Source: a virus. From it: a stretch of 59,668 nucleotides of DNA. This document shows, in pieces, positions 1-59,668 of this stretch; the stretch's first letter is position 1, and the number at the start of each line of letters is the position of its first letter. The stretch is taken from positions 39,031 to 98,698 of IMG/VR virus record IMGVR_UViG_3300002518_000001; one strand, written 5' to 3'. A program made the translations under genes and the position numbers. The notes beneath the pieces were generated by a model. It was not told where the DNA came from. It saw only the letters and a program-made list of their open reading frames with translations, and searched no databases.

Positions 1-78
1 GAGTCGGGGGAGAGCCAGAAGAAAGAAGATCCTCCTCCCTTTAAGCCTCCTTCGACTCCATTTTTGGATGACAAGTGA
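1..78 (+). CDS. C-terminal end of an unidentified rightward protein (partial)
   Basis: Frame 1 is open from the window edge and stops at TGA 76-78. The 25 visible residues are charged and then proline-rich (DPPPFKPPSTPFLDDK), the kind of disordered tail seen on many proteins in this window. The gene converges on the leftward gene that ends at 83. The opposite strand is also open here from a TTG at 74, but it has no ribosome binding site and reads as low-complexity sequence. The rightward reading is therefore preferred. Function cannot be judged from this tail. Confidence 0.5.
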   Translation, partial: ESGESQKKEDPPPFKPPSTPFLDDK

Positions 79-82
79 GCGA

Positions 83-835
83 CTAGGGGTTTTGGCGGGC
101 TCGATAGACGATGTGGGTGATAGAGACAGACATCTCTATAGTGGCACTGTCGGTGGTGGCTTTGATAGCATCGCCAGGGTTGATGAGGAAGTGGTCTGTC
201 AGGGTGGCGTCATCAGTCGTGTTGTTGAGGGGGATAACGCGCTGCTCGCTTCCGTCTCGCCTCACGATATAGATGCCGCTTGTTGCGCCGCGAGCACCAG
301 GCTCGACGCCTCCGTGATTCCGGAAGTGTATAGAGGTGACGGTGACAGGGTAGTTGAATGACCAATATCCACCTCTTGTGGGGATAGTGGGAGGAGCGGC
401 AGATCCAGGGTCTCCTTGGATGTCTTGATCGGGGGTTCCGCCAAGGAAGTCGTTTCCAGCCGCGATGCGTTGTGTGTCGGTGCGTCCGGTCATCGATGCA
501 GGCAAGGGCTGATTTCTCTGGTTGACCAGCTTGCCCTCTTGGCGCCGGATGCCAGCCCCTTCTTTAAATAACGTCAGGGTCATAGCCTTGGACTTTCGAC
601 CGTCCGATGGATTTGTGACTATGACGGGCTTGTCGCCGACGCCCATTGTGTTGGTCAAGACGATCTTGAGTTCGTTGGCGGAGTTGAAGGTTGTTGTGAG
701 CGGTGCGATACCGTCCACGGTCACAGTGCTGCCAGACTCAAAGTTTTCGCCTTGCACCAATATGGTTGCCGAGGTGAGTTGGGGAGCGGTGGGGTGCCGC
801 AGGCTGTGGATAATAGGGAAAACAGGTCTACTCAT
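83..835 (-). CDS. IPT/TIG Ig-like virion-type protein
   Basis: A protein of about 250 residues. The N-terminal part (roughly residues 10-90) has the IPT/TIG pattern of an Ig-like beta sandwich: PTAPQLTSATILVQGENF, then a valine/threonine-rich strand series ending in IVTNPSDG. The C-terminal half is also beta-rich. Such domains are common in phage tail and head-surface proteins, where they bind carbohydrate or stabilise the particle. The ATG at 835 was chosen because GAGGA lies 7-8 bases upstream and the start overlaps the end of the preceding leftward gene, indicating translational coupling. A second TIG protein is encoded at 40377-41270. The assignment to the virion is inference. Confidence 0.75.
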   Translation of the reverse strand: MSRPVFPIIHSLRHPTAPQLTSATILVQGENFESGSTVTVDGIAPLTTTFNSANELKIVLTNTMGVGDKPVIVTNPSDGRKSKAMTLTLFKEGAGIRRQEGKLVNQRNQPLPASMTGRTDTQRIAAGNDFLGGTPDQDIQGDPGSAAPPTIPTRGGYWSFNYPVTVTSIHFRNHGGVEPGARGATSGIYIVRRDGSEQRVIPLNNTTDDATLTDHFLINPGDAIKATTDSATIEMSVSITHIVYRARQNP

Positions 836-1508
836 GATCGATGTCCTCGGCATCTATGATTTCGGAAGTTCTGCCCGAAAAGTCGGAGAGGTCAAGCTCT
901 CCGGCTTCGTCTGTCAGGGGTTGCAACTCAGGGGTTGGCTCATTCACCTCAGTGGGAATCAGGCTTAAGGTGTCTGCTGTGATGGGCGGCAGGCTGTGGT
1001 AGTTTTTGTCTGTGGGCATCATGTCCATGAGTTCTTCTGCGGGAACCCCCATGCGTTGACTTAGCACATCAAAGGTCATGGCGTCCAATGCAGCGACGTT
1101 GAATTCAGCACTCATGAAGACAGACGGACCTCCACCGAGAGAGTGTTTGTGATCGTATTGCTTGGGTTCGACGTGCAGCATTCCACGATCGCTCAGGAAG
1201 CTGGCCTCGTCTTTGTTGATTTGTAGCATCAGCTTCATGGCACGTGCTTTGTCGGATGGAGTATGGGAGGTCCGGTACATCGACCAGGTCTCTTCGCGGA
1301 GAGCCCTGAACCGGGACATTGCGATGGCGACATAGTCTTCGTTTTGGATCGCGGATATGGCGGTTTTGGCCTCTTCAGCGAACTCCGTCAGGTATCCACG
1401 CACTGTTGATACGTTGAGGCCCATGATCATCGCGATCTCGGCTTCTGATATGCCGCGTACGCTCATGGCAAAGGCTTGTCTTTTTCTTTCTTCGGATTCC
1501 ATGGACAT
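828..1508 (-). CDS. HTH protein, possible small terminase subunit
   Basis: About 226 residues. An N-terminal helix-turn-helix (roughly residues 5-45, with ISEAEIAMIMGLNVSTVRGYL) is followed by a helical stretch and an acidic tail. HTH plus helical oligomerisation region plus acidic tail resembles phage small terminase subunits, which recognise the packaging site and feed DNA to the large subunit. No large terminase is visible in the window, so a transcription regulator is equally possible. ATG 1508 was chosen because CGGAG precedes it by 7 bases; a TTG at 1523 in the same frame lacks a good site. It is divergent from the ParB-like gene and coupled to the TIG gene downstream. Confidence 0.65.
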   Translation of the reverse strand: MSMESEERKRQAFAMSVRGISEAEIAMIMGLNVSTVRGYLTEFAEEAKTAISAIQNEDYVAIAMSRFRALREETWSMYRTSHTPSDKARAMKLMLQINKDEASFLSDRGMLHVEPKQYDHKHSLGGGPSVFMSAEFNVAALDAMTFDVLSQRMGVPAEELMDMMPTDKNYHSLPPITADTLSLIPTEVNEPTPELQPLTDEAGELDLSDFSGRTSEIIDAEDIDHE

Positions 1509-1695
1509 AGGTTTTCTCCGCAATGCAGTCTGGGTGAATGTTACTCTGCTCCAGAAAATATCTCAACCAACGCATGTGAAAAAATTTAGTCACTAAACGT
1601 TCAGATAGGAAATCAGCGTGTATATATATACTGCGAACGAAGACAAGCGTCGTTGATGTTGTGTCAACACAAACAGTCCTGTGTCAGGAGCGGAT
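1509..1695. promoter_or_regulatory. Divergent control region with palindrome
   Basis: This spacer separates the leftward HTH gene from the rightward ParB-like gene, so it must contain promoters for both. It contains a copy of the dispersed 15-bp palindrome at 1584-1598, an AT-rich alternating run (TATATATATA) near 1620, and a second inverted repeat, TTGTGTCAACACAA, near 1657-1670. I could not assign convincing -35 and -10 boxes. The palindrome just upstream of the parB-like gene would suit autoregulation, which is inference. Confidence 0.5.
1584..1598. repeat. 15-bp palindrome, copy 1
   Basis: ATTTAGTCACTAAAC. The first base differs from the consensus GTTYAGTNACTRAAC. It is intergenic, about 100 bp upstream of the parB-like start. 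Confidence 0.75.
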
Positions 1696-2778
1696 ATGTC
1701 GAAAAAGAAAGCCGAAGAGTCTGTGGCCCCGTCGGGGTTGATGACAGACGCCGATGTTTTGTACCTCCCGAAAGTGGATGGTCAGTCCTTTACGCAAGCA
1801 CAGATCCCGTGGGTTCGCATTGAGCAGCACCCGGACTTTCCCAATTCTCGCGAAAGCTTGGGTGATGTCCGGGGGTTGGAGGCCGGGATTGACGAGTTGG
1901 GGTTAGAGAGCCCGATCGTCGTGTGGCGGCAAGTCGAGGAGGGAGAGCCCGATCGCTTCTTTCTGATCAGTGGGTTCCGACGTCACCACGCTCTGCAAAA
2001 CCTCGCAGCGGAAGATCCTGTTGGTTTCAACAATGTGTTTCCGCGAATCCCTGTGCATATCTTCGAGGGAAAGGTGGACGATGCGATGTTCCACAACTTG
2101 AGCGAAAACTCGAATCGCTCTAACCCTAACATGGTCGAGTTTGGGTTGTACGTCGATCGCTTGATCGCACGAGGGCACAGGCAGGCTGAGATCGCCGAGC
2201 GAGTGGGTCGATCCAAGGGATGGGTGAGCGGTTGCCGAAAGTTCGCGACCTCCAAAGAAGTCCACCCGGACACACGGATGGCGATTCGAAACGGAGTGAT
2301 CGATTACAATATGGGGTATCGTCTGTCGCGAAAGCCGCTCAAGGATCAGCAGGCTTTCATCAGCGAGCTTACGGCACTGATCAAGGAGTTCGGAGAGGAC
2401 GCACCAGAGGTTCGCGAGAAGAAAAAGTCGGCCAAGGCTGCTGCGACTACTACGAAGCCGCGTGGTCGATTGGCATTGCGGCGTCAGTTGGCCTTGATCT
2501 CCGAAATGGACTTGTCGGAACACGACAGGGCCTTGGATACGCTGTGGGACGGGTTGGACAAGGATGACCGATCCCTGCTGGCTCTGGTCATGGAAATGGT
2601 TCACTATTTTGGTGTGATCAAGGGACTCACGTACGCCGACGGTTTCGACATCGATTGGGAGAAGTCAAGACCTCCGTTTGTGATCGAACCGGATGCCTTG
2701 GACATCACGACTGTGGTGAGTGAGGATGGAGCGACGAGTACACCGTATGTTCCCCCGAAGGAGGCGAAAGAAGCCTAA
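1696..2778 (+). CDS. parB: ParB/RepB/Spo0J-family protein
   Basis: 360 residues. The ParB N-terminal (CTPase) domain is visible at about residues 40-150: the PNSRESL segment, GLEAGIDELGLESPIVVW, the phosphate-binding GFRRHHAL motif (equivalent to GERRxRA) and ENSNR (the ENxxR motif). An HTH follows (HRQAEIAERVGRSKGWVSG, about residues 155-175). The C-terminal 130 residues match nothing I recognise. Family members load at palindromic parS sites and spread as clamps to segregate DNA; some phage copies act as regulators or nucleases. No ParA is visible. The ATG at 1696 has AGGAG five bases upstream. A plausible target is the dispersed 15-bp palindrome, one copy of which lies just upstream; that link is inference. 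Confidence 0.88.
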   Translation: MSKKKAEESVAPSGLMTDADVLYLPKVDGQSFTQAQIPWVRIEQHPDFPNSRESLGDVRGLEAGIDELGLESPIVVWRQVEEGEPDRFFLISGFRRHHALQNLAAEDPVGFNNVFPRIPVHIFEGKVDDAMFHNLSENSNRSNPNMVEFGLYVDRLIARGHRQAEIAERVGRSKGWVSGCRKFATSKEVHPDTRMAIRNGVIDYNMGYRLSRKPLKDQQAFISELTALIKEFGEDAPEVREKKKSAKAAATTTKPRGRLALRRQLALISEMDLSEHDRALDTLWDGLDKDDRSLLALVMEMVHYFGVIKGLTYADGFDIDWEKSRPPFVIEPDALDITTVVSEDGATSTPYVPPKEAKEA

Positions 2779-3170
2779 TGGCAGAGCAAGGCAAGGCTGT
2801 CGCAGCGGTTATCCCTGTGACAGATGCGTGGAATGCTGTCGTGTTGGAAGACGGAAACGTTTTAATGCAGCACCGAATGGCATTTATCCAAGGCACCCCG
2901 GACTATGTGGATTTGAGTGACCCAAGTGAGCATGACCAACTTGTATTGGAGGAGCTTCAAAAGATGGACTCCGAGCGAGTGTTGGTTCGATGTCTGTACT
3001 TGGGAGAGGATGGTTCGGTATCTTACGATGTTCACGGGGTCTCGCCTATGGGGATTCCGGTAGATCCGTTCACGGCGTTGGGCTCAGCAGGACCAAGTGC
3101 GGGTCGGTATATCCGGCGAGAGCAGCGTAATTTTGAGACATCTCATGTCATGGTGCCAGATTCAACGTAG
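2778..3170 (+). CDS. Unidentified 130-residue protein coupled to ParB-like gene
   Basis: The start ATG overlaps the TAA of the ParB-like gene by one base (TAATG), so the two are translationally coupled and probably act together. The protein is acidic in the middle and contains VLEDGNVLMQHRMAFIQG and a segment GRYIRREQRNFE near its C-terminus. I recognise no domain, signal peptide or membrane segment. A strong hairpin follows the stop and may end this two-gene unit. Confidence 0.8.
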   Translation: MAEQGKAVAAVIPVTDAWNAVVLEDGNVLMQHRMAFIQGTPDYVDLSDPSEHDQLVLEELQKMDSERVLVRCLYLGEDGSVSYDVHGVSPMGIPVDPFTALGSAGPSAGRYIRREQRNFETSHVMVPDST

Positions 3171-3181
3171 AGGTGTAGGTT

Positions 3182-3208
3182 TCCCCAAGAGAGGGGGTCT
3201 CTTGGGGA
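3182..3208 (+). terminator. Hairpin after the ParB-like operon
   Basis: A 10-bp perfect stem, TCCCCAAGAG with CTCTTGGGGA, closes a 7-base loop 12 bases after the stop of the preceding gene. The bases after it (TAACTCTTG) are only weakly T-rich, so it may be an mRNA 3'-end stabiliser rather than an intrinsic terminator. Confidence 0.5.
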
Positions 3209-3290
3209 TAACTCTTGTTGAATTCGTGGTTTTCGTGTACGCTTCTGTGTAAAAGGAGCCCGTTTTATCAGGGCAGCACAGGAGAGCATT

Positions 3291-3992
3291 ATGCGAAAAA
3301 GCCAATTAGCTTCAAAACAAGGTCTTCCTCCCGGAGCGGGGATTGCCCCGCCTGCCGCGTTGCAGGCGGTTCGCGAGTTCATGCCAGGGCATGACGCCGT
3401 TGCGGTTCAATCGAACAACCAAGACGCCACTTTGGCGAATGCGATTGACAATATGCCGGGTCGGCAGATGAGTCGAGAAGACCGAATGGACCGTCGAGCA
3501 GAAGGTGTTCGTCAAGACGCAGCACATTTGCGTCGTGAGACGAACACGGGTGCGACGCATCGCCGCAGTCGATACAAAGGTCGAACTGCCGAGTATGGGA
3601 CCGCAGCGGAGCGATTTGCTCGCCGTGCGGCCCAAAATCAATCAACACTCGATACCCACCAGGCGTTCTACGAAGGCGGCGAAGTCGAGGAGGTCGAACA
3701 GGGTTCGGTGGATATGGTTCCGTTTGTGTCGGGCGAGGTCACGGCAGAGCAGCAGCAAAACCTGCAAGATGAAGCCGCTTCTCTGAATATCTCGGCGGCC
3801 GATCGGTTTGCGAGTCGGGTGAAGTCGAAAGACTCTCTTGGTTCTCGGCGTCGTCGGAATCGCGATGCACTGCGGGCCGAGATGGAAGCGGATGGACTTT
3901 TGGAACCGGAAGCGTCTTCCGGAGAGTCCTCCTCTGAGTCGAACTCTGAGATCGCGGGCCAAGAGTTGAAGGCAATACCTTCCTTGCTTTAG
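3291..3992 (+). CDS. Unidentified charged 233-residue protein
   Basis: The start has CAGGAGAGC upstream. The sequence is hydrophilic and helical, rich in Arg, Glu and Gln, with no membrane segment or cysteine cluster. It has a basic middle (RRSRYKGR), a second basic patch (LGSRRRRNRDALR) and a serine/glutamate tail. Its place two genes before the portal suggests a head-assembly or virion-internal role, but nothing in the sequence proves this. It is followed after 7 bases by a copy of the dispersed palindrome. Confidence 0.75.
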   Translation: MRKSQLASKQGLPPGAGIAPPAALQAVREFMPGHDAVAVQSNNQDATLANAIDNMPGRQMSREDRMDRRAEGVRQDAAHLRRETNTGATHRRSRYKGRTAEYGTAAERFARRAAQNQSTLDTHQAFYEGGEVEEVEQGSVDMVPFVSGEVTAEQQQNLQDEAASLNISAADRFASRVKSKDSLGSRRRRNRDALRAEMEADGLLEPEASSGESSSESNSEIAGQELKAIPSLL

Positions 3993-3998
3993 GGTTGT

Positions 3999-4013
3999 GT
4001 TCAGTCACTAAAC
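3999..4013. repeat. 15-bp palindrome, copy 2
   Basis: GTTCAGTCACTAAAC, seven bases after the TAG of the preceding gene and 53 bases before the next start. The right half-site is the ACTAAAC variant. Confidence 0.85.
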
Positions 4014-4066
4014 TCTTTCGGCAGATTTGATTTCTCTGACTTCTCTTTGTTCCAAGGGGCACTCCG

Positions 4067-4861
4067 ATGTCAAAGCAGGGGCAGCAGGCATTCCCGGTCG
4101 TTCGGGATCGCGAAACATCGGGCAATAGCACAGGTGGTGTTGCACCTCCGGGGTACGGAGCGCACGACAAAGAAGATCATTTGTGGATTATTCCCAAGTT
4201 CGCGATCCACCCGATCACAAAGAGGTTGGAGGCCACGGCAGGGTTGTTTTATCGAATGTGGCCAGAGCATGTCTCTGCGTTGTTGGAGATGCGTGACGAG
4301 GGATGGCCGCACATTGAGATTGTTCGAGTTGCCAAGGAGTTCTGGGGTCGTCAACAAGAGGCGTATCAGAAAGATGAAGCCTTGGTGCAGCAGTACAAAG
4401 AGCAGTCTCACTCGCAGCGAATGCAGGAAGGGCAGAATTTGCAGGCGGGTGCAGCAGGTCTGTTGCCACCGGAAGTGGCACAGCAGATGGAGCAGGGACA
4501 GGAAGATCCCGAATTGCAACGCAGCTTATCTTTAATGCCGACGTCGGAGTATCGTCGGGCGTTGGCAGAGTATAAAGATAAGCATAGCCAGGGTCGTCGG
4601 CACGGTCGGCGTCCGCCATTTACACGAAGTCAGCGAGGTTCTGCCATGGAAACGATGACACGAAGACAGCACCGTTCATGGGGGAGGGGTGGTGGTTTCG
4701 CTGTTCTGACCAAAGCAGATGTCACCGGGGAAGAGGTCGATACGCCGAAAAGATTGCGCGATAAGCGCGAGATGTCTTTTACGCGAAAAGATACAGGCGT
4801 GGCGAATGCTGCGTTCTCGGCACCGTCTGACTCAAATGTTGATCATCGAGGTACGTCGTGA
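4067..4861 (+). CDS. Unidentified pre-portal protein with GFAV-LTK motif
   Basis: 264 residues. An ordered segment, HDKEDHLWIIPKFAIHP, is followed by a Trp-containing helical part and a Gln-rich stretch. The C-terminal third is basic and contains GGGFAVLTKAD, a variant of the GFGV-x-x-K peptide repeated across this window. The stop overlaps the GTG start of the portal gene, so expression is coupled to the portal. A head-completion or virion-internal role fits the position but is not shown by the sequence. Confidence 0.75.
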   Translation: MSKQGQQAFPVVRDRETSGNSTGGVAPPGYGAHDKEDHLWIIPKFAIHPITKRLEATAGLFYRMWPEHVSALLEMRDEGWPHIEIVRVAKEFWGRQQEAYQKDEALVQQYKEQSHSQRMQEGQNLQAGAAGLLPPEVAQQMEQGQEDPELQRSLSLMPTSEYRRALAEYKDKHSQGRRHGRRPPFTRSQRGSAMETMTRRQHRSWGRGGGFAVLTKADVTGEEVDTPKRLRDKREMSFTRKDTGVANAAFSAPSDSNVDHRGTS

Positions 4862-7800
4862 GTCTGTCGAGTTTCTATACGAATTCGGGAAAAGCACAGA
4901 CGATGACGGAGGCTCCTGTCAGGAGAGCTTCTATTGTTGCTCCAGGGTTGCCGGTTGTGTCGGGTGGCAGTAAGGGGCAACCCATTGTTAATGATGGACT
5001 CCGTTTAGTTGGAGGGTTGGATGTGTTGTCTACGAATTTGGGTATGGAGCCCGGATTCAAGGCTGCTAAGAGCCATGGAGCTTCGCAACAACTCAAGCGT
5101 CTCCCCGCAACAACAGACCTCACAGCGGCTCGCGGCCCGCGAGCACGCTTCTTTGACCCTCTTTCCTTGGTCTATGCTTCAGGGTATCGCGATCGTCGCT
5201 TCAGCTTGACCTATGACACGATACGCCGAACGGTGTATCAGTTGTCATTATTGGGCTCTATTATCCTGACGCGGATCTACCAGGTTGCTTCGTTTGCACA
5301 GCCGTATCGCGAGAACCAACAGATTGGCTTCAAAATTGGCTACAAGGACGACACGTATATTCCGCGAGAAGAGCAGCGTCGCGAGATAGTCGAGCTGGAG
5401 AGGATGGTTATGGCGTGTGGGTTTGATCGGAACCCACACAACACGGAGCCTCGCGATGACTTTGAGACATTCTTGAAGAAAATCACCCGCGACTCTTTGC
5501 AGTTTGATCAGATGTGTGCCGTTAAAGGCACTTGGGTTGAGCTTGCTGATGGTACAGGAGTTCCCGTTGAGTGTATTGAATCTGGAATGGTGGTGCGCTC
5601 TCACAATGGGGTGGAGCGAGAAGTTATCCATCCCACCTCACGGCTCTATTCAGGTGAGATGGTTGAGATTCAGGTGCGAGGACAACGGTTAAATGTGACC
5701 ACAGGCCATCCTTTGTTGGTGGCAAAGAGGTCTTCGGTTGATGGAAACGCGGTGGCTTTCAAAGAGCCTGAGTGGATCGCCGCTGGCGAAGTGACAGATC
5801 GGGATTACGCACTCTACCCAAGACCGCTCTTGGGCAGAGAAGATATATCCTTGGATGTATTCGCCCAAGAGCCAAGGAAATTCCCTGTTGGCCCAATGGA
5901 TCGTTTAGTGGAGTTGGCTGATTGTCATCCAAAAACGGCCAGAGATATTCTTTCGGGAACGTACAAGAAGAATGGGCTACTTGTTGCCGAGGTGAAGGCA
6001 CTTGCCAAAGAGCTTGGTGTCTCTATGGAGTACAAGAGAACTTGGCAACCTAAGACGGAATTGACGACTGCTTGGGGAAGGTTTCTTGGGTTGTATTGTG
6101 CTGAAGGGCATGTGCAGGGTACATCGGTACGTTTGACATTCCATGAAGACGAAGCGGGTCTCGTTGAATTCGTCCGAAGCTTTGGTTCACTGTATGGTAT
6201 CGAAAGTTCAGTCACTGAATATCTTGACCGTGCAGGAGTAACGGTTATTCTTTACTCTTCTGCACTCGCTGAGTTTTTGAAAAATCATTGTGGTACAGGC
6301 TCCAGCGAAAAGAGAGTCCCATCATTCATACTTGGTGCTCAGAAGATGGTGAAGGAGCATTTTCTTTTGGGTTACTTGGAGGGTGATGGTCATCTCAAAA
6401 AGACAACAGCCCACTTCACCACGACCTCACGCAATTTGTTTACAGGTCTTCGCCTTCTCTTTGCGGATCAGGGCATCTATGTTGCAGAGGTGAAAGTACC
6501 CTCTGCAAGAGAACAGTGGGACGAACAATATGCTGGTTCGTTGTCAGGCCCGGCTTATCGAACGTTGGCTCGGAGTTTGGGTTTACCTGTGGAGGAACCC
6601 AGTAAAGAGCGCAAGTCGTACCATGTGGGAGAGAAGTTCTTTTATGTGAAGGTCTCTGCTGTTCGCAAGTACGAAGTGGAGAACTTGCGTGTCTTCAATA
6701 TGGAGGTGGAGGAAGACCACAGCTACGTGGCAGAGGGAATTGTCAACCACAATTGTTTTGAGATCGTGCCCGATTCGAAGGGCCGACCTGCTGAGTTCCA
6801 CGCAGTAGACGCAGCAACGATCCGCTTGGCGGCAACGTACGACAACCACAAACCAGGTAAGGCTCCTCGCAAGTTTCATTCGGCAGAGTTCTCCGAAGAT
6901 TGGAAGCAAGAGCGGGACTTGGGCGAAGACTTTGTGGTGCAAGATGACCAGATTCAGACGGTCCAGGTCATTCACGGGAAGATCGAAAACATCTTCACTG
7001 CCGGAGACATGGCGTTTGGGATTCGCAATCCGAGGTCGGATCTGTGGGTCAACGGATATGGTTTCTCCGAGACAGAGATGTGCTTGAGCACGGTTTTGCG
7101 AATGCTGTGGTCCGAAGAGTATAACGCTCGAAACTTCCGCCAGGGGAACATGAGCGGTGGCTTCTTGAACCTGAAAGGGGAGACGTACGATCCCGGAACC
7201 ATCGAGACTTTTAAGCGGGTCATTCGTGCGAATGCATTGGGGTGGGAGAACGCACACCGCGTGCCTATCTTGCAGATCCCTGAAGGCATCGAGTTCGTCA
7301 ATCTCCAGCGAGGCAATCGCGAGATGGAGTATGGTCGTTGGCAAGAGTATTTGCTGAAGATCATCTCTGGCGTTTACCAAATCGACCCGGCTGAGATCAA
7401 CTTTGATATTGGGAAAGCAAGCTCCCAAGGCCAGCCGATGTTCGAGAACAAGGCTGAATGGAAAATCAAGTATTCGAAAGACAAGGGATTGCGACCGCTT
7501 TTGCGTTTCTTGGCTCGGCAGATTTCGAAGTACATCATTGAGCCCCTGAACCCCGATCTGTATTTCGATTTCGTGGGCTTGGACAAGATGAGCGAGCCGG
7601 AAAGGATCGATCTTTTGACGCGACAGGTTACGACGTATTTGACGATCAACGAAGGTCGCGAGAAAGAGGGTCGAGACCCGGTTGTCGGCGGCGACGTGAT
7701 CTTGAATCCTGTTTATTTTCAAGCCAAGGCTCAAGCGGAGCAGGTTCCGATCAAGGCAGACAATCCGATGGCACCGTGGGCGACATCTGGAGACGGAGAC

Positions 7801-8001
7801 CCCTTGGAGCACGGAACGGCACCCGCTATTCCTCTTTATTTTCAGGAGGGAGGTGAGGACTTTGATCCAGCACCACCTCCGATGGACCCCGGTGGGATGC
7901 CTCCGGGGATGGAGCCTCCGGGGGGTGGGGCGGGCATGCCAATACCCGGCATGATCGGTAGTCCCGGAGGACCAGGGCCAGGAACACCAGGGGCTATCTA
8001 A
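4858..8001 (+). CDS. Phage portal protein interrupted by an intein
   Basis: 1047 residues including an in-frame intein (residues 220-632). The spliced extein would be 634 residues. Portal features include LSLVYASGYRDRRFSLTYDTIRR and the segment running from DSLQFDQM into CFEIVPDSKGRPAEFHAVDAATIR, typical of the portal core. FGIRNPRSD, the Asn/Gly-rich crown region and VYQIDPAEINFD follow. The tail is a low-complexity Gly/Pro/Met run. Portal dodecamers form the DNA entry vertex and dock the terminase. The GTG at 4858 was chosen because GAGGT lies five bases upstream and it overlaps the previous stop; the next ATG (4903) has no clear site. The intein sits exactly in a conserved core loop, so splicing is required for function. 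Confidence 0.93.
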   Translation: MSLSSFYTNSGKAQTMTEAPVRRASIVAPGLPVVSGGSKGQPIVNDGLRLVGGLDVLSTNLGMEPGFKAAKSHGASQQLKRLPATTDLTAARGPRARFFDPLSLVYASGYRDRRFSLTYDTIRRTVYQLSLLGSIILTRIYQVASFAQPYRENQQIGFKIGYKDDTYIPREEQRREIVELERMVMACGFDRNPHNTEPRDDFETFLKKITRDSLQFDQMCAVKGTWVELADGTGVPVECIESGMVVRSHNGVEREVIHPTSRLYSGEMVEIQVRGQRLNVTTGHPLLVAKRSSVDGNAVAFKEPEWIAAGEVTDRDYALYPRPLLGREDISLDVFAQEPRKFPVGPMDRLVELADCHPKTARDILSGTYKKNGLLVAEVKALAKELGVSMEYKRTWQPKTELTTAWGRFLGLYCAEGHVQGTSVRLTFHEDEAGLVEFVRSFGSLYGIESSVTEYLDRAGVTVILYSSALAEFLKNHCGTGSSEKRVPSFILGAQKMVKEHFLLGYLEGDGHLKKTTAHFTTTSRNLFTGLRLLFADQGIYVAEVKVPSAREQWDEQYAGSLSGPAYRTLARSLGLPVEEPSKERKSYHVGEKFFYVKVSAVRKYEVENLRVFNMEVEEDHSYVAEGIVNHNCFEIVPDSKGRPAEFHAVDAATIRLAATYDNHKPGKAPRKFHSAEFSEDWKQERDLGEDFVVQDDQIQTVQVIHGKIENIFTAGDMAFGIRNPRSDLWVNGYGFSETEMCLSTVLRMLWSEEYNARNFRQGNMSGGFLNLKGETYDPGTIETFKRVIRANALGWENAHRVPILQIPEGIEFVNLQRGNREMEYGRWQEYLLKIISGVYQIDPAEINFDIGKASSQGQPMFENKAEWKIKYSKDKGLRPLLRFLARQISKYIIEPLNPDLYFDFVGLDKMSEPERIDLLTRQVTTYLTINEGREKEGRDPVVGGDVILNPVYFQAKAQAEQVPIKADNPMAPWATSGDGDPLEHGTAPAIPLYFQEGGEDFDPAPPPMDPGGMPPGMEPPGGGAGMPIPGMIGSPGGPGPGTPGAI
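5515..6753 (+). mobile_element. Intein with LAGLIDADG homing endonuclease, inside portal
   Basis: 413 residues from Cys220 to Asn632 of the precursor. The N-terminal splicing block starts CAVKGTWVEL, block B is TTGHPLLV (TxxH), and block G ends EGIVNHN followed by Cys+1, so all nucleophiles for class 1 splicing are present. Two LAGLIDADG-type helices, LGLYCAEGH and LLGYLEGDGH, give a DOD homing endonuclease. A copy of the 15-bp palindrome lies inside it at 6206-6220, read as SSVTE between the two helices. All key residues look intact, so both splicing and homing may be active. Confidence 0.93.
6206..6220. repeat. 15-bp palindrome, copy 3 (inside intein)
   Basis: GTTCAGTCACTGAAT within coding sequence, translated SSVTEY in the endonuclease region of the intein. 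One of five coding copies, all in the same frame. Confidence 0.8.
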
Positions 8002-8044
8002 TGTGGGCTGATTTGTGATATAGAACAAATGGGTCCAGCGGATT

Positions 8045-8059
8045 GTTCAGTAGCTGAAC
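8045..8059. repeat. 15-bp palindrome, copy 4
   Basis: GTTCAGTAGCTGAAC between the portal stop and the next start, followed directly by seven Ts. Here it could double as a short intrinsic terminator. Confidence 0.85.
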
Positions 8060-8080
8060 TTTTTTTGCCGGGAGTGTGGC

Positions 8081-11000
8081 ATGTCGTCGAAGTTGCAAAA
8101 GTCGTTATTGGCGAATCAGGTAGCCAACATGGTGGGGCGTCGTCGCTCTGTAGGAGTGTTGCAAGAGCAGACTCCCCAATGGGGTACTCCTTTTGCGGGT
8201 TCGGACGAAAATCAACCAAAGGGTCGATTTTTTGGCACAGACGGATGGCGACAAAGTCACAAGATAACGGACGAAGAGCTTCGGAAGGCGAGTGATGATT
8301 CCGGGTTCGGTGATCCAAGGGAGGCTCCTGGGCAACAAGCTCAGGATAACCGTTCTCCCGAAGAGAGGTTAGCTGGAGCCAAGGCCAATATTCGCAGTAG
8401 AGGGGTCTCTGCTGTTGTGGGGGCAGCCCAGCGAGGAAAAGAATTGGGCCAAAAGATGGCCACCGCTTTGATGGATACGAGTGGTTCTGGGTTAGCAAGT
8501 GTCGCGACAGGAGCTTTACCGGGTGCGGTGAGTTCTTTGGCTGGCACGGCGTCGCGGGCTTCCCAAAGAAAACAAGCGGACATCTCCGACGCTGCGACGA
8601 TACGAAGGCTGAAGCCTCGACATTCGTCTCCGCAGGGAGCACAGGCAGATGGCAGCAAGCCTCGACATTCGTCTCCGCAGGGAGCACAGGCAGATGGCAG
8701 CAAGCCTTCTGGCGGGTTTGGCCTTACGGTGACCAGGGGGGAGATGCCTCGTGAGAGTGGACTCACGATTCCGAGTATCCCGGCAGTTCCCGATCCAAAT
8801 TGGGGTGGCGGGACTTCTCTGGAGGGTATGGGCTCTGGATTTGGAGTCGTATCCAAGTCAAAAAAAAAAAGCCTAGATTTGCTGGATGAGTGTGGTTTCG
8901 GGTTGCTCTGTTCTTACGAGTACGACGTCCCATTCTTGATTAAAAGTCAGCAGGATGACCCGTCTGCGCCTGTTCCCAAGGTTGCAGGCCATTTTTTGAC
9001 AGGGGCACCGAATCCGTATTCGGGAGACGAGGAGCACTTTCACCCGCGTCGTGAGCATTTCGATAGTATGATCTCCCACGCAGCAGTGGGCAGGAGAGAC
9101 GAGGCAGAGTCGTTAGCTCGTCGGCACGTGGCGGACCATAGTGCTGATTTCTCTCCAGAACAACGTGACCACTCCTCGCAATCCCATCACAGGCACGCAC
9201 AGAAGCTGCGTTCAGAGATTGGGGATTATCACCCCGGAGAGCACGGTCCTATTGATCCCAACGATGATCAGTTTAAGAAGTGGTCATTGATGCATTTTCA
9301 CGGAACGGCGGCTCGCGAGCATCACGATCAGGCGTATCACGAGAGACGTGCAAAAAGAATCGCAGGAGACGCTGAACGTCGCGGTGAGGTGTTGGATAAC
9401 GAGGGTTTGTTACGTCGCTTGGAAGATGAGATCCACTCACTGTCTCACAGTGCGACAGGAAATCTTCATGGAGCGGTGGGGCTCTTGCGCGATGCGATGG
9501 AACACGCTGGCTCCTTAATGACAGGGAGAACGGACAGCGCGGGTGCTGATATGTTGGTGCGGCTCCGACAGTCGATGGGAGCCTTGGCAGAGCACATGGG
9601 CCTCAAGAGAAAGTTGCCGGATGATCTAGACTTGCTGCTGCATTCAGATGACAAGCATTGGGATCGTCTTGTCAAAGAGATTAAGTCGAGCACGCCGAAC
9701 ACGTTGGGCTTACCACACAGGCGAGGACTTAATGCGATCAACTTGTTGACCGAGGGTCAGTTTGCAGCCGTTCGAGACCCCCGGAACTATTCGTCGGAGC
9801 ACGCAGCCAAGCCGCTGCGTGGATTGCATTTAGCGGGGGGCTCTCGGTACAAGCCTGATGCGTCCAGAGGGGCATACGAGGATGCTCATCGTGTTTGTGT
9901 GGGGTTGGCCCGCCGGGACTATCAGGGACATATTTCGCGCGGCCTGCGTCTCCCGCAGGATGTTATAGGGGCGATGGCCGAGGGAGAGACGGTTCCCTTG
10001 AATGCTGTATCCTCGTGGACGGACGATCATCACATCGCTTGGGGGTTTGCGGATCGTCCTGCTCGCAGAGACGGAAGTGGACGGATGACTTCAGAGGAGG
10101 CCGACGCGATCGGCCCGCGTGTTGTCTTGCGTATCCCGGAGGCACGGTGGGGAACACCCATTTCTGACTTGAGCACTTGGAAGAACACAGAGCGGGAGAT
10201 ATTGTCGGGTGGAGAGGCGACGATTCGATCGGTAGAGAAGAAAGACCACGCGACGGGAGAATATTACGAGATTGTGTTGGACCACTCCAAGAGACCGCAA
10301 GTTCTGGAGGAGTTCCGAGACAGTCCTTTCTCGACTCGTGCTCGCGTTCAACACTTGAGGTTGGATGAGTTACCCGAAGACGGTCGCCGTTTGCGAGTTG
10401 CCGGTGACAAGCCTGGTGGTGCTCATAAAGGGGCTGTTGTGGAGCATCCAGATATGCCCAACCGCTCTTTCTTGTTGAAGCCTGTTCGGAGTGCTCCAAA
10501 GGCATTGGGAGAGGTTGCAGGATCGCAGATTGCGGCTCGCATATTGGGAGAGCATGCTGTCCCGGCCAAGCTGATCTCCACGCAAGAGTCCCATAAGAAG
10601 ATTCGTCGATTGGGTTACAAAGGGGCACCGCCCGTATCCGTGATCCAAGAGATGGTAAAGAACGGTGGAGCACTGCCAAAAGATAAAAAGGGCATTGTTT
10701 CGTTGCCGAGTGGTATTCATACGGACCTTCTTGCTTCCATGGTGGCGAATTGGGTGATCGGTGACCATGATGCCCACGGTGCTCAGTATTTAATGTCTCC
10801 GGGTGGGGATAGCGCGGTTCGGGTGGACTTCGGGCAGAGCTATAAGCACTTGCATTCTGATAGGCTGGACACACACTACCATCCAAATGCAGCGTACGGA
10901 GAGTCGAAGCCAGCACCCATGTTGCTGTTGGAGGCATTCCGAGATGGAGAGGTGGATTTAGACTTTGGGCACCCCAAGATTGAGGCAGCCATTTCGCGGG

Positions 11001-11743
11001 CCGAGCGTATTTCGGATGTGGAGTTGAGCGAAATGATCAAGGATTACGCAGAGGCGGTCTCTCAAGTGACGGGCGTTTCCGCCAAGTCGATTGTTCACGC
11101 TGCCTTGGATCGTAAAAACAACGTGCGAGAGGACATGGAAGCATTCTTTGAGGATGTTCAGAGAGAGCGAGAGGGAGACCACCACAGACCCGAAGGGTTT
11201 GACGATCCCGGAGAGTCTGTCGAGTTTCGACCGGGGAATTCGAACAGGTATGTTGGGATGGAGTTGAACGGTGTGCCGTTCACAAAGCCAGAGGAGCACG
11301 ATTGGTCGTCTGTTCCTGATGCATCCATCGACGAGCCACCCATGCCGAAAAAGAGAGGGTATCGAGCGGCAGCGGGATTGGTGATGATGGAGGACGATGG
11401 CAGGGTGTGGTTGGTTGAGCCAACTAATCATTTTGCAGGGACAGAGAGAACGTTCCCGAAGGGAGGCCAAGAGCGTGGTCTGACATTGCAACAATCAGCT
11501 TTGAAAGAGGCGTACGAAGAGTCGGGCTTCAACGCGGAGATTGTTGGGTACTTGGGAGACTCGCAACGAACGCAATCAATGAGTCGGTACTATTTGGCTC
11601 GTCGTACGGGCGGGAATCCAGGCGCTGCTCATTGGGAGACACAGGCTGTTCACTTGGTGACACCAGAGGAAGCCCGCCGTACACTCAATGTGCGATCGGA
11701 TCATACTATCTTAGGAAGCGCAGTGGGGTCGGATGATGAGTAA
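8081..11743 (+). CDS. Polyvalent protein: ART, kinase-like and Nudix domains
   Basis: 1220 residues with GGGAG upstream. The first 270 residues are linker-like, with a 15-residue tandem repeat and three GFG peptides (SGGFGLTV, SGFGVVSKSK, CGFGLL). A helical His-rich region follows. An ADP-ribosyltransferase has R620 (SRGLRLP), S644-S645-W646-T647 and E704-R-E706 (TEREIL), the R-S-E set of arginine-specific ARTs such as T4 Alt/ModA. A PI3/4-kinase- or HipA-like domain has FLLKPV, GDHDAH (894-899) and DFG (916-918). A C-terminal Nudix domain has PKGGQERG and KEAYEESGF, but Leu replaces one box glutamate. This matches the polyvalent proteins described by Iyer, Aravind and colleagues. A likely role is modification of host proteins after injection; that is inference. 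Confidence 0.88.
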   Translation: MSSKLQKSLLANQVANMVGRRRSVGVLQEQTPQWGTPFAGSDENQPKGRFFGTDGWRQSHKITDEELRKASDDSGFGDPREAPGQQAQDNRSPEERLAGAKANIRSRGVSAVVGAAQRGKELGQKMATALMDTSGSGLASVATGALPGAVSSLAGTASRASQRKQADISDAATIRRLKPRHSSPQGAQADGSKPRHSSPQGAQADGSKPSGGFGLTVTRGEMPRESGLTIPSIPAVPDPNWGGGTSLEGMGSGFGVVSKSKKKSLDLLDECGFGLLCSYEYDVPFLIKSQQDDPSAPVPKVAGHFLTGAPNPYSGDEEHFHPRREHFDSMISHAAVGRRDEAESLARRHVADHSADFSPEQRDHSSQSHHRHAQKLRSEIGDYHPGEHGPIDPNDDQFKKWSLMHFHGTAAREHHDQAYHERRAKRIAGDAERRGEVLDNEGLLRRLEDEIHSLSHSATGNLHGAVGLLRDAMEHAGSLMTGRTDSAGADMLVRLRQSMGALAEHMGLKRKLPDDLDLLLHSDDKHWDRLVKEIKSSTPNTLGLPHRRGLNAINLLTEGQFAAVRDPRNYSSEHAAKPLRGLHLAGGSRYKPDASRGAYEDAHRVCVGLARRDYQGHISRGLRLPQDVIGAMAEGETVPLNAVSSWTDDHHIAWGFADRPARRDGSGRMTSEEADAIGPRVVLRIPEARWGTPISDLSTWKNTEREILSGGEATIRSVEKKDHATGEYYEIVLDHSKRPQVLEEFRDSPFSTRARVQHLRLDELPEDGRRLRVAGDKPGGAHKGAVVEHPDMPNRSFLLKPVRSAPKALGEVAGSQIAARILGEHAVPAKLISTQESHKKIRRLGYKGAPPVSVIQEMVKNGGALPKDKKGIVSLPSGIHTDLLASMVANWVIGDHDAHGAQYLMSPGGDSAVRVDFGQSYKHLHSDRLDTHYHPNAAYGESKPAPMLLLEAFRDGEVDLDFGHPKIEAAISRAERISDVELSEMIKDYAEAVSQVTGVSAKSIVHAALDRKNNVREDMEAFFEDVQREREGDHHRPEGFDDPGESVEFRPGNSNRYVGMELNGVPFTKPEEHDWSSVPDASIDEPPMPKKRGYRAAAGLVMMEDDGRVWLVEPTNHFAGTERTFPKGGQERGLTLQQSALKEAYEESGFNAEIVGYLGDSQRTQSMSRYYLARRTGGNPGAAHWETQAVHLVTPEEARRTLNVRSDHTILGSAVGSDDE
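8612..8701 (+). repeat. 45-bp tandem repeat, two copies
   Basis: Two identical 45-bp units at 8612-8656 and 8657-8701 encode KPRHSSPQGAQADGS twice in the N-terminal linker of the polyvalent protein. The identity at DNA level, including third codon positions, indicates a recent duplication. Confidence 0.9.
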
Positions 11744-12266
11744 CGATTGGAAGAAAGAGTTTGCCTCGGCCTTAGAGGCCCCCATGCGCTCTGACGAAGA
11801 CCGTGCTGAAGTTGATGTCCACCACGACGCCCATGACGAGCAGCACTTGGAGACCGGCCTACAGGAGGCTATTTCTGAGGTTGAAAAGGCTCTTGAGCAG
11901 GAAGGGTCACGGGAGATCCAAGAGGCTGTGGACTTTTGCAAGGCTGCCCGCGATGAATTCTGGGATGTGGTGAAGCAGCGACAATCGCAGCATGACAACA
12001 AGCATCGCACTATTCGACAGCAGCACGAAGAGACGCGACAGCGGCAAGATCAAGAGTTTCGCCAGGTCAGCGAGCGTTACCAACGCATTCCTCAACGCAT
12101 CGCACCGAAACAGACACCTCGCAAAACAGACGGTGGGATGCGAGTGATGCGACGAGACCACAAGATGCCAGGGAGGCTTTCCCAAGAGCAGGAAGGTCTT
12201 GGGGAACGCCGTGTTATGCTAGGTCGTATGTTGGGTAAGTCCGACTCGGATGGTGGCAAAAACTGA
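11733..12266 (+). CDS. Unidentified coiled-coil protein
   Basis: About 177 residues; the start ATGATG overlaps the end of the polyvalent gene, so it is coupled to it. Residues 45-120 are strongly helical and heptad-like (EAISEVEKALEQEG, then Gln/Arg-rich helices). The C-terminus is basic. There is no membrane segment. It may be a partner, chaperone or packaging adaptor for the large protein encoded just upstream, by position only. Confidence 0.7.
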   Translation: MMSNDWKKEFASALEAPMRSDEDRAEVDVHHDAHDEQHLETGLQEAISEVEKALEQEGSREIQEAVDFCKAARDEFWDVVKQRQSQHDNKHRTIRQQHEETRQRQDQEFRQVSERYQRIPQRIAPKQTPRKTDGGMRVMRRDHKMPGRLSQEQEGLGERRVMLGRMLGKSDSDGGKN

Positions 12267-12321
12267 AAGTCGGGTGTATAGTGAGCGTGGGGTTCCGATC
12301 ATCTGTGGATAGGAGTTTGAT

Positions 12322-13362
12322 ATGTTTGGGTTTGCTGGCGTTGGTCGTCGTTCAAGAGAGTATTCTTGCTCTCCGTTTTATGCACGTGCTTTGCGCTTGG
12401 ATGCAGAAACGGCCTCTTTGGTAGCGGATTCTCCTGATTATTTGTCTCCGTTCCCAGAGAGGTTGTCTCCCAAGGAAAGGAAAGAGCGAGAGGAACATGT
12501 CAGGAATCAGTCGAAGCTGGAAAGAAAGTGGAAGGAGTTGGAGGCTGAGTACTTGCGTTGGCAGGCTGACGAGGTAGCGGAGAACGACCCCATGCAAAAA
12601 GGTTTTGGTGTCCTGTATAAAGCAGGTGAAGAGGGAGAAGGCGGAAGAGCGTCTGTTGCAGATCTGCGTCCACCTTCTGTTGCGGCCAACCCCAAGCCCT
12701 CTCATCCTCAGTATACGGACTATAGTTCGGCGAGAGTGACGGAGACAGGCCACGATCATCCGGATATTCAACGCCTCGATAAGAATCGCCCCCCTGTGTA
12801 CACCATATTTCCTCACCAGGAAGGGTACGATCGGAATGAGGCGTCAAGGTCTTATGCGACACGGCGAGAGTATGACACGAGAAGACAGCAGGAGAATATT
12901 CGCCAAGCACACAGCAGGTGGGAGCAGCAGCGGGTGAGACCACCGTCGCGTGGTCCGAATTACTCGGAAAGAATGGTACACAAAGAAAAGATGGATGCTT
13001 GGCACCAGCGAGAGGGGGCACGTTACCAACAATCTATGGACGATGCTCTTTCACAAATGGATGAGAGAATGAGTGGCGGGGGGGCTGAAGATTATCGCGA
13101 TCAGCGATCTTGGTGGGGTCGCCTGAAAGATGGAATCCGAGGAGTGAACGATTCATTCAAGGGTGTGGATTCGGGTTTCGGTGTGGTGGCCAAGGGAAAG
13201 GATAAGCCAACAGACTCTTATCGCAATGCGCAGGGCACCCGTCGCCGAGGTGAAGCCGATGTGCCATATCCGGGATCGGAGTACAAGGCGGTTGACGAAG
13301 AGGAGTCCAGTTTGAAGAAAACGTGTGGTTTCGGGGTTTCAAAGAACGGAGATGACTCATGA
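12322..13362 (+). CDS. Protein with three GFGV-x-x-K peptides
   Basis: 346 residues with AGGAG upstream. A charged helix (about residues 45-90) is followed by KGFGVLYKAG, a long polar Arg/Gln-rich region, then SGFGVVAKGK near residue 283 and CGFGVSKNG at the extreme C-terminus. No enzyme domain is visible. Because it consists mainly of linker sequence and three copies of the peptide, it is the clearest case for the peptide having a function of its own, such as a docking, packaging or cleavage signal. The stop overlaps the next start (ATGA). Confidence 0.75.
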   Translation: MFGFAGVGRRSREYSCSPFYARALRLDAETASLVADSPDYLSPFPERLSPKERKEREEHVRNQSKLERKWKELEAEYLRWQADEVAENDPMQKGFGVLYKAGEEGEGGRASVADLRPPSVAANPKPSHPQYTDYSSARVTETGHDHPDIQRLDKNRPPVYTIFPHQEGYDRNEASRSYATRREYDTRRQQENIRQAHSRWEQQRVRPPSRGPNYSERMVHKEKMDAWHQREGARYQQSMDDALSQMDERMSGGGAEDYRDQRSWWGRLKDGIRGVNDSFKGVDSGFGVVAKGKDKPTDSYRNAQGTRRRGEADVPYPGSEYKAVDEEESSLKKTCGFGVSKNGDDS

Positions 13363-13925
13363 TCAGTATCGGCACGGGAAGTATCAGCAAGGCTCGTCGT
13401 CAAGCTCAATTGAGGGGTCGATCTCACGTTCGCAGTCAGTCGCGGGATAATTCTCCGCAGGGCGTGTTGGGAACAGAGGGTCCGCTACGACAGGGCGACA
13501 CGGACTACCAGGCCCCGGAAGATCTGTCAAAGATCCCGATGAAGATCCGACATCGTCACCGGGGAACGACATGGCCGGTCAAGCCGTGGCAGATGGATCG
13601 GAGAGAGATGCCGGAGAGCAGGAATATTGCCAGTCGCATTTGGCGCCGGTTCCCGGATGGAGAGTTGGCGTACGACGACAATATGGGAATATTGGAGCGT
13701 GCGGTGCAAAAGTGGAACGATTCTTCCCAAGTTCCATTGAGCGAGTACGAAAAGTTGGCGTTGTGTGCGGTTTTTCCTGAGTTGTCTGTCTCGGATGTGG
13801 AGAAAGACCAGGTGCGTCGCCACGCTTTCTTGACGGCACAGGAGCGAGGAGAGTTAAAGCGTCGCGTCCGCGAGTTGCCGCATGAGGTAGGAACCAAATT
13901 GGGCTTCGAGCCCAAAGCTTCCTAG
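13359..13925 (+). CDS. Unidentified basic 188-residue protein
   Basis: The start overlaps the previous stop as ATGA. The N-terminal third is Arg/Ser/Gln-rich and probably disordered. The C-terminal two thirds (from MPESRNIASRIWRRFPDGEL) look folded and helical, ending LGFEPKAS, which faintly recalls the GFG peptide. No known domain. It is followed after five bases by a copy of the dispersed palindrome. Confidence 0.75.
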   Translation: MISIGTGSISKARRQAQLRGRSHVRSQSRDNSPQGVLGTEGPLRQGDTDYQAPEDLSKIPMKIRHRHRGTTWPVKPWQMDRREMPESRNIASRIWRRFPDGELAYDDNMGILERAVQKWNDSSQVPLSEYEKLALCAVFPELSVSDVEKDQVRRHAFLTAQERGELKRRVRELPHEVGTKLGFEPKAS

Positions 13926-13930
13926 TTCGA

Positions 13931-13945
13931 GTTCAGTTACTAAAC
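13931..13945. repeat. 15-bp palindrome, copy 5
   Basis: GTTCAGTTACTAAAC, five bases after the TAG of the upstream gene and followed by GTTTTT. The central base varies here from C to T. Confidence 0.85.
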
Positions 13946-13963
13946 GTTTTTGGGGGAATTGTT

Positions 13964-14431
13964 GTGCCGGGCAGCGAATCTGTAGACAAGAAAACAGAAG
14001 CCTCTTTCTCTGACGAGTTGGGGTTTATTGACAATGCTCATGAGATCTTGGCCGAGTGGCGAGGCAAGGATCGAGGTGTCGTTACGTTCCCAATGTTGGA
14101 CAATGTTGCATTGTGCAACTTGGTGGTGGCGTGGGCACAGGCCACAGTTGTGTGGATGCCGATGCCAGAGGAAGACCCATGTTTGTTACCGGAAGACCAA
14201 CAATGGGAGTGGATGTGGGAGTGGAGTTCACACAAGACATATGAGTTGTCTCTGCTGTCAGGGTTGACGCCCGCCGAGGTCGCGCTTCAGTTCGCTCGCG
14301 CGAAGGGTCTCCGGTTGATTTTTCCAGACGGGAGCATTTGCCCGTCAGCAGAAGATGTGGTCGAGCGGATGATCCGGCAGCGGATGCATGGATCGGAGTT
14401 AAAGAAACCAAGCGGTGGGTTTTCAGCGTGA
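13964..14431 (+). CDS. Unidentified acidic 155-residue protein
   Basis: A GTG start preceded by GGGGG. The protein is acidic and Trp-rich (QQWEWMWEWSSHK) with an ordered helical core and ends KKPSGGFSA, a shortened version of the GFG peptide. No membrane segment or known domain. The end overlaps the upstream region of the following membrane-protein gene. Confidence 0.7.
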   Translation: MPGSESVDKKTEASFSDELGFIDNAHEILAEWRGKDRGVVTFPMLDNVALCNLVVAWAQATVVWMPMPEEDPCLLPEDQQWEWMWEWSSHKTYELSLLSGLTPAEVALQFARAKGLRLIFPDGSICPSAEDVVERMIRQRMHGSELKKPSGGFSA

Positions 14432-14460
14432 GTCGTCTTCAGGTTCAGGAGAAAGGCAAT

Positions 14461-14898
14461 ATGGTGTGGCAAGTTGGGAAAGACAAGGCAACGGATTGGT
14501 GGTCGCGTCGTTCTGGTTGGGCCAGAGGGTTCATGATTACAACGGGTGTTTTGCTGTTGGTCTTGCTCGTTGCGGGGTCAGTCGCCGCATATACGATCTC
14601 AAAGAGGAACCGTGTGATTCGAGACCAGGCTCGCGTGATGGAGAGGCAGCAGGCAAAAATTGCTGTGTTGGAGTTGGAGAACAAAAAGAAAGACGAGCAG
14701 ATCAAGATCAATAAGGCTCGCCAAGGAGACACACAGGCAGCGGCCAAGATCAAGGAGAGCCGAAAGCGTCTCAAGAGCTTGGGTGGGAAGCTGGACAAGG
14801 CTCGCTTGGTGTACAAGAAGCGTCTCAAGGACTCGAAGGGGATGAGCGCGGCAGATCAGGTTAAACGCTCAAAGAGCTTGTTACAAGATTGGCTATAG
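14461..14898 (+). CDS. Single-pass membrane protein with coiled coil, spanin-like layout
   Basis: 145 residues. A short N-terminal region is followed by one transmembrane helix (about residues 23-45, FMITTGVLLLVLLVAGSVAA) and then a long periplasmic-type coiled coil rich in Lys, Glu and Gln. This layout matches inner-membrane spanins (Rz) but also other phage membrane proteins. The ATG at 14461 follows AGGAG and AAAGG. The downstream gene also encodes a membrane-anchored coiled coil, so the two may interact. Spanin identity is inference; no lysin or holin is adjacent. Confidence 0.75.
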   Translation: MVWQVGKDKATDWWSRRSGWARGFMITTGVLLLVLLVAGSVAAYTISKRNRVIRDQARVMERQQAKIAVLELENKKKDEQIKINKARQGDTQAAAKIKESRKRLKSLGGKLDKARLVYKKRLKDSKGMSAADQVKRSKSLLQDWL

Positions 14899-14907
14899 GA
14901 GCAGGCG

Positions 14908-15474
14908 ATGCAGTTCATATTCTTAGCAGTGACCGTGATGTTTTCGGGTGGGCCGCGAGTGGTTCCTTGCTCCAATAGCAAAGAAGCCAAGTGTATAGAG
15001 TACGATAACGAGACCCACAAAGCGGTAGTTCGAGGGCTGGAGTCGGCGAAGGCGTTCCGCGATCAGGTTCGTCTCTACCAAGGGAAGGTCAAGGAGTTGG
15101 AGTCGGTCGATCGTTTGTGGAAGAAACGATCGTTGTTCTGGAAGCAAGAGAGGGCTTCCATGAAGCGCATCCAGGAGTATACAGCGGAGCAGAACAAGGT
15201 TTACGCCAAGCGGGTGTCCAAACTGGAGTCCGACAATAAGAAATTGCGTGACAGTATGAACTCGGTCTGGCGCCACCCGGCTCTGTGGGCGAGTATTGGT
15301 TTGGTCGTTGGTGTTATTGTGGCGGTTGTTGTGATTCAGACCATCAGGCCCATTGGGGGTTCTAGTAATACGGTGAGCCTGCGACCATCTCTTTGGAGGC
15401 CAACGGTCAGGTTTCTTCCCAAGCAGGTGCAGCATAGTCCGAGTCAAACAATGCTGTTGTACCGAGTAAAATAG
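14908..15474 (+). CDS. Membrane-anchored coiled-coil protein
   Basis: 188 residues with GGAG upstream. A hydrophobic N-terminus (MQFIFLAVTVMFSGG) may be a signal peptide. The following cysteine does not fit a lipobox because proline precedes it. A coiled coil spans about residues 45-120, and a transmembrane helix (ALWASIGLVVGVIVAVVV) lies near residues 130-150. The basic tail is short. The TAG stop shares its G with the next palindrome copy. The pairing with the preceding coiled-coil membrane protein suggests a two-component envelope complex. Confidence 0.72.
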   Translation: MQFIFLAVTVMFSGGPRVVPCSNSKEAKCIEYDNETHKAVVRGLESAKAFRDQVRLYQGKVKELESVDRLWKKRSLFWKQERASMKRIQEYTAEQNKVYAKRVSKLESDNKKLRDSMNSVWRHPALWASIGLVVGVIVAVVVIQTIRPIGGSSNTVSLRPSLWRPTVRFLPKQVQHSPSQTMLLYRVK

Positions 15475-15488
15475 TTCAGTGACTGAAC
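15474..15488. repeat. 15-bp palindrome, copy 6
   Basis: GTTCAGTGACTGAAC, perfect dyad apart from the centre. Its first base is the last base of the upstream TAG stop. It is followed after eight bases by a separate intrinsic terminator. Confidence 0.88.
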
Positions 15489-15495
15489 TCAACCC

Positions 15496-15526
15496 AAAGG
15501 CGTCGGATTGACGCCTTTTTTGTTTT
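15496..15526 (+). terminator. Intrinsic terminator
   Basis: A 9-bp stem (AAAGGCGTC with GACGCCTTT) with a five-base loop runs into a T-rich tract (TTTGTTTT). It ends the membrane-protein unit. Its presence right beside a palindrome copy argues that the palindrome is not itself simply a terminator. Confidence 0.85.
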
Positions 15527-15584
15527 ATGTCATGGTGAGACCGAAGAAAACGGACGGGCAGACAATCAGAAGTAGAGGTAAGAA

Positions 15585-18500
15585 ATGGCCGCCCAGGACA
15601 AAACAGATGTGACGGGAGTGATCTTCATTGAATTCCGGGGCGACAAGGCAACGGTCAAGAAGATGGAAGGTCATCTCCCACCGGGTACACAGCAGCATGT
15701 ACAAGAACTGATGGGGTGGTTGGGAAGCCAAAGGTCTGACTCGGAGCCACGCGGGAACGTAACGGATGATCCGGGAGATGGTCGATCTTCTAATGAATTG
15801 GGAGAGACGGAGGCGCCTACGCAAATCATCTCTCAACCGGATGCACAGTCGCGTCCAGGCGTCCTTCACGAGGACGCAGGTGGTGCCTCAAATCCCCCGA
15901 CTCCTACGGTTCGCAACTTCCCCCCGCACATGCACGGACATCCAGGGGCATCCGATACAGATTCGTCTTTGACGAGTGGTCCTCATGCCGGGTACATGAA
16001 GATGGATCAAGGCGGCCACGTCGATCCGGACGCTGGTTTGGAGCATCCAATCTCTGAGGATTTGGACTTAGAGGGAGATGACAGCGGCGTGGGAGATCCG
16101 GAGAACGAGGGAGAACTCTCTGATGTTCCTGTGGGCGGAGAAGATGGTCGCATTCATCCAGAGCATCGAACAGACCCGGAGGAAGATCCAACGTCTCACG
16201 TTGATCCTCAACTCCAGGCTGCACTAGAGGAGTTGGATGAAAAAGCTCGTGCATTGAAAGAGGAAGCTCACGAGGCAGCCAGTCGTCATGACCACGAGAG
16301 AATTCACGAAATCCACGAAGAGTATCGCAAGCTGAAAGCAGAATTCATGGAGTTGGCGAAGCAGTCGGGTGAGGAGGAAGATCCCGACGAGCGTGTTCGA
16401 CCGGAGCATTTTGGAGAGGGGGAGCCTCCGGGCGGCATGCCTCCAGAGGAAGAGCCACCGGAGAATGAAGAGTTGGGAAAGCCGTCGGCGGGGCTGCCAA
16501 GAAACAGCATCCCCGCCAGAAGCGTCGAAAAAAGCGGAAACGAAAGAAGCACAAAAAGTGACCTGGACGGGTGGCGTTGGTGGCTCCTCGATGTAGAGAA
16601 GTCTGCTCGGTTCGGGAGCACTCCGGTTCGTCATTCAGCGAAGCACCACTCTGATCACAGTGGGGGTCCGAGAGCAGGACACAAGTACATCCGCCGATGG
16701 TATGATCTGAAGAGTCACCGTTGGCGCTATGAGTACACTGACGAGAAGGAAGAGCGGCATGGAGCGGGGAAGGAGGCGATCCATGCGGCGGCTCATGGTA
16801 TTCCTCATACGATTGAGAGTCATCCGGGGATAGCCTCCGGCGAGGTGACGACACCGCTGCGCAAGAAAAAGAAGATTAAAGACGCGGCTCATGCATACCG
16901 GGTAACCATTCAGGCTTGGAATGATGGCATTTGGGGTTTAAAGAAAGATCCGTCGCGCGTGACATGGGTGGATACAGACCAACACGGACACCATCATGTG
17001 ATGCGACAGCATCACAATAAAACGTATGAAGTCATGCATCATCCGGCAGGATCTCAGGCTCCAGAGGACTCTCACGCCATGGAGATGGGAGACAACCATC
17101 GACAGACATTGCGTGGGTACGTGGAACATCATCATCTCCACGCTGACGAGAAGGTGGAGTCGCAAAGAGATTCGGATGGGAAGCCGTGGCTGTCTTTGCG
17201 TCCGGACACGAGAAAGCGTGCTGGAAAAAGTGCGGACGGTTGGACTATTCACGAATCCAAGAGGAATGCGAAAGATTTCCATGGCGGGGGATGGGACGGC
17301 GTATTCTTGCAGTCGAGAGAGCAGGCGGACAGGGTTGTCGCGTTCATGGTTGCCTTCGAGGAAGCTCATAACAAAGGAGAATCGGGTCCGGTCTTTCAAG
17401 ATCTGGGGAAGGATGACTCTGAACATGGGCCAATGACCTTGCCAGGGAAGTTGGAACGTGGGGCACTTCACTATGAGGCTGAGTTTGGAACGGACACGAT
17501 TCGAGTCAGTGGATCTCACGGCGGAGACGTGGTCTCGGCCAAGGTTTTGCGCTTGCGTCCCAAAGTGTCAGACGAAGAGTTGGGCGCTTACTTGGATAGC
17601 GAAGAGTTCAAGAGCATCGTGGGGGCCGCTATCGGTCGCGCGGGGTTGGCGAATGTTGTGCGACACAACGGCTCCAAACTGACGCCTCATCAGCGAAAGC
17701 ACTTGGAGTCTGTGGCACGCAGTAAGGCAATAGAGCTGATGTCCATGGAGTATGTGGAGCGGAAGTCGGCGGTGTGGCCGCGTGGATTCGTGCCAGGCTC
17801 CGGATGGTGGAATGGGTATTTGGCGAATCATTTGGCGAATACCGGGAATGGTGGCGGTGCTTTCTTGGAGGAGTTGACCTCGACGGCAACCACCAAAGAC
17901 GTAGATGGCGTCGCACAGGCTCCGTCGGGCTCTGCCGATGCCGCATTGGCATCAGAGTTTCACGGGATGGACGATGTCCTTGACACGTTGCGTGATATTC
18001 ACGGCATCCAAGATAACGAGACCCTGATCGATAAATTGATGTCTGACTTTGGGGAAGCCTTTGACTCCAAACAAGAAATGATGGATTTCTTGAAGGAGCA
18101 ACTTTTGGCGAAGAAAGCAATGAGTCAGTTGGGTCGCTTGTCCGAGTTGGTCAAGTCTCTGGAGGAGGCCGCGAGCCAAGGGGTTATCGAGAGAGATGAT
18201 CTGGAAGATGACTCGGTCTATCAGAAGGCGGTGTCGTTCTTGGTGCGTGCACAGCACGCACGCATCCTGTCTCGTGTGGTTGATAACGTGGCCCAAGATC
18301 TGTGGGAGCACGACTTCCTGTCGAGCGTCGCGAAGTCGGTGGCGACTCATGATCGAGATGTGTTGTTGGATCGCGTCGCCGAGCACGGGAGGGTTTACGC
18401 TCAAGAGTTCGGGTGCTCTGATGGGGAGGCTCGCGAGCACATGCTGTCATCGTTCTCCCGCTTCCGCAGTAACCATCTATTTAAAGGGTGTTGTCAGATG

Positions 18501-18617
18501 GTGATGGCGGCAGAGTGGGGCGGCGAGGAATCAATTGCCTTGGTGGCATTGGGTCGAGATTCGATCACAAGGGGTCTGTTGGAGCTAGGAAGTTCAGCCA
18601 CTGAACCTTCGGCTTGA
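15585..18617 (+). CDS. Large polyvalent-like protein without a recognised enzyme domain
   Basis: 1010 residues with GAGG upstream. The first 300 residues are acidic and disordered with a helical stretch. Around residues 365-385 lies GHKYIRRWYD with WRYEY, a module found twice more in the protein starting at 55286. A His-rich region follows. The C-terminal 400 residues are folded and helical; I see no catalytic motif there. It ends GSSATEPSA, which is the palindrome read in frame. Its length, linkers and shared module place it with the polyvalent proteins. Its activity is unknown. Confidence 0.75.
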   Translation: MAAQDKTDVTGVIFIEFRGDKATVKKMEGHLPPGTQQHVQELMGWLGSQRSDSEPRGNVTDDPGDGRSSNELGETEAPTQIISQPDAQSRPGVLHEDAGGASNPPTPTVRNFPPHMHGHPGASDTDSSLTSGPHAGYMKMDQGGHVDPDAGLEHPISEDLDLEGDDSGVGDPENEGELSDVPVGGEDGRIHPEHRTDPEEDPTSHVDPQLQAALEELDEKARALKEEAHEAASRHDHERIHEIHEEYRKLKAEFMELAKQSGEEEDPDERVRPEHFGEGEPPGGMPPEEEPPENEELGKPSAGLPRNSIPARSVEKSGNERSTKSDLDGWRWWLLDVEKSARFGSTPVRHSAKHHSDHSGGPRAGHKYIRRWYDLKSHRWRYEYTDEKEERHGAGKEAIHAAAHGIPHTIESHPGIASGEVTTPLRKKKKIKDAAHAYRVTIQAWNDGIWGLKKDPSRVTWVDTDQHGHHHVMRQHHNKTYEVMHHPAGSQAPEDSHAMEMGDNHRQTLRGYVEHHHLHADEKVESQRDSDGKPWLSLRPDTRKRAGKSADGWTIHESKRNAKDFHGGGWDGVFLQSREQADRVVAFMVAFEEAHNKGESGPVFQDLGKDDSEHGPMTLPGKLERGALHYEAEFGTDTIRVSGSHGGDVVSAKVLRLRPKVSDEELGAYLDSEEFKSIVGAAIGRAGLANVVRHNGSKLTPHQRKHLESVARSKAIELMSMEYVERKSAVWPRGFVPGSGWWNGYLANHLANTGNGGGAFLEELTSTATTKDVDGVAQAPSGSADAALASEFHGMDDVLDTLRDIHGIQDNETLIDKLMSDFGEAFDSKQEMMDFLKEQLLAKKAMSQLGRLSELVKSLEEAASQGVIERDDLEDDSVYQKAVSFLVRAQHARILSRVVDNVAQDLWEHDFLSSVAKSVATHDRDVLLDRVAEHGRVYAQEFGCSDGEAREHMLSSFSRFRSNHLFKGCCQMVMAAEWGGEESIALVALGRDSITRGLLELGSSATEPSA
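18592..18606. repeat. 15-bp palindrome, copy 7 (coding)
   Basis: GTTCAGCCACTGAAC over the last codons of the 1010-residue protein, read SSATEP in the same frame as the other coding copies. Confidence 0.82.
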
Positions 18618-18625
18618 GGTGCGTT

Positions 18626-18979
18626 GTGTTTCAAGATATAAAGTGCCAAAGTCGCCAATGTCGTAATAAAATTTTGCGCTTAAGTGGAGATGGTCATCTC
18701 CGTTTCAGTATAAAGGCTTTGATCGCAAAAGGGGAGAACGCGCAGTTGACAGCGGTTTGTAGGGATTGCGGGGAGGAAAATGTTCTTCCGTATGCGTTAT
18801 CTCCTGTTGCCCCCGTGAGTTCAGACGACAAAGAGACGGTCCAGAAGTCGAAGCCGAGGCGTGTCGCGTGCGAGGTGACCAAGGGGGGGTCGTCTGATCA
18901 AGGAGGGTTCTTGGTCATTCGAAAGTCGGTCACGAAGCCTGTTCCTTTTGTGCCTCCTGAAGAGAAAGGGGTTGACTAA
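18626..18979 (+). CDS. Com-like zinc-ribbon protein
   Basis: About 117 residues. Two cysteine pairs (C-Q-S-R-Q-C early, then CRDCGEE about 35 residues later) form a zinc ribbon resembling the phage Mu Com family of small translational regulators. The GTG at 18626 was chosen because GAGGT sits five bases upstream; a TTG at 18614 in the same frame overlaps the previous stop. The tail carries GGFLVIRKSVTK, a diverged GFG-type peptide next to a KSVTK that resembles the palindrome-coded SSVTE peptide. A promoter-like sequence overlaps the stop. Confidence 0.7.
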   Translation: MFQDIKCQSRQCRNKILRLSGDGHLRFSIKALIAKGENAQLTAVCRDCGEENVLPYALSPVAPVSSDDKETVQKSKPRRVACEVTKGGSSDQGGFLVIRKSVTKPVPFVPPEEKGVD

Positions 18980-19000
18980 ACAAGTCTAGATGCCTTATAG
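18972..19000 (+). promoter_or_regulatory. Candidate sigma-70-type promoter before protease-capsid unit
   Basis: TTGACT at 18972-18977 and TTATAG at 18995-19000 with a 17-base spacer. It lies upstream of the prohead protease, scaffold and capsid genes. A terminator lies between it and the first gene, so the arrangement would give attenuation or a short leader RNA unless there is antitermination. This is sequence match only. Confidence 0.4.
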
Positions 19001-19092
19001 CTAAGTATAGCCAATTTGGGATGGCGCCGAACAAGACCGCTTGAACGGTTGGCACAACCCAGTACACAACTGAATGAAATTGTTTACTCCTA

Positions 19093-19125
19093 CGGGGAGG
19101 CCGCCCAGCCTCCCCGTTTTTTTTT
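19093..19125 (+). terminator. Intrinsic terminator ahead of prohead protease
   Basis: An 8-bp GC stem (CGGGGAGG with CCTCCCCG) with an eight-base loop and nine Ts. It lies within what would otherwise be an in-frame extension of the protease gene, which is why the protease start is placed downstream at 19146. Confidence 0.9.
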
Positions 19126-19145
19126 GCCCAACAGGTGTCGAGTCA

Positions 19146-20069
19146 ATGAGAATTCTGAATCCATGGTCGCTACTGAGCAAAGCTGTCCCAGACAGCCGCG
19201 TTCGCGACTTTCGGTTTGGAATGGACTTGGAGACGATCAAGTCTCAGTCCCAACAAGGACGCCGGGGTGTTCGAGGAGTGGGGTCTACGGAGAAGTTGGA
19301 CATACAAAAAGAGTCCGTGCTTCAGCGCGGCATGGACTTGCGGTATTTTCTTCGACACGGATATTATAACGACGACCACAAGCCAGGCGCTGCCAATAAG
19401 GTTGGGCAGCCGACCGTTGCCGAGATTCGCAAAGCAAAGAATCGAGACGGCAAGGAAGTTTTGGCGTTGTGGACCGAGGGGTATTTGTGGAAAGCGGGCC
19501 TGCACGAGGGCGCCGATCGTTTGTGGGAGTTGACTAGAGCAATGGAGGAGAGCCAAGCAACGCGCCGTATGGGCTTTTCAATCCAGGGAAAGGTGCTAGA
19601 GCGATCGGGGAACAAGATCGTTCGAGCTTGGGTCCAAGATATTGCGATCACTCCCAGCCCTATTAACACAGACACATGGTTGGAGTTGACAGACGAACTC
19701 TCCAAGTCTGTGTGGGTTTCAGACTCTGAGTTGTTGGACATTCATCAATCATTGACGGCTCATGGATTTATGGATTCTGAGCTTGTCGATTCCGAAGATT
19801 GGATTGAGGTAGACGATGTGGTGAAGAGCCTGTCTGCCGCAAGTGCAGTCTCTGCCGGTTTAGGTACGGAGTCATTGGAGTCCAATTTGAAAGTCTTGCC
19901 AGAGCACGGCTCTGGTGTTGAGAAGTGTGAGGGGAGCAGAGATCCCTCGAAATCCGAGATGCTTAAGGCTTTGGCTTGGGTGTACGAAGAGGCACGAAAT
20001 CGAGGACACAGTCCCGCGATGTCTCGGAGTATGGCTTTGGCCACATGGGCTCGCATCTCATTGTCTTAG
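19146..20069 (+). CDS. Prohead maturation protease (S78/HK97 type)
   Basis: 307 residues. The domain is typical of phage prohead proteases: FLRHGYYNDDHKPG with candidate catalytic His78, VGQPTVAEIRK, LWTEGYLWK, then RRMGFSIQGKV with candidate Ser145, and AWVQDIAITPSPINTDT. It cleaves scaffold and capsid delta domains, and often other internal proteins, during head maturation. The ATG at 19146 is preceded by a weak AGGTG; the longer frame from 19074 runs through a terminator hairpin and is rejected. It is followed by scaffold and capsid genes in the classical order. The C-terminal 100 residues are low-complexity and may be an autocleaved tail. Confidence 0.92.
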   Translation: MRILNPWSLLSKAVPDSRVRDFRFGMDLETIKSQSQQGRRGVRGVGSTEKLDIQKESVLQRGMDLRYFLRHGYYNDDHKPGAANKVGQPTVAEIRKAKNRDGKEVLALWTEGYLWKAGLHEGADRLWELTRAMEESQATRRMGFSIQGKVLERSGNKIVRAWVQDIAITPSPINTDTWLELTDELSKSVWVSDSELLDIHQSLTAHGFMDSELVDSEDWIEVDDVVKSLSAASAVSAGLGTESLESNLKVLPEHGSGVEKCEGSRDPSKSEMLKALAWVYEEARNRGHSPAMSRSMALATWARISLS

Positions 20070-20114
20070 TCGTGTCAATGAGTCACGACGCAGTTTGAAC
20101 CAGGAGTATGGACG

Positions 20115-21413
20115 ATGCAATTGACGAAAGCGGAAGTCCGAGATCATCTCGACGAAATCGAGACGATTTTGAGTAAGGCTCAGATCGTGGGCGGCAGCGG
20201 CTCTCGCGAGAGTGTCGATCGCAAGGGATGGGCAGGTTCTTCGTGGGAGGGGGAGGAAGCTCCTCAGTCTACGCCGAACGGAACCGACTACGTGCCCAAA
20301 CGTAAACCCAAACGCCGTGTGGTGAAAAGCTCTTTGCGTGAGGTCAGCGTCGATGCGTTGGAGCGCGAGTTGGAGTTCCGCAAGAGCGGTATCCCCAACC
20401 CGGTTGCCGCCGAAGCTGAGATCATGCAAACCGTTCCGGGTGTGGAGAAGGGCATCTGCCCCGATTGCGAAGGCAACTCCATGCAAAAAGGAACGTGGTG
20501 TGGTCAGTGCCGCAACTTCGGATTTGTTTTCCTCGTGGACGAGGCCAATGAGGCGGAAGCCAATTCCATGATCAAATCGATCCAAGCGAAGTATCGCGTC
20601 GATGAGATCACGGAAGCGTTCTACAAATCGCAGCGTGCCAAGCACGGCGAGAACGTTGTCGATGCCGACGAAGACGCCACGACGACTCCTCCTCAAAATC
20701 GCGGTGCCCCGGTTTTCTGCGAAGAGGACCGCAAGGGCAAGAAGGCTCGGAAGAGCCAACAACTCCGAGGCGAGTTGGCTAAGGCCGCCGAAGAGTTGGA
20801 AGGTCTCCCCGACCTGGAAGAGGATGAGCGAGACGAAGAACGAGACGAAGAGCGAGACGAGAAAGATGAAGAGGGCCTGGACGCTCTCCTTATGGGCAAG
20901 TCGCTCACCGCTCTCCGACGCTCTCAGCAAGTCGTTCTGAAGTCCCTGGCCGCGCTCCTCGAACAACAAGGTGCTCTCCTGACGACGCAATCCCTGCAAG
21001 CGGGGATGATCGCTGACCAAGGAACTGCCTTGGTCGAGTTGGGCGAAGACCTGGATCTCGTGATGCACAAGAGTGAGTCGGTGGCCAAGAGTCTGGAGGC
21101 TGCTACAGCACCCTCCAACCAAGACACCAACGATCGCGCTCCCTCGCGAGGTCGTCGCTCCCAAAGCCAACAAGTCCAAGTGATCCAGAAGGGTTTCGTG
21201 GACCAGGCTCCTGCGAACGACAGCACACAACGATACGATTTCGGAGACATCCAAAAGGCTGCCGCCGAGATGACGATCCTGAAAGGAGCGAACGACCAAC
21301 CTCTGTTGGCCCGCCGCACCGCGATTGCGATTAACTCCGGCTATCTGCCGGAAGACGCCGTGCTCGCCAAGATCGAAACATGGCTGGACGCAAACGGCGT
21401 CCCGCAGTCGTAA
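20115..21413 (+). CDS. Scaffold-position protein with zinc ribbon
   Basis: 432 residues with AGGAG eight bases upstream. A central zinc ribbon (CPDCEGN, then CGQCRN) is followed by an acidic repeat (DERDEERDEERDE) and long amphipathic helices. The C-terminus (AINSGYLPEDAVLAKIETWLD) is folded. Scaffolds lie between protease and capsid genes, which is its position here, and the acidic/helical make-up fits. A zinc ribbon in a scaffold is unusual. Codon use shifts sharply from TTG to CTG/CTC leucine compared with the flanking genes, matching the capsid gene and suggesting high expression. Confidence 0.75.
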   Translation: MQLTKAEVRDHLDEIETILSKAQIVGGSGSRESVDRKGWAGSSWEGEEAPQSTPNGTDYVPKRKPKRRVVKSSLREVSVDALERELEFRKSGIPNPVAAEAEIMQTVPGVEKGICPDCEGNSMQKGTWCGQCRNFGFVFLVDEANEAEANSMIKSIQAKYRVDEITEAFYKSQRAKHGENVVDADEDATTTPPQNRGAPVFCEEDRKGKKARKSQQLRGELAKAAEELEGLPDLEEDERDEERDEERDEKDEEGLDALLMGKSLTALRRSQQVVLKSLAALLEQQGALLTTQSLQAGMIADQGTALVELGEDLDLVMHKSESVAKSLEAATAPSNQDTNDRAPSRGRRSQSQQVQVIQKGFVDQAPANDSTQRYDFGDIQKAAAEMTILKGANDQPLLARRTAIAINSGYLPEDAVLAKIETWLDANGVPQS

Positions 21414-21431
21414 TTTCACAGTAATTCACAT

Positions 21432-21455
21432 ACTGGGAGGATAGTTCCTCCCAGT
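21432..21455 (+). promoter_or_regulatory. Hairpin in capsid mRNA leader
   Basis: A 10-bp perfect stem (ACTGGGAGGA with TCCTCCCAGT) with a TAGT loop, 19 bases after the scaffold stop and 65 bases before the capsid start. A second, imperfect C/G-rich hairpin follows at about 21460-21500. There is no T run, so mRNA stabilisation or processing is likelier than termination. Confidence 0.6.
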
Positions 21456-21519
21456 TCCCCTCTGGGAATCGCCTCTTGGGGGTATCCCCAGAAACATAGG
21501 TCACATAGGAGAGTTACCC

Positions 21520-23001
21520 ATGAGCATGGTCGGCCTGCGGCATTATGAAGGTCTGGGGATTGACGGCTTTGGCTTGGGTTCCATTCAAAAGGTTCAGCAA
21601 CTGAACAAGGCGTTGGAGGCTGGTTATGAAACCAACCCCGCGCTGATGTCCGGTGGCGCCGCCCACAAGGTGGAATCTTTGGAAGGAAACCTCAAGATCC
21701 TCACACACACCGATCGCCATTTGGTCTTTTGGAGAGACATCTTTAAGAGCCCGGCATACTCCACCTCGGAAGAGTACGGAGTGCAAGAGTCCTACGGTGA
21801 TAACGGCTACGGCGCCTTCTACAAGGAAGGCGAATTGCCCTTGGAAAATGACAGCGTCTACCGTCGGAAGACGGCGCTCGTCAAGTACATGGGCACCGTC
21901 CGTAAAATTTCACACCCTGCGACTCTGATCCACCCGGCCTTTGGCGACTTGATCGCCAAAGAGAACGAGAGTGGCATCATGTGGCTGTTGCGCCAAGTGG
22001 AGGAGTATCTCTTCCGTGGCAACAGTCGCCTCGTCTTCCAAGGCGAAGGCGAGCAGTTCGATGGACTGCGCCACCTGATCGATCCCACGATGGTGCTGGA
22101 TCTGGAAGGCAACGCCCTCCAAGAGGCGGACTTCGAGGAGTCCTCCAACCTGTTGGCATCGGCAGGTTTCGCGTATCCTACGGATGCGTACCTCGGATAC
22201 TACCCCCTGAGCGATCTCGTGAAGACGATGTATCCCCGTCATCGCGTCTCCCTCCCTGCTCCTACCGATGGTCGTATCGGCCAAGCGGTCAACGAAATCA
22301 CCACCCAAGCTGGTATCATCAATCTGAAAGCCACGCGCTTTCTGGAGCGACCCGATACGGCTCCCACGGTGGCGAGTGGTCCTGCGACTCACGTCCCGAC
22401 TCCTCCCAAGCGCATGTTGGCCCCGACGATCGGTGCCACGGCGACGACCGGCGAGTTCGACAAGAGCCAAGGCAAGTTGGACGCCAAGTACGCATACGTG
22501 GCTTCCTTCGCGAACCGCTTCGGTGAGTCCGCTGCGACGGCTCCGGTTGTCAGCCCCACGATGGTGGGTGCCGATGCGATCAAGGGGCGCGACATCGTGC
22601 TCCAGGTCGAAGGTGCCGATAACACCCAGATCCCCCCCGAATATATCCGTATCTATCGGACGGCGGCTCTGGATGTCAACGACGCGACTCCGACGGACAT
22701 GGCAGCGTACTCGCTGGTCATGGAGATCCCGGTCGAGTCTCAGTCGAACAACGGCATCACCCCGCAAGTGGCTGGCACGCTGACCGACAAAAACATCACG
22801 ATGCCCTTCATGGAAGAACTGTACCTCGGCGAGATGACTCCCGAAGTCCTGACCTTCCGCCAACTGGCCCCGCTGATGAAGATGGAACTCGCGGTCAACG
22901 GCCCCGCCTACACCTGGATGATCATGCTGTACGGCGTGCCCATCTTGTACGGACCCAAAAAGTGGATGCGCATCACGAACATCGGTCGTCTCGGTCTCTA
23001 G
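21520..23001 (+). CDS. Major capsid protein (HK97 fold)
   Basis: 493 residues with AGGAG upstream. The N-terminal arm and E-loop region (ALMSGGAAHKVESLEGNLK, FKSPAYSTSEEYGVQ) and the later capsid-core strands match large-phage capsid proteins. An inserted Ig-like domain at about residues 310-410 (YAYVASFANRFGESAATAP) is also known from such capsids. The C-terminus (YGPKKWMRITNIGRLGL) completes the fold. The N-terminus contains DGFGLGSIQK, close to the GFGV-x-x-K peptide, and may be part of a removable arm. Codon use is C-ending and CTG/CTC-rich, as expected for the most expressed virion gene. Confidence 0.92.
   Translation: MSMVGLRHYEGLGIDGFGLGSIQKVQQLNKALEAGYETNPALMSGGAAHKVESLEGNLKILTHTDRHLVFWRDIFKSPAYSTSEEYGVQESYGDNGYGAFYKEGELPLENDSVYRRKTALVKYMGTVRKISHPATLIHPAFGDLIAKENESGIMWLLRQVEEYLFRGNSRLVFQGEGEQFDGLRHLIDPTMVLDLEGNALQEADFEESSNLLASAGFAYPTDAYLGYYPLSDLVKTMYPRHRVSLPAPTDGRIGQAVNEITTQAGIINLKATRFLERPDTAPTVASGPATHVPTPPKRMLAPTIGATATTGEFDKSQGKLDAKYAYVASFANRFGESAATAPVVSPTMVGADAIKGRDIVLQVEGADNTQIPPEYIRIYRTAALDVNDATPTDMAAYSLVMEIPVESQSNNGITPQVAGTLTDKNITMPFMEELYLGEMTPEVLTFRQLAPLMKMELAVNGPAYTWMIMLYGVPILYGPKKWMRITNIGRLGL
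21592..21606. repeat. Palindrome-like sequence in capsid gene (doubtful copy)
   Basis: GTTCAGCAACTGAAC has the same six-base arms but a different centre and is read in another frame (VQQLN) from the five coding copies. It is probably chance, or a conserved capsid sequence that happens to match. Confidence 0.3.
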
Positions 23002-23053
23002 AAAGACCTGCGGCGCCTGTTCCGATGAGAGTTCGCGGCGTTGGGGTGGTCTT

Positions 23054-23068
23054 GTTCAGTAACTGAAC
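23054..23068. repeat. 15-bp palindrome, copy 8
   Basis: GTTCAGTAACTGAAC, 52 bases after the capsid stop and followed by six Ts, so it may also end some capsid transcripts. Confidence 0.87.
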
Positions 23069-23118
23069 TTTTTTAGCCTGACCGGGCCACCCTTTGCATT
23101 CGGGGCAACCCGCACAGT

Positions 23119-23143
23119 GCCGCGTCCAGAAGGCGCGGCTTTT
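23119..23143 (+). terminator. Weak intrinsic terminator after capsid gene
   Basis: A 6-bp GC stem (GCCGCG with CGCGGC) with a nine-base loop and TTTT. It lies between the capsid gene and the first decoration-type gene, and would reduce downstream transcription relative to the capsid. Confidence 0.55.
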
Positions 23144-23195
23144 GTGTATGGGGTCCGTGATTTTGAATTTCAAAAGAAAACAGGAGGCATGAAAA

Positions 23196-23798
23196 ATGCC
23201 CAGACCACGAAATGTCCAGGGTGCGGCCAAGAAGGTTCGGTTGATCGACGACTTGGGAAGCGCCGTTGTCCACGAGGTGGTGGAGCAGTTGAACCAGAGC
23301 GAGATCTCTGTTTCGATCACACTGAGCGCTCCCCAAGGCCAGGTCTCTCGCGGTGTGTTGGGGCGTTGGCGCCACGACGCATTCGTGAAGGACATCTCTG
23401 TCACGAACGCACAGACCGACGACTTCAGCGGTGCCGCGACGGAGATCGCTCTCCGGCATGTCGCGCCGACCGACGCCGACTTGGCGGGTGCTCCCGCGAA
23501 TGCGACCACGCTTTTGGCGTTGTCGGGCTTCAACGGGAATGTCTTCGCAGGCCCCAATTCCCTTTGGGAGGAGGAGTTTGTCGCGGGCACGAACGTCACG
23601 GCGCGAACGGGCGGTTCTTCCAAGAAGGTCAAGGCGGGCGATCTGCTCTATGCTGAGTTCTCCAATGGAGAGCTTGGACCTCGCGTTGTCGAGGTCACCT
23701 TGACGTTGGCTCTCATCGATGAGTTGGCTTTGCAGCCCAATGGAATGGGGAACAAGTGGCACCAGCGCGTACGTGGCCTTGGCCGCTCCAACCGCTAG
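23196..23798 (+). CDS. Putative capsid-associated protein
   Basis: 200 residues with AGGAGG nine bases upstream. It is beta-rich and polar, with no signal peptide or membrane segment. Segments such as ISVSITLSAPQGQVSRGVLG and NVTARTGGSSKKVKAGDLLYAEF suggest a compact beta fold. Its place directly after the capsid gene and its CTC/GTC-rich codon use are those of an abundant virion protein, probably a head decoration protein. I recognise no named family. Confidence 0.7.
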   Translation: MPRPRNVQGAAKKVRLIDDLGSAVVHEVVEQLNQSEISVSITLSAPQGQVSRGVLGRWRHDAFVKDISVTNAQTDDFSGAATEIALRHVAPTDADLAGAPANATTLLALSGFNGNVFAGPNSLWEEEFVAGTNVTARTGGSSKKVKAGDLLYAEFSNGELGPRVVEVTLTLALIDELALQPNGMGNKWHQRVRGLGRSNR

Positions 23799-23862
23799 GT
23801 TCTTGCTCTCTACCTTTCACTAGACAGATAATCGGCCCACGCGGGTCAAGGAGATTGGGATA

Positions 23863-24768
23863 ATGGTTGGTTTCCCTTACCCCGGAGTGGGGCAGGAAGC
23901 GATTTCGGCGCTGGATACGCGACTGGAGGCGGCTCGCCTGGCTCCGATCGCGGACATTGCTGGAACATACAACGCGACAGCAAAAACGATCACGGCGGCC
24001 GGGAACGGAGCCCTTGCTGCTCAAGACGGCGTCGCGGTTGTGAAAGATGACCGATTGGCTCTGATGAACCAAGCGACGGCGACGTTGAACGGTGTTTGGG
24101 TGGCGACGGACTTGGGTTCGGCGACGTCCAAATATGTTCTCACTCGTGCGGCGGACTTCGACACGACTGCTGAGATCGTGAACGGTCTTCAGATCGAGGT
24201 CGAGGAAGGCACCGTCAATGGCGGGAAGATCTTCGAGGTCACGGCAGCGACGATCATCCTGGACACCGACGACCCACTCTTTGTTGAGGTCATGCCGAAG
24301 TCCAGCCTTGCTACGTTGGTTGACTCGTCGGTCTATGCAGCAACGTCGGATGGCGCGTTTGATACGACGCTGACGATCCCTGGGAATGTTTTGTCCCAAG
24401 GTTCATATGTGAAGTGTCGCGCTGTGGTTCGTCGGACGATCGAAGACCAACTGGCTCACACCATGACTTTGAAGGGTCTGGTTGGACAGAGCGAGTGTGT
24501 TGTGTCTGCGCCCATCTCGGTTCCGAATCTGGAGACGGTTGTTCTGGAGTTCTGGTTGCTCGTTCGCGGCGCAATTGGTGCGACGGCGGCTGTCGTCGGC
24601 GGTGGAACGGTCAACGCGGCTTTTGCTGGACTGACATTGGCTGTCACATTGCCCTCGGGCCAGACTGCTGACACCACGGGTCCGCTGACGATCGGCGTCA
24701 ACTGCCAATGGAGTGACGCTGCGAACGGCGCCACTCTGGAGTTGCTGATCGCCGAGATCATCAAGTAG
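23863..24768 (+). CDS. Putative head fibre or decoration protein
   Basis: 301 residues with AGGAG upstream. Residues 30-130 follow a repeat known from phage fibre and decoration proteins: a GVAVVKDDRLALMNQ segment, NGVWVATDLG, then VLTRAADFDTTAEIVNGLQI and EEGTVNGGKIFEV. The C-terminal half is a second beta-rich domain (LAHTMTLKGLVGQSE) that probably forms the exposed head or trimerises. The N-terminal 20 residues could be the capsid-binding anchor. It closes the structural block; a terminator follows. Confidence 0.75.
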   Translation: MVGFPYPGVGQEAISALDTRLEAARLAPIADIAGTYNATAKTITAAGNGALAAQDGVAVVKDDRLALMNQATATLNGVWVATDLGSATSKYVLTRAADFDTTAEIVNGLQIEVEEGTVNGGKIFEVTAATIILDTDDPLFVEVMPKSSLATLVDSSVYAATSDGAFDTTLTIPGNVLSQGSYVKCRAVVRRTIEDQLAHTMTLKGLVGQSECVVSAPISVPNLETVVLEFWLLVRGAIGATAAVVGGGTVNAAFAGLTLAVTLPSGQTADTTGPLTIGVNCQWSDAANGATLELLIAEIIK

Positions 24769-24868
24769 GTCCGCTCATACAACGGCTAGAAGGGTTCGCC
24801 CTTCCCCGACTCTTCGTCAGCTTGCCTGTATTGGCTCGCCACTGGACCCCCAGGCGAAGGGTGCAAGG

Positions 24869-24904
24869 CCCCGATCAGTACTGCCCGTCTGATTCGGGGT
24901 TTTG
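24869..24904 (+). terminator. Intrinsic terminator after decoration genes
   Basis: A long stem (CCCCGATCAG pairing with CTGATTCGGGG, one bulged T) with a 10-base loop and TTTT. It separates the structural genes from the polyvalent gene downstream. Confidence 0.85.
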
Positions 24905-24916
24905 CGTATATGGAGT

Positions 24917-24931
24917 GTTCAGTGACTAAAC
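24917..24931. repeat. 15-bp palindrome, copy 9
   Basis: GTTCAGTGACTAAAC, between the terminator and the 879-residue polyvalent gene, 28 bases before its start codon. Confidence 0.86.
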
Positions 24932-24958
24932 AAGTGCGTGTGCGGTGCGGAGGCAATC

Positions 24959-27598
24959 ATGGGTTGGCGTCCTAAGTTTTCAGAGTTGGCTTTATATAAA
25001 GCAGGCGATGGGGATGGAGAGGCATTTAGCTTGGAGGCTCCGTCGCCGGAGGCCAAGCCGAGCGAGGCACAGCAGCCAGCCAGGCCGCCGACGTCGAAGT
25101 TGGCGAACCGCGAGACGCAACCAAGCACAGAGACGGTGGCCCCGCACGAGAACGCATCCAGCCCGCAGAGCAATTCGCTGTTGCAAGATTATCGGAGGCA
25201 GTGGCAAGAGATGGGTTTGGGGCGCCAGACCATCAGCCGTTTGCGCTTCGACGGCATCGAGCAGACAAGCCAGGGGGGAGACCCGTCCGAGGTGTGGGCT
25301 GATATTCATCGCCGAGCGGAGGGGATGGCCCACGATTACCAGATCCACGATATTGCTTCGAAGCATGATTTGGAGATGGAGCACCGCGATCATTTACTCC
25401 AGATCGACAGTTCGTTGGAGGGTGCGGGGAAGAATCGGGCCGAGCGTATCCGAGAGTTGCGCTCTATGGCGGAGGGGATGGCTCAACTACGAGACGGAAC
25501 AGCGGGTGTCGCGGATTGGGCAAGTGAGTATTTCTCTGGCTCTGAAGATATAGACGTGGATGAGTTGGACGACGGTCAGTTGGATGTCTTGCGCGGCGAG
25601 ATGATCGCGATGTCTCGCGGGTACGGTCCAGATTCGGTTCGGATGCTGTTGGAGCAGATGGCGGAAAGGATGCTCGACAAGAATCGTCATGGGGGAGAGG
25701 ACGACGAGGATGCAACGGGGTGGGGGAGTGATGGTGATGACGACGAGGAAAAGGTGGACCGGGAGGAGGCATTACGCCAGAGGTATCCCGACTTGAACCA
25801 TGCTCAGATGGAACAGTTGCTGTTTATGGAGTTCTCAAGAGAGAGAGATGGGAGCCCGATCGCGGACAGAGATGCCTTTTTGCAAAACATAGCGGGTACA
25901 TACAGAAGGTTCAACGAGAGGCAGTCGTGGACACCGACGGAGCGCGGTGAGAGAATTATCTCGGATATGATGTCGGAGCATAAGTTCTTGGGAGAGGAGG
26001 ATGCTCGACGGCTGGCATTGTGGGATGAGAGGTCTAAGCAAGCGGGTCGTTCGGAGCCTTGGCGGGATAGCCAGATTGCCTCGCGAGCCGAGAAGTTGCA
26101 CCTTCGGAGTTTTGGTGAAGAGGTTGGGATTGGGGAGGAGGATTTGACTCCCTATGAGTTAGAGGAGTTGTTTGACGAGTGGGAATTTGTTATTGGGGAA
26201 GGGCTTTCGCGAGAGGCAGCGGGACAGCAGGTACGAGAGAGCTTGGAAGCGATTCTTCCTCCGGAGAGACCGTCTTTTTCAGAGACTCAAGAAGATTGGA
26301 GGGATGGGACGGCGGACAGTCGAAGTCGCTTGGGGGCTCCGAATATTCCGCACCATGCTGTGCGTGAGTACGCCGACAGAGATCATTCGTGGATGCATCC
26401 GTTGTTGGTAGATGCGAATAATCCGAGGGATGCGATCAGGCAGTTGGTGCAGAATCCTGTGTTTGCCAGTCTGGCGACAGTTGGTGGGTTAGAGGCACAG
26501 TTGGAGGAGCGCTTTGAGTATGGTTCGTTTCATGCGGAAGGACGCCTCACGTTGGGGGGGAGGAGTGCAGGAACGATAACACGAGAGATCACGGATGCCG
26601 GAGGATATTTGGTTCTGGGAAATGAACTGTTGAAGGTGGAGCCTATTGCCAGGGGGCGGGATTATTCGTTGCAGTTTTATGCTCGGCAGGAAGATTTCTT
26701 GCGCGGGCTGACGGATCATTGGGATGACGATACCAAGAGGAAGACGAAGGTTTCTATTTCGACGGCATGGGTCGGCAAGTACCATTGGATGTCGCAAGGG
26801 TTCAGGTACTCCTCTCCAGGGGAGAGAAAGGATCATCTTCGAGGAATGATGGTGGCCTTGGATAGGTTGAGCCGCACGGGTGGGTATCTCGCTACAAGAG
26901 ATGTGTCTCGTGAAGATGCAGTGAGTGCGGTTGGCCAATCAAAGAGGTTGGGAGATATTGGTTTTTCGGACAGCGATTTGGCGGGAGTGCGGTCTCAGCT
27001 AGAGGAGTGCATCGACACAGAGGCCGAGCCGTGGGACGTCTTAGAGTTGGATGTCGGCCCTGATTTCTGGATGGGTGCCAGTGGGTCTGGATCTATTCAC
27101 ACAGCGGTGGCGGGTAATTTGATCAAGCTCTTGGCCTTGGCGGGCCAAGGTTGGTCTGGGGTGAAGCGGGTGCATGGGATGCGAGAGAAGGATGCGGAGG
27201 GTATTGCCTATGCCGACAGGCGTCGGCATGCGGCGGCAGAGCGTGCTCGTGAAGAGGGTCGTTCTTGGGGGTGGATGGGGCAGCGGGACAAGGCTGAAAA
27301 GGGCTTCGTTGTCAAATCAGGACGGGTTCCCGGTTATATGTATCATGATGAGTCTCCTCATAAAGATAGAGGCTTTCGAGTCCACCAAAGAGAACCGGAG
27401 CATATAGATATGAAGAGAAAAGACGATAAGTCCAGGCACAAAGAAGGAAACGACGGTTGGTTTTGGGAGGACTTGGGCGGCGAGGTAGTCCGGGCCAAAG
27501 AGCCAGATGACGGAATCGATCGAATGGTCTCGGATGACGACGCCGCAACAACAGCAGGATTCGGTGTTGTCAAGAAAGGCGATATGGACATGGACTAG
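24959..27598 (+). CDS. Polyvalent-like protein with degenerate GNAT-type domain
   Basis: 879 residues. ATG 24959 has GGAGG five bases upstream. The N-terminal 480 residues are acidic, helical and linker-rich. Residues 480-650 align with the protein at 46952-48187, including RDYSLQFYARQEDFLR against GYSSQFYARQEDYLR, and WMSQGFRYS against WMTQGYRFS. In that paralogue the segment carries a GNAT acetyl-CoA loop; here the RxxGxG part is eroded, so activity is doubtful. A second shared block (NLIKLLALAGQGWSGVKRVHG) follows. The protein ends AGFGVVKKGDMDMD. No metal-binding or kinase motif is seen. Confidence 0.8.
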   Translation: MGWRPKFSELALYKAGDGDGEAFSLEAPSPEAKPSEAQQPARPPTSKLANRETQPSTETVAPHENASSPQSNSLLQDYRRQWQEMGLGRQTISRLRFDGIEQTSQGGDPSEVWADIHRRAEGMAHDYQIHDIASKHDLEMEHRDHLLQIDSSLEGAGKNRAERIRELRSMAEGMAQLRDGTAGVADWASEYFSGSEDIDVDELDDGQLDVLRGEMIAMSRGYGPDSVRMLLEQMAERMLDKNRHGGEDDEDATGWGSDGDDDEEKVDREEALRQRYPDLNHAQMEQLLFMEFSRERDGSPIADRDAFLQNIAGTYRRFNERQSWTPTERGERIISDMMSEHKFLGEEDARRLALWDERSKQAGRSEPWRDSQIASRAEKLHLRSFGEEVGIGEEDLTPYELEELFDEWEFVIGEGLSREAAGQQVRESLEAILPPERPSFSETQEDWRDGTADSRSRLGAPNIPHHAVREYADRDHSWMHPLLVDANNPRDAIRQLVQNPVFASLATVGGLEAQLEERFEYGSFHAEGRLTLGGRSAGTITREITDAGGYLVLGNELLKVEPIARGRDYSLQFYARQEDFLRGLTDHWDDDTKRKTKVSISTAWVGKYHWMSQGFRYSSPGERKDHLRGMMVALDRLSRTGGYLATRDVSREDAVSAVGQSKRLGDIGFSDSDLAGVRSQLEECIDTEAEPWDVLELDVGPDFWMGASGSGSIHTAVAGNLIKLLALAGQGWSGVKRVHGMREKDAEGIAYADRRRHAAAERAREEGRSWGWMGQRDKAEKGFVVKSGRVPGYMYHDESPHKDRGFRVHQREPEHIDMKRKDDKSRHKEGNDGWFWEDLGGEVVRAKEPDDGIDRMVSDDDAATTAGFGVVKKGDMDMD

Positions 27599-27683
27599 GG
27601 GGCACCGGGGGCAGGTCAATTTTTTTTTGCTCCAAGGTGTCCAAACAATGAACCTCTTTGTGTATATGTAAGCGTGACAGATC

Positions 27684-27764
27684 GCCAAGGTGGTGGAATG
27701 GCAGACACGCCGGATTCAAAATCCGGTGCCTCACGGCGTGAGGGTTCGAATCCCTCTCTTGGCA
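27684..27764 (+). tRNA. tRNA-Leu(CAA)
   Basis: Complete cloverleaf: acceptor GCCAAGG with TCTTGGC, anticodon loop TTCAAAA reading CAA, a long class II variable arm and T arm GAGGGTTCGAATCCCTC. CCA is not encoded. It reads TTG, the leucine codon used most in this phage outside the scaffold and capsid genes, which explains its retention. Confidence 0.95.
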
Positions 27765-27769
27765 TAGTC

Positions 27770-27823
27770 AACACTCGACATTCTCGTGGAACGGGACTGT
27801 CCACAGACGGAGTGTCGAGTGTT
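27770..27823 (+). terminator. Long hairpin between tRNA genes
   Basis: An 11-bp perfect stem (AACACTCGACA with TGTCGAGTGTT) encloses a smaller hairpin (GTGGA with TCCAC) and is followed by TCTACTT. It may be a terminator or an RNase processing structure separating the first two tRNAs. Confidence 0.6.
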
Positions 27824-27844
27824 TCTACTTAGTGTTTCTATTTA

Positions 27845-27917
27845 GGGTGTGTAGCTGAATGGGTTAGCGGGAGTCTTTAAAACTCTGTCCAAGTGGGTTC
27901 AATTCCCACCATGCCCG
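27845..27917 (+). tRNA. tRNA with UUA anticodon (ochre-suppressor type)
   Basis: Cloverleaf: acceptor GGGTGTG with CATGCCC, D stem GCTG with TAGC, anticodon stem GGAGT with ACTCT around the loop CTTTAAA, and T arm GTGGGTTCAATTCCCAC. Position 33 is T and positions 34-36 read TTA, which pairs with the stop codon UAA. A lysine tRNA would need one more T. Many genes in the window end in TAA with tight overlaps to the next gene, so wholesale TAA recoding is unlikely. The charging amino acid is unknown. Confidence 0.72.
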
Positions 27918-27939
27918 TGAGAGCAATTATGTGGAAGTT

Positions 27940-28239
27940 ATGGCAAAAAACGCAGACGAGTTGAGTCAAGCTGAAAAGGATCATTTTTACGAATTCTTAG
28001 TTGCCCATACGGGTGACTTTCTATGCTCTTGTTGTGGCCGAGATAAATGGCAAATTATGCCTGTCCGAGCACATCTACCGTCTTTGAATTTCAGGGATGG
28101 TGTCGGAACACATATGGTCCCTGTATATATGGTTTATTGTTCGAACTGTGCCAAGTTCGAGACTTTTCACGCAGCGGTTGTGCGAGAGTGGGAAAGCCAG
28201 CTTCCTCCACCAGCAGAGACATCGAACTTGGACGTCTAG
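27940..28239 (+). CDS. Small zinc-ribbon protein
   Basis: 99 residues. Two cysteine knuckles (CSCCGRDKW and CSNCAKFE) about 40 residues apart form a treble-clef or zinc-ribbon fold, with a conserved-looking VPVYMVYCSNC strand between. The ATG at 27940 was chosen over an in-frame GTG nine bases earlier; neither has a strong ribosome binding site. It sits between tRNA genes. Nucleic-acid binding is likely, but the target is unknown. Confidence 0.7.
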   Translation: MAKNADELSQAEKDHFYEFLVAHTGDFLCSCCGRDKWQIMPVRAHLPSLNFRDGVGTHMVPVYMVYCSNCAKFETFHAAVVREWESQLPPPAETSNLDV

Positions 28240-28291
28240 CGAACGTTTGTGTTAGTGTTGATCTTTCAAAATAGAATAGAAAACATCTGAT

Positions 28292-28389
28292 GGATGGGTA
28301 GCTTATTTGGATAAAGCACTCTGTTTCTTTCAAACCGCCCGTTTCAAGGCCACAGAGAGATGTAGGTTCGACTCCTGCCCCATTCACCA
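28292..28389 (+). tRNA. tRNA-like gene with a 29-base anticodon loop
   Basis: Acceptor GGATGGG with CCCATTC, D stem GCTT with AAGC, T arm GTAGGTTCGACTCCTGC and an encoded CCA are all normal. The anticodon stem CTCTG with CAGAG is perfect but encloses 29 bases instead of 7. Either a 22-base insert must be removed, or the gene is not decoding. Identity cannot be assigned; different cut points give different anticodons. Confidence 0.65.
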
Positions 28390-28400
28390 TTTTATTTTTG

Positions 28401-28746
28401 AGTTTTGCGCTGTGGTTGGAAGACACAGCGGCTTCGCGGGATCGTAATGTTCGCGGGGTCGATAGAATCGAGGTCGTAAGCTCGATAGATTGGGTGGAGC
28501 CGAAAGGTCGTAATTCGTTTAGTTCCGTGGGGAGATGCCGCTCTTTAGAAAATTTACCCTTGGGAGGGTCATTTTCGAGAGGGACGCATGTTAAGCACCG
28601 TTCGCAAACGTAGAGCTTCGGCGATGAGCGAGAACGACTCGCCTCCAACGAGATTGTGGATCTCTCACGGGTGACCGCGAGAACCAAGTAAGAGCAATCG
28701 AGTTGGTTTCAATCTAGGATTGTGGGTTCGAACCCCACCAAAACTC
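28401..28746 (+). tRNA. Interrupted tRNA-like gene, about 270-base insert
   Basis: The 5' end AGTTTTG and the 3' CAAAACT pair as a 7-bp acceptor. A D arm (CTGT with ACAG, GG in the loop) follows the 5' end, and the T arm GTGGGTTCGAACCCCAC precedes the 3' end. Between them lie about 270 structured, GC-rich bases with several small hairpins and a GCCGAAAGGT-type element. No group I intron core (P, Q, R, S) is recognisable. An unrecognised intron, or a tRNA-capped structured RNA, are the alternatives. Confidence 0.5.
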
Positions 28747-28978
28747 ACTGTTTATCAAGTCGTGCCCTTAAGTGTTGGTGCAGACCGGAGCAAAATGGGA
28801 AAAGACTCCGTGCCCTTGAACAATATGCCCTTATTGGGGGTGCGGTGGGGCCTTTTCGAGAGAGAGGGTTCTTCCGTGCACATGGCCATGGCAGCTTGGC
28901 GGGAAACCGAACAAGTGTCTCATATTGTGGGGTGTTCCTAGAAACCGAAACACTCACGTACCTTGAAAGAGGTGCACC

Positions 28979-29046
28979 GGGATCATAGATCGGGAGATCG
29001 CTCGCAGATACGGCGGGAGGTGCAGGTTCGACTCCTGCTGGTTCCA
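28979..29046 (+). tRNA. Atypical short tRNA-like cloverleaf
   Basis: Acceptor GGGATCA with TGGTTCC (three G-U pairs), a tiny D arm GATC-GGGA-GATC, anticodon stem CTCGC with GCGGG, and T arm GCAGGTTCGACTCCTGC. The anticodon loop AGATACG lacks the U at position 33. The 230 bases upstream hold no gene I can support. This may be a decayed tRNA, or the 3' half of another interrupted one whose 5' half I did not find. Confidence 0.45.
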
Positions 29047-29101
29047 CCCTTCTTGGTGCTTTTACTCCTCCTGTTCCTGGGGTGATAACATCGAGAAGCT
29101 T

Positions 29102-29172
29102 GCTGCATTCGTCTAGTGGTAAGACGCCACCCTGTCACGGTGGAATCAGGAGTTCGATTCTCCTATGTGGCG
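29102..29172 (+). tRNA. tRNA-Asp(GUC)
   Basis: Acceptor GCTGCAT with ATGTGGC, D stem GTCT with AGAC, anticodon stem CCACC with GGTGG and loop CTGTCAC giving GUC, T arm AGGAGTTCGATTCTCCT. CCA is not encoded. Discriminator G, as usual for aspartate. Confidence 0.95.
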
Positions 29173-29177
29173 TGATT

Positions 29178-29250
29178 GCCAACGTAGCTCACTTGGTAGA
29201 GCAGTTGATTCGTAATCAACAGGTACGCGGTTCGATCCCGCGCGTTGGCT
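29178..29250 (+). tRNA. tRNA-Thr(CGU)
   Basis: Acceptor GCCAACG with CGTTGGC, D stem GCTC with GAGC, anticodon stem GTTGA with TCAAC and loop TTCGTAA giving CGU, T arm CGCGGTTCGATCCCGCG. Five bases after tRNA-Asp, so probably cotranscribed with it. Confidence 0.95.
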
Positions 29251-29340
29251 CTTTTCTTTCTCGCACTGTCGGGTCTGCTGGTGGTTTGTAGGTTATTTCG
29301 TCAGTGTCTTCTCGTCTGGTGTGGGAAAGAAATCTTTATG

Positions 29341-29355
29341 GTTCAGTCACTGAAC
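29341..29355. repeat. 15-bp palindrome, copy 10
   Basis: GTTCAGTCACTGAAC, perfect consensus, followed by TTTTT and five bases before the tRNA-Glu gene. Confidence 0.88.
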
Positions 29356-29360
29356 TTTTT

Positions 29361-29434
29361 GGCTCCATCGTCTAACTGGCCAGGATACCGGGCTTTCATC
29401 TCGGAAATCATGGGTTCGAGACCCTGTGGAGTCG
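29361..29434 (+). tRNA. tRNA-Glu(UUC)
   Basis: Acceptor GGCTCCA with TGGAGTC, anticodon stem CCGGG with CTCGG and loop CTTTCAT giving UUC. The T stem has only three clean pairs (GGG with CCC) plus mismatches, so it is weaker than in the other tRNAs. A hairpin (CTGTTC with GAACAG) follows directly and may aid 3' processing. Confidence 0.85.
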
Positions 29435-29542
29435 CTGTTCGGGAGACCGCAAGGTGCGGTAGGGAGAACAGAAAGCTTGTCTTTCACAATTACAGTTGTC
29501 CACTATTCCTGTGGGAGGGTTCCCCGCCTCTCGAATAATTTT

Positions 29543-29728
29543 GCAGAGTTATCCAAATTGGAAAAGGGAATCCCTGAACAGGGATGGTTCATCGAAGAGA
29601 TCGCTGATCGACGTGCCTCACTATGGGACAAAAGCGTTGTATTCGACGCATACAAACGGCAGCGAAATACCGGGGCAATCGTGGACGCACGAGATTGAGC
29701 TTTGGGGGTTCGAATCCCTCACTCTGCA
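29543..29728 (+). tRNA. Interrupted tRNA-like gene, GAA-type anticodon arm
   Basis: Acceptor GCAGAGT with ACTCTGC pairs perfectly. A D arm (TCC with GGA) and a hairpin ATCCC-TGAACA-GGGAT follow; if the loop is taken as CTGAACA the anticodon is GAA (Phe). The T arm GGGGGTTCGAATCCCTC comes only after about 110 further bases. The insert therefore lies in the variable region, not the anticodon loop. A short reading frame runs through it but overlaps the RNA and is not called. Confidence 0.5.
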
Positions 29729-29761
29729 TTCTGCATTCCCAAGAGATAGGAGATCCAGGAT

Positions 29762-30022
29762 ATGAAAGTTTATGTTGTGATGGTGGATGCTTATGGCATT
29801 GAAACGACTATCCAAGGCCCGGCTTTTCGCGATCCGGAGAAAGCGATTGAGAATGCTCGCGAGCTTGTGATGGATCATTGGGATGGAGAGCATGAGAGAG
29901 AGGTCCGGAGGGCTGACCCGTCGGAAGAGGAGCGTCTTTCGGCACAGGGATACCCCATCTTCTCTGAGACCTACAATTATGAGAACGACGCAGTGAAGGT
30001 TTTTGCTGTCGAGTTACAGTAA
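29762..30022 (+). CDS. Unidentified 86-residue protein
   Basis: Start preceded by GGAGATCCAGG. An acidic, compact alpha/beta protein beginning MKVYVVMVDAYGIE and ending with a beta strand KVFAVELQ; helical middle (PEKAIENARELVMDHWD). Small proteins of this type are common in phage accessory regions. Its stop overlaps the next start (TAATG), so the two are coupled. Confidence 0.82.
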   Translation: MKVYVVMVDAYGIETTIQGPAFRDPEKAIENARELVMDHWDGEHEREVRRADPSEEERLSAQGYPIFSETYNYENDAVKVFAVELQ

Positions 30023-30279
30023 TGGCCATCGACGACGCTATGTTGTGGCTCAAGGGTCTCACTTATTCCCAGCGAGACAAGGTCAAAGATTGGATTAAGG
30101 AGACTTTCGGCGGAGGCAGCTTGCCCATTTTAGTCGAGCAAGCATTCTTACACATGCCACCCGAAGTGATCGGCGGCGTATACCAAGGCATCCCAGAATT
30201 TGAAGAGAGAAGCCGGGAGTTCTCGGAGAGAGAGATTCTTCGGTTTAAAGAAGAACACTATCCACAAAAAACAAAATAG
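30022..30279 (+). CDS. Unidentified 85-residue protein
   Basis: Coupled to the preceding gene by a TAATG overlap. Helical and charged, with DKVKDWIKETFGGGSLPILVEQ near the middle and a C-terminal charged helix. No domain recognised. It ends 20 bases before the tmRNA, so the tmRNA may be processed from the same transcript. Confidence 0.82.
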   Translation: MAIDDAMLWLKGLTYSQRDKVKDWIKETFGGGSLPILVEQAFLHMPPEVIGGVYQGIPEFEERSREFSEREILRFKEEHYPQKTK

Positions 30280-30298
30280 GAGGAATGGTTTCCAGTGC

Positions 30299-30713
30299 GG
30301 GGGTGAACAGGTTTTCGATCATCCAAGTACGCTCATAGATAGCACGCCGAGGATTCAGGTGGCCTCGTAAAAAACCTGAAAACCAAGCAACTGCCAACAG
30401 CAATTACTACGCCGACAAGGTTTGGAGCTTCGGAGTCGCTTGCGACGTCGCTGCACCCTGCCACGTTAGCAACCAAGAAGTCGCCCTCTTCGCGTAAGAG
30501 GTCGCCCCTGCGTCACCTTTCCTGTGGGTGATGTGGGGAACTAAGCAGGATAGCGGTGGAGCAGTGGTCATGCCTGCCTGTGAAAAAAGACCGTTCGCCG
30601 GGACGTCCTTTTCTCTTTGTGGATGCCCGGATGAACTGAGAGCAAGGAGATAAGCGTGTAGAAGTCTGGAGTTGTCTTGAGGTGAGACGCGGGTTCGATT
30701 CCCGCCACCTCCA
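30299..30713 (+). ncRNA. ssrA: Transfer-messenger RNA (tmRNA)
   Basis: About 415 nt. The 5' GGGGGUG pairs with 3' CACCUCC and places the G3-U70 wobble (30301 with 30710) that alanyl-tRNA synthetase requires. The T arm is GCGGGTTCGATTCCCGC in the GAGACGCGGG context typical of tmRNA. PK1 is recognisable from GCCGAGG and GGCCTCGTAAAAAACCTG, nearly identical to the E. coli arrangement. The tag frame resumes at GCC 30393 (or GCA 30387), reads ANSNYYADKV and ends VALFA before TAA 30495-30497, 34 residues in all, which is long. CC follows the discriminator, but the terminal A is not encoded. tmRNA with SmpB frees stalled ribosomes and tags the product for proteolysis. Confidence 0.92.
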
Positions 30714-30994
30714 CCGGCACTGTGAGCGTTGGCTTGCTGTTTGGGTTCAAAGGCTCAGGCAGTGACCCACGCTGGAACTTGCGACAAAATTCATTTACTT
30801 TGACCCTGAACGTTTTTTTGTTGCGAGGTGTGTCTGAAATATGACCACAGTGCTTGTTACTTGTGCGGGAACACATGGGTGTTCAAGGGGTCCGAAAGAC
30901 CCTGGCCTCGTTGCAAGGTCAATACTCGTCGTGAAGAGCGGCGATAGTCCATGTAAGAGCATCGTGTGCAACCGCGATGTCGTTCCCGCTCCCT

Positions 30995-31064
30995 GTGGGT
31001 GTAGCTCAGTTGGTAGAGCGAGGGTCGCTCCCTGTCGGTGGTTCGAATCCACCTGCCCACACCA
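30995..31064 (+). tRNA. tRNA-like gene with a shortened anticodon arm
   Basis: Acceptor GTGGGTG with TGCCCAC, D arm GCTC with GAGC around AGTTGGTA, T arm GGTGGTTCGAATCCACC and an encoded CCA are all standard. The anticodon region is six bases short: a 4-bp stem AGGG with CCCT around a five-base loop TCGCT. A 10-base direct repeat, CGCTCCCTGT, occurs at 30987 and again inside this arm at 31026, as if the arm had been replaced by copying. The 280 bases between the tmRNA and this gene hold small hairpins but no gene I can support. Confidence 0.6.
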
Positions 31065-31156
31065 TTTGCTATGGAAGATGTTCGCGGGTTGTGTGTGCAG
31101 CCCACTTCCGGATATGCTATTCAAAACTTGGGTCTTCGCGAGGAGTAGTTTAGAGG

Positions 31157-31315
31157 ATGAAAGTTAGTGTCGATAGAGTGAAGAACGCTCTGAATAGATT
31201 GGAGATTGTTGCTCTCCGGGAAAGCAAGCGTCGTCGTCGCAAGTGGCTTGTGAGGACGTTTGTTATGGGTGTTCTCTTCTTTTTCTTTGTGTTAGTGGTA
31301 ACTCTTCTCCTGTAG
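31157..31315 (+). CDS. Small basic membrane protein
   Basis: 52 residues starting ATG 31157, with AGGAG 11 bases upstream. A charged N-terminal helix and RRRRKW patch precede a C-terminal transmembrane helix (FVMGVLFFFFVLVVTLLL), giving positive-inside topology. The last codons overlap the first ten bases of tRNA-Asn, which is unusual but possible. Holin-like or envelope-remodelling roles cannot be distinguished. Confidence 0.55.
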   Translation: MKVSVDRVKNALNRLEIVALRESKRRRRKWLVRTFVMGVLFFFFVLVVTLLL

Positions 31316-31378
31316 CTCGATTGGCAGAGCGGCGGACTGTTAATCCGTAGGTTGTGGGTTCGAGTCCCACCAGGAGAG
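31306..31378 (+). tRNA. tRNA-Asn(GUU)
   Basis: Acceptor TCTCCTG with CAGGAGA, D stem GCTC with GAGC, anticodon stem CGGAC with GTCCG-type pairing and loop TGTTAAT giving GUU, T arm GTGGGTTCGAGTCCCAC. Discriminator G. CCA not encoded. Closely resembles bacterial tRNA-Asn. Confidence 0.95.
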
Positions 31379-31473
31379 CAATTGCCCCTTTTGATCTGTT
31401 CGTTGGTCGGATTAAAGGGGGCATTTTTGTATATATGGTCAAAGCCTGTTTTGTCTTGAATAGGAGAGGAGCC

Positions 31474-32232
31474 ATGTGGATACGCGGGTGGGATGCCCTG
31501 ACTGATATAGAGAAAAAACTCTGTCGTATTTACTTTGAACGGAGAGCTTGGTGCTATGCTCCGCGTCATTCCCGGTACGGAAAGTATGGCCACAAGGGTG
31601 TCAAGTTCGCACGGAAGTGGCACAAGGTGGAGAACTTTCTGACTTGGGCGATCCCTCGATACAAAGCGGGGTGGTGGTTGATCCGCTTGGATTTATCCAA
31701 AGGGTATGGTCCAGAGAATTGCGATTTCATTGATCCGAAGCAGGCGATCCGGCAACGTCAAAACCACAAGCTCACGCAGTTGACGGCATTTGGTGTGTCG
31801 AAGTCACTGTCGGAGTGGGCAGAAGACGACCGAGTGATTCATCCTGCGACGACGCTATCGACACGAGTGGGTGCTTTGCGAAAAGCTCTGGCTCTGAGCT
31901 TGGACGATCCGATCGGCGTGGAAGATGCCGAGTACTTGCTGGTGGCCCCGCGTCGCCAAGGCGTCAGGTTGGACTTTCCGAGTCTTCGGGAGAGTGAGGC
32001 GTTTGCAAGCGAAGCGATATGGACTGCCGAGCAGGAAGCTTTGGCAGTGGAGAAGCACTTGCCGGTGGTTGGGATTGTGGCTCCGGAGCCACCGACTCCG
32101 GAGCCAGAGTTAGATCTTTCAGAACATCTGATGCGCGAACTCGATGTGATTGAGATTGCCTTGTCGGCGGTTGAGGAAGAGGGTCATCTTTACAGCGTGC
32201 TCCGAGGAGGTTTGGGGGTTCTCCTCAAGTAA
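31474..32232 (+). CDS. HNH-like phage DNA-binding protein
   Basis: 252 residues with AGGAGAGG upstream. Residues 25-95 follow a pattern common in phage HNH-type and related proteins: YGHKGVKFARKWHKVENFLTW, then IRLDLSKGYGPENCDFIDPKQAIRQRQN, equivalent to the LDRIDNNGnYePeNCRWAT box. The histidines expected for an active HNH site are not obvious. A following helical region (LTQLTAFGVSKSLSEWAEDDR) is HTH-like. Such proteins are often free-standing homing endonucleases or their decayed relatives. Its place next to the tRNA island fits, because such islands are homing targets. Confidence 0.7.
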   Translation: MWIRGWDALTDIEKKLCRIYFERRAWCYAPRHSRYGKYGHKGVKFARKWHKVENFLTWAIPRYKAGWWLIRLDLSKGYGPENCDFIDPKQAIRQRQNHKLTQLTAFGVSKSLSEWAEDDRVIHPATTLSTRVGALRKALALSLDDPIGVEDAEYLLVAPRRQGVRLDFPSLRESEAFASEAIWTAEQEALAVEKHLPVVGIVAPEPPTPEPELDLSEHLMRELDVIEIALSAVEEEGHLYSVLRGGLGVLLK

Positions 32233-32261
32233 ACAAGGACTCGACGTATTACAATGCATCT

Positions 32262-32384
32262 GTGGCCTTGAATGTGGCGGTCAAGGCGATCTCCCGGATG
32301 ATGCCAAGGTATGTGGTAGAGTATGTGGAGGAGAACTTGCCAGGTGTTTTGGACGATTTCACTCAGAGGTTGAAAGATGAGTAA
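32262..32384 (+). CDS. Possible 40-residue protein
   Basis: A GTG-started frame reading MALNVAVKAISRMMPRYVV and ending RLKDE, overlapping the next start as ATGAGTAA. The overlap style and even codon use suggest a real gene. The ribosome binding site is poor, and the frame is open further upstream without a canonical start, so the N-terminus is uncertain. Confidence 0.4.
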   Translation: MALNVAVKAISRMMPRYVVEYVEENLPGVLDDFTQRLKDE

Positions 32385-32574
32385 GCTCAGTGAGACTATT
32401 GCTCGGTACTGCCTTGAGGAAGGGAGTATTGTGGACTGCGAGGTGTTCGAGGATTGGATTGCGGCAGCAAGAGAGCAGGAGCGAACGATCGAGGAGATCG
32501 TCCAACAGAGCATGGAGCTTCGGGCAGAGTTGGAGACCGTCAAGCAGCTTGGTCGAAATGGGATTGTGTCGTGA
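32377..32574 (+). CDS. Unidentified 65-residue helical protein
   Basis: Acidic and almost entirely helical (SETIARYCLEEGSIVDCEVF, then QERTIEEIVQQSMELRAELE). Coupled to the following gene by a TGATG overlap. No domain recognised. Confidence 0.7.
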   Translation: MSKLSETIARYCLEEGSIVDCEVFEDWIAAAREQERTIEEIVQQSMELRAELETVKQLGRNGIVS

Positions 32575-32870
32575 TGTGCGATCGCAGCGATTATGTGGTG
32601 AATCGGGCTTTGATCTTGGTCGAAGCAGTGGACAGTTTGAAGGTTCTCAAGTACGAGCTTTGCCCCAATGGAACGACTTTGGAGTTGCGTCCCGGTGGCC
32701 AATGGTCGATTTGTTATCGCGGTCAGGTCTTGGGAAGGTGGGGTGAATGGGAGCCAGAGCCAGAGCGAGAGCCAAGCTTTCGCGATGTCGCGTACCTGTA
32801 TCGTTGCCAATATGGATCGGAGATGGAAGCGTTGGAGGTATGGAATACGTTTGTAGGGGGTGGGGGATAA
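32574..32870 (+). CDS. Unidentified 98-residue protein
   Basis: The ATG overlaps the previous TGA. Compact alpha/beta protein with LKVLKYELCPNGTTLELRPG and an acidic proline-containing loop (EPEPEREPSF). No known domain. The longer in-frame start upstream lies inside the preceding gene and is rejected. Confidence 0.72.
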   Translation: MCDRSDYVVNRALILVEAVDSLKVLKYELCPNGTTLELRPGGQWSICYRGQVLGRWGEWEPEPEREPSFRDVAYLYRCQYGSEMEALEVWNTFVGGGG

Positions 32871-32892
32871 TGCGAACCAGGAGATGGAAAAG

Positions 32893-33069
32893 ATGCCAGA
32901 TTGGTTGATCGGAATATTGGTCGTTGGGGTTCTTTTTGGGACTCGACCCGGACGTTGGATGTCGGCAATGGTTCTTGGGTTATTGTTGGGCCGGGGGTTC
33001 TCGAACTTTGTCCACGACTACAAAGGTCTTGATTGGAGCGAGGAGTACAAAGACCTTGGCAAAGATTGA
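32893..33069 (+). CDS. Small two-helix membrane protein
   Basis: 58 residues from ATG 32893, nine bases after AGGAG; longer in-frame starts at 32860 (GTG) and 32884 (ATG) are possible. Two hydrophobic helices (WLIGILVVGVLFG and MSAMVLGLLLGRGF) separated by a basic turn (TRPGR), then an acidic tail. Class II holins have this layout, but no lysin is adjacent, so holin identity is only a guess. Confidence 0.65.
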   Translation: MPDWLIGILVVGVLFGTRPGRWMSAMVLGLLLGRGFSNFVHDYKGLDWSEEYKDLGKD

Positions 33070-33235
33070 TTTCTCTTCTTGACGGGTGATGTGATCGGGG
33101 TTACTCATTAAGTATCGCCCAGAACGCGAGAGGAAAAGAACGCCAGAAGAGGAAGCTAAGGCCATGAAGAGACCAGACACGTAACTTCACCAGAAAGAAT
33201 TCCCGCCACCTCACAGGGACGCCGTATACGTCATT

Positions 33236-33538
33236 GTGCGGCAAGATCTCCTCCCTGCCCAAGTAGCTGTCCAGGCGTGCCACGCAGTTTTGGAGGCTAC
33301 TCGTCAATTTGTCTCTTCCGAGACACCCCACCCGAACATCATTGTGTGCCAGGTTCCCACCGATCAAGATCTTCTTGCGTGGAGCTTGGCGTGTGATCAG
33401 GCTTGTATCCGTATTGCGGAGTTCCGTGAGCCGGATATTGGCGATCAGCTAACAGCGATCGCCACAGAAGTGGTGCCCCACAAGCACCGTCGTTTTTTTA
33501 AAAAGCTGTCTTTGTACCGACCGACGTTCAGTCACTGA
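33236..33538 (+). CDS. PTH2-like peptidyl-tRNA hydrolase
   Basis: About 100 residues resembling the Pth2/Bit1 family: RQDLLPAQVAVQACHAVLEA matches the K-G-K-VAAQCSHA helix, IIVCQVPTDQDLLAWSLAC matches the central strand and helix, and DIGDQLTAIATEVVP matches the C-terminal strand. Pth2 cuts peptidyl-tRNA after abortive translation. The first strand (AVYVIV) lies upstream of the first usable start, GTG 33236, and the frame is open back to 33185 without ATG, GTG or TTG. Either a rare start is used or the N-terminus is lost. The stop TGA lies inside a palindrome copy. The link to tmRNA and tRNAs suggests ribosome rescue. Confidence 0.65.
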   Translation: MRQDLLPAQVAVQACHAVLEATRQFVSSETPHPNIIVCQVPTDQDLLAWSLACDQACIRIAEFREPDIGDQLTAIATEVVPHKHRRFFKKLSLYRPTFSH

Positions 33539-33540
33539 AC
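33526..33540. repeat. 15-bp palindrome, copy 11
   Basis: GTTCAGTCACTGAAC, perfect consensus. It contains the TGA stop codon of the PTH2-like gene, in a different frame from the SSVTE copies. Confidence 0.88.
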
Positions 33541-33624
33541 TTTGGCGCGCGAAGGCGGCTTTTTTTGTGCCCGCAAGCTTGATTACTGATCAAGCACAGA
33601 TCCCCGACACCAGGAGAACCAGAG

Positions 33625-34245
33625 ATGAGAAGACCAGAGATTGACACGAAGACCCAAATCGAAAGCACACCGAGCTTTGAGCAGCCCACACAGGAAGTGG
33701 GTGACGAGATCGCCCACCAGGGAACGTGGGGGTGGCATGCCCTCTCGCAGGTGGACTTCCGCAAGCTCAAGTACGTTCATAAGATGCTGTGGGAGGCGTA
33801 TTTATTGTGGCGAAGGGGGAAGATTTGCCCGAAGATTGTGCCGTTCGTTACCTACTTCAATGATTGGAGAGAGGTGTGCGAGCATGTGGGGAACATGCAT
33901 GCACCAAAGGCTCGCATGCGGCAGTATGTGGGCAAGGGCATGCCCATTGCGAAAGGCAATAAGGGCAGCGGAGAGGACTTCACAGGGGCGTGGTTCGAAT
34001 TGTCGGGGGTGAAGGATACTCGTGTTCATGACGCCGAGGGGCGTCGCTTGAGCGGAGGGTGGGAGGTGTTCTTTAGGGATGCATGGAAGATTGTGGAGGC
34101 GTTGCGGTGGGCAAGGGTTCCGCATGACACACCGACGGACGCGGTGACGTTCGTTCCGCCGCACCGGGAGGTGTGGGAGGCGTTGTATGAGAAGCTTACG
34201 AGTCCAGCGGCTTACTGTGGTGAATCCACTGTGCAACCCGAATAG
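33625..34245 (+). CDS. Unidentified 206-residue protein
   Basis: Start preceded by CCAGGAG. Folded and rich in Trp and basic residues (KYVHKMLWEAYLLWRRGKICP; KARMRQYVGKGMPIAKGNKGS). No domain recognised. The last 50 bases overlap the end of the leftward pncB gene on the other strand, a convergent overlap with no room for terminators. Confidence 0.75.
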   Translation: MRRPEIDTKTQIESTPSFEQPTQEVGDEIAHQGTWGWHALSQVDFRKLKYVHKMLWEAYLLWRRGKICPKIVPFVTYFNDWREVCEHVGNMHAPKARMRQYVGKGMPIAKGNKGSGEDFTGAWFELSGVKDTRVHDAEGRRLSGGWEVFFRDAWKIVEALRWARVPHDTPTDAVTFVPPHREVWEALYEKLTSPAAYCGESTVQPE

Positions 34246-35377
34246 CGTCGGTATCTCCGGTGATCTTTCCCGGTTCGTCCGAGAGCTTGACGACCGGGAT
34301 TCCGTCGCAGTGCGTCATCTTGATCACGATATTGAGTGGCGTGGGTCCAAAGTTGTTGGTCAGGTTGGTGCCGATACCAAAGGCCACTTGAGCGTCGATC
34401 TCGTTGGCTTTGAGGAAGCTGCTGATGTGACCCACCTGTGTGGGGTTGAGGCCATCGGAGAAGATGAAGGTCTTGGAGGAGAGGTCGATTCCGAGTTCAC
34501 GGTAGTGTCGGGACATGCGGCTTGCCCATGCCAAGGGGCACCCGGAGTCGTGGCGAACGCCGCTGTAGCTTCGAGCGAGGAGACCGTCGAAGTCTCGCAG
34601 GAACGATTCGGTGCCAAAGGTGTCTGTGAGGGCGATGCTGACGTTTCCCTTGAAGGTGTCGAGCCAATCTTCCAAGACGTATCGGTTGGCGTACCTCACT
34701 CCTTTCAGGGCCGAGTATCCCATGAAGATCTCGTGGGCTTGGGTGCCGATCGGTTGCAGGTCATGCCGGTGGGCCAAGTGGACACAGCTTGTGCCCAAAA
34801 AGGTGGCGAAGAGGGGGGATCGTTTCGCGAAAAGATCGACGACTATGTCGTGTCCCAAGCTGCTGTGGCGTCGTCGAAGTCCGAAGTCCGCAACGGGTTG
34901 GCCGATCAGTTGAGAGATCTTCTGCGAGGTTCGGACTCGATAGACTCGTTTTGCGTTCTCGATGGGGTCCACGCAGTGTTGGAAGTAGAGTTCGCTGATT
35001 TGGGCCATAAGGGGCACTTCCCAGAAGATGGCACTCTCCCACGGACCCTCGACCGTGAGGTCCAAGACGCCGTCTTCGGATACGCAGAACTCGACTTGAT
35101 TGGCGTCGAACTTGAAGTTTCGCATGTAATCCAAGAAGTGGGGGGGCAAATAGGGGCATCGTTCCCGCAGGAAGGAGATCTCTTCCGGGGTTGTCCGCAG
35201 GTACTCCATGCTTTGGAGGAAGGTGCGGAGGCCATTGACGAACTTGTCAGTATTGAACAGGTATCGGGGGTCACGGTCGAAGAATTTGTATTTTACCGGA
35301 GTGCCGGGGCAGTTGCGAAGGACGAACGCGGCCATGTTGAACTTGTACAGGTCGTTTTCGAGAATGGATCGGATCAT
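34196..35377 (-). CDS. pncB: Nicotinate phosphoribosyltransferase
   Basis: 393 residues, close to the 400 of E. coli PncB. Family motifs: NDLYKFNMA at the N-terminus, PVADFGLRRRHS (about 161-172), GTQAHEIFMGY (211-221) with the phosphorylated histidine at about 215, DTFGTESFLRDF, and YSGVRHDSGCP. It makes nicotinate mononucleotide from nicotinate and PRPP, the entry step of NAD salvage. ATG 35377 has AGGAG upstream. It is preceded by a hairpin repeat and the 36-bp leader element. NAD is consumed by the three ADP-ribosyltransferases encoded here and by several host defences, which may explain a phage copy. Confidence 0.95.
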   Translation of the reverse strand: MIRSILENDLYKFNMAAFVLRNCPGTPVKYKFFDRDPRYLFNTDKFVNGLRTFLQSMEYLRTTPEEISFLRERCPYLPPHFLDYMRNFKFDANQVEFCVSEDGVLDLTVEGPWESAIFWEVPLMAQISELYFQHCVDPIENAKRVYRVRTSQKISQLIGQPVADFGLRRRHSSLGHDIVVDLFAKRSPLFATFLGTSCVHLAHRHDLQPIGTQAHEIFMGYSALKGVRYANRYVLEDWLDTFKGNVSIALTDTFGTESFLRDFDGLLARSYSGVRHDSGCPLAWASRMSRHYRELGIDLSSKTFIFSDGLNPTQVGHISSFLKANEIDAQVAFGIGTNLTNNFGPTPLNIVIKMTHCDGIPVVKLSDEPGKITGDTDAIRVAQWIHHSKPLDS

Positions 35378-35439
35378 AAGACGCTCCTGGTGATTGGGTT
35401 GCGAATGGCACCTGTGAAGAGGAAGAGGGGTGGGAGAGG

Positions 35440-35615
35440 GAGAGAACGGAGCCCAAGGACTGTCGCGTCTTGCTTGTGCGCTGCGGTGCCGAGGCACCAA
35501 CTAAGCCATTGAAGCGTCATTGCCGTTGGCTTGGGCTCCGTTCTCTCCCTCTCCTGTCGCTTGTAATGTCTTTCTCTCCGTTCTATTTTGCGGTGCACTC
35601 ACCAAGGGCAGGGAG
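35440..35615 (-). repeat. Long hairpin repeat plus leader, copy A
   Basis: About 176 bp, nearly identical to 37341-37520. A 14-bp stem (GAACGGAGCCCAAG with CTTGGGCTCCGTTC) encloses about 70 bases containing a second stem, GGTGCC-GA-GGCACC, which in copy B is GGTACC-GA-GGTACC, a compensatory change. On the leftward strand the 36-bp leader element (35562-35597) comes first, then the hairpin, then pncB. The repeat begins inside the last codons of the upstream gene, which gives that gene the same TPCPW end as its counterpart. Confidence 0.9.
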
Positions 35616-36234
35616 TGCTTGGTCTGCTTGTCCGGTTTGCTATGGTCTCCCAAAGTACCTCTTTTTCTGTTTCGGTCAACAGCTTTGCCTCTTGCGAGTA
35701 CTCCTTCCAGAGGAGGGCATGTGCTAGATAGCGTCTAGCTCTAGCGAGCGAGGGAGCCGAAGATGTATTTAGCCATGTGTCGCCGCTTATGGCTAATGTT
35801 TTGGCGGCAGGGATGGCTCTCGAATGTGTACGTGTAAGGGTTTCTAGTAGGGAGGCTCGGAGGTTGTTGAAAAAGACACGCCGAAGGTCTCTTGCGAGCT
35901 GTGAGAGACCTTCGGAGGGGTGGGTTCTCCTCATTCCCCTCAAGATCGTTCCGATTCCTGTTCGACAAGGGTTGTGGGGGCTTCGTGCGAACCCGATAAT
36001 GGGTTTAGGTTGCCTGTGGTCGCCCTTGGGAGAAAGGTCGAGCATTATGAGTCCGATGGTTTCTGGATCACAGAGCTTCGCTCTTTCTAGCGTTTCCTTT
36101 CCGGTAATGGGAGGGGTGTGCCCCGAAACAGTGACGAGCGAAAAGGTATTGTATTTGTTGAGAACTGTGTAAAAATCTTGCTCTGGGGGAGGAGGCAAGC
36201 GTTCGAATGGGAATATGATGGGGAAGTTTGTCAT
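35599..36234 (-). CDS. Unidentified 211-residue protein
   Basis: Begins MTNFPIIFPFERLPPPPEQDF; folded alpha/beta region, then a helical Arg-rich part (LARDLRRVFFNNLRASLLE). No domain recognised. A TTG at 36264 in frame is less likely than ATG 36234. The C-terminus STPCPW comes from the beginning of the long repeat, so the tail was probably acquired with that element. Confidence 0.75.
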   Translation of the reverse strand: MTNFPIIFPFERLPPPPEQDFYTVLNKYNTFSLVTVSGHTPPITGKETLERAKLCDPETIGLIMLDLSPKGDHRQPKPIIGFARSPHNPCRTGIGTILRGMRRTHPSEGLSQLARDLRRVFFNNLRASLLETLTRTHSRAIPAAKTLAISGDTWLNTSSAPSLARARRYLAHALLWKEYSQEAKLLTETEKEVLWETIANRTSRPSTPCPW

Positions 36235-36254
36235 GGTCTTTCTCTTCGGGTGGG

Positions 36255-36461
36255 TCACATCCAATCTATGAGGACGGAGTTGGGTGTGCGTGTGCTGTCG
36301 TCGCAGTGCACCATGAATTGTCTTTTTTTCTCGGAGAAGTGGCCTTTTTCGACCTCCGACACACTCATAAATATTCGCCCGTCACGACTGTATTCAGATA
36401 TGATCACTTCGGCGTTTGGATCGTGTTGGAGTAGTTCTTGGATGAGTTCTTTGACAGTCAT
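36255..36461 (-). CDS. Small conserved-type phage protein
   Basis: 68 residues beginning MTVKELIQELLQHDPNAEVI, a start typical of many small phage proteins (helix, then DPxAEV strand). A beta strand with the ISEYSRDGRIF segment follows. Function unknown. It ends just before the start of the 211-residue protein and is preceded by a palindrome copy at 36481. Confidence 0.8.
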   Translation of the reverse strand: MTVKELIQELLQHDPNAEVIISEYSRDGRIFMSVSEVEKGHFSEKKRQFMVHCDDSTRTPNSVLIDWM

Positions 36462-36480
36462 TTGATGGACCTGTGTGTGA

Positions 36481-36495
36481 GTTTAGTGACTGAAC
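36481..36495. repeat. 15-bp palindrome, copy 12
   Basis: GTTTAGTGACTGAAC, 20 bases upstream of the leftward 68-residue gene. The left half-site is the GTTTAGT variant. Confidence 0.86.
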
Positions 36496-36505
36496 TTTCT
36501 GTGGT

Positions 36506-36952
36506 TTAGTCTTCCAAGTATCGAAGAGAATTTCCGTTATTCCAAGCGGTGACGGCTTCTTTACTCTCGATAGGGGTGGTCGGCATTTTCTCGGCCATAT
36601 CTTTGATGAGTTGGGTCATACCGTCCACAGCGGGGAGCCCTTTCATGTGGATCTTCATCTTGCATCGGTTCGAGACGAGTACCCAGATAATGCCGTGTTT
36701 GTCGGTACGGTGCCGCCAGACCCAATACCGGGCCGGGGAGGATTCCTCTCCGGTGTAGCAGAAGCTCTGTCGCCCCCAAAGACGCTTGAAGTAGGTGACC
36801 TTATCGAAGATAAAGGCCGAGCGAACGAGCATGGACAGGTATTCTTCGGCGAAGTCCACGCTCAGGACTCGGTGGGGCCACTGCTCAATCTTGTAGACTT
36901 CGTCTTCGGAGAGAGCTTTCTTGTATTCGCCGCGAAGGAAGGATGCGATCAT
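36506..36952 (-). CDS. Unidentified 148-residue protein
   Basis: Begins MIASFLRGEYKKALSEDEVYKIEQW. The middle holds a Trp/Arg-rich beta region (RYWVWRHRTDKHGIIWVLVSNR), and the C-terminal third (TQLIKDMAEKMPTTPIESKEAVTAWNNG) is helical and resembles the Lar/restriction-alleviation style ending EAVTAWN, seen in several small phage proteins. That resemblance is weak and lacks the zinc ribbon. Confidence 0.75.
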   Translation of the reverse strand: MIASFLRGEYKKALSEDEVYKIEQWPHRVLSVDFAEEYLSMLVRSAFIFDKVTYFKRLWGRQSFCYTGEESSPARYWVWRHRTDKHGIIWVLVSNRCKMKIHMKGLPAVDGMTQLIKDMAEKMPTTPIESKEAVTAWNNGNSLRYLED

Positions 36953-36955
36953 TAA

Positions 36956-37303
36956 TCAGTACCCCATGTAGGTTTGAAAGTCTTGCAGTTCGGAGATCTC
37001 AGACATAAAAGAAGGGGAGAAGGAGGTGTCGCGTTCGACAGCGGGGATACGGAGGCGGATTTTGCCGAGCCGCATTCGAAGGCTCTTGAGTTCGTCGAGG
37101 CAGATATACCCCCATTCAAAGGGGTGTCCGTTGATGGAGGCCAAGCCAAAGGCTCGGTTGGAGTCCATATCGATTTCCGAGATGTACCACGTGGCTTGAG
37201 CCGAATTGTGGAACAGTCGTGCGTAGAACTTGGTCTTGCGACCGTTTCCGTCTTGCGTGTAGAGCGGGGGCACTTTCATGCTTTTCAGAATAAGTTTTTT
37301 CAT
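36956..37303 (-). CDS. DUF2958-like protein
   Basis: 115 residues. ARLFHNSAQATWYISEIDMDSNRAFGLASINGHPFEWGYICLDEL is the signature region of DUF2958 proteins, found on phages and conjugative plasmids (written here in parts: TWYISEID, FGLASING, EWGYICLDEL). Biochemical role unknown. ATG 37303 was chosen over an in-frame start 54 bases upstream. It is preceded by copy B of the hairpin repeat and leader. Confidence 0.78.
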   Translation of the reverse strand: MKKLILKSMKVPPLYTQDGNGRKTKFYARLFHNSAQATWYISEIDMDSNRAFGLASINGHPFEWGYICLDELKSLRMRLGKIRLRIPAVERDTSFSPSFMSEISELQDFQTYMGY

Positions 37304-37340
37304 TACATAGTCCCTGTAGGAGAGAAGAGGGAAGGTGAAG

Positions 37341-37520
37341 GAGAGAACGGAGCCCAAGGACTGTCACCGTCTTGCTTGTGCGCTGCGGTACCGAGGTACC
37401 AACTAAGCCATTGAAGCGTCATGGTCGTTGGCTTGGGCTCCGTTCTGTCTTTCACCCGTTGTCGCTTGTAATGTCTTTCTCCTCGTTCTATTTTGAGGTG
37501 CACTCACCAAGGGCAGGGAG
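37341..37520 (-). repeat. Long hairpin repeat plus leader, copy B
   Basis: About 180 bp, matching copy A at 35440-35615. It has the same 14-bp outer stem and an inner stem changed from GGTGCC/GGCACC to GGTACC/GGTACC, so base pairing is kept while the sequence changes. The 36-bp leader element is at 37467-37502. The repeat starts in the last codons of the gene to its right. It precedes the DUF2958-like gene. Confidence 0.9.
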
Positions 37521-38130
37521 TTCTTTTTCCTTCAAGGTTGCTCCACATATCTCGCAGGGTCTCGACGGGCACGAGCTTGGCGTGAGCTTCGATCTCTTTC
37601 CATCTCTGTGTGAGATCGTTCCATGTGAGCCAATGGGCTCGGTTGGAGGATGATGGGTCAAACGAGGGGTCTTTTATCTTTGGGACGTGCCACCGGGGGA
37701 AAGCTCTCAGTAGCTCACGCATTCGCACGGTGGGGTCTCGCTCCATCTCTAGTTTGAGTCGATATGCTCGACAGACCTCCAAGAGGAGCATCTGGATGCC
37801 CTCCTCCCACGGTATTTGGGAGTTTGTGACCTTTGAGTCTATCCCCATCGACAGAGGGGCACCGACGTCGCGGATGCATGCAACGTCCAAGAGAATGCCG
37901 TTTTTGTACCATCCATAAGCAAAGGCACCAATCGTGTCATCATCTATCAGGTGCCACACATCGACAGCCTTGAGGTGTCCCGTAAGTTGCTCGATGGACC
38001 CGTCGTATCGGATGACGAAAAGAATCTTATCCGGATAGCTTTCGTTTTCATTTGGAATGAGGCAGTCGGATATATCGGACCAGAATGGGTGTCTTGATAT
38101 GTAATCAAAGCACGGTTCTTTGGGAATCAT
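37504..38130 (-). CDS. Unidentified 208-residue protein
   Basis: Begins MIPKEPCFDYISRHPFWSDI; an alpha/beta protein with FVIRYDGSIEQLTGHLKAVDVW and a Trp/basic C-terminal helix. No recognised domain. It ends KRTPCPW, the same tail as the 211-residue protein, because repeat copy B begins inside the gene. Confidence 0.77.
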   Translation of the reverse strand: MIPKEPCFDYISRHPFWSDISDCLIPNENESYPDKILFVIRYDGSIEQLTGHLKAVDVWHLIDDDTIGAFAYGWYKNGILLDVACIRDVGAPLSMGIDSKVTNSQIPWEEGIQMLLLEVCRAYRLKLEMERDPTVRMRELLRAFPRWHVPKIKDPSFDPSSSNRAHWLTWNDLTQRWKEIEAHAKLVPVETLRDMWSNLEGKRTPCPW

Positions 38131-38145
38131 GGGTCTCTCTGTTGA

Positions 38146-38235
38146 TTATCGGCAAAACAAGAAGAGTAGGGGCACTAAGAATAGCAAGGTGGCCAGGAGG
38201 GCGATGCCTCCGGCCACGGTCGTGTATCGGCTCAT
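38146..38235 (-). CDS. 29-residue membrane peptide
   Basis: MSRYTTVAGGIALLATLLFL followed by VPLLFLFCR: a short cytoplasmic start, one transmembrane helix and a basic end. Too short for a domain search to help. Its neighbour at 38255-38377 is a similar tiny membrane protein, and the two are separated by only 19 bases, suggesting a pair. Confidence 0.5.
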   Translation of the reverse strand: MSRYTTVAGGIALLATLLFLVPLLFLFCR

Positions 38236-38254
38236 GGTTGTTCCGTGTGGTCGG

Positions 38255-38377
38255 TTAGAGCCCCCAATGCGTGAGGAGGACGGCGACGAGTAGTAGGGCT
38301 GCTGCCCAAAAGGTCGCGAGAAGGGGGCCGCGATTGCGGTGCCACCAGAGGGTGTTGTTGGGCTTTCTCTTATTCAT
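38255..38377 (-). CDS. 40-residue membrane protein
   Basis: Begins MNKRKPNNTLWWHRNRGPLL with strong positive charge, then one transmembrane helix (LATFWAAALLLVAVLL). AAGGTG precedes the ATG at the right distance. Probable small inner-membrane protein; function unknown. Confidence 0.6.
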   Translation of the reverse strand: MNKRKPNNTLWWHRNRGPLLATFWAAALLLVAVLLTHWGL

Positions 38378-38461
38378 ACGGACACCTTGTTCGCAGGTTC
38401 TAGGTTTGGAGTGGGTTCGGAACCCACATGTTCGATTACATGTGGGTTATCGCGACCGATT

Positions 38462-38911
38462 CTATGTCGTAGGGAGGGTGCCGTGGATAGCGACCTCTCG
38501 GAGTTCGGACAAGGAGAGACCTTCGAGGCGGCTTTCCAAGATCCACGAGTTGAGAGCCGCCTCTTTGGTGAACTTGTAGGTTCTGCCGTCTTCGACGCGG
38601 ACCGCACTCACGGGGTACTTGCGGCGACGGGGGGCGAATCCGGTGAGTCGGTAGGTGATGCCGCGAGAGGTGAACGTTCTCCCGTAGTCGCTTTCTTCGT
38701 ATCCGTATCGGGCACAGTTCTTTTTCCAATCGGCGGGGATGCCGTCTTCGGAGATCGTTGCGAGTTCGAAGGTGAACTTCATCGTTCCTTGGGGGCTGTA
38801 TGTGCACTTGGTCGTTTCGAACTTGAAGTTATTGTCTTCGGCGAAGTCGGCGAGGAGTGCTTGGAGTTTGTTTTGAATTTGTCGAACTTTGGCGGAAGAG
38901 AGAGTAGACAT
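38462..38911 (-). CDS. Unidentified 149-residue protein
   Basis: ATG 38911 with AGGAG upstream. An N-terminal helix (SSAKVRQIQNKLQALLADFAE) is followed by a beta-rich domain with TMKFTFELATI and YGRTFTSRGITYRLTGFAP. Similar alpha/beta small proteins occur in large phages, with no known role. The frame extends upstream to 39367 but overlaps the SWIM gene and is rejected. Confidence 0.78.
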   Translation of the reverse strand: MSTLSSAKVRQIQNKLQALLADFAEDNNFKFETTKCTYSPQGTMKFTFELATISEDGIPADWKKNCARYGYEESDYGRTFTSRGITYRLTGFAPRRRKYPVSAVRVEDGRTYKFTKEAALNSWILESRLEGLSLSELREVAIHGTLPTT

Positions 38912-38949
38912 GTGTTTTTCTCCTAGAGAAGGTGTGCGGAAAGTGGGGG

Positions 38950-39294
38950 TTATCGGACTTGTTTGGCAGCGACTGCCGAGAGGGCCATCAGATGCTTGCA
39001 GAACATGCTGTTTGCGTTGTGGTCCGGGCAGGAGCAGTGATGCCACCCGTTCGACCCAATGATGACGTGGTGAATGTTGGAGGCATCGACCCGAAGGTGG
39101 GCGGCGAGGCCAACTTGCGATTCGTGTCGTTTGATCCAGAAGGAGACAGAGTTGTCGCCTTTGTCGCGGGCTTGGCGAATGATGTCGCGGGCTTTTTGAA
39201 TCCGGCGATTCATCGCCTCGCCGACTTCGCCGGTCAGTTGTTTGAAGTTTTGAACCATATGTACGAGGGATTGGGCGTGTTCTCGAAGGGTCAT
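38950..39294 (-). CDS. SWIM zinc-finger protein
   Basis: 114 residues with GGGAG upstream. A helical N-terminal half is followed by a SWIM-type motif, CSCPDHNANSMFCKHLMAL (CxCxnCxH), preceded by a strand VIIGSNGWHH. SWIM fingers bind DNA or protein partners. It is the first gene after leader element C (39331-39366) and so heads the leftward block. Confidence 0.8.
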   Translation of the reverse strand: MTLREHAQSLVHMVQNFKQLTGEVGEAMNRRIQKARDIIRQARDKGDNSVSFWIKRHESQVGLAAHLRVDASNIHHVIIGSNGWHHCSCPDHNANSMFCKHLMALSAVAAKQVR

Positions 39295-39330
39295 TCTTTT
39301 TTTTCTCCCGTTGTTTTTTTCGATTCGCCC

Positions 39331-39366
39331 TGTAATGTCTTTCTCCTCGTTCTATTTTGAGGTGCA
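39331..39366 (-). promoter_or_regulatory. 36-bp leader element, copy C
   Basis: On the leftward strand it reads from TGCACCTCAAAATAGAACG into GAGGAGAAAGACATTACA. Near-identical copies lie at 35562-35597 (A), 37467-37502 (B) and 55130-55165 (D), each at the 5' end of a leftward unit. Here it ends 36 bases before the SWIM gene, and a palindrome copy lies 15 bases upstream of it. It could be a phage-specific promoter or a 5' untranslated leader. Confidence 0.75.
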
Positions 39367-39381
39367 CTTTTCTTGGAAAGA

Positions 39382-39396
39382 GTTCAGTGACTAAAC
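39382..39396. repeat. 15-bp palindrome, copy 13
   Basis: GTTCAGTGACTAAAC in the divergent spacer between the leftward SWIM gene and the rightward gene at 39539, 15 bases from leader element C. Confidence 0.87.
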
Positions 39397-39538
39397 TTCA
39401 TTGCTTCTTATAGACATTGTTTTGTTTTGTGGCCCCGTGGTATAACAGCAAGGGTCGGCTCCTCTCCCCTTTTTTGGAATGAAACGCAAGGGAGTCGTTC
39501 TCTTCTTGGGGTCCACTTTTTATCGATGGGAGTTATCC

Positions 39539-40330
39539 ATGCGAACGGTGCTGTACAGTCGGTCATATCGAGGCAGAGTCATTAATATTAAGGGAAAGCA
39601 CGTTCTGGTTCCGGAGTCCGGCTTTTATGATCCCGCAGTGGATGGCTTGCACCTGTCGGACTTCTCTCGTGTGGAGGGCTTCACAACGACGGAAGTGGAG
39701 GATGAACCGGCAGAGTTGTTGGGGTCGGATATTCCAGAGGTTGCTCTTGTGGAGGAGCCCGCCTTGGAGTCGATCGGTGAAGTGTCTGTCGTGTCACAGG
39801 GTATTGCTGTTGAAGTGCCGAAGGATGAAGGGGAGGTAACAGAGGAGGTGCCTCCAGGGAAGCCAAGCGGAGACCCCACAGAGGAGGTGCCTGTTACCGA
39901 GGAGCCTGAGAGCAGTACAATAGTGGTGGATGGGAACTTGGAGGTTGTGGATGGGAACTTGGAGGTTGTGGAGGACAAAGAGGAGCCCTCCGAGGAACCC
40001 AAGGCAGCGGAGTCCAGTTTTTCAACAGAGCCTTTGGCAGCAACAGTTGTTGTGGATGGACACTTGGAGGCCGTGGAAGAGAGTACTCCAGACACAGAGG
40101 CTGTAGACGCCGTTCTGGAGGGAGTGGTGGAGTTGGCGACCGAGGAGAAAGAGGCTCTTCAGGAGCAGCAGGATTTGAGCGTGGTGGAGTTGGATGCCGT
40201 GTCGGTGACATTCCCCGGATCGAAAAAGAAGTCCGCTGCTAAAAAGTCATCGCCTAAAAAGAAGTCCGGATCGAAGAAAAAGAGCACGGGCTCCAAAAAG
40301 AAAGGTGCGGGCAGGAAAAAGAGCAAGTGA
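39539..40330 (+). CDS. Acidic protein with histone-H1-like lysine tail
   Basis: 263 residues from ATG 39539 with GGGAG upstream. A short folded N-terminus (TVLYSRSYRGRVINIKGKHVLVP) is typical of small capsid or tail-interface proteins. It is followed by 170 very acidic residues with repeats (VVDGNLEV twice, VVDGHLEA once) and a C-terminal 35-residue Lys/Ser/Gly tail of repeated KKKS. The two halves would bind each other or, separately, protein and DNA. The tail resembles bacterial H1-like proteins, suggesting DNA condensation in the head or host. Confidence 0.75.
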   Translation: MRTVLYSRSYRGRVINIKGKHVLVPESGFYDPAVDGLHLSDFSRVEGFTTTEVEDEPAELLGSDIPEVALVEEPALESIGEVSVVSQGIAVEVPKDEGEVTEEVPPGKPSGDPTEEVPVTEEPESSTIVVDGNLEVVDGNLEVVEDKEEPSEEPKAAESSFSTEPLAATVVVDGHLEAVEESTPDTEAVDAVLEGVVELATEEKEALQEQQDLSVVELDAVSVTFPGSKKKSAAKKSSPKKKSGSKKKSTGSKKKGAGRKKSK

Positions 40331-40376
40331 TAAAAGGGGGGCACCAACAACACGGGCAGAAAGGTGAGAGCAGCAC

Positions 40377-41270
40377 ATGCGTTATGTAAAACAGAACGTC
40401 GGCTCCGAGGATACCGTGCAACTCTTCACATCTGCGGGTGTGGCGGTGCCAGGTGTCTTGTTCGGCGAAGTAATCGTCGAGATTCGCAAGGCAGGAGCGT
40501 CAGGGTGGTCTGCCAAGGCGATCACCGGGTCAAATTGGACAGACAGAGGTGCGGGCAATTACGCGCTCAAGTTTGAAAATGCGGATTTTGACACATTGGG
40601 TATCTTTCAATACAAGATACGTCCAAATGGTCCGTCGTTTCAGACCTATCAGGACAGCTTGTATGTTGTCACGACGTTGCCGACGGTGCTGCCTGCTCCA
40701 CCGACGATCAACTCACAGACGGACTCGTCTCCGGGCATTCTGCCGAATCCTGTGTACAAGAAGACGGCGCCCAACACCTTAACCATCACCGGAACGGAGT
40801 TGTTGAATCCAACGGCGGTGACGGTGGGTGGGGTGGCTCTGAGTGTTACCGCAAACACAGACACGTCGATTGCTGTGACGGTGATTGATGCAGTTCCACT
40901 TGGAACGGACGTCGAGGTGATTGTTGTAACGGCGGGTGGGACCGCTAAAGGGAAAGTCAATGTTGTCGTACACCCGGATGACATTCCAGGTGAGTTGTGC
41001 GAGATCCACGGCAAGGTCTTTAGCACGAAACTAGGGCAGCCATTGAGTGGGGTTGCGGTTTTCGCTATCTTGTTGGATATGCCTGTTATTGTTGATGGCG
41101 TGGCATGGACAGATGAGACGATTCCAGTATCGACGGATGCACAGGGGGTTTTCTCAGTGAAGCTCCCGCGACAAAAGCGAGTGGAGATTTTTATCCCCAG
41201 GACGCAATACCGGCGAGAGTTTGTTGTGCCTAATGTCGCGAAAGCAGACTTGTTTACAGAGATTCCGTAG
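40377..41270 (+). CDS. TIG-domain virion-type protein
   Basis: 297 residues with AAGGTGAG upstream. The N-terminal domain (VQLFTSAGVAVPGVLFGEVIVEIRK) is beta-rich. An IPT/TIG domain follows (about residues 105-205: NTLTITGTELLNPTAVTVGG through EVIVVTAGGTAKGKV). A C-terminal carboxypeptidase-regulatory-like domain (EIHGKVFSTKLGQPLSGVAV) completes it. Such multi-Ig-like proteins sit on phage heads or tails and help attachment. The leftward gene at 83-835 has a related TIG domain. Confidence 0.8.
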   Translation: MRYVKQNVGSEDTVQLFTSAGVAVPGVLFGEVIVEIRKAGASGWSAKAITGSNWTDRGAGNYALKFENADFDTLGIFQYKIRPNGPSFQTYQDSLYVVTTLPTVLPAPPTINSQTDSSPGILPNPVYKKTAPNTLTITGTELLNPTAVTVGGVALSVTANTDTSIAVTVIDAVPLGTDVEVIVVTAGGTAKGKVNVVVHPDDIPGELCEIHGKVFSTKLGQPLSGVAVFAILLDMPVIVDGVAWTDETIPVSTDAQGVFSVKLPRQKRVEIFIPRTQYRREFVVPNVAKADLFTEIP

Positions 41271-41282
41271 GTGGGAAAGAAG

Positions 41283-44200
41283 ATGTCCGAGCCTGTTGAA
41301 ACAGTTGAGTCTCCTGATTTGAGTCCTTCTCCGGAAGCCCTTGATCAGCATGCATTTATGGAGCAGTACCACAAAGAGGATGGTCCGGGGGAGGGAGGGG
41401 AACATCAGGTGCGCGATCTGATGCGGGATAACTCTTGGGTGCGAGCAGCACATCTTCCGGTGAATCACAGCGAAGCAGGATGGAAGGCGGGTCGAAGAAT
41501 GCCAGAGGGCATTGATCCGGAGCACGGGGAGATGTGGGATGGTTTTCGGACAGCCAACAAACTCTCCGCTTTCCATGGAGAGGAGCCGATCCATCCAGAT
41601 GATTACAGGGAGATGTTTGAATCCGACAGGGAAGCACGGGATCAGCATCGTGAATCTGTTTCGGTCTCCGACGTTCTGGGGGGATTTGGCTTGGAGTTGG
41701 GGAGGAAGAGTAAGCTTGACTCCGAGCCCGTTCAAATGGTTTCGGAGGAGCTTGGTCGCCTCCAAGGGGCGGGGATGTCCTTGTCGTCTCCGGGTTATCG
41801 TGGGGCTATAAAGTTAGAGATGCAGTCACCAGACGACGATCCTGAGTATTGGGCGTATGGCCTGTTGAGAGGTGAGTACTTACCAAAGAAACACGCAATC
41901 CGCGTTGACCGCAGCGGTGAGTCTTTCGCACATGAGTGGTTTCACGCGGTAGATGGCGACTTGGGTTTGCCGAAAAGTTGGTGGCGCCGGGCAGCGCAAA
42001 AAGTAAAGACGGCTTTTGATTTTACCAAATTTGCGGCATCTAATGGTCAAGGAGATAGGCCAGAGTCGAGACACTTAGAGAGCTTTGTGAAGTTCCTTTC
42101 GACGATACCAACTGTGCAAGAGAGATGGGATCGGTCTTATTCGACGGAGTCAAGACCTGGGATGTTGGATTGGTTGCAAGGGGATATGCCGGAAGATCCT
42201 GGAAAGGACTTGGCCGAGTATATGTTGTCTCCGCACGAGGTGTGGGCACGATTCGGGGCACAGTTGGTCTCATACAGGTCGGCTGTTGCAGTTGCTCAAG
42301 GTAGATTGGCTCACCCGACCTTGTTGGCAAACCCATACAGTGAGTTGTTGAAAGATCCAGGTCATTGGACACATGAGGAGTTCTCTCGCATCGTGAAAGT
42401 ATGGGAGAGATCTCCTCTCTCGAAGATGTTGGAGTCGGGGATAAGAAAGGCTCTTGGGTTTGGGGTGTTCTTGAAGTCTGAGGGCGAGCAACTGTCGCTG
42501 CCGTTCTCTATACGGGCACACACTCCAGGTGGCAGTGCTCCGCCTGCTGTCTCGCCACCAACACCTGTTGCGGATTCACCAGGAAGTTCAGTCACTGAAC
42601 ATTCAGGGACGGGCGGTGCAGCAGTTTCCAACAGCACGACCACCGATTCCTCTCCTGAAGTACCAACGGAAATAGTCCCGCCAGAACTGACCGGGGAGTG
42701 GGAACAGGCGGGAGGTGGCGTGCGGCATCGCGTAAAGGGCTATGTTCCCGTTATGTCGCATCCAAAATACGAAGAGATCGATCTTCATCCAGGGGCTTCT
42801 GCGAACGCGAGAGCCCATGCTTATCGGAATCGACGGGTATTGGAGGAGCCGAAAGTTGTTGATCATATGCCAATCCATGAGTATGGACACAGCGGCCTAC
42901 ATCAGGAGCGGGGGTGGGACGATATACCGGGCCGATCCATACATGATCTGGAGGAGATTAACCGCCGGGGTGTGTCGATGCAGCACAGGTATCCATCGGT
43001 GGCATCGGTCGAGTTTGAGCCGGAAGAGATCTATTCGGCGATGGATGGTTTGCAAGCAGAATTCGAGCATCGATTCCAATCACAGCTTGGGGTGGTTAAT
43101 AAGCACAAATACAAGGCACAAGTTCCCGACCACGGATTTTCGTTTGCCAATGAAGAGTCTGTGCGGAGTCCGGCACAGGTGGCAGCGGCGACATCTGCTT
43201 CGCTGTGGACAGGCGGGAAGGTCGAATATGTGCGCAATCCGGACCTTTGGGACTCAAACGAACTCGACAAGGAGAGCGTGGGAGGTCCTGGTGGGTGGGA
43301 GGGAGAGAGGACGGAAGAGAATTACAGGATGGCGCATCGGGTGATGACACAGTTGGCACAACGTCAGGGTGACGAGACAGTGTCAGTTGCTCGTGGGATG
43401 GCCATTCCAAGTCATCACGTGCCAGGGTTTTTGGACAAGATGGACTTGGGAGACATCTCAAGCTGGACCAAGGGAAGTAATTATCAGCCCACTATGACTT
43501 TTGTGAGTCATGCCTTGGATCATGGGTTTTGGGACGAAAGTCACCTTGAGTCTTTTGAGCACCAGCTTCGGGAAGGGCTGGAGCAGTCGGGGAACTTTGA
43601 GGAAGGAAGCGACGAGGTAGATCAATTACTCGAAGAATATTTCGAGCACCACGGCGGGCCATTGGGGAACAATGGTGATGCTGACATTTTTGTTGAATTG
43701 GACATGGACAGTGAGGTGCGTCACTTCCGAGAGAGTAATCTTGGGCATTACTCTTCTGGCATGGCAGCAGTCGTGTTGTTGGCCGATACAAATATTGGAA
43801 CGACACTGAACCACATCTCAGCTTATCCGGGTGAGTGGGAGCATGTGCTCGGAGGAGAGGCCACGGTGCGCGACGTGCGAAGGATTCCCTCTTGGGATTC
43901 AGGTGAGTGGGACGAGGAAGATTTTTGGGACCATGATGAAGATGATTATGCCGCTCGCGAAGATCACCCAGCGTACGGAGACACAGGAGAGAAATTTACG
44001 GAATTCACGGGTGCCAATGACCATCTTGTAGGTGGTCTCGAAATTTACGTTATCAAAGTCGAAGTGGCGCCCAAGTCCGAAGTAAAGAAGGGTCTCTCTC
44101 AAAAGGAGAAGCCCAAGCCGAAGACGTTCCAAGATTGGGTGGATTGGAACTTGAATATAAATCTTCCTCGAAAAGGCAAGGAGGAGCCGAGCACGAACAA

Positions 44201-46706
44201 GGACGAGAGAAAAGAGCAGCCTGTTATCACCAAGGGACCGACTTGGTCGGGGCATAAGTTGCAAGGGCGTGCGAAGGTCGAGGGTATGGACATCTCGATC
44301 GAAAACGCTCGCGGCAGCGTTCGTTCCGGCGTGGACCCGGATGGGAACAAGTGGGAAACGAAGATGCGCGATCCGTATGGGTATATCCGTCGGACACTTG
44401 GCGTGGACGGTGACCACTTGGATTGTTTTTTGGGACCGCTTGCTCGGCGCCAAGCCGCAGGAGAGGATGTCGAGATCCCAAAGGTGTGGGTTGTTCATTC
44501 AAGAGACATTGAGACGGGTAAATACGACGAAGACAAGGTGATGTTGGGGTACAAGGGGAAGAGCGAGGCTGTTTCTGCATTTCGGCATCACTATACTGAC
44601 CCGGACCAGCACATAGGTCCGGTGTCCGAGTTCACGATGGAAGAGTTCAAGCATCGGATCTCCGACACGATGGAGAACCCGCGAAGATTGGGTCGTGGAC
44701 GCTGGGTTAGAAAGTCGGAAGATGAGTCGCGGGCTCCAAGCTCTCCCTTCTCTGCCAGTGATGCTTCGCAGAGGGCACCGTACCACGTCCAAGACGAGCC
44801 CTATAGAGCACCCCAGGCCCACGCACCGACCCAGGACGCAAACACGTCGTGGCAGCCCCATTGGGCTGCTGTGGCCCCCACCGCAGAAGCACCGACGGAA
44901 GACAACGTGCCCAAAGAGGAACTTGTCCCACAAGAAGAACCCCCTCACGCACCGTGGCGTCACATCAGCTTGCCCCACGAGGAATTATGGGAGGAGACGG
45001 CATACGGGGAGACGAACCAAGCTGAAGCGCAGCTTGATACAGGTGATATACAAGACGAGACGTTTGCACCCGGACCTGAATTCCCAGGACAAGACGACAA
45101 TCAGGCGTCCGACGACAACGAAGAGAGTGCTCCGGCAGACCCGAAGCCGACTCAAACGCCAGCGTCGAGGACTCGATTCGCTGCTCAAGAGGCTCGTGAG
45201 TCTCGTGCCAAAGCATTCAAAGAGCAGCACAAGGGCTACGAGATACCGAGCTTGACAGAACTTTTGCATCACAACGAAGAGTACGATCACGACATCCACG
45301 TGAGCCGTGGGTGGTTTGGCCAGACTTATGTGGACAACAAGTGGAGTCCAGAGGGAGGAAGTCAAGGTCAAGTACTCGTGAAGTACGGGATTATGTCAGA
45401 AGAGGAGCAAGCCATTGCCACGGAAGTGGGGGAGTTGGGGATTGGCCCGGTGGTTTTGGACTCCCACGCGGGTCTCGTAGACATCGATGCCAACAGTCCA
45501 GGTGTTCGGCAGCTAGAGAGCTACATCAGCCAAATGCGAGATCGTGGGATTGTCCGGGGCGACTCCGGGGCAGAGCACGAAGGGATGGGGTTGAACACAA
45601 ACCATCCGTTTGCTGTGCCGGACAGCGGGCGCCATAACCGACGAGCCCACTTGGGAGATGCCCTTGACGAGCACAGGGGCGAGTATGACTTCGACATCGA
45701 GGAGCGTCGGAATGAGCTTTTCGAAGGCACGTTGGGGTCTTTGGGCATTGAAGCATACAATGACGATGACCTGATGGCGGATTACGAGCCAAAGGATGTT
45801 TTGTATGAAGTGCAGGGGATGGAAGAGGATGACCCCGACGCTCCTTATAACTCAGACATCTATTGGGGAGAACCGGAGTTCGGTGCCTACTTGGCGGATG
45901 TGGTTCGCATGGTGGGTGGAGATGAGTATGCAGTCGAAGATGTGGAGCAGACGTACGAAGAGTTGATGGAGATGCAGCGCTTCGCGGACGGCGAAACGAA
46001 CGGAGACCTGGACGATCACGTGTTGGAGGCGGGCTTGGAGATGGGCTTGTACCACACGACGTCGATGCTTGAGCGAATCCGGAGCTTACTTAACATAAAC
46101 AAGCTCCCTGTTGAGAACTTCCAAATGGGCGCTCGCATGGCGATGGAGTACTTGGAAGGGTACGAGCCGGTGGATGGTCTCTTCGGGGATCAGTACAGTT
46201 TCGACTCCGGCGACGTGGAGCCAGAGACAGCGGACGACGCGGACAAGTGGGTGCGGGCGAGCTTGGGCATCTTGGATATGATGTCCATTTTTCACGGAGA
46301 GGGCCTGACCCACGGAGATTTACACACGTATAACGTGATGTGGGACGGAGAGGTGGGGCGTTTGATTGATTTCGGGATGGCGCAACGGTACGACCAAGAC
46401 TCATTGGATTGGGGAGCCTACCAGAACTTGCTTGTGAACTTACAGAAGGGTCTGAAGACGATGAGCATGCGGGGAGCAGCGGAGGCGGGCTTGTCGGGAG
46501 ACAGTCGGATTGCAATGGAAGCCGGGATGCACAATCTTAGACAAGAGGTCAATGAGCTTGCAGGCAAAGTCACGGATGCACTGACGGACGCTCCAAGAGG
46601 AAAGCAGCGGCTGACTATGTACTATGGCGACTTTGCCGAGATGGTTCGCGAGAAGACCTTGGATGTCTCCCAAGCGTACCATGAGCTACGATCGAAGTAT
46701 CTGTAA
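41283..46706 (+). CDS. Giant polyvalent protein: peptidase, ART, pyrophosphatase-like, kinase
   Basis: 1807 residues. Modules in order: zinc peptidase (H217-E-W-F-H221, in SFAHEWFHAVDGDLG) with a helical follower ending LGFGVFLKSEGE; linker holding a palindrome copy (SSVTE); ADP-ribosyltransferase with R704 (ARGMAIP), S726-S-W-T and E851-W-E853; an inorganic-pyrophosphatase-like domain (YGYIRRTLGVDGDHLDCFLG, D1042-D1044-D1047); a long acidic linker; and a protein-kinase fold with GWFGQTYV, VLVKYG, H1677-G-D-L-H-T-Y-N1684 and D1696-F-G. These are hallmarks of the polyvalent class. It may be packaged and injected, or act early; neither is shown. ATG 41283 follows AGGTGG; a GTG 12 bases earlier is possible. 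Confidence 0.9.
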   Translation: MSEPVETVESPDLSPSPEALDQHAFMEQYHKEDGPGEGGEHQVRDLMRDNSWVRAAHLPVNHSEAGWKAGRRMPEGIDPEHGEMWDGFRTANKLSAFHGEEPIHPDDYREMFESDREARDQHRESVSVSDVLGGFGLELGRKSKLDSEPVQMVSEELGRLQGAGMSLSSPGYRGAIKLEMQSPDDDPEYWAYGLLRGEYLPKKHAIRVDRSGESFAHEWFHAVDGDLGLPKSWWRRAAQKVKTAFDFTKFAASNGQGDRPESRHLESFVKFLSTIPTVQERWDRSYSTESRPGMLDWLQGDMPEDPGKDLAEYMLSPHEVWARFGAQLVSYRSAVAVAQGRLAHPTLLANPYSELLKDPGHWTHEEFSRIVKVWERSPLSKMLESGIRKALGFGVFLKSEGEQLSLPFSIRAHTPGGSAPPAVSPPTPVADSPGSSVTEHSGTGGAAVSNSTTTDSSPEVPTEIVPPELTGEWEQAGGGVRHRVKGYVPVMSHPKYEEIDLHPGASANARAHAYRNRRVLEEPKVVDHMPIHEYGHSGLHQERGWDDIPGRSIHDLEEINRRGVSMQHRYPSVASVEFEPEEIYSAMDGLQAEFEHRFQSQLGVVNKHKYKAQVPDHGFSFANEESVRSPAQVAAATSASLWTGGKVEYVRNPDLWDSNELDKESVGGPGGWEGERTEENYRMAHRVMTQLAQRQGDETVSVARGMAIPSHHVPGFLDKMDLGDISSWTKGSNYQPTMTFVSHALDHGFWDESHLESFEHQLREGLEQSGNFEEGSDEVDQLLEEYFEHHGGPLGNNGDADIFVELDMDSEVRHFRESNLGHYSSGMAAVVLLADTNIGTTLNHISAYPGEWEHVLGGEATVRDVRRIPSWDSGEWDEEDFWDHDEDDYAAREDHPAYGDTGEKFTEFTGANDHLVGGLEIYVIKVEVAPKSEVKKGLSQKEKPKPKTFQDWVDWNLNINLPRKGKEEPSTNKDERKEQPVITKGPTWSGHKLQGRAKVEGMDISIENARGSVRSGVDPDGNKWETKMRDPYGYIRRTLGVDGDHLDCFLGPLARRQAAGEDVEIPKVWVVHSRDIETGKYDEDKVMLGYKGKSEAVSAFRHHYTDPDQHIGPVSEFTMEEFKHRISDTMENPRRLGRGRWVRKSEDESRAPSSPFSASDASQRAPYHVQDEPYRAPQAHAPTQDANTSWQPHWAAVAPTAEAPTEDNVPKEELVPQEEPPHAPWRHISLPHEELWEETAYGETNQAEAQLDTGDIQDETFAPGPEFPGQDDNQASDDNEESAPADPKPTQTPASRTRFAAQEARESRAKAFKEQHKGYEIPSLTELLHHNEEYDHDIHVSRGWFGQTYVDNKWSPEGGSQGQVLVKYGIMSEEEQAIATEVGELGIGPVVLDSHAGLVDIDANSPGVRQLESYISQMRDRGIVRGDSGAEHEGMGLNTNHPFAVPDSGRHNRRAHLGDALDEHRGEYDFDIEERRNELFEGTLGSLGIEAYNDDDLMADYEPKDVLYEVQGMEEDDPDAPYNSDIYWGEPEFGAYLADVVRMVGGDEYAVEDVEQTYEELMEMQRFADGETNGDLDDHVLEAGLEMGLYHTTSMLERIRSLLNINKLPVENFQMGARMAMEYLEGYEPVDGLFGDQYSFDSGDVEPETADDADKWVRASLGILDMMSIFHGEGLTHGDLHTYNVMWDGEVGRLIDFGMAQRYDQDSLDWGAYQNLLVNLQKGLKTMSMRGAAEAGLSGDSRIAMEAGMHNLRQEVNELAGKVTDALTDAPRGKQRLTMYYGDFAEMVREKTLDVSQAYHELRSKYL
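42586..42600. repeat. 15-bp palindrome, copy 14 (coding)
   Basis: GTTCAGTCACTGAAC, perfect consensus, read SSVTEH in the linker between the peptidase and ADP-ribosyltransferase modules of the 1807-residue protein. Confidence 0.86.
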
Positions 46707-46723
46707 CCAAACCAGGAGCAAGA

Positions 46724-46942
46724 ATGAATCCCAAGCGAGAACGAAGCCCCCAGGCCATCGCAGCCCAGATCTTGGGAGAGCGAAAGATGTTGGTGCGCGA
46801 GCTTCGCGGCACAGATAAGAGCGAACACCCTGAGCGATTTCAAGACCTGACCGACAAAATTAGTGCTTTGACGAAGAAACTGTCTGAGCTTCCGGAGAAG
46901 CCGACGTCGCGGACGATTCAGGCCGCTCTGATGTCGAACTGA
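46724..46942 (+). CDS. Unidentified 72-residue helical protein
   Basis: Start with AGGAG upstream. Basic N-terminus, then two charged helices (AQILGERKMLVRELRG; LTDKISALTKKLSEL). Similar in style to the 66-residue protein at 53250-53450, which also follows a polyvalent gene. Either may be a small cofactor or chaperone of its large neighbour. Confidence 0.72.
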   Translation: MNPKRERSPQAIAAQILGERKMLVRELRGTDKSEHPERFQDLTDKISALTKKLSELPEKPTSRTIQAALMSN

Positions 46943-46951
46943 GGTGCAGTG

Positions 46952-48187
46952 ATGAGTCCAAAAGACGGTGGTTTTGGGGTATTGCGTAAGAGCGAGGAGC
47001 ACGACAGCTTCCAGTCGAGCAGTTATGCCGTACCAAGGGAGCAGATGACGTGGCGTCCTCCCACGCCGAATATTCCGGGCCGCCCTGTTTCGCCTCCAAG
47101 TGGGCAGCCCCAGGAACAGGCCCCGATCACTCCGCCCCCGGTGCAGCCCGGCACAGAGACTCCGACTCCAGAAGACGCTGCGTCGATGCCGAGCTTTCAC
47201 GATCGTGATCATGGATGGATGTCGCATCTGTTGCCATCCCAGGAGCATGCGAACAATATGCCGGGGCATACGAAGATGGACAGCGACCAACTTTACATGC
47301 ACCACAGCTTCGCAAGGCCATTCACCGATCTGTCCCAGTTTGATGGTGTGGACTCCAGAGTTGAGCACCGAACTGTACAGATGGGTGACAGGGAGTTCCA
47401 CCAAGCCAAGGGAGACTTGTCGCACGAGGCGGTCCACATGGGGAGCTTTGAGAGGCGTTTGGAGCGGGGCCTTGACGGTGGTTTGGAGTTGCACAACGAG
47501 CACATGTTGGTGAACCCAGAGTTCCGGGGCAAAGGGTATTCTTCCCAGTTTTATGCACGCCAAGAAGACTACCTCCGGCAATTGACACAGCACTTGCCGG
47601 AGCAAGAGAAAGCAAAGACGCGGGTCACAATGTTGGCGGATGTGGTGATCGGTCGATACCAATGGATGACGCAGGGGTATCGATTCTCCGATCATGCGAC
47701 TCGTTCAGACGTCGTGCGCAGTTGGCATTCTCAATTGGAAGACCTGTTGGCGGGTCACGCGGGCATCGTGGGTCCGGAGGCGGGCAAGAAGAAAAAAGAT
47801 GTGACGTGGGGCGACTTGCAGTCGATGGAGCCGAGGTCGTTGGATGACTTGGGGCTCCGCGAGTCTGCGGAGGAGTTGCGGGATAAACTGTGGGACGCAC
47901 AATATGACGAGAACATCGAGCCGTGGGACTTGTTGGCGATGGATCCTGGACACCGTTTTTTGATGAGGGCTTATTCGCAGACGGACGAGCAGAACGTTGT
48001 GCCGGGCTCGCTGATCAAGTTCTTGGCGTTGTGTGGTCCGGATTGGTCTGCGGTCAAGTACGTTCATGGTCCCACCGAGAAAGACCAAGAGGGCATCGAG
48101 TTCGGCGACGAGCGGCGCCATCGAATGGCACAGCACGCCCATCGTTCGGGTCGCCCGTGGGGGTGGTTGCAGTCGCAAGACAAATAA
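46952..48187 (+). CDS. Polyvalent-type protein with GNAT-like acetyltransferase domain
   Basis: 411 residues beginning MSPKDGGFGVLRKSEEHDSF, so the GFG peptide is at the N-terminus. After a proline-rich linker, residues 85-280 form a GNAT-like domain: ELHNEHMLVNPEFRGKGYSS includes the acetyl-CoA loop (R192-G-K-G-Y). The rest aligns with the protein at 24959-27598, whose loop is degenerate. The block VPGSLIKFLALCGPDWSAVKYVHG is shared too. Function would be acetylation of an unknown target. Confidence 0.8.
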   Translation: MSPKDGGFGVLRKSEEHDSFQSSSYAVPREQMTWRPPTPNIPGRPVSPPSGQPQEQAPITPPPVQPGTETPTPEDAASMPSFHDRDHGWMSHLLPSQEHANNMPGHTKMDSDQLYMHHSFARPFTDLSQFDGVDSRVEHRTVQMGDREFHQAKGDLSHEAVHMGSFERRLERGLDGGLELHNEHMLVNPEFRGKGYSSQFYARQEDYLRQLTQHLPEQEKAKTRVTMLADVVIGRYQWMTQGYRFSDHATRSDVVRSWHSQLEDLLAGHAGIVGPEAGKKKKDVTWGDLQSMEPRSLDDLGLRESAEELRDKLWDAQYDENIEPWDLLAMDPGHRFLMRAYSQTDEQNVVPGSLIKFLALCGPDWSAVKYVHGPTEKDQEGIEFGDERRHRMAQHAHRSGRPWGWLQSQDK

Positions 48188-48232
48188 TCTCTGTCTATAT
48201 ATATGGGAACACCGCACCACGGGAGAGGGAAA

Positions 48233-48418
48233 ATGGAAGATTGGGAACGGAGAGCACGGCAGAGGATTGAAGAGGGAACATACAACGACGGCTTCGGATG
48301 GTCCGACATCGGGGGCTTTACGGCGAGCGAGTTGCGGACTCTGCGCGAGCAACACGAGGAAGCCGAAAAATCCCTTAGAGATGCGGATGATCCGGGTGTT
48401 CTCGAAGAGAAAGATTAG
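48233..48418 (+). CDS. Unidentified 61-residue protein
   Basis: ATG 48233 preceded by GAGAGGG. Charged helical protein (MEDWERRARQRIEEGTYNDG) with ASELRTLREQHEEAEKSL. A longer in-frame start at 48203 is possible. No known domain. It lies between two polyvalent genes. Confidence 0.6.
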   Translation: MEDWERRARQRIEEGTYNDGFGWSDIGGFTASELRTLREQHEEAEKSLRDADDPGVLEEKD

Positions 48419-48469
48419 ATCGCAGAACTTGCAATAACGGGCATGGGTGTATTATAAGATTGACGTGGG

Positions 48470-48484
48470 GTTCAGTCACTAAAT
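48470..48484. repeat. 15-bp palindrome, copy 15
   Basis: GTTCAGTCACTAAAT, 21 bases before the start of the 543-residue polyvalent gene. Last base and fourth arm base differ from consensus. Confidence 0.8.
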
Positions 48485-48505
48485 TCTCACCCCAAGGTGA
48501 TTCCA

Positions 48506-50137
48506 ATGCCCATAGAAAATCCATCGTCACAATCTTTGCCAAAAGCAGGAGTCGTGCCTGCACCGGGTTCCGGGTTTGGAGTTGTTCCGAAAGGGGATGG
48601 TACGTCGCGACCTCCAACGTCGCCAAAGATTGAAGTGGGGGAAGACCTCAGTGTTTCCGATCCATCGGGGTTTGGAGTGCAGTCTCGAAGCCAGGATGTT
48701 CGAGGATACGCCCATCCGTCTGTGCCTGTGCCAGGAGCACAGAGCTTGGAGGAGACGAAGCAGCCGAATATTCCTGTAACAAATGAAAACTTGCCAGGAG
48801 AGCGTATCTTCCCCAGTGGTTATCCTGCTCCGGCGGATGGGTTGCCACCTGTAACGCCGGAGCAGCTAGAGGCGGACTACCATCAGTTTATGGATAACAG
48901 AAGAGCAGACTTGGAGCAGGCCATACTCCAGGCCAACAGTTCTATTGATCCGCACTCGGATCACTATTCTCGTGTTTTGGAATACGAGCTTTTGGACCAT
49001 GATCTGAATACGCACGTGGCGGGATATGCTCATCGTGAGAGACAGGGAGAGAGCCCAACTCAAACGATGGATCAGGTGATGGAGGAGAAAGAGAACGTCA
49101 GGAAAATGCACAAGTTGGAGGCGGAGATTCGAGAGAATGCACCGGATCTCCAGCTTCATGTAAGACAGCACAGCATACCACGGGGCCAAAGCCAATCTGT
49201 GTTGAGGGGTTTGGCCGACAAGACCACGGGTCACGGCACTCCGTGGATGCGAGGGTCGTTTTACAGCTTGTCTCCGCAAGATCAGGATATGTTGGAGGCG
49301 ATTGCTCTGTTTACAGACGGGGCCTTTACGAAAGGGCTGCGTGACCCTCATCTTATGGCAGCCGATAATCAACGGGACTCGTTCAGGGGCGTTGTGTCAG
49401 GTGCTCGCTTTGCCGACGGATCGAGAGTTCAGTTTCACCCGACAAGCAGGGGCTATGTGAAGGCTCACCAAATACTCCGAGAGCTAGGGGCCTCTCCGTA
49501 CGAAGCAGAGGACGGTGCTTTGTTTCGCGGAATGACCTTACCGGTAGAGACGATAGAGCATCTCTTGGACGGCGACGAATTCGATCTCCAGGGCGTGAGT
49601 TCTTGGACGGATAGCCGAGCCGATGCTTTGGATTTTACAGCAGGGACTCGACATCCCGGTGTGTTGTTTGTGTTGGAGGAGCCGAAGTGGGGAACAAATA
49701 TATCGAGATTGAGCAATTTTCCTCGCGAACGAGAGACAGTCGTGGGTGGTCGTGTCCAGGTGGTGTCGTCTGAGATGTCTGTCCATAACGATGTTCACGT
49801 GATTCGCGTCACACACATAGGGCAGCCGGAGAGCATTATGAAGTCAAAAGATCGTGAGCCAGGACACTTGGACGTTATCGAGCGTGAGTTCCAGCAGATA
49901 ATGCCTCACCAGCGTAGGAATCGCATGGATAGAGAGATGGCACGACGTGCTCAAGCAGAAGAACAAGAGGAGTCGGGCTTCGGTGTTGTGACTCGTGATT
50001 CTGAACAGGAAGACGAGGAGAAGTCTCTTGCGGGGGTTTCTCGGCATATGGTGCAGAGGTTGGCGAAGGAGTCTGTGCGAAGACGCGGGCTTCAGCCAAA
50101 GCCCGATGGAGTTTCGGCAAAGCCACCGGTCACGTGA
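48506..50137 (+). CDS. Polyvalent-type ADP-ribosyltransferase
   Basis: 543 residues. ATG 48506 follows AAGGTG. Two GFG peptides (SGFGVVPKGD, SGFGVQSRS) sit in the N-terminal linker and a third (SGFGVVTRDS) after the enzyme. Helical region to residue 230. The ADP-ribosyltransferase has R341 (FRGMTLP), S365-S-W-T (VSSWTDS) and E408-R-E410 (RERETVVGG), matching the R-S-ExE set of arginine-specific enzymes. A basic C-terminal tail follows. The enzyme module is very similar in layout to that of the 1220-residue protein, including WGTPIS against WGTNIS. Confidence 0.88.
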   Translation: MPIENPSSQSLPKAGVVPAPGSGFGVVPKGDGTSRPPTSPKIEVGEDLSVSDPSGFGVQSRSQDVRGYAHPSVPVPGAQSLEETKQPNIPVTNENLPGERIFPSGYPAPADGLPPVTPEQLEADYHQFMDNRRADLEQAILQANSSIDPHSDHYSRVLEYELLDHDLNTHVAGYAHRERQGESPTQTMDQVMEEKENVRKMHKLEAEIRENAPDLQLHVRQHSIPRGQSQSVLRGLADKTTGHGTPWMRGSFYSLSPQDQDMLEAIALFTDGAFTKGLRDPHLMAADNQRDSFRGVVSGARFADGSRVQFHPTSRGYVKAHQILRELGASPYEAEDGALFRGMTLPVETIEHLLDGDEFDLQGVSSWTDSRADALDFTAGTRHPGVLFVLEEPKWGTNISRLSNFPRERETVVGGRVQVVSSEMSVHNDVHVIRVTHIGQPESIMKSKDREPGHLDVIEREFQQIMPHQRRNRMDREMARRAQAEEQEESGFGVVTRDSEQEDEEKSLAGVSRHMVQRLAKESVRRRGLQPKPDGVSAKPPVT

Positions 50138-50152
50138 GTTTAGTCACTGAAC
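50138..50152. repeat. 15-bp palindrome, copy 16
   Basis: GTTTAGTCACTGAAC, starting on the base after the TGA of the ADP-ribosyltransferase gene. Confidence 0.86.
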
Positions 50153-50180
50153 GTTCACGCCTCACCAGGAGAGCACAGCA

Positions 50181-50432
50181 TTGTTGGGAAAGCCATGGAT
50201 GATCAAGAACGTGCAAAAGCGACGGTTTGGTGCATCAAGCCAGTACATCGTCATCCAATGCCAGGCACCTCACGACATAGAGGTTGCAACCCAAGTCGGA
50301 GATTCTGTCGAGAAAGCGGAGGGAGAGAACTTTTATTTGGCGTTCACGGAGAACGAGTTTGTTCGGGCTTGCAGCCGTGCGTCGCAAATGTCTTCGGACA
50401 TCGAAGAGTTTTTCGTGGAGCCCACCGAATAG
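50181..50432 (+). CDS. Unidentified 83-residue protein
   Basis: TTG 50181 follows CCAGGAG nine bases upstream; an in-frame ATG at 50199 has no good site. Small alpha/beta protein (ASSQYIVIQCQAPHDIEVATQ; LAFTENEFVRACSRASQ) with an acidic C-terminus. No domain recognised. Confidence 0.68.
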   Translation: MLGKPWMIKNVQKRRFGASSQYIVIQCQAPHDIEVATQVGDSVEKAEGENFYLAFTENEFVRACSRASQMSSDIEEFFVEPTE

Positions 50433-50506
50433 TTTTCGGTGATGGGCTGTGCTAGTATGCTCTTGGGGTCCAGGGGCGTTTCTTGGGGTGATAGCGAGAC
50501 GACACG

Positions 50507-52030
50507 ATGGCACTAACAGATCTGAGTATATATTTGGAGCCTCCGCAAGTCCAGGGCACTATGTTGCCCTCAGACGGCTTAATAGAGTTCTCGCGAAACG
50601 AGCGTGGTCGGGAGACGGTCAAGTTACGCCTGATGCCGACTCCCAATGATGGGACGAACACAGGCGAGATCGTCACAATCAAGATGTTCAAGAGCCGCCG
50701 GGACGGAACCGAAGAGGTCACCCAGGCTCGCAAGACTTTTACGTTTTCGGGCGCCACCCCAATGGGAGGAGCCGAGGTCTCGTGGGACTTGCGCGAGATC
50801 GTGTACGATACCAAGAATCTGTTCCCGGTGGTTCGCCGAGGCGATTACTTCTTTGAGGTCACCCACACGGGTCCGGTCGCGTCGTCGCTGACGAAGTTAT
50901 CGGACGTGTTCCGCGTCGCGCTGATGACGTCGGATCGTTTGGAGGCCGAGTGGCTGCGGGGAACGACTCGCAGGTCCAATGACGATCGCGGTGTTCGATT
51001 CCAGCCCAAGATCATTACGGGAGTCCGGGTGATAGAGGTGTCCAAGTCATATCCGTTGGACCTATATCCTCTTCGCTTGGTGAAAGGAAAAGAGGCGACG
51101 CCCGTTTGGTTTCTCTCGTGGGATGGAGGTGAACTGATTCGGTTGGACACCTCTATTACGCAGGCGGCGATCAATGCTTCGTATATTCTTCCTAATCGAA
51201 CGCAGCAAGACTATATTGTCGTTCAAGTCGATCCACGACTGCTCCCGACATCGGACACGACAGAACAGTTGATGGTCGATCGGGAGTTGTTGGACCGGGA
51301 TTCGTTGCGGCGTTGGATCGACGCAGAGTGCCAATGGTTAGAGGAGTCCTATTTGCACACGCCGATTGAGCCTGCTTTGTGTGTTTCTGATATGGGAACC
51401 TCATTGTCTGGGTTGGGCTCCATGGGTCAAGGTTCCGCGTTGACGTCGCTGCCGAACAACAACGATTACGACTTGTTGGGTCCGCCGATTACAATGGAAG
51501 ACCTGAAGCCTGGTCAGTGGATCAATATGCGTGTGCCGTTTGGTTACCCTTTGGAGTGGGAGTACTTTGAGGGTGCCCAGGAGAATCGTCGAGTTGTCAG
51601 TGTGCGGGTAGACGCTCTGCACACGGGCATTGGGCATCATGTGGAGTTGGTGCCATTTACGAATGCAACAGCATACCAATTCATTGGTTTGCACCTGATG
51701 AGTGCCTTGTATAGCCCAAGGACGCTGCCGTCGTTCTGGCGTTACAGGTATTGGGCGGGCATTCCGAACCCTGTAACGCCAATGCCGATCATCGAGATCA
51801 TTGGGATGCGGGCAGCGGTTAAGGCATTGATGGTCTTGGGACAGATGTTCCGAGGTGGGTATTCGAGCTTGTCAATGTCACGGGATGGGGTCCATCAGTC
51901 GGCGAGCTTCACATCTTCGGCGATGTATGGGATTTACAGTGCGACTATCGAGGGCTTGGAGAAGCGTTTGCAAACCTTGCAGTTGCAGTTGAAGCGAAAG
52001 TACTTTGGCATTTATGCGGACGTGCTCTAG
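50507..52030 (+). CDS. Unidentified 507-residue probable virion protein
   Basis: Begins MALTDLSIYLEPPQVQGTML. The first 200 residues are beta-rich and look like stacked Ig-like strands (EVSWDLREIVYDTKNLFPVV). The second half contains ALYSPRTLPSFWRYRYWAG and an amphipathic C-terminal helix. No enzyme motif, signal peptide or cysteine cluster. Length, beta content and lack of linkers point to a structural protein of head or baseplate, and codon use is intermediate between capsid and accessory genes. The family is not known to me. Confidence 0.75.
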   Translation: MALTDLSIYLEPPQVQGTMLPSDGLIEFSRNERGRETVKLRLMPTPNDGTNTGEIVTIKMFKSRRDGTEEVTQARKTFTFSGATPMGGAEVSWDLREIVYDTKNLFPVVRRGDYFFEVTHTGPVASSLTKLSDVFRVALMTSDRLEAEWLRGTTRRSNDDRGVRFQPKIITGVRVIEVSKSYPLDLYPLRLVKGKEATPVWFLSWDGGELIRLDTSITQAAINASYILPNRTQQDYIVVQVDPRLLPTSDTTEQLMVDRELLDRDSLRRWIDAECQWLEESYLHTPIEPALCVSDMGTSLSGLGSMGQGSALTSLPNNNDYDLLGPPITMEDLKPGQWINMRVPFGYPLEWEYFEGAQENRRVVSVRVDALHTGIGHHVELVPFTNATAYQFIGLHLMSALYSPRTLPSFWRYRYWAGIPNPVTPMPIIEIIGMRAAVKALMVLGQMFRGGYSSLSMSRDGVHQSASFTSSAMYGIYSATIEGLEKRLQTLQLQLKRKYFGIYADVL

Positions 52031-52035
52031 GAGAG

Positions 52036-53250
52036 ATGGAACAGATGGACGATCTTAAGATTGGAGGAGAAGGTCCGGCTTCTGCGGAGGCTCAGGGAGT
52101 GCAGGGAGAGGCATCCAGTAAGCTGCCGTTTCCTCACCCTGTGGCGAATTCGAACGATCTCTCCGGGGCAAGTCGAGACGATCTGGTGAGCCATTATGAG
52201 CAGAGGAGCACAGAGCTAAAAGACCAAGAGATGTTCCAAGCGAGAGAGGCTATGGAACGGGGGGGTTCCCCAGAGGTGGAGCTTGTTCCTTCACACATGC
52301 ATAGGTATGAGAAAAAGAAGTTATTTGGAGGGTCGCCACCGCGAGAGCATTCAAAGGAGGCTTGGAAGAGGGTTATTGGCACCGGGAAGAGCCCTGCTTG
52401 GGATTGGTATGCTGACTCCCAAATGCGTGCTGCGGAGGAAGGCCAGCCCCCGACACATATGGATGATTGGATTGAGCAGTGGATGGAGAAGCACAGAACC
52501 TCCGTCACAGAAGAGCACAAGGAGGATGTTCGCAGCGGTGCATTCGCCGAGCGCCGTGGGGTTGATTTGAATGGGGTTGGTGGGGATGTCAGTGTTCATG
52601 TGGCTGAAGCGCTTGAGGATAACCTGTTAGCACCTCTTCCCAGGAACAGAGGGGCGTTAGGGGTCGTCCATCACAGAACGGGCAATGAGTTCGTGCGTTA
52701 TGGGGATCTTTACATGGGGGCGTATCATGTAAAGCAGCACACTATTGAGATTGGGACTTCGGGAGAGTCCTTCGCTCACGAGTTTTTCCACGCTCTAGAC
52801 AGTGATACGGGTTATAATTGGTGGGGTAGGGTCAAGATGGAGTTCGGGACTCCTGTGTATGCTTCGGAGGGGTCGGGGCGAACTCCTGAGGCTCGCGAGC
52901 TTGCAAAGTTTACCCACCTTTTGGGGCACTCTTTGAGCAAGACAAGAGGGAGGCACTTAAAAGATTTGTCTCCTGCGGCGAAGAGGTATTTTTACGAGCC
53001 GAAAGAGTTGTTGGCTCGATTTGGAGAGCAAATGGTCTCCCATCTTTCGCACCTGCACGCTGCCCATGGGGTTCACTCAACAGCAACAAAGTTGGCGAAG
53101 GACATTGACCATTACTACCACAGCCCTGTTCATTGGGACAAAAGAACGCTCCAGGCTCTCCTCCATGTATGGGGTGGTCTGTCTGTCGGAAAGAGGATGC
53201 TTGGCGACGTGGAGAAAGCTTTTGGGTTCGGTGTAATGGTGAAGCTGTAA
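52036..53250 (+). CDS. Polyvalent-type zinc metallopeptidase
   Basis: 404 residues. H248-E-F-F-H252 (SFAHEFFHALDSDTGYN) is the zinc site. The downstream ELLARFGEQMVSHLS probably gives the third ligand. The domain aligns with the N-terminus of the 1807-residue protein (SFAHEWFHAVDGDLG, then EVWARFGAQLVSY), so the two share a common ancestor. It ends FGFGVMVKL, the GFG peptide at the very C-terminus, where in the larger protein the same peptide joins the next module. ATG 52036 overlaps AGGAG closely; ATG 52045 is an alternative. Confidence 0.85.
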   Translation: MEQMDDLKIGGEGPASAEAQGVQGEASSKLPFPHPVANSNDLSGASRDDLVSHYEQRSTELKDQEMFQAREAMERGGSPEVELVPSHMHRYEKKKLFGGSPPREHSKEAWKRVIGTGKSPAWDWYADSQMRAAEEGQPPTHMDDWIEQWMEKHRTSVTEEHKEDVRSGAFAERRGVDLNGVGGDVSVHVAEALEDNLLAPLPRNRGALGVVHHRTGNEFVRYGDLYMGAYHVKQHTIEIGTSGESFAHEFFHALDSDTGYNWWGRVKMEFGTPVYASEGSGRTPEARELAKFTHLLGHSLSKTRGRHLKDLSPAAKRYFYEPKELLARFGEQMVSHLSHLHAAHGVHSTATKLAKDIDHYYHSPVHWDKRTLQALLHVWGGLSVGKRMLGDVEKAFGFGVMVKL

Positions 53251-53450
53251 TGCGAACGGTTGTTCTCAAGTCGCACCGAGCACGAGCGTTGCAGTCCGAG
53301 CGACGGCAGTTGCAACGCCAATTGGCATCGGCAAGCTCCGAGGGAGAGAGATCGAAGATCTTAGAGGAGCTACGAATCCGGATGGCAGAGATATTGCGGG
53401 AAGAGGGGGAGGATCGACAGAGTGCTTACGGGATAGCCCACATGAAGTGA
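53250..53450 (+). CDS. Unidentified 66-residue basic helical protein
   Basis: Start overlaps the TAA of the peptidase gene (TAATG). Arg/Gln-rich coiled-coil (ALQSERRQLQRQLASASSEG; KILEELRIRMAEILREEG). Coupled expression with the peptidase suggests a partner, chaperone or inhibitor, by position only. Confidence 0.7.
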   Translation: MRTVVLKSHRARALQSERRQLQRQLASASSEGERSKILEELRIRMAEILREEGEDRQSAYGIAHMK

Positions 53451-53484
53451 ATGTTGTGACTATATTGGAGGGGGAGGTGATGGC

Positions 53485-53733
53485 ATGGGTATATGGTATG
53501 TGCTGTATGGGTTCACGTTTATCGTGGGTTGGACGATTGGGTATTGGGCGTGGTTGCGTATATTGTACCACGCCAAGAAAGCGATGGTTGCACAGGAGAG
53601 GTTCTCATTTTTGCTTCATTGTGCAGTGATGTGGGCGTGGGGTTTTTGGATCTGTCTGACGATGATAGCCCATGCGTGGTGGTTGATGCATTTGATGAAT
53701 ATGGGCGGGTACATGCCGGGGAGGGATTACTGA
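53485..53733 (+). CDS. Trp-rich two-helix membrane protein
   Basis: 82 residues with GGAGG upstream. Two transmembrane helices (YVLYGFTFIVGWTIGYWAW and FLLHCAVMWAWGFWICLTMI) separated by a basic loop (HAKKAMVAQERFS), then a His/Met-rich end. Size and layout suit a holin or superinfection-exclusion protein; no lysin is adjacent. Confidence 0.72.
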   Translation: MGIWYVLYGFTFIVGWTIGYWAWLRILYHAKKAMVAQERFSFLLHCAVMWAWGFWICLTMIAHAWWLMHLMNMGGYMPGRDY

Positions 53734-53751
53734 GGGGGAGAAGGGAGGGGA

Positions 53752-54951
53752 TTAGATGGGGGTGGCGACGACGCGGGTGAGTTTGGTTTCTCGGTTTCCG
53801 CGATAGGTGTCAACGGCTTTGATGGTGGCTTTGATTGCGTATGTGGCTCCTCGCTCGATGTCGGGGCATCCGGAGGCGAACCAAGTGGCGACGCGGCCAA
53901 GGGCGTCACGGAATTTGCAGATAGTGGTGAGTCCGTAGTATCCTTCGCTCGGAAAGGTTCCGATGCAGGTGGCTTCCCATTCGGGGAGTGCGGAGACGCC
54001 GTTGTCACGGTCTTTTTTGGAGAGTTTTCTGCCGATCTTGTCACCTTCGCCGCCGAGCCATTCGGAGGGGGGCAGGGCGGCATCGGCGGCTTTTTCTGCT
54101 TCGCGGTTGAGGTGCCGCTCATAGGCAGGGATGGCAGCAGCGACGATGCCGATGTTTTTGACTTCGCAGGTTTCCATGGAGCAAGCGACGCGGAGGTTGT
54201 GGAGGAAGTCGTTTTTGGTGTCTTCGGGGAGGGAGGACGCCCAAGCGGTAGCAGCGATGCCGGTTTCGATGTCGGCCTGTTCGGGTCTGTTGGCCTTGAG
54301 GCAGAGAGCGTTGAAGGCTTGGTCAGCCGTGGACTCGCCGGACCAAGATGCTTTGCCGCGACCGAGGAAGCCATAGAGTCGGATTTCACGGGCCACGTAA
54401 CCGAGGTAGGTGGCGATGCCGATGCGGCGATCGGAGGTGTCGTATCGACCTTCCATGTTGAATCTTTGGCAGTCGCGAAGGAAGCTCAAGCGATCGGCGA
54501 TGTCGGAAGCGGTGGAGAGTCCAAGGAAGTCGGCGAGGCAGTTGCGACCGACGCGGATGAACGAGCCGTCTTCGTCGTTTTGGAGGACAAAGGTTTCCTT
54601 GCGACGCCGTTTGGTGTGGCAGTGGTCGCAGGAGTTCTTTGCTTCGCGGAAATCGACGGGGAGTTCCACGGAGGTTTTGGGGAACATGTTGATGATATTC
54701 CCGGCAGACTCGTGTTGGACGACGGCGATGGGGGTGAAGCCCTCGATGACGATCGAGGGCGTATCGACGAGTTCGCCGATGTGATAGAGTTCAAAGAGCC
54801 CGGTGGGTCCGAGAACATCGTGGATCTCGACTTCGTCGGTGCCGGTCCACTCGTAGGAGGGAGGGGTCAGGCCAAAAGAGATAGCTTTTTTGATGAGGCG
54901 TTTGATGCGGCGTTCGAATTTTTTCTTGTTGGTGTCGTGGATGCGAATCAT
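53752..54951 (-). CDS. Phage protein with a CxxC-type DNA-processing signature
   Basis: 399 residues. SCDHCHTKRRRKETFVLQN followed by FIRVGRNCLADFLGL is a cysteine-rich motif found in many uncharacterised large-phage proteins; two Cys-x-x-His/Cys groups and a VGxxCLxDFLG box suggest a zinc fold. The N-terminal 130 residues (TPPSYEWTGTDEVEIHD) are alpha/beta. No known catalytic site. The leftward pair with the 48-residue protein is headed by leader element D. Confidence 0.75.
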   Translation of the reverse strand: MIRIHDTNKKKFERRIKRLIKKAISFGLTPPSYEWTGTDEVEIHDVLGPTGLFELYHIGELVDTPSIVIEGFTPIAVVQHESAGNIINMFPKTSVELPVDFREAKNSCDHCHTKRRRKETFVLQNDEDGSFIRVGRNCLADFLGLSTASDIADRLSFLRDCQRFNMEGRYDTSDRRIGIATYLGYVAREIRLYGFLGRGKASWSGESTADQAFNALCLKANRPEQADIETGIAATAWASSLPEDTKNDFLHNLRVACSMETCEVKNIGIVAAAIPAYERHLNREAEKAADAALPPSEWLGGEGDKIGRKLSKKDRDNGVSALPEWEATCIGTFPSEGYYGLTTICKFRDALGRVATWFASGCPDIERGATYAIKATIKAVDTYRGNRETKLTRVVATPI

Positions 54952-54952
54952 T

Positions 54953-55099
54953 CTATTCTTCCTCTTTGAGTTCGACGGTGAAGCTTTCGCCTTCGGCGAT
55001 GTCAGCTACCATTTTGATGATTTCCGTTCGGGAGATGTCGGCTGACCAGATGTCTGTTTGGCCATCTTCCCACTTTATTTCCCAGTATTTTTCGCTCAT
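54953..55099 (-). CDS. Unidentified 48-residue acidic protein
   Basis: Begins MSEKYWEIKWEDGQTDIWSA and ends with an acidic run. GGAGAG lies seven bases before the ATG at 55099. The stop is directly followed by the start of the 399-residue gene, so the pair is coupled. Too small for a family guess. Confidence 0.6.
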   Translation of the reverse strand: MSEKYWEIKWEDGQTDIWSADISRTEIIKMVADIAEGESFTVELKEEE

Positions 55100-55129
55100 C
55101 TTTTCTCTCTCCGTCTTGGAATGTTCGAC

Positions 55130-55165
55130 TGTAATGGCTTTCTCCCCGTTCTATTTTGCGGTGCA
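55130..55165 (-). promoter_or_regulatory. 36-bp leader element, copy D
   Basis: Leftward strand: TGCACCGCAAAATAGAACG followed by GGGAGAAAGCCATTACA, matching copies A-C with few changes. It lies 31 bases before the 48-residue gene, and a palindrome copy lies 18 bases upstream, the same order as at copy C. This is the leftward unit farthest from the others, which strengthens the case that the element drives transcription. Confidence 0.75.
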
Positions 55166-55183
55166 AACCGGAGGGGTTATCTT

Positions 55184-55198
55184 GTTCAGTCACTGAAT
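55184..55198. repeat. 15-bp palindrome, copy 17
   Basis: GTTCAGTCACTGAAT in the divergent spacer between leader element D and the giant rightward gene at 55286. Confidence 0.83.
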
Positions 55199-55285
55199 AT
55201 TGTGCTTGGATTCTGTACATATCTATGGTGATTCGTGTATGGTGTCGGTGGGGTACAGGGCAGCATCACTCTTGGAGTTATTGAT

Positions 55286-58200
55286 ATGGAATTGGTTTGC
55301 ATCGAATGCTTATCAGGTGGCTTCGGCTTGTTTGTGAAAGGTGCGGGGCACAAGTACATCAAGCGCGAGTTGGTTTCGACTTCTCCAAGAAAGTATCGGT
55401 ATTGGTACAAGCTCCCCAGAGGAGCCTTGGTGCATGATGACGCCGTTCACGTGGGCGCCAAGTTCCGTCATGGTTCCGGTGACGATCGCGGGCACTATCA
55501 CGTAGACGAGGTCCATGATGATGGCTCGGTCAGCGTTACCCACGATGAGACCGGACATACGACCAAAGTGTCTGCACACAAGCTCAAAGACATGATCCAC
55601 ACGGGTGATCATGATCTAGGTGAATCTCCCCAAGAGAAAGGGGAGCGGGTGCTCCAAAGCTACCAACAGGCTCTCCAGACGGGCACAGACAAGCAGATCT
55701 CGCTGCGCTTACATGATCTGATGGAGCACGTGGCGGCTTATCCGCAAGAGTCGGTGTCGTTGGGTTATGCGTTGGCTCAAGCAGATCCAGGCGTCAAAGA
55801 GGCCATGTTGTCATTGGCTCATGGTGGGGTGTCCACGTTCAAGACGCACAAGTCCACAAAGAAGCGTGGAAAGAAGGGCGAGAAAACAAAACACGGTGGA
55901 GCACACGTCGAGGTGACGTTGGAGCACCGTTCGTATGGAAAGATCGTCGAGGATTCGGCCAAGCAGTTGGAGCAGTTGGATGAGTCGGCGATTGTTCAGG
56001 AGATCCAAGAGAAGACGGGCGCCACAGAAGACGAAGCCAAGCAGGCGTTCTTGGCTGTAAAGAACAGCTTGGCAAAGAAGCAGAACTCTTCGAATGAGGG
56101 GGCATCGTATCTGGAGCCCTTCACGATAGACGGCGAGTCTGTTCCGGGCGTTTTTGTTTACAGTGGGAGTAATGAGAGCAAGAAGGGAACTCTTTATGTT
56201 CGCGGACTGATCGAGAACGAAGACGTGTTGGACCCTGGGTTTGGACCGGCTCCGAAGTCTGCGAAGCCGGGTAAGGTTCTCGCTCGTGCTCAGGCTGTCA
56301 TGCGGTCCAAGTTGGACATAGGCCGGGTGCGTCAATACACGTTGACGCCGAGTGCTTTGTACGAGTGGTCACACGCTCCGGCAACCGGGGCAGACTTCAA
56401 AGAGGTTGATGGAGGGGCTGCTGATCAGGATAGCCTAGCTAGCCAGGCAGATTCCGGGTCTAAAAGTTCAGTCACCAAACAGTCTCACAAGGAAAGTTCG
56501 GACCTGGCTAATAGCCAGGTCGCCGAAGAGTCACCAGATGAGTTGGACGAGAGCTTGCCTTCCGGCAGCGAGGGTCTTCAATACGAGGGTGCCAAAAAAG
56601 GAGGTCAGTACCCCGGAGCAATCGTGAGTCACCCAGACTTCCCCGACAAGCAGTTTATGGTTAAGCCAGGACGGGATTTTTTGGTGCACGCAGAAGTTGC
56701 CGGTACGAATCTGGCGGCACGAGTGCTCGGCGACGATGTAGCCAAGGCACGTCATATCGATGTAGGTGGAGCCCCGCAATCGATCGGAAAGGGCCAGCAA
56801 CACGCATCGATTCAAGAGATGCGCGAGAACGACGGAGATTTGGTCTCCAATCGATATGACAGTCACATGATCCGGAATCTCCCGCAAGAGTTGAAACAAG
56901 ATGTGCTGCGTCATCAGGTGGCGACGTGGTTGGTGGGTGATTCGGACGCTCACGCCGGGCAGTTCTTGCGTGGGACCGACGGGAGTTTGATTCGGATTGA
57001 CTTGGGTCAAGCGTACAAGCACATCGGCAACGATCGGCTCGATCCGAGCTGGCAGCCGAACAATCCCCCGCCGGTAGTATCCCATCTGTTGGTGGGCGAT
57101 TACGCAAAGGGCCAGGGAGAGTTGGACTTCACGGACCCCCGGATCAAAGAGGCAGTGGAGAGAGCCGAGTCCATCACAGACGATGAGGTGGCACAAGCAG
57201 TCCAGCCGTATGCCGACGGTTTGGAGAAATCGGGTATTCGCTCTGCGAAAGAGACGATCGCGAAGGCAGTGGCTCGAAAGAACGGCATCCGGTCTGACTT
57301 CGAGCAGTACTTCTCCAAGGCACTCTCGCAGCGACACGGCAAGCCGATGACGTTTTCGTTTGAGGACGGCATCTCGGAGGGCGGCGTCTCTAAGGGTTTT
57401 GGGGTGTGGAGCAAGAGTGGCACTCCGGTGGAAGATGCAGACGACTCGACTGAAGCACCGACGAGGTTTCACGGTGCCAAGTTGTTTTATATAGAGCCTT
57501 TGATGGAAGAGCCCAAGGGTTTCGGGGCTCTCACGAAGGGCAGTAAGCATAAGTATGTGAAGCGAGAAGTTCGTATTGGACCTGATGGCAAGAAGCGTTA
57601 TCGGTATTGGTATAAGCTCCCCAAGGGACATATCGTGACCGACGACTCTCTTCATATAGGTGCCAAGTTCCGCCACGGTAAGGACGAGGAGCGGGGGCAC
57701 TTTCATATCGAGAGCATAAATCCGGATGGGACAATGAACGTTCGGCATGATGAGACCGGAGAGTTCAAGAAGGTCACGCTCGACAACTTGCGCGGGATGA
57801 TCCACACGGGAAGCCACGACATCGGAGAGAACCCTGCGAGCAAGCTCCAGCGGTTGTTGGAGTCTTTGCACTTAGCGTTGCAGCACGGGACGAAAAAGCA
57901 GTACAATAAGCTGTACGAGCATGTGATGGAGCACGTGGAGGCGTTTCCTCATATCGCGTTCGAGGGGAACGAGCCTGTCACATCGGACCATGTGCAAGAT
58001 AAAATGGCGGATGTGTATTCGGCGGGCAAGCTGTCAGAGCACTTGGACGACCACGAGCACTTGTCGGATGAGGTGAAGTACCAGGGCTTCTTTGCGGAAG
58101 CCAAAGCATTGGCCGAAAAGTATCATGATGCCTTGGTGGAAAAAGCTAGAGAGGCGGGTGCTAAGGGGTCTTCGTACACATATTGGATTATCAATGAGGC

Positions 58201-59668: not shown

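What the first reader, a model, noticed from the sequence alone, without database searches (positions are those of the whole stretch)
4690..57550. A recurring GFGV-x-x-K peptide in at least nine proteins
Examples: SGFGVVSKSK and CGFGLL (8081 gene), KGFGVLYKAG, SGFGVVAKGK and CGFGVSKNG (12322 gene), AGFGVVKKGD (24959), LGFGVFLKSE (41283), GGFGVLRKSE (46952), SGFGVVPKGD and SGFGVVTRDS (48506), FGFGVMVKL (52036), KGFGVWSKSG and GGFGLFVKG (55286). They lie at protein termini or between enzyme modules. The capsid N-terminus has DGFGLGSIQK. A shared short signal in otherwise unrelated proteins could be a capsid-targeting tag or a prohead-protease site, as with internal proteins of T4 or phiKZ-type phages.
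Basis: partly seen in the sequence, partly recalled or inferred. Interest (0 to 1): 0.84.

Follow-up and report, generated by a model that had tools for sequence, protein, structure and literature searches.

The report
Shared cargo tag at maturation-protease sites
An uncultured phage repeats a short peptide, GFGV-x-x-K, in nine otherwise unrelated giant multi-enzyme proteins; the sequence evidence suggests that its capsid-maturation protease cuts them there, and that the peptide may also tag these enzymes for loading into the virus head.

Summary
In an unbiased scan, GF.V..K is the top of 909,179 four-residue patterns in this 104.7-kb phage (10 ORFs, 0.28 expected). No pattern comes close in nine other phage genomes. 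There are 14 strong copies in 9 proteins, all in late-region genes, encoded by different synonymous codons. The carriers are polyvalent proteins: ADP-ribosyltransferase-like, HipA-like, zincin-like, Nudix, pyrophosphatase and kinase-like modules.

Best reading: GFGV-phi-x-[KR]|[SGA] is an extended cleavage site of the phage's own prohead protease. Homologous A511 capsid protein is annotated as cut K|S. The general site phi-x-K|[SAG] is 10-fold enriched in the scaffold here, and about 5 to 10-fold in the scaffolds of seven relatives. P1' is S/G/A in 12 of 14 copies. Homologous modules in relatives are bracketed by the same K|[SAG] without GFG. GFG itself is conserved in the capsid propeptide across the lineage, so GFGV may also dock cargo on the prohead core, like the T4 capsid-targeting sequence. 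Copies lying 1-6 residues from a C-terminus suggest docking more than cutting.

No close relative carries the tag, and neither cleavage nor packaging has been observed. New variant of a known kind.

The parts
4694..4714 (+). GFAVLTK|A, variant motif in gene 4067-4861
   Evidence: profile scan, E about 0
8837..8857 (+). GFGVVSK|S in gene 8081-11743
8714..8737 (+). GFGLTVTR|G, degenerate copy in gene 8081
   Evidence: weak score
8081..11743 (+). Cargo protein, 1220 aa: motif cluster, ART-like, HipA-like and NUDIX modules
   Evidence: NUDIX Pfam 2e-13; ART R-S-ExE residues; weak HipA match
12601..12621 (+). GFGVLYK|A in gene 12322
13174..13194 (+). GFGVVAK|G in gene 12322
13327..13344 (+). GFGVSK|N, C-terminal degenerate copy in gene 12322
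   Evidence: E about 0.75
18905..18925 (+). GFLVIRK|S, degenerate copy in gene 18614
   Evidence: E about 0.75
19074..20069 (+). Prohead maturation protease, the proposed cutter
   Evidence: phrog_1028 head maturation protease 1.4e-31; NDDH and GFSIQGK conserved with SPO1/A511 proteases
20115..21413 (+). Scaffold: 16 phi-x-K[SAG] against 1.6 expected
   Evidence: position between protease and capsid gene as in SPO1
21520..23001 (+). Major capsid protein, SPO1 type
   Evidence: phrog_752 2.9e-91
21565..21591 (+). GFGLGSIQK in the capsid propeptide; GFG conserved in the lineage
21607..21609 (+). K30, predicted capsid cut QLNK|ALEAG
   Evidence: aligned to the A511 Cps mature-peptide start
24989..25003 (+). 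ALYK|A, N-terminal site without GFG in gene 24938
27302..27316 (+). GFVVK|S, end of the GNAT-like module of gene 24938
   Evidence: standalone paralogue 46949 ends at the equivalent place
27557..27577 (+). GFGVVKK|G, C-terminal copy of gene 24938
42456..42476 (+). GFGVFLK|S in gene 41271, after the zincin-like module
44232..44234 (+). K988, ITK|G just before the InPase domain
44262..44657 (+). Inorganic pyrophosphatase domain inside gene 41271
   Evidence: PF18823 1.7e-38
44712..44714 (+). K1148, VRK|S just after the InPase domain
46970..46990 (+). GFGVLRK|S, N-terminal copy in gene 46949
48572..48592 (+). GFGVVPK|G, N-terminal copy in gene 48497
48668..48688 (+). GFGVQSR|S in gene 48497, before the ART-like module
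49976..49996 (+). GFGVVTR|D in gene 48497, after the ART-like module
53224..53244 (+). GFGVMVK|L, last residues of gene 52036
   Evidence: aligned to GFGVFLK|S of gene 41271
55319..55339 (+). GFGLFVK|G in gene 55286, before a KYIKR module
56237..56257 (+). GFGPAPK|S, degenerate copy in gene 55286
   Evidence: E about 0.95
57395..57415 (+). GFGVWSK|S in gene 55286, after the HipA-like module
57518..57538 (+). GFGALTK|G in gene 55286, before the second KYVKR module

Best explanation
The motif is GFGV-phi-x-[KR]|[SGA], an extended recognition site of this phage's own prohead maturation protease (gene 19074-20069). It is carried by giant polyvalent cargo proteins that are co-assembled with the scaffold inside the prohead. 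During maturation the protease cuts after the K/R. This frees enzyme modules from propeptides and from each other, alongside scaffold destruction and removal of the 30-residue capsid propeptide. The freed enzymes are then ejected with the DNA. GFGV probably raises affinity for the protease or prohead core, so the tag would dock cargo as well as mark the cut, like the T4 capsid-targeting sequence. Shown from sequence: the recurring motif, the P1/P1' preference, the scaffold and capsid site rule, and module boundaries in relatives. Inferred: cleavage itself, packaging, docking by GFGV, and ejection.
For: 1. The capsid protein is SPO1 type. The GenBank record of its A511 homologue annotates the mature peptide after 23 residues, EDALK|SFTTG. 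This aligns at or next to QLNK30|ALEAG here. 2. phi-x-K[SAG] occurs 16 times against 1.6 expected in this scaffold, and 11-15 against 1.2-2.4 in the scaffolds of seven relatives; it is not enriched in early proteins. 3. In the motif P3 is mostly hydrophobic, P1 is K/R, and P1' is S/G/A in 12 of 14 copies against 25% background, p about 3e-6. 4. KY[IV]xR modules in cargo of this phage and relatives are preceded within 30 residues by phi-x-K|[SAG] in 9 of about 10 cases, and only this phage adds GFG. 5. The InPase domain is a separate or terminal module in relatives but internal here, bracketed by ITK|G and VRK|S; 10 of 11 relatives with an intact N side also have such a site just upstream. 6. 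Standalone paralogues end where the fused copy has the site: 52036 (GFGVMVKL*) against 41271, and 46949 against 24938. 7. Relative fHe-Yen8-01 has a 2146-aa ADP-ribosyltransferase annotated as virion-associated.
Against: C-terminal copies (GFGVMVKL*, GFGVVKKGDMDMD*) would release only 1-6 residues if cut. No relative carries GFGV on cargo. Cargo proteins show only a modest overall phi-x-K[SAG] excess (48 against 31.6), much of it from the GFG copies themselves. The particle-associated ART of Yen8 shows no excess (13 against 16). No site separates ART, HipA-like and NUDIX modules in gene 8081. The flanks are not clearly more disordered than average (p = 0.11). No virion proteomics exists for this phage.
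Confidence: 0.62

Rival explanations
1. Uncleaved cargo-loading tag: GFGV-phi-x-K binds the scaffold or inner capsid surface, as encapsulin cargo-loading peptides do, and brings the proteins into the head without being cut.
For: Half of the copies are near a protein end, p = 0.0016, several within 1-6 residues of the C-terminus. GFG is conserved in the capsid propeptide across the lineage, 12 residues before the cut. One copy per protein would do for several proteins.
Against: P1 K/R and P1' S/G/A are as constrained as GFG and match the protease rule. Several proteins carry 3-4 copies between modules. Homologous modules in relatives keep K|[SAG] without GFG.
Confidence: 0.2
2. Binding motif for another partner (host factor, tail or portal protein, or a shared chaperone) unrelated to maturation.
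For: The motif is confined to this phage and to cargo-type proteins; lineage-specific interaction motifs arise in this way.
Against: Coincidence with the K|[SAG] rule of scaffold and capsid protein, and with module boundaries, would be unexplained.
Confidence: 0.1
3. Inherited by-product: the copies descend from duplicated modules and have no common function.
For: Two pairs of copies lie in paralogous modules.
Against: Most copies lie outside aligned homologous segments, in unrelated proteins, with different codons and flanks; more than tenfold over chance in 10 ORFs.
Confidence: 0.05

Closest known systems
T4 internal-protein capsid targeting sequence (IPI-III, CTS), PMC9026906
   Same: Short shared peptide that targets unrelated proteins to the prohead core and carries the prohead-protease cut in the same 10 residues.
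   Different: T4 CTS is N-terminal only and cut by gp21 after acidic residues (specificity from general knowledge). Here the motif is N-terminal, internal and C-terminal, the expected cut is after K/R, and targeting is undemonstrated.
Phage P1 DarB capsid targeting sequence, PMC9024508
   Same: Giant polyvalent cargo packaged in the head by a 10-30 residue signal.
   Different: P1 authors found no consensus among the Dar proteins; its capsid cut is E120|S121. Here a consensus is visible in nine proteins.
Polyvalent proteins of phages and conjugative elements, PMC5512222
   Same: Multi-domain proteins with ART, zincin-like peptidase and other early-phase effector modules, predicted to be packaged and injected.
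   Different: That paper proposes in-cis zincin autoproteolysis for some; in the passages I read it describes no shared peptide at module boundaries.
SPN3US/phiKZ prohead protease processing of ejection proteins, PMC10052503
   Same: Capsid protease trims ejection proteins; P4 valine and P1' serine preferred.
   Different: Cut after AXE, not K; propeptides N-terminal (except the protease's own) and mostly longer.
SPO1/A511-type (Herelleviridae) head module
   Same: Portal, protease, scaffold, capsid gene order and capsid/protease homologues; K|[SA] capsid cut.
   Different: Terminase only about 25% identical over part of its length to Herelleviridae; closer relatives are uncultured contigs; the cargo tag is absent there.

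Membership tests
Prohead-protease cleavage site of an SPO1/A511-type head | Same P1 and P1' residues as the annotated capsid cut (K|S) | tested here: met
   12 of 14 copies [KR]|[SGA]
Prohead-protease cleavage site of an SPO1/A511-type head | Phage encodes the cognate protease with catalytic residues | tested here: met
   phrog_1028 1.4e-31; H and S motifs conserved
Prohead-protease cleavage site of an SPO1/A511-type head | New termini at the site in virions | not testable with these tools
   no proteomics of this phage
Capsid targeting sequence (T4/P1 type) | Short peptide shared by or present on several head-packaged proteins | tested here: inconclusive
   shared by nine proteins; packaging of these proteins is only predicted
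Capsid targeting sequence (T4/P1 type) | Located at the N-terminus | tested here: not met
   copies are N-terminal, internal and C-terminal
Capsid targeting sequence (T4/P1 type) | Sufficient to bring a reporter into the head | not testable with these tools
   needs experiment
Polyvalent proteins | Several unrelated effector domains in one chain, in a phage with portal-terminase packaging | tested here: met
   gene 41271: zincin-like, ART-like, InPase (1.7e-38), kinase-like; gene 8081: ART-like, HipA-like, NUDIX
Herelleviridae | Conserved capsid, portal, protease and terminase of the family | tested here: inconclusive
   capsid protein 40% to SPO1; terminase about 25% and partial; no tree built
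Encapsulin-type cargo-loading peptide | C-terminal peptide docking on the shell interior, uncleaved | not tested
   only some copies are C-terminal; no docking test run

The most novel reading that the evidence does not exclude
GFGV-phi-x-K|[SGA] is a modular address-and-cut label derived from, or mimicking, the capsid propeptide. It can be placed anywhere in a chain. It recruits giant multi-enzyme proteins into the prohead and marks where the maturation protease dissects them into separate injected effectors, making this a phage polyprotein system with a readable cargo code.
Probability: 0.35. Interest if true: 0.75.

Novelty: new variant of a known kind. Interest (0 to 1): 0.6.

Why it matters
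How phages choose which proteins to pack in the head is known for few systems, and P1 showed no consensus among its cargo. A tag readable from sequence would let packaged effectors be listed from genomes alone and make the signal directly testable. The phi-x-K|[SAG] rule derived here should predict maturation cuts in SPO1/A511-like phages and their many uncultured relatives. If the cuts are real, phage polyvalent proteins are processed in trans like viral polyproteins, which changes how their modules are expected to act after injection.

Tried and rejected
DNA repeat or mobile element: rejected, codons differ. General frame or composition artefact: rejected by shuffles and by nine control genomes. 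Close relatives with the cargo tag: single-protein searches with the capsid protein and gene 41271, paralogue-profile searches for the HipA-like and zincin-like modules, and a scan of bacterial genomes found none (the three bacterial-genome loci were not read further). Closest capsid relative L035 (57%) is only 4.2 kb and holds no cargo. GFG elsewhere in relatives: not enriched beyond the capsid protein. Disorder of flanks: not significant (p = 0.11). One line prints the wrong residue for P1' (off by one); the counts used are those plus gene 4067. ART, HipA-like and zincin-like labels rest on invariant residues and weak profile matches (E about 0.4-0.7), not on Pfam hits. G002/L013 shares the terminase at 51% but showed no matching head genes except a 21-residue portal match, so it was not used as a head-gene relative. 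Structure prediction was not run: alignments of cargo are too shallow.

Full report
Setting. The window is bases 39031-98698 of a 104,653-base virus record. It is a tailed phage whose head genes follow the SPO1 order: portal 4858-8001 (with an intein), protease 19074-20069, scaffold 20115-21413, capsid protein 21520-23001. Capsid and protease match PHROG families at 2.9e-91 and 1.4e-31; the capsid protein is 40% identical to SPO1-type phages. IMG/VR holds at least 67 closer uncultured relatives with capsid identity of 45-57%.

Is the motif real? Yes. Every quoted peptide was found. Counting all four-residue patterns spanning up to eight positions in predicted ORFs, GF.V..K ranks first of 909,179 (10 ORFs, 0.28 expected, p about 1e-12.2). 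In nine other phage genomes treated the same way the best non-cysteine pattern was about 1e-8.8 and low complexity. A profile finds 14 copies in nine proteins with about zero expected, plus a few borderline copies. Codons vary freely, so selection acts on the peptide. The excess of GF[GAVL] is confined to cargo-type late proteins (28 against 7.4) and absent from early proteins (7 against 8.0).

What carries it? Giant multi-domain proteins flanking the head genes. Gene 41271 (1811 aa) has a zincin-like HEWFH module, an ART-like module, an inorganic pyrophosphatase domain (PF18823, 1.7e-38) and a kinase-like end. Gene 8081 has ART-like, HipA-like and NUDIX modules. Gene 55286 (1982 aa, running out of the window) has two KY[IV]KR modules, a HipA-like and an ART-like module. 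Four ART-like modules share R, SW[ST] and ExE residues. These fit the 'polyvalent proteins' of Iyer et al. 2017 (PMC5512222). In the related Yersinia phage fHe-Yen8-01 a 2146-aa ADP-ribosyltransferase is annotated as particle-associated.

The cut rule. The A511 record annotates the mature capsid protein after residue 23, EDALK|SFTTG. Aligned with SPO1 and this phage the site falls at or beside QLNK30|ALEAG. That alignment places a gap near the site, so the exact register rests on the conserved K-[AS]-[LF]-x-[AT]-G pattern. Across 80 loci of relatives the propeptide keeps GFG (rarely GPG, GHG or GYS) and the K|A step. Scaffolds, which maturation proteases degrade, are packed with hydrophobic-x-K-[SAG]: 16 against 1.6 expected here, and 11-15 against 1.2-2.4 in seven relatives. 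Early proteins show no excess (31 against 26.7). The motif obeys the same rule: after [KR] comes S, G or A in 12 of 14 copies against a background of 25%.

Module boundaries. KY[IV]xR modules in this phage and relatives have the site just upstream in 9 of about 10 cases (I set aside three chance pattern matches out of 13 listed), but only this phage has GFG there. The pyrophosphatase domain is a small separate protein or a terminal module in relatives, with K|[SAG] just before it in 10 of 11 intact cases against 29% of random windows. This K may be partly a conserved feature of the domain edge. In gene 41271 it is internal and bracketed by ITK|G and VRK|S. Two standalone paralogues, 52036 and 46949, end where the fused copy has its site. 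These facts suggest that the K|[SAG] step is the old, general signal and that GFGV is an addition of this phage.

What does GFGV add? It may be an extended contact of the protease. SPN3US protease also prefers valine at P4 and serine at P1' (PMC10052503). It may also be a docking element, since GFG is the conserved part of the capsid propeptide. T4 combines targeting and processing in ten residues (PMC9026906), and P1 DarB is packaged by a 10-30 residue signal with no consensus among Dar proteins (PMC9024508). C-terminal copies that would release one to six residues favour docking; copies between modules favour cutting. I therefore rate a cleavage site with probable docking at 0.62, and a pure tag at 0.2.

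Limits. No close relative of the cargo was found, so conservation of GFGV cannot be tested. All steps after translation are inferred.

Noticed in passing
L009 2185-2763 (-), 8120-9067, 16149-16754, 16756-17286; L010 13313-14215 (same phage, outside the window): A second shared peptide: five early-region proteins end in a basic stretch plus SDW (NRRKSSDW, ARRKSSDW, KRKKNSDW, QRKKESDW, DRKEASDW). Pattern R.K..DW ranks fourth in the unbiased scan (p about 1e-8.7). One ORF of G002 ends in RREEESDW. Function unknown, possibly a localisation tag.
   Followed up: partly
19074-20069; L030 4115-4909; L032 5158-5928: The C-terminal part of SPO1/A511-type prohead proteases carries a copy of the mature capsid N-arm with its K|S step (A511 57% over 42 aa, E 1e-11; SPO1 40% over 63 aa, E 2e-10). 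In this phage only ESLE[SG]NLK[VI]L remains.
   Followed up: partly
4858-8001: Portal gene contains an intein with a LAGLIDADG endonuclease. G019 appears to have an intein-like insert in its pyrophosphatase domain.
   Followed up: no
31354-32232: ORF ending in GGLGVLLK*, resembling the motif, in the region between cargo genes; not tested as a real gene.
   Followed up: no
L019/L018 (OR620963): Yersinia phage fHe-Yen8-01 shares portal, capsid, terminase and a NUDIX cargo (42%) with this phage and has annotated virion proteins: a possible cultured model.
   Followed up: partly

Follow-up and report, generated by a model that had tools for sequence, protein, structure and literature searches.

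The window analysed here is a stretch of 59,668 nucleotides (positions 39,031 to 98,698 of the 104,653-base IMG/VR virus record IMGVR_UViG_3300002518_000001) in which an array of tRNA genes and a tmRNA lies upstream of a gene with a peptidyl-tRNA hydrolase 2 (PTH2) fold. The features, numbered from the first letter of the window, are as follows.

27684–27764, + strand: tRNA-Leu(CAA) (ARAGORN; Rfam 58.3 bits)
27845–27917, + strand: tRNA with anticodon UUA, ochre suppressor type, 7/7 acceptor pairs (ARAGORN tRNA-Stop(tta); Rfam 52.2 bits)
28292–28389, + strand: tRNA with an anticodon-loop insert, identity uncertain (ARAGORN, Rfam)
28979–29048, + strand: atypical tRNA-like sequence with a short D-loop, called Tyr(AUA) (ARAGORN; Rfam 38.3 bits, 4-kb scan)
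29101–29173, + strand: tRNA-Asp(GUC) (ARAGORN, Rfam)
29178–29251, + strand: tRNA-Thr(CGU) (ARAGORN, Rfam)
29361–29435, + strand: tRNA-Glu(UUC) (ARAGORN, Rfam)
29542–29729, + strand: possible tRNA-Phe(GAA), 111-nt insert near the anticodon (ARAGORN, inserts allowed)
30299–30716, + strand: tmRNA (Rfam RF00023, 132.7 bits with the cut-off at 47, model positions 1–374 of 374)
30995–31061, + strand: tRNA-like sequence whose anticodon arm is shrunken (Rfam 46.9 bits)
31306–31379, + strand: tRNA-Asn(GUU) (ARAGORN, Rfam)
33164–33184, + strand: short head ATG AAG AGA CCA GAC ACG followed by an in-frame TAA at 33182–33184 (sequence, frame)
33164–33538, + strand: PTH2-fold gene, read from ATG 33164 (translation, PF01981 profile match, AlphaFold, PDB matches)

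ARAGORN reported eight tRNAs from 27684 to 31379 and no further tRNA over the remaining stretches of the record. The whole-window Rfam scan also placed eight tRNAs above cut-off, including the sequence at 30995–31061 that is absent from the ARAGORN output, while the sequence at 28979–29048 exceeded the cut-off only in a 4-kb scan. The tRNA at 28292–28389 is called Arg(UCU) by default and Ala(UGC) with a 22-nt insert once inserts are allowed; for the insert-bearing tRNAs, no Rfam family besides tRNA and tmRNA accounts for the inserts at E 1. The full-length tmRNA was missed by ARAGORN as run, which names no tag; a long frame ending in TAA, read by eye, is a possible tag frame. At 27845–27917 the UUA anticodon sits in a well-formed tRNA, for which charging and suppression of UAA are predicted. 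The first-pass annotation had listed the tmRNA, the ochre-type tRNA and the Leu, Thr, Glu and Asn tRNAs, all of which are present.

The PTH2-fold gene lies 5.3 kb downstream of tRNA(UUA). Its AlphaFold model has a pLDDT of 92.7 and aligns to six Pth2-type entries (3erj, 1q7s, 2zv3, 1wn2, 1rlk, 1xty) with VIA-align Z of 13.6–14.9; these six head the PDB comparison, and the best unrelated entry reaches Z 4.3. By profile, the window protein falls short of the PF01981 curated cut-off (19.8 bits versus 23), and 33 of 42 PTH2-like family members match PF01981 at E 0.01. The PTH2-like gene of the first-pass annotation was thus right in its fold and too short in its frame: the GTG at 33236 from which it was read corresponds to residue 18 in the modelled chain and falls within strand beta-1 (residues 13–19). 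The frame extends upstream through the TAA to ATG 33164, with 117 residues encoded 3′ of the TAA and TGA as the gene's own terminator. No ATG, GTG or TTG was found between the TAA and the PTH2 domain. The head has six codons ahead of the TAA and a weak Shine-Dalgarno sequence.

Such a gene might be decaying or carry a sequencing error, its match to tRNA(UUA) being coincidence. The low family score, the poor Shine-Dalgarno sequence, a head longer than in most relatives and several odd tRNAs nearby would fit this explanation, to which we give a slight probability; against it, the domain is intact with a high-confidence predicted fold, and TAA occurs together with tRNA(UUA) in three further clusters (L183, L265 and L288) of the survey described below.

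A scan for relatives with the head protein as a single sequence returned none, while an alignment-based scan did find relatives. In two relatives (G021 and G036) the PTH2 genes lie within tRNA clusters, with a tmRNA also in G036, which argues for an association beyond chance. A species-genome scan with the PTH2 alignment, in which one peptide pattern was usable, gave one locus (L389). In all, 241 phage PTH2 loci were collected and reduced to 175 non-redundant clusters at 90% identity (66 were folded into others), each scored on its longest locus only. Of the 241 loci, 81 had served to train the profile by which all of them are anchored. Loci were retrieved by stretches of the domain protein and not by leaders or tRNAs, so an association between stop codons and suppressor tRNAs is not built into the sample. 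Flanks are of unequal length and many contigs are fragments.

An early in-frame stop was found in 84 of the 175 loci, window included, a share that is not a census because loci were ranked, limited by a cap and partly seeded with early-stop genes. The start is ATG in 83 of the 84, and 49 have the form ATG-NNN-stop. In 69 of the 84 the locus also includes a suppressor tRNA, whose anticodon matches the stop in all 69 (65 TAG with CUA and four TAA with UUA, no mismatches; nominal P 1.2e-6, which like the other survey P values takes no account of phylogenetic relatedness). Internal in-frame stops follow the same rule, with ten TAG/CUA pairs, one TGA/UCA pair and no mismatch. Some counts weigh against a link between stop and tRNA. 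No suppressor tRNA was found in the locus for 15 early-TAG clusters, for two of which (L324 and L329) one was located elsewhere in the record by a pattern search whose CUA-tRNA pattern fits 104 of 141 known CUA tRNAs; and 57 clusters with CUA, five with UUA, two with UCA and one with CUA and UCA carry a suppressor without an early stop as scored here. Within the 175, early stops show no significant excess in loci with a suppressor (69/134 versus 15/41, P 0.11).

The first-pass annotation had taken these genes for a rescue kit that may act when ribosomes stall or tRNAs are cut, for instance by anticodon-nuclease defences, with tmRNA, PTH2 and tRNAs side by side and the ochre tRNA merely another of them, and had proposed looking for their co-occurrence in other phages. 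The association does recur. A suppressor tRNA is present in 134 of 175 PTH2 loci versus one of 20 tRNA-bearing control loci without PTH2, a control set that is small and mixed, and in 40 of the 47 loci with exactly one tRNA. Separately, an HNH scan intended as a control yielded 13 loci. Co-occurrence in relatives and in cluster C mycobacteriophages, whose tRNA arrays hold a PTH2-like gene and a tmRNA according to the parts of PMC5966550 available to us, favours the kit; yet ARAGORN tmRNAs lie within the fetched flanks of only 21 of the 175 loci (the window's, which ARAGORN misses, is outside the 21), far behind the suppressor tRNAs, and the kit offers no account of why the PTH2 gene contains a stop that matches the tRNA. 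As the whole explanation we find the kit improbable. Its parts, fold and recurrence stand, and what it overlooked is the tie between the ochre tRNA and the in-frame TAA of the PTH2 gene. Kit and switch, as proposed below, are compatible, and both could hold.

The neighbourhood of the early stop bears on how the domain is translated. Of the 84 early-stop loci, 43 have a Shine-Dalgarno match 3–10 nt ahead of the upstream start, and none has one ahead of the codon that follows the stop. The base 3′ of the stop is A in 57, G in 23, C in four and T in none; the codon that follows is ATT in 36, GTA in 12, GTT in eight, ATC in five and ATA in four. These near-cognate codons, ATT above all, suggest a different mechanism in which ATG-NNN-TAG is a leader, ribosomes restart at ATT, GTA, GTT, ATC or GTG, and the suppressor tRNA is unrelated. 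In four mycobacteriophages inspected, where the CUA tRNA lies 3′ of the PTH gene, a GTG immediately following the TAG could serve as start; for Breeniome and Phabba this GTG has the better Shine-Dalgarno spacing. Stop-start re-initiation nevertheless seems unlikely to us as a general account: it leaves unexplained why the type of stop tracks the anticodon, likewise the matched internal stops, no Shine-Dalgarno sequence serves the post-stop codon in any of the 84 loci, and an ATG could easily have evolved at that place.

Two further observations concern the gene itself. The stop at the end of the PTH2 gene is seldom the one that the suppressor in its locus would read: TAA ends 0 of 9 genes in UUA loci versus 78 of 122 in CUA loci (P 0.0002), and TAG ends 5 of 122 in CUA loci versus 8 of 41 in loci without a suppressor (P 0.004). 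Among early-stop genes the median dN/dS is 0.156 over 66 unsaturated pairs, with 63 saturated pairs dropped.

The pattern also occurs in the cultured phages GAP32, BF, CBB, Arash, ME3, XacN1 and RAS14. In GAP32, BF, CBB and Arash, which were inspected together with RaK2 after the pattern had been fixed, we counted ATG and one or two codons before the TAG, and a CUA tRNA lies within about 1–4 kb. In XacN1, ATG AAG TAG precedes a long frame (ORF364) that ends in a PTH2 domain. RaK2 has a normal ATG on its PTH2-like gene, and a search for a CUA tRNA there confirmed none. The early in-frame stop also explains why Serratia phage BF has no annotation for the gene and why the annotated gene of Salmonella phage Arash is too short.

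An altered genetic code, in which the entire phage reads UAA as sense, might also be considered, as jumbo phages with altered codes often encode suppressor tRNAs and code-15 type recoded phages encode a CUA suppressor tRNA (both from excerpts of PMC13037316). Unlike code-15 phages, neither the window record nor the 84 loci give any sign of genome-wide recoding. Long open reading frames in the record end with all three stops, in-frame stops within the 14.1 kb that homologues cover are all antisense to the gene there, and by the criterion used TAG recoding was detected in 0 of 84 early-stop loci, leaving this explanation a negligible probability. Genome-wide ochre recoding was rejected, as in-frame stops across many genes were not seen (14.1 of 104.7 kb covered).

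Whether the protein acts as a hydrolase is a separate matter. We take the PTH2 catalytic lysine to be that of the GK-x-x-AQ motif and the second catalytic residue to be an aspartate. At the lysine position, assigned from the profile alignment to 2zv3, lysine is retained in one of 175 members and replaced in 174 (Q in 74, Y in 65, others in 35); the aspartate position holds E in 163 and D in five and was not located in seven. The PTH2-like hydrolase of the first-pass annotation therefore holds up as a predicted fold, with its activity putative given the replaced lysine.

We consider it likely that in this and many other large phages the suppressor tRNA and the PTH2-like gene act together as a two-gene switch: the phage tRNA would license the PTH2-like protein, whose production would probably depend on a working suppressor tRNA encoded by the phage itself. 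There is, at the level of sequence, an in-frame stop, no intervening start, a matching anticodon and selection on the post-stop protein, from which we infer that suppression occurs and would make the level of PTH2-like protein follow the activity of the suppressor tRNA. In the window, ribosomes would initiate at ATG 33164 and reach the UAA six codons on. Without the phage tRNA(UUA) a release factor would terminate and yield only a hexapeptide, and with charged tRNA(UUA) some ribosomes would continue into the PTH2-fold domain. The same layout in other phages would use UAG with tRNA(CUA), mostly as ATG-NNN-TAG, and once an internal UGA with tRNA(UCA). For the window itself, the weak Shine-Dalgarno sequence, the six-codon head and the distance of 5.3 kb to the tRNA speak against the switch. 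Suppressor tRNAs may drive ribosomes beyond stops, and short chains may be prone to drop off as peptidyl-tRNA; the likely benefit would then be that a rescue protein, often with a tmRNA too, is produced in parallel with the very activity that makes it necessary. RF2 (prfB) is autoregulated through a programmed frameshift, an early in-frame stop gating a translation factor. The gating stop is shared here, with the bypass being a dedicated suppressor tRNA and no frameshift.

A more tentative reading, which we regard as doubtful, is that the gene head is itself a sensor: a bar-type ATG-NNN-stop minigene would report termination, peptidyl-tRNA drop-off and free charged suppressor tRNA, short peptidyl-tRNAs, the suppressor tRNA's first, would be recycled by the PTH2-like protein, and feedback between protein and tRNA would set rescue capacity. 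The lambda bar minigenes (AUG AUA UAA), toxic under Pth deficiency according to the portion of PMC8012679 consulted, share the start, one codon and stop found in the heads of 49 of 84 phage PTH2-like genes. Unlike bar, the minigene here is the head of a PTH2-like gene, and the window head, at six codons, is not of the bar form. If true, this reading would describe a widespread class of genetic switch, each built from one target gene and a tRNA dedicated to licensing it.

A PTH2-like gene with a tmRNA in phage tRNA arrays is already published; the connection between the parts appears to be new. The window resembles the cluster C mycobacteriophages in this arrangement and differs in that their PTH start is possibly 3′ of the stop. 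The authors suggested that extra rescue factors could be required, and the text of PMC5966550 matched by our search terms mentions no suppressor link. For Atu_ph07, the opal case, two PTH genes are named in the section of PMC6102473 seen, and in the open-licence PMC text reached by our searches no phage PTH gene was found linked to a suppressor tRNA. Phage suppressor tRNAs have been reported without a target: in the parts of the two papers available, the authors identify target genes neither for the CUA suppressor tRNAs of XacN1 (PMC5852040) nor for the suppressor tRNA of Summit (PMC9022506). A specific, conserved candidate target can now be named, in XacN1 itself a PTH2 domain behind the ATG AAG TAG head, and this candidate occurs in cultured phages. 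Phages whose genetic code is ordinary would thereby offer a clear example of regulation through nonsense suppression of one specific gene.

The window was cut from a 104,653-base IMG/VR phage record (positions 39031-98698). The major head protein belongs to the SPO1 type (phrog_752), with an Exiguobacterium phage head protein ~40% identical to it. The first-pass annotation had read a tmRNA, a PTH2-like gene, an ochre-type tRNA and further tRNAs as a translation-rescue kit. ARAGORN and Rfam bear out the tmRNA, the tRNA(UUA) and the ordinary tRNAs, the ARAGORN tRNAs being confined to 27.7-31.4 kb, and the PTH2-like protein is predicted with high confidence to adopt a PTH2 fold. The grouping is real; it is not new, since phage tRNA arrays with a PTH2-like gene and tmRNA are already described in PMC5966550. 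The start proposed for the PTH2-like gene, GTG 33236, proved misplaced, as it falls within strand beta-1. No ATG, GTG or TTG is present in the PTH2 frame upstream of this GTG as far as a TAA at 33182-33184, and beyond that TAA the same frame has an ATG at 33164. The tRNA at 27845-27917 (ARAGORN) is expected to read TAA, the codon that interrupts this frame. The first codons of this gene (33164) and of the next (33625) look alike, ATGAAGAGACCAGACACG and ATGAGAAGACCAGAGATTGACACG.

Other features of the region include odd tRNAs with inserts or short loops.

Odd tRNAs of the window
28292-28389, odd tRNA
28979-29048, odd tRNA
29542-29729, odd tRNA
30995-31061, odd tRNA

Two of them carry inserts close to the anticodon (22 and 111 nt), a third has a D-loop of four bases and the fourth a shrunken anticodon arm; decay, splicing or tRNA mimicry may account for these forms. 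By eye, 28400-28746 contains a 5′ acceptor half (~28401) and, at ~28722-28746, a 3′ half in which the T-arm is clear; the two look like a single tRNA split by ~260 nt; no Rfam intron match was found within it. An HNH endonuclease gene (31354-32232; phrog_3377, E 1.7e-20) separates the tRNA cluster from the PTH2-like gene, and the tRNA clusters of two related phage records, G021 and G036, likewise contain HNH-type genes. On the minus strand, 34196-35500 is a nicotinate phosphoribosyltransferase gene (PF04095, E 5e-55), pointing to NAD salvage in the phage, and the portal protein gene (4858-8001; phrog_12) has a long insertion, weakly matching an endonuclease family, that by eye looks like an intein.

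Among 50 related records, the tmRNA model was matched in eight at E 0.001, and G036 alone passed its cut-off. The PTH2 Pfam cut-off was passed by G021, G036 and G040 (43 records searched, the window's own included), with the window's own gene falling below it. In both G036 and G021 the PTH2 gene lies inside the tRNA cluster. That of G036 begins GTG GAA AAG TTT TAG and has a tRNA(CUA) ~53 nt downstream, whereas that of G021 has a normal start and no suppressor tRNA found by ARAGORN in the surrounding 16-20 kb of sequence. This contrast led to a wider test of stop against anticodon. In the proposed switch, a phage suppressor tRNA would read an early in-frame stop of the PTH2-like gene.

Together with the window and 12 phage loci that are named or public, three protein-based scans yielded 241 PTH2 loci; clustering at 90% identity grouped these into 175 clusters. 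A profile of the domain served as reference for the position of each stop, and an in-frame stop was called early if it had a start no more than 9 codons upstream and none downstream of it. Early stops were found in 84 of the 175 clusters (80 TAG, 4 TAA, 0 TGA). A CUA suppressor is present in the same locus for 65 of the 80 TAG cases, the other 15 having no suppressor, and all four TAA loci have a UUA suppressor tRNA. Internal stops comprise 10 TAG with CUA, one TGA with UCA (L307) and one TAG without suppressor, and part of these genes also have an early stop. The other 91 clusters include 57 with CUA, 26 without suppressor, 5 with UUA, 2 with UCA and 1 with CUA plus UCA. Within the 175, early stops are not significantly commoner with a suppressor nearby (P 0.11), so the main support for the switch is the match in identity between stop and anticodon, rather than presence versus absence.

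Counting the start, the heads have two codons in 49 of the 84, three in 19, four in 7 and other lengths in 9, beginning with ATG in 83 and GTG in one. Codon two of two-codon heads is any of 20 codons, and in 13 loci around L156 ATG and TAG are kept, with variation in the one or two intervening codons. Of the 84 loci, 43 have a Shine-Dalgarno match ahead of the upstream start and none has one ahead of the codon that follows the stop. The median dN/dS of 0.156 (66 pairs) indicates selection on the PTH2-like protein.

The phages GAP32, BF, CBB, Arash and RaK2 were inspected once the pattern was already fixed. The PTH2 heads read ATG GCA CAA TAG in GAP32 and CBB, ATG ACG CAC TAG in BF and ATG CTG TAG in Arash, with an ARAGORN CUA tRNA ~1-4 kb away in 4/4 (annotated as tRNA-Phe in Arash). 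The PTH2 match has no annotated gene in BF and is annotated as a fragment in Arash. In RaK2 the PTH2 gene has its ATG start downstream of a TAG, and neither of the two pattern matches in its record was confirmed as a CUA tRNA. ME3 has ATG ACT TAG ATT and a CUA tRNA upstream. XacN1 and RAS14 (L209, L210) have ATG AAG TAG, then a ~183-codon frame leading into the PTH2 domain, the C-terminal portion of a larger protein; CUA tRNAs lie elsewhere in their genomes, and the two phages are not counted among the 84 because further starts follow the TAG. T4-like ZPAH1 and phiAS5 have a normal start and lack a suppressor within the 5 kb inspected.

As a control, major head genes were taken from 80 loci: all have their start and one has an internal TAG. 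Among loci bearing tRNAs but no PTH2, 1/20 distinct cases has a suppressor (L112 and L117 counted once), and single-tRNA loci have one in 40/47 with PTH2 versus 0/8 without. A genome-wide changed code is very unlikely: long ORFs of the window record end in all three stops, its homologue-covered 14.1 kb has in-frame stops on antisense strands only, and in the 84 loci ORFs gain no length when TAG is read as sense (median ratio 1.02; TAA 1.17, TGA 1.04). On this sequence evidence, the putative suppression is aimed at a gene. Genes without homologue coverage may include further targets.

The nearest suppressor is within 1 kb of the gene in 45/69 early-stop clusters having one and 54/65 of the others; among 88 loci also holding other tRNAs, it is the closest tRNA in 65. 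All seven acceptor pairs are present in 138 of 154 suppressor tRNAs. Base 73 varies among them (A 67, G 43, T 36, C 8), which makes it likely that they carry more than one amino acid between them. Where ARAGORN reports a tmRNA in a suppressor locus, its tag ends in a stop other than the suppressed codon (20/20); the window's tmRNA (30299-30716), read by eye, would have a tag of ~34 residues with TAA at its end, which the phage's own tRNA(UUA) would read, and the window would be the exception. L389 (8302-8705), a Sulfotelmatobacter MAG contig of either phage or host origin, has a tRNA array and a PTH2-like gene that starts at a normal ATG, and a tRNA(tta) lies 47 nt after the PTH2 match.

Gene structure, anticodon match and selection on the protein are established at the level of sequence; suppression in the cell is the step of the switch that we infer. 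The usual catalytic lysine is missing in 174/175 PTH2-like proteins, for which reason we class them as putative PTH2 hydrolases and not as proven ones. Stalled short chains are prone to drop off as peptidyl-tRNA, and tmRNA reportedly assists read-through by suppressor tRNAs, to go by the title of a 2002 paper by Ueda cited in PMC8012679. PMC8012679 itself describes lambda bar minigenes as toxic to Pth-deficient cells. Searches of open-licence papers found no link between a suppressor tRNA and a PTH2 target. With the rescue protein dependent on the suppressor, the two would stay in balance.

Follow-up and report, generated by a model that had tools for sequence, protein, structure and literature searches.

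In the extracts of the literature cited here, tmRNAs are known from 402 of 18,146 phage genomes (PMC9004378), and described carriers include mycobacteriophages Wildcat and Bxz1, phage Melnitz and huge phages (PMC4131195, PMC9004378, PMC7162821). The tmRNA of Wildcat is the most highly expressed lytic gene of that phage (PMC7474061). For Melnitz, whose tmRNA has the two-piece form, the authors proposed a function in the upkeep of hijacked machinery or in the degradation of host proteins (PMC9004378). The huge phages are described as also encoding SmpB. The standard bacterial ssrA tag ends in LAA, and the bacterial tags measured here (Planctomycetota) comprise 8-18 residues; one of them, ANSNYALAA (L283), opens with ANSNY. 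Mycoplasma ssrA tags comprise 26-27 residues. Extended tags of the Mycoplasma type end in AFA and are read by Lon (PMC3985003, PMC8138137, PMC9382460), and those of Mycoplasma and Mesoplasma show that the protease in charge can differ (PMC3985003, PMC9382460); extended mf-ssrA tags evade most, but not all, E. coli proteases (PMC9382460).

Here we describe a tmRNA gene in a 59,668-nucleotide stretch of an IMG/VR virus record (the window). As in the systems above the gene is carried by a phage, but the phage belongs to a different group and the tag is different: its predicted length is 34 residues, compared with 22 in the Wildcat-type phage EniyanLRS, and the gene is one-piece, unlike that of Melnitz. 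The tag shares the ANSNY opening of that Planctomycetota tag but is longer than the standard bacterial tag and ends in LFA. For an extended tag that ends in FA the closest precedent is that of Mycoplasma and Mesoplasma; the final residues are VALFA in this phage-encoded tag and NYAFA in Mycoplasma.

Anatomy and genomic setting of the tmRNA gene

The initial annotation placed a phage-encoded tmRNA at this locus, and a covariance search confirmed the assignment. The gene, at window positions 30299-30716 on the plus strand, matched the full Rfam model RF00023 (model positions 1-374) with 132.7 bits (E 1.1e-51; curated cut-off 47 bits), and was not called by ARAGORN at default settings. The RF00023 alignment and the sequence also bore out the tRNA-like features that had been noted. 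The 5' acceptor strand GGGGGUG (30299-30305, +) contains G3, the 3' acceptor strand CACCUCC (30706-30712, +) contains its partner U70, the T arm that precedes the latter (30689-30705, +) is canonical, and pseudoknot PK1 is complete (30346-30380, +; CGAGG/CCUCG and UUCAGGU/ACCUGAA). The gene end had been set at 30713, which is the discriminator base; the match runs on to 30716 through CCG (30714-30716), with the final A of CCA not encoded. A hairpin in the PK2 region (CCCC...GGGG; 30506-30538, +) folded better than all shuffles (z -4.51; 0 of 200 folded as well), and local folding gave a candidate helix in the PK4 region (GUUCGCCGGG...CCCGGAUGAAC; 30593-30636, +). The six bases that flank the gene on its 5' side (CAGUGC; 30293-30298, +) and on its 3' side (GCACUG; 30717-30722, +) are complementary and, as read from the sequence, likely form a precursor stem that lengthens the acceptor. 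A scan of positions 27400-31500 for sigma-70-like promoters found none, compared with a mean of 3.4 in shuffles.

The phage origin of the gene was likewise upheld by its setting. The source record comprises 104,653 bases (104.7 kb), may be incomplete, and encodes a portal protein, a major head protein, terminase, a replicative helicase, ribonucleotide reductase and tRNAs. The major head protein shares about 39-40% identity with its counterparts in SPO1-type Bacillus phages. Seven tRNA genes are called in the roughly 2.6 kb that precede the tmRNA gene, and two are called downstream. No match to SmpB was found in the whole record, in contrast to the huge phages, and a Pfam scan of 50 proteins (the products of 49 of the 70 called genes and one more protein) revealed no match with E of 0.001 or less to Lon, Clp, FtsH or SspB, or to an integrase. 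With no SmpB match in the record and no protease among the 50 scanned proteins, host factors would be needed, as far as these searches extend. The possibility that the locus is a remnant of an integration site was rejected, as the tmRNA gene is full-length. Two of the tRNA calls depended on the program used: a tRNA at 30995-31061 was found by Rfam (46.9 bits) and missed by ARAGORN, and one with the unusual anticodon AUA (28979-29048) was called by ARAGORN only and was absent from the Rfam matches. Elsewhere in the window, an 1811-residue protein (41271-46706) contains an inorganic pyrophosphatase domain (Pfam), and in PHROGs the stretch of the protein with this domain also hits families of minor head, DarB-like and endolysin proteins.

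The tag reading frame

The 34-codon tag frame that had been proposed was recovered unchanged. It encodes ANSNYYADKVWSFGVACDVAAPCHVSNQEVALFA at 30393-30494 (+) and is followed by a TAA stop at 30495-30497. The resume codon is GCC at 30393, and the hexamer immediately 5' of it, GCAACU (30387-30392, +), keeps the equivalent of A86 and has C at the U85 position. According to an extract of a study of the E. coli tmRNA, every change of A86 strongly lowered activity, and U85C was without adverse effect (PMC2481249). At the other end of the frame, the UAA stop lies in the helix 5 hairpin (CCUCUU-CGCGU-AAGAGG; 30485-30501, +), a 6-bp stem with a 5-nt loop that had only a modest folding advantage over shuffled sequences (z -1.46; 17 of 200). 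In 27.5% of shuffles, or about one in four by chance, the frame stayed open for 34 codons or more, so the case for the tag rests on where the frame starts and ends. At both ends the predicted frame is supported, by the retained A86 and by the position of the UAA in the helix 5 hairpin. Codon usage in the tag was intermediate between coding and non-coding, with a score that fell short of 90% of true gene windows and exceeded 97% of off-frame windows. RNA structure within the tag nucleotides was considered and rejected (z 0.05 compared with shuffles).

The C-terminus of the tag is LFA (EVALFA) and not LAA, and thus departs from the standard ClpXP-type signal. The tag is extended yet ends in EVALFA, and so differs from the Mycoplasma-type Lon signal, with its NYAFA ending. 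The ending had been noted to resemble host degrons in its small hydrophobic residues; VALFA is small and hydrophobic, and is not LAA.

A well-formed tRNA with anticodon UUA, which reads the UAA stop, was identified 2.4 kb upstream of the tmRNA gene (27845-27917; 52.2 bits in Rfam). Readthrough by suppressor tRNAs generates ribosomes that require tmRNA, as stated in an extract of PMC3985003. Readthrough of the tag stop by this tRNA was considered: UAA terminates 20 of the 70 called genes, and recoding of UAA is therefore unlikely. In Alcaligenes phage QDWS595, a tRNA call with a UUA anticodon (L251:984-1056) adjoins a permuted tmRNA.

Long tags in relatives and in other phages

To place the tag among its relatives, we searched with the terminase and found six loci, with a tmRNA over the cut-off in two of the six records. 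One relative (L049; 51% terminase identity, 143,941 bases) carries a full tmRNA (133.0 bits) with a 29-residue tag, ANDNKSHRSSGKVVSMADYRVEQPVAMAA, and the second (L055) an 82-base tmRNA match (64.6 bits) that is too short for a full gene. Of the 61 loci returned by a wider terminase search, 55 were new; among the 38 records searched, 2 carried a tmRNA over the cut-off, with tags of 8 and 10 residues. An MCP search returned 78 loci. One of 77 records was over the tmRNA cut-off, with a tag that looked ordinary by eye at about 10 residues, and the 78th record had no tmRNA over the cut-off. No relatives were found in a single-sequence MCP search of viral contigs. As far as these records go, many of them being fragmentary, the tmRNA gene is sporadic among relatives, the only relative to share the long tag is the close one whose tmRNA is complete, and the wider group has neither gene nor long tag as a stable trait.

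The lineage of this tmRNA contains two sequences, that of the window and that of the close relative with the 29-residue tag, labelled L054. The L054 tag opens with ANDN and ends in QPVAMAA, compared with ANSN and QEVALFA here, and its stop is UGA, in the loop of a hairpin with the same 6-bp and 5-nt geometry. Without the tag codons the genes measure 316 nt (window) and 325 nt (L054), so the extra gene length is due to the tag. In their conserved ends the two tmRNAs resembled each other no more than they resembled bacterial tmRNAs (Planctomycetota being the bacteria compared), which leaves common descent of the long tag without support. A K-V-x-S likeness between the two tags was dropped, as the best interior segment gave P = 0.98 compared with shuffles. 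A pattern search based on PK1 retrieved only the already known relative among phages, and its sole bacterial match was to a Planctomycetota MAG whose 10-residue tag is normal. A host assignment from this match was also dropped, since similarity in the conserved ends, with Planctomycetota as the only bacteria compared, singles out no origin. Analysis of isolate phages by blastn with the tmRNA returned 305 records (E up to 10), each with less than 80% of the query covered, and tblastn with the 34-residue tag gave no match.

We also examined how unusual the tag length is. In the best-scoring 30 of 99 Planctomycetota genomes, tags were 8-18 residues long (9 residues in 23 of the 30), and the most frequent length in an extract of the tmRNA database paper is 10 (PMC11915505); the view that the tag is much longer than usual was thus well founded. 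It had also been called unusual, which is correct for its length and its non-LAA ending but does not make it unique. Viral contigs were fetched by T-arm patterns as a non-random sample, and among the matches listed (at least 157 loci) ARAGORN called 53 one-piece genes. Tags of at least 20 residues were present in 10 of these 53, and a single 21-residue family accounted for five of the ten. ARAGORN made no call at 38 of the 157 loci listed, and eight of the 38, read by eye, belonged to the same family. Other long viral tags, each verified against the Rfam gene start, comprised 33 (L378), 28 (L373), 27 (L315), 26 (L316) and 21 (L321) residues. Among 11 hand-picked isolate-phage loci a tmRNA was found in 10, with tags of at least 20 residues in four (Mareelih 28, EniyanLRS 22, phi38:1 22, and S-CAM1 21 in the permuted form) and of 10-14 residues in the remaining six. 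Isolates reached through similarity to the Mareelih tag added Phabba (26), GMA2 (28), Settecandela (28) and Sixama (34). Long tags are rare without being unique to this phage: other phage tags reach 21-34 residues, and that of Gordonia phage Sixama also has 34. Among the matches listed in the open-licence literature, no phage paper addressed tag length in phage tmRNAs.

ARAGORN at default settings also missed the tmRNAs of GMA2, Settecandela and Sixama; because four such genes were missed, long-tag phage tmRNAs may be under-counted. The tmRNAs at L410:503-914, L411:495-905 and L412:501-922 lie without such annotation in two Gordonia phages, GMA2 and Sixama, and in one Mycobacterium phage, Settecandela. 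The GMA2 and Settecandela tags fall inside an annotated hypothetical protein, and the 34-residue Sixama tag repeats SEAFAN. A Pistol ribozyme match (56.8 bits) was found in GMA2 at L410:1224-1280.

The long-tag actinophages (Gordonia phages Mareelih, Sixama and GMA2; Mycobacterium phages Phabba and Settecandela) resemble the window phage in that their tmRNAs are one-piece and their tags are non-LAA and above the measured bacterial range. These tags contain a 14-residue core, V(T/S)(E/D)ADFA(E/K)IEAFAN, and the window tag does not. As a ratio without a significance test, taken over sequence pairs that are not independent, the pN/pS of this core was 0.08 in frame, compared with 2.12 and 1.34 when the other frames were read; the value is biased low, since similarity to the protein sequence of one of the five phages led to the other four and a protein pattern was used to excise the core, so that low pN is partly built in whereas synonymous divergence is not. 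The same untested ratio was 0.53 in frame, compared with 1.07 and 1.30 in the other frames, for the IMG/VR family with 21-residue tags, in which 13 loci, retrieved through their T arm and grouped on the basis of the tag, gave 10 distinct sequences. The tag type of this family, which consists of L005, L006, L008, L014, L016, L020, L025, L026, L030, L031, L036, L040 and L044, is GNTFAKLxALGLxxEExVxVA. A blastn search with L006 matched an isolate phage at the 3' end only.

The interiors of 11 representative long tags, picked after inspection, were more alike than 300 shuffles (P = 0.027 for the best pair and P = 0.003 for the sum of the top five). The window tag barely joined this likeness (lowest P = 0.034, with L006, in ten comparisons), and the lowest value for the L054 interior was P = 0.014 (with Mareelih, in ten comparisons). 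The actinophage core DFA(E/K)IEAFAN is absent from the 34-residue tag, and comparison of its interior with Mareelih gave P = 0.83. At the level of sequence, long tags look constrained as peptides in two other phage lineages, and the window tag has no demonstrable motif in common with either.

Proposed function of the extended tag

The most likely reading of the sequence is ribosome rescue with host SmpB combined with an extended, non-LAA degron. The tRNA-like domain is complete and includes G3-U70, the identity pair for alanine; PK1, the retained A86, an open 34-codon frame and a stop in helix 5 are also present. This is probably a working phage tmRNA that adds its 34-residue tag as some kind of degron. 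Judged by membership of the tmRNA family, host AlaRS would charge the RNA, host SmpB would bring it to stalled ribosomes, and the ribosome would move onto the tag frame, append alanine and 34 residues, and then be released. With less certainty, the tag would still act as a C-terminal degron, other than the usual LAA signal; we read it as a degron because its VALFA ending is small and hydrophobic. The long interior would extend the degron, as the Mycoplasma tag is extended for Lon, and for this reason a different protease or different kinetics might be expected. Such altered handling of the product is a tentative proposal by analogy.

The extra length could instead be slack, with host ClpXP reading the last residues of an ordinary degron and the interior lengthened by neutral drift. 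The small, hydrophobic ALFA ending, the dissimilar interiors of the window and L054 tags (P = 0.98) and the 8-10-residue tags of distant tmRNA-bearing relatives would all suit this account; however, the ending lacks LAA, and pN/pS suggests constraint on the interior both in the actinophages (0.08, in a set chosen by protein similarity and biased low) and in the 21-residue family (0.53). On balance, neutral drift seems somewhat doubtful. The tag might also be non-degradative or redirecting, so that truncated proteins are spared, sequestered or re-targeted and not fed to host proteases. In the five actinophages the long tags terminate in LV or SA and not LAA, and mf-ssrA extended tags evade most, not all, E. 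coli proteases (PMC9382460, in extract), in keeping with such a role. This is nevertheless unlikely, as both VALFA here and QPVAMAA in the relative are degron-like and the 50 scanned proteins included no phage protease or adaptor.

Decay offers another route to a long frame, if a captured host tmRNA had lost its original stop and the frame had run on. The 27.5% of shuffles in which a frame this long stays open and the sporadic occurrence of the gene among relatives are compatible with a relic, but the full-length RF00023 match at 132.7 bits, the stop within the helix 5 hairpin, the retention of a likely precursor stem and the intact, long-tagged tmRNA of the relative make it very unlikely. That the true tag is shorter or lies in another frame appears extremely improbable. 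Position 85 is C and not U, and ARAGORN at a lowered threshold suggested a different frame; that call, however, begins within PK1 and breaks the tRNA-like domain, and the A86 position, the Rfam alignment and helix 5 all fit the 34-codon frame.

The initial annotation suggested that tagged products could be rerouted, or ribosomes rescued upon cleavage of host messages, and as candidate roles these are reasonable guesses. In a broader and rather doubtful proposal, long tags would define a distinct functional class of phage tmRNA across several unrelated phages, with the interior as a recognition element that passes truncated proteins to a non-ClpXP partner and the window phage as a further lineage with a new interior. 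The broader pattern of long phage tags with apparently constrained interiors most deserves further study. The purpose of phage tags becomes testable through this tag, with its 34 residues and non-standard ending, and through the apparently constrained long tags of other phages.
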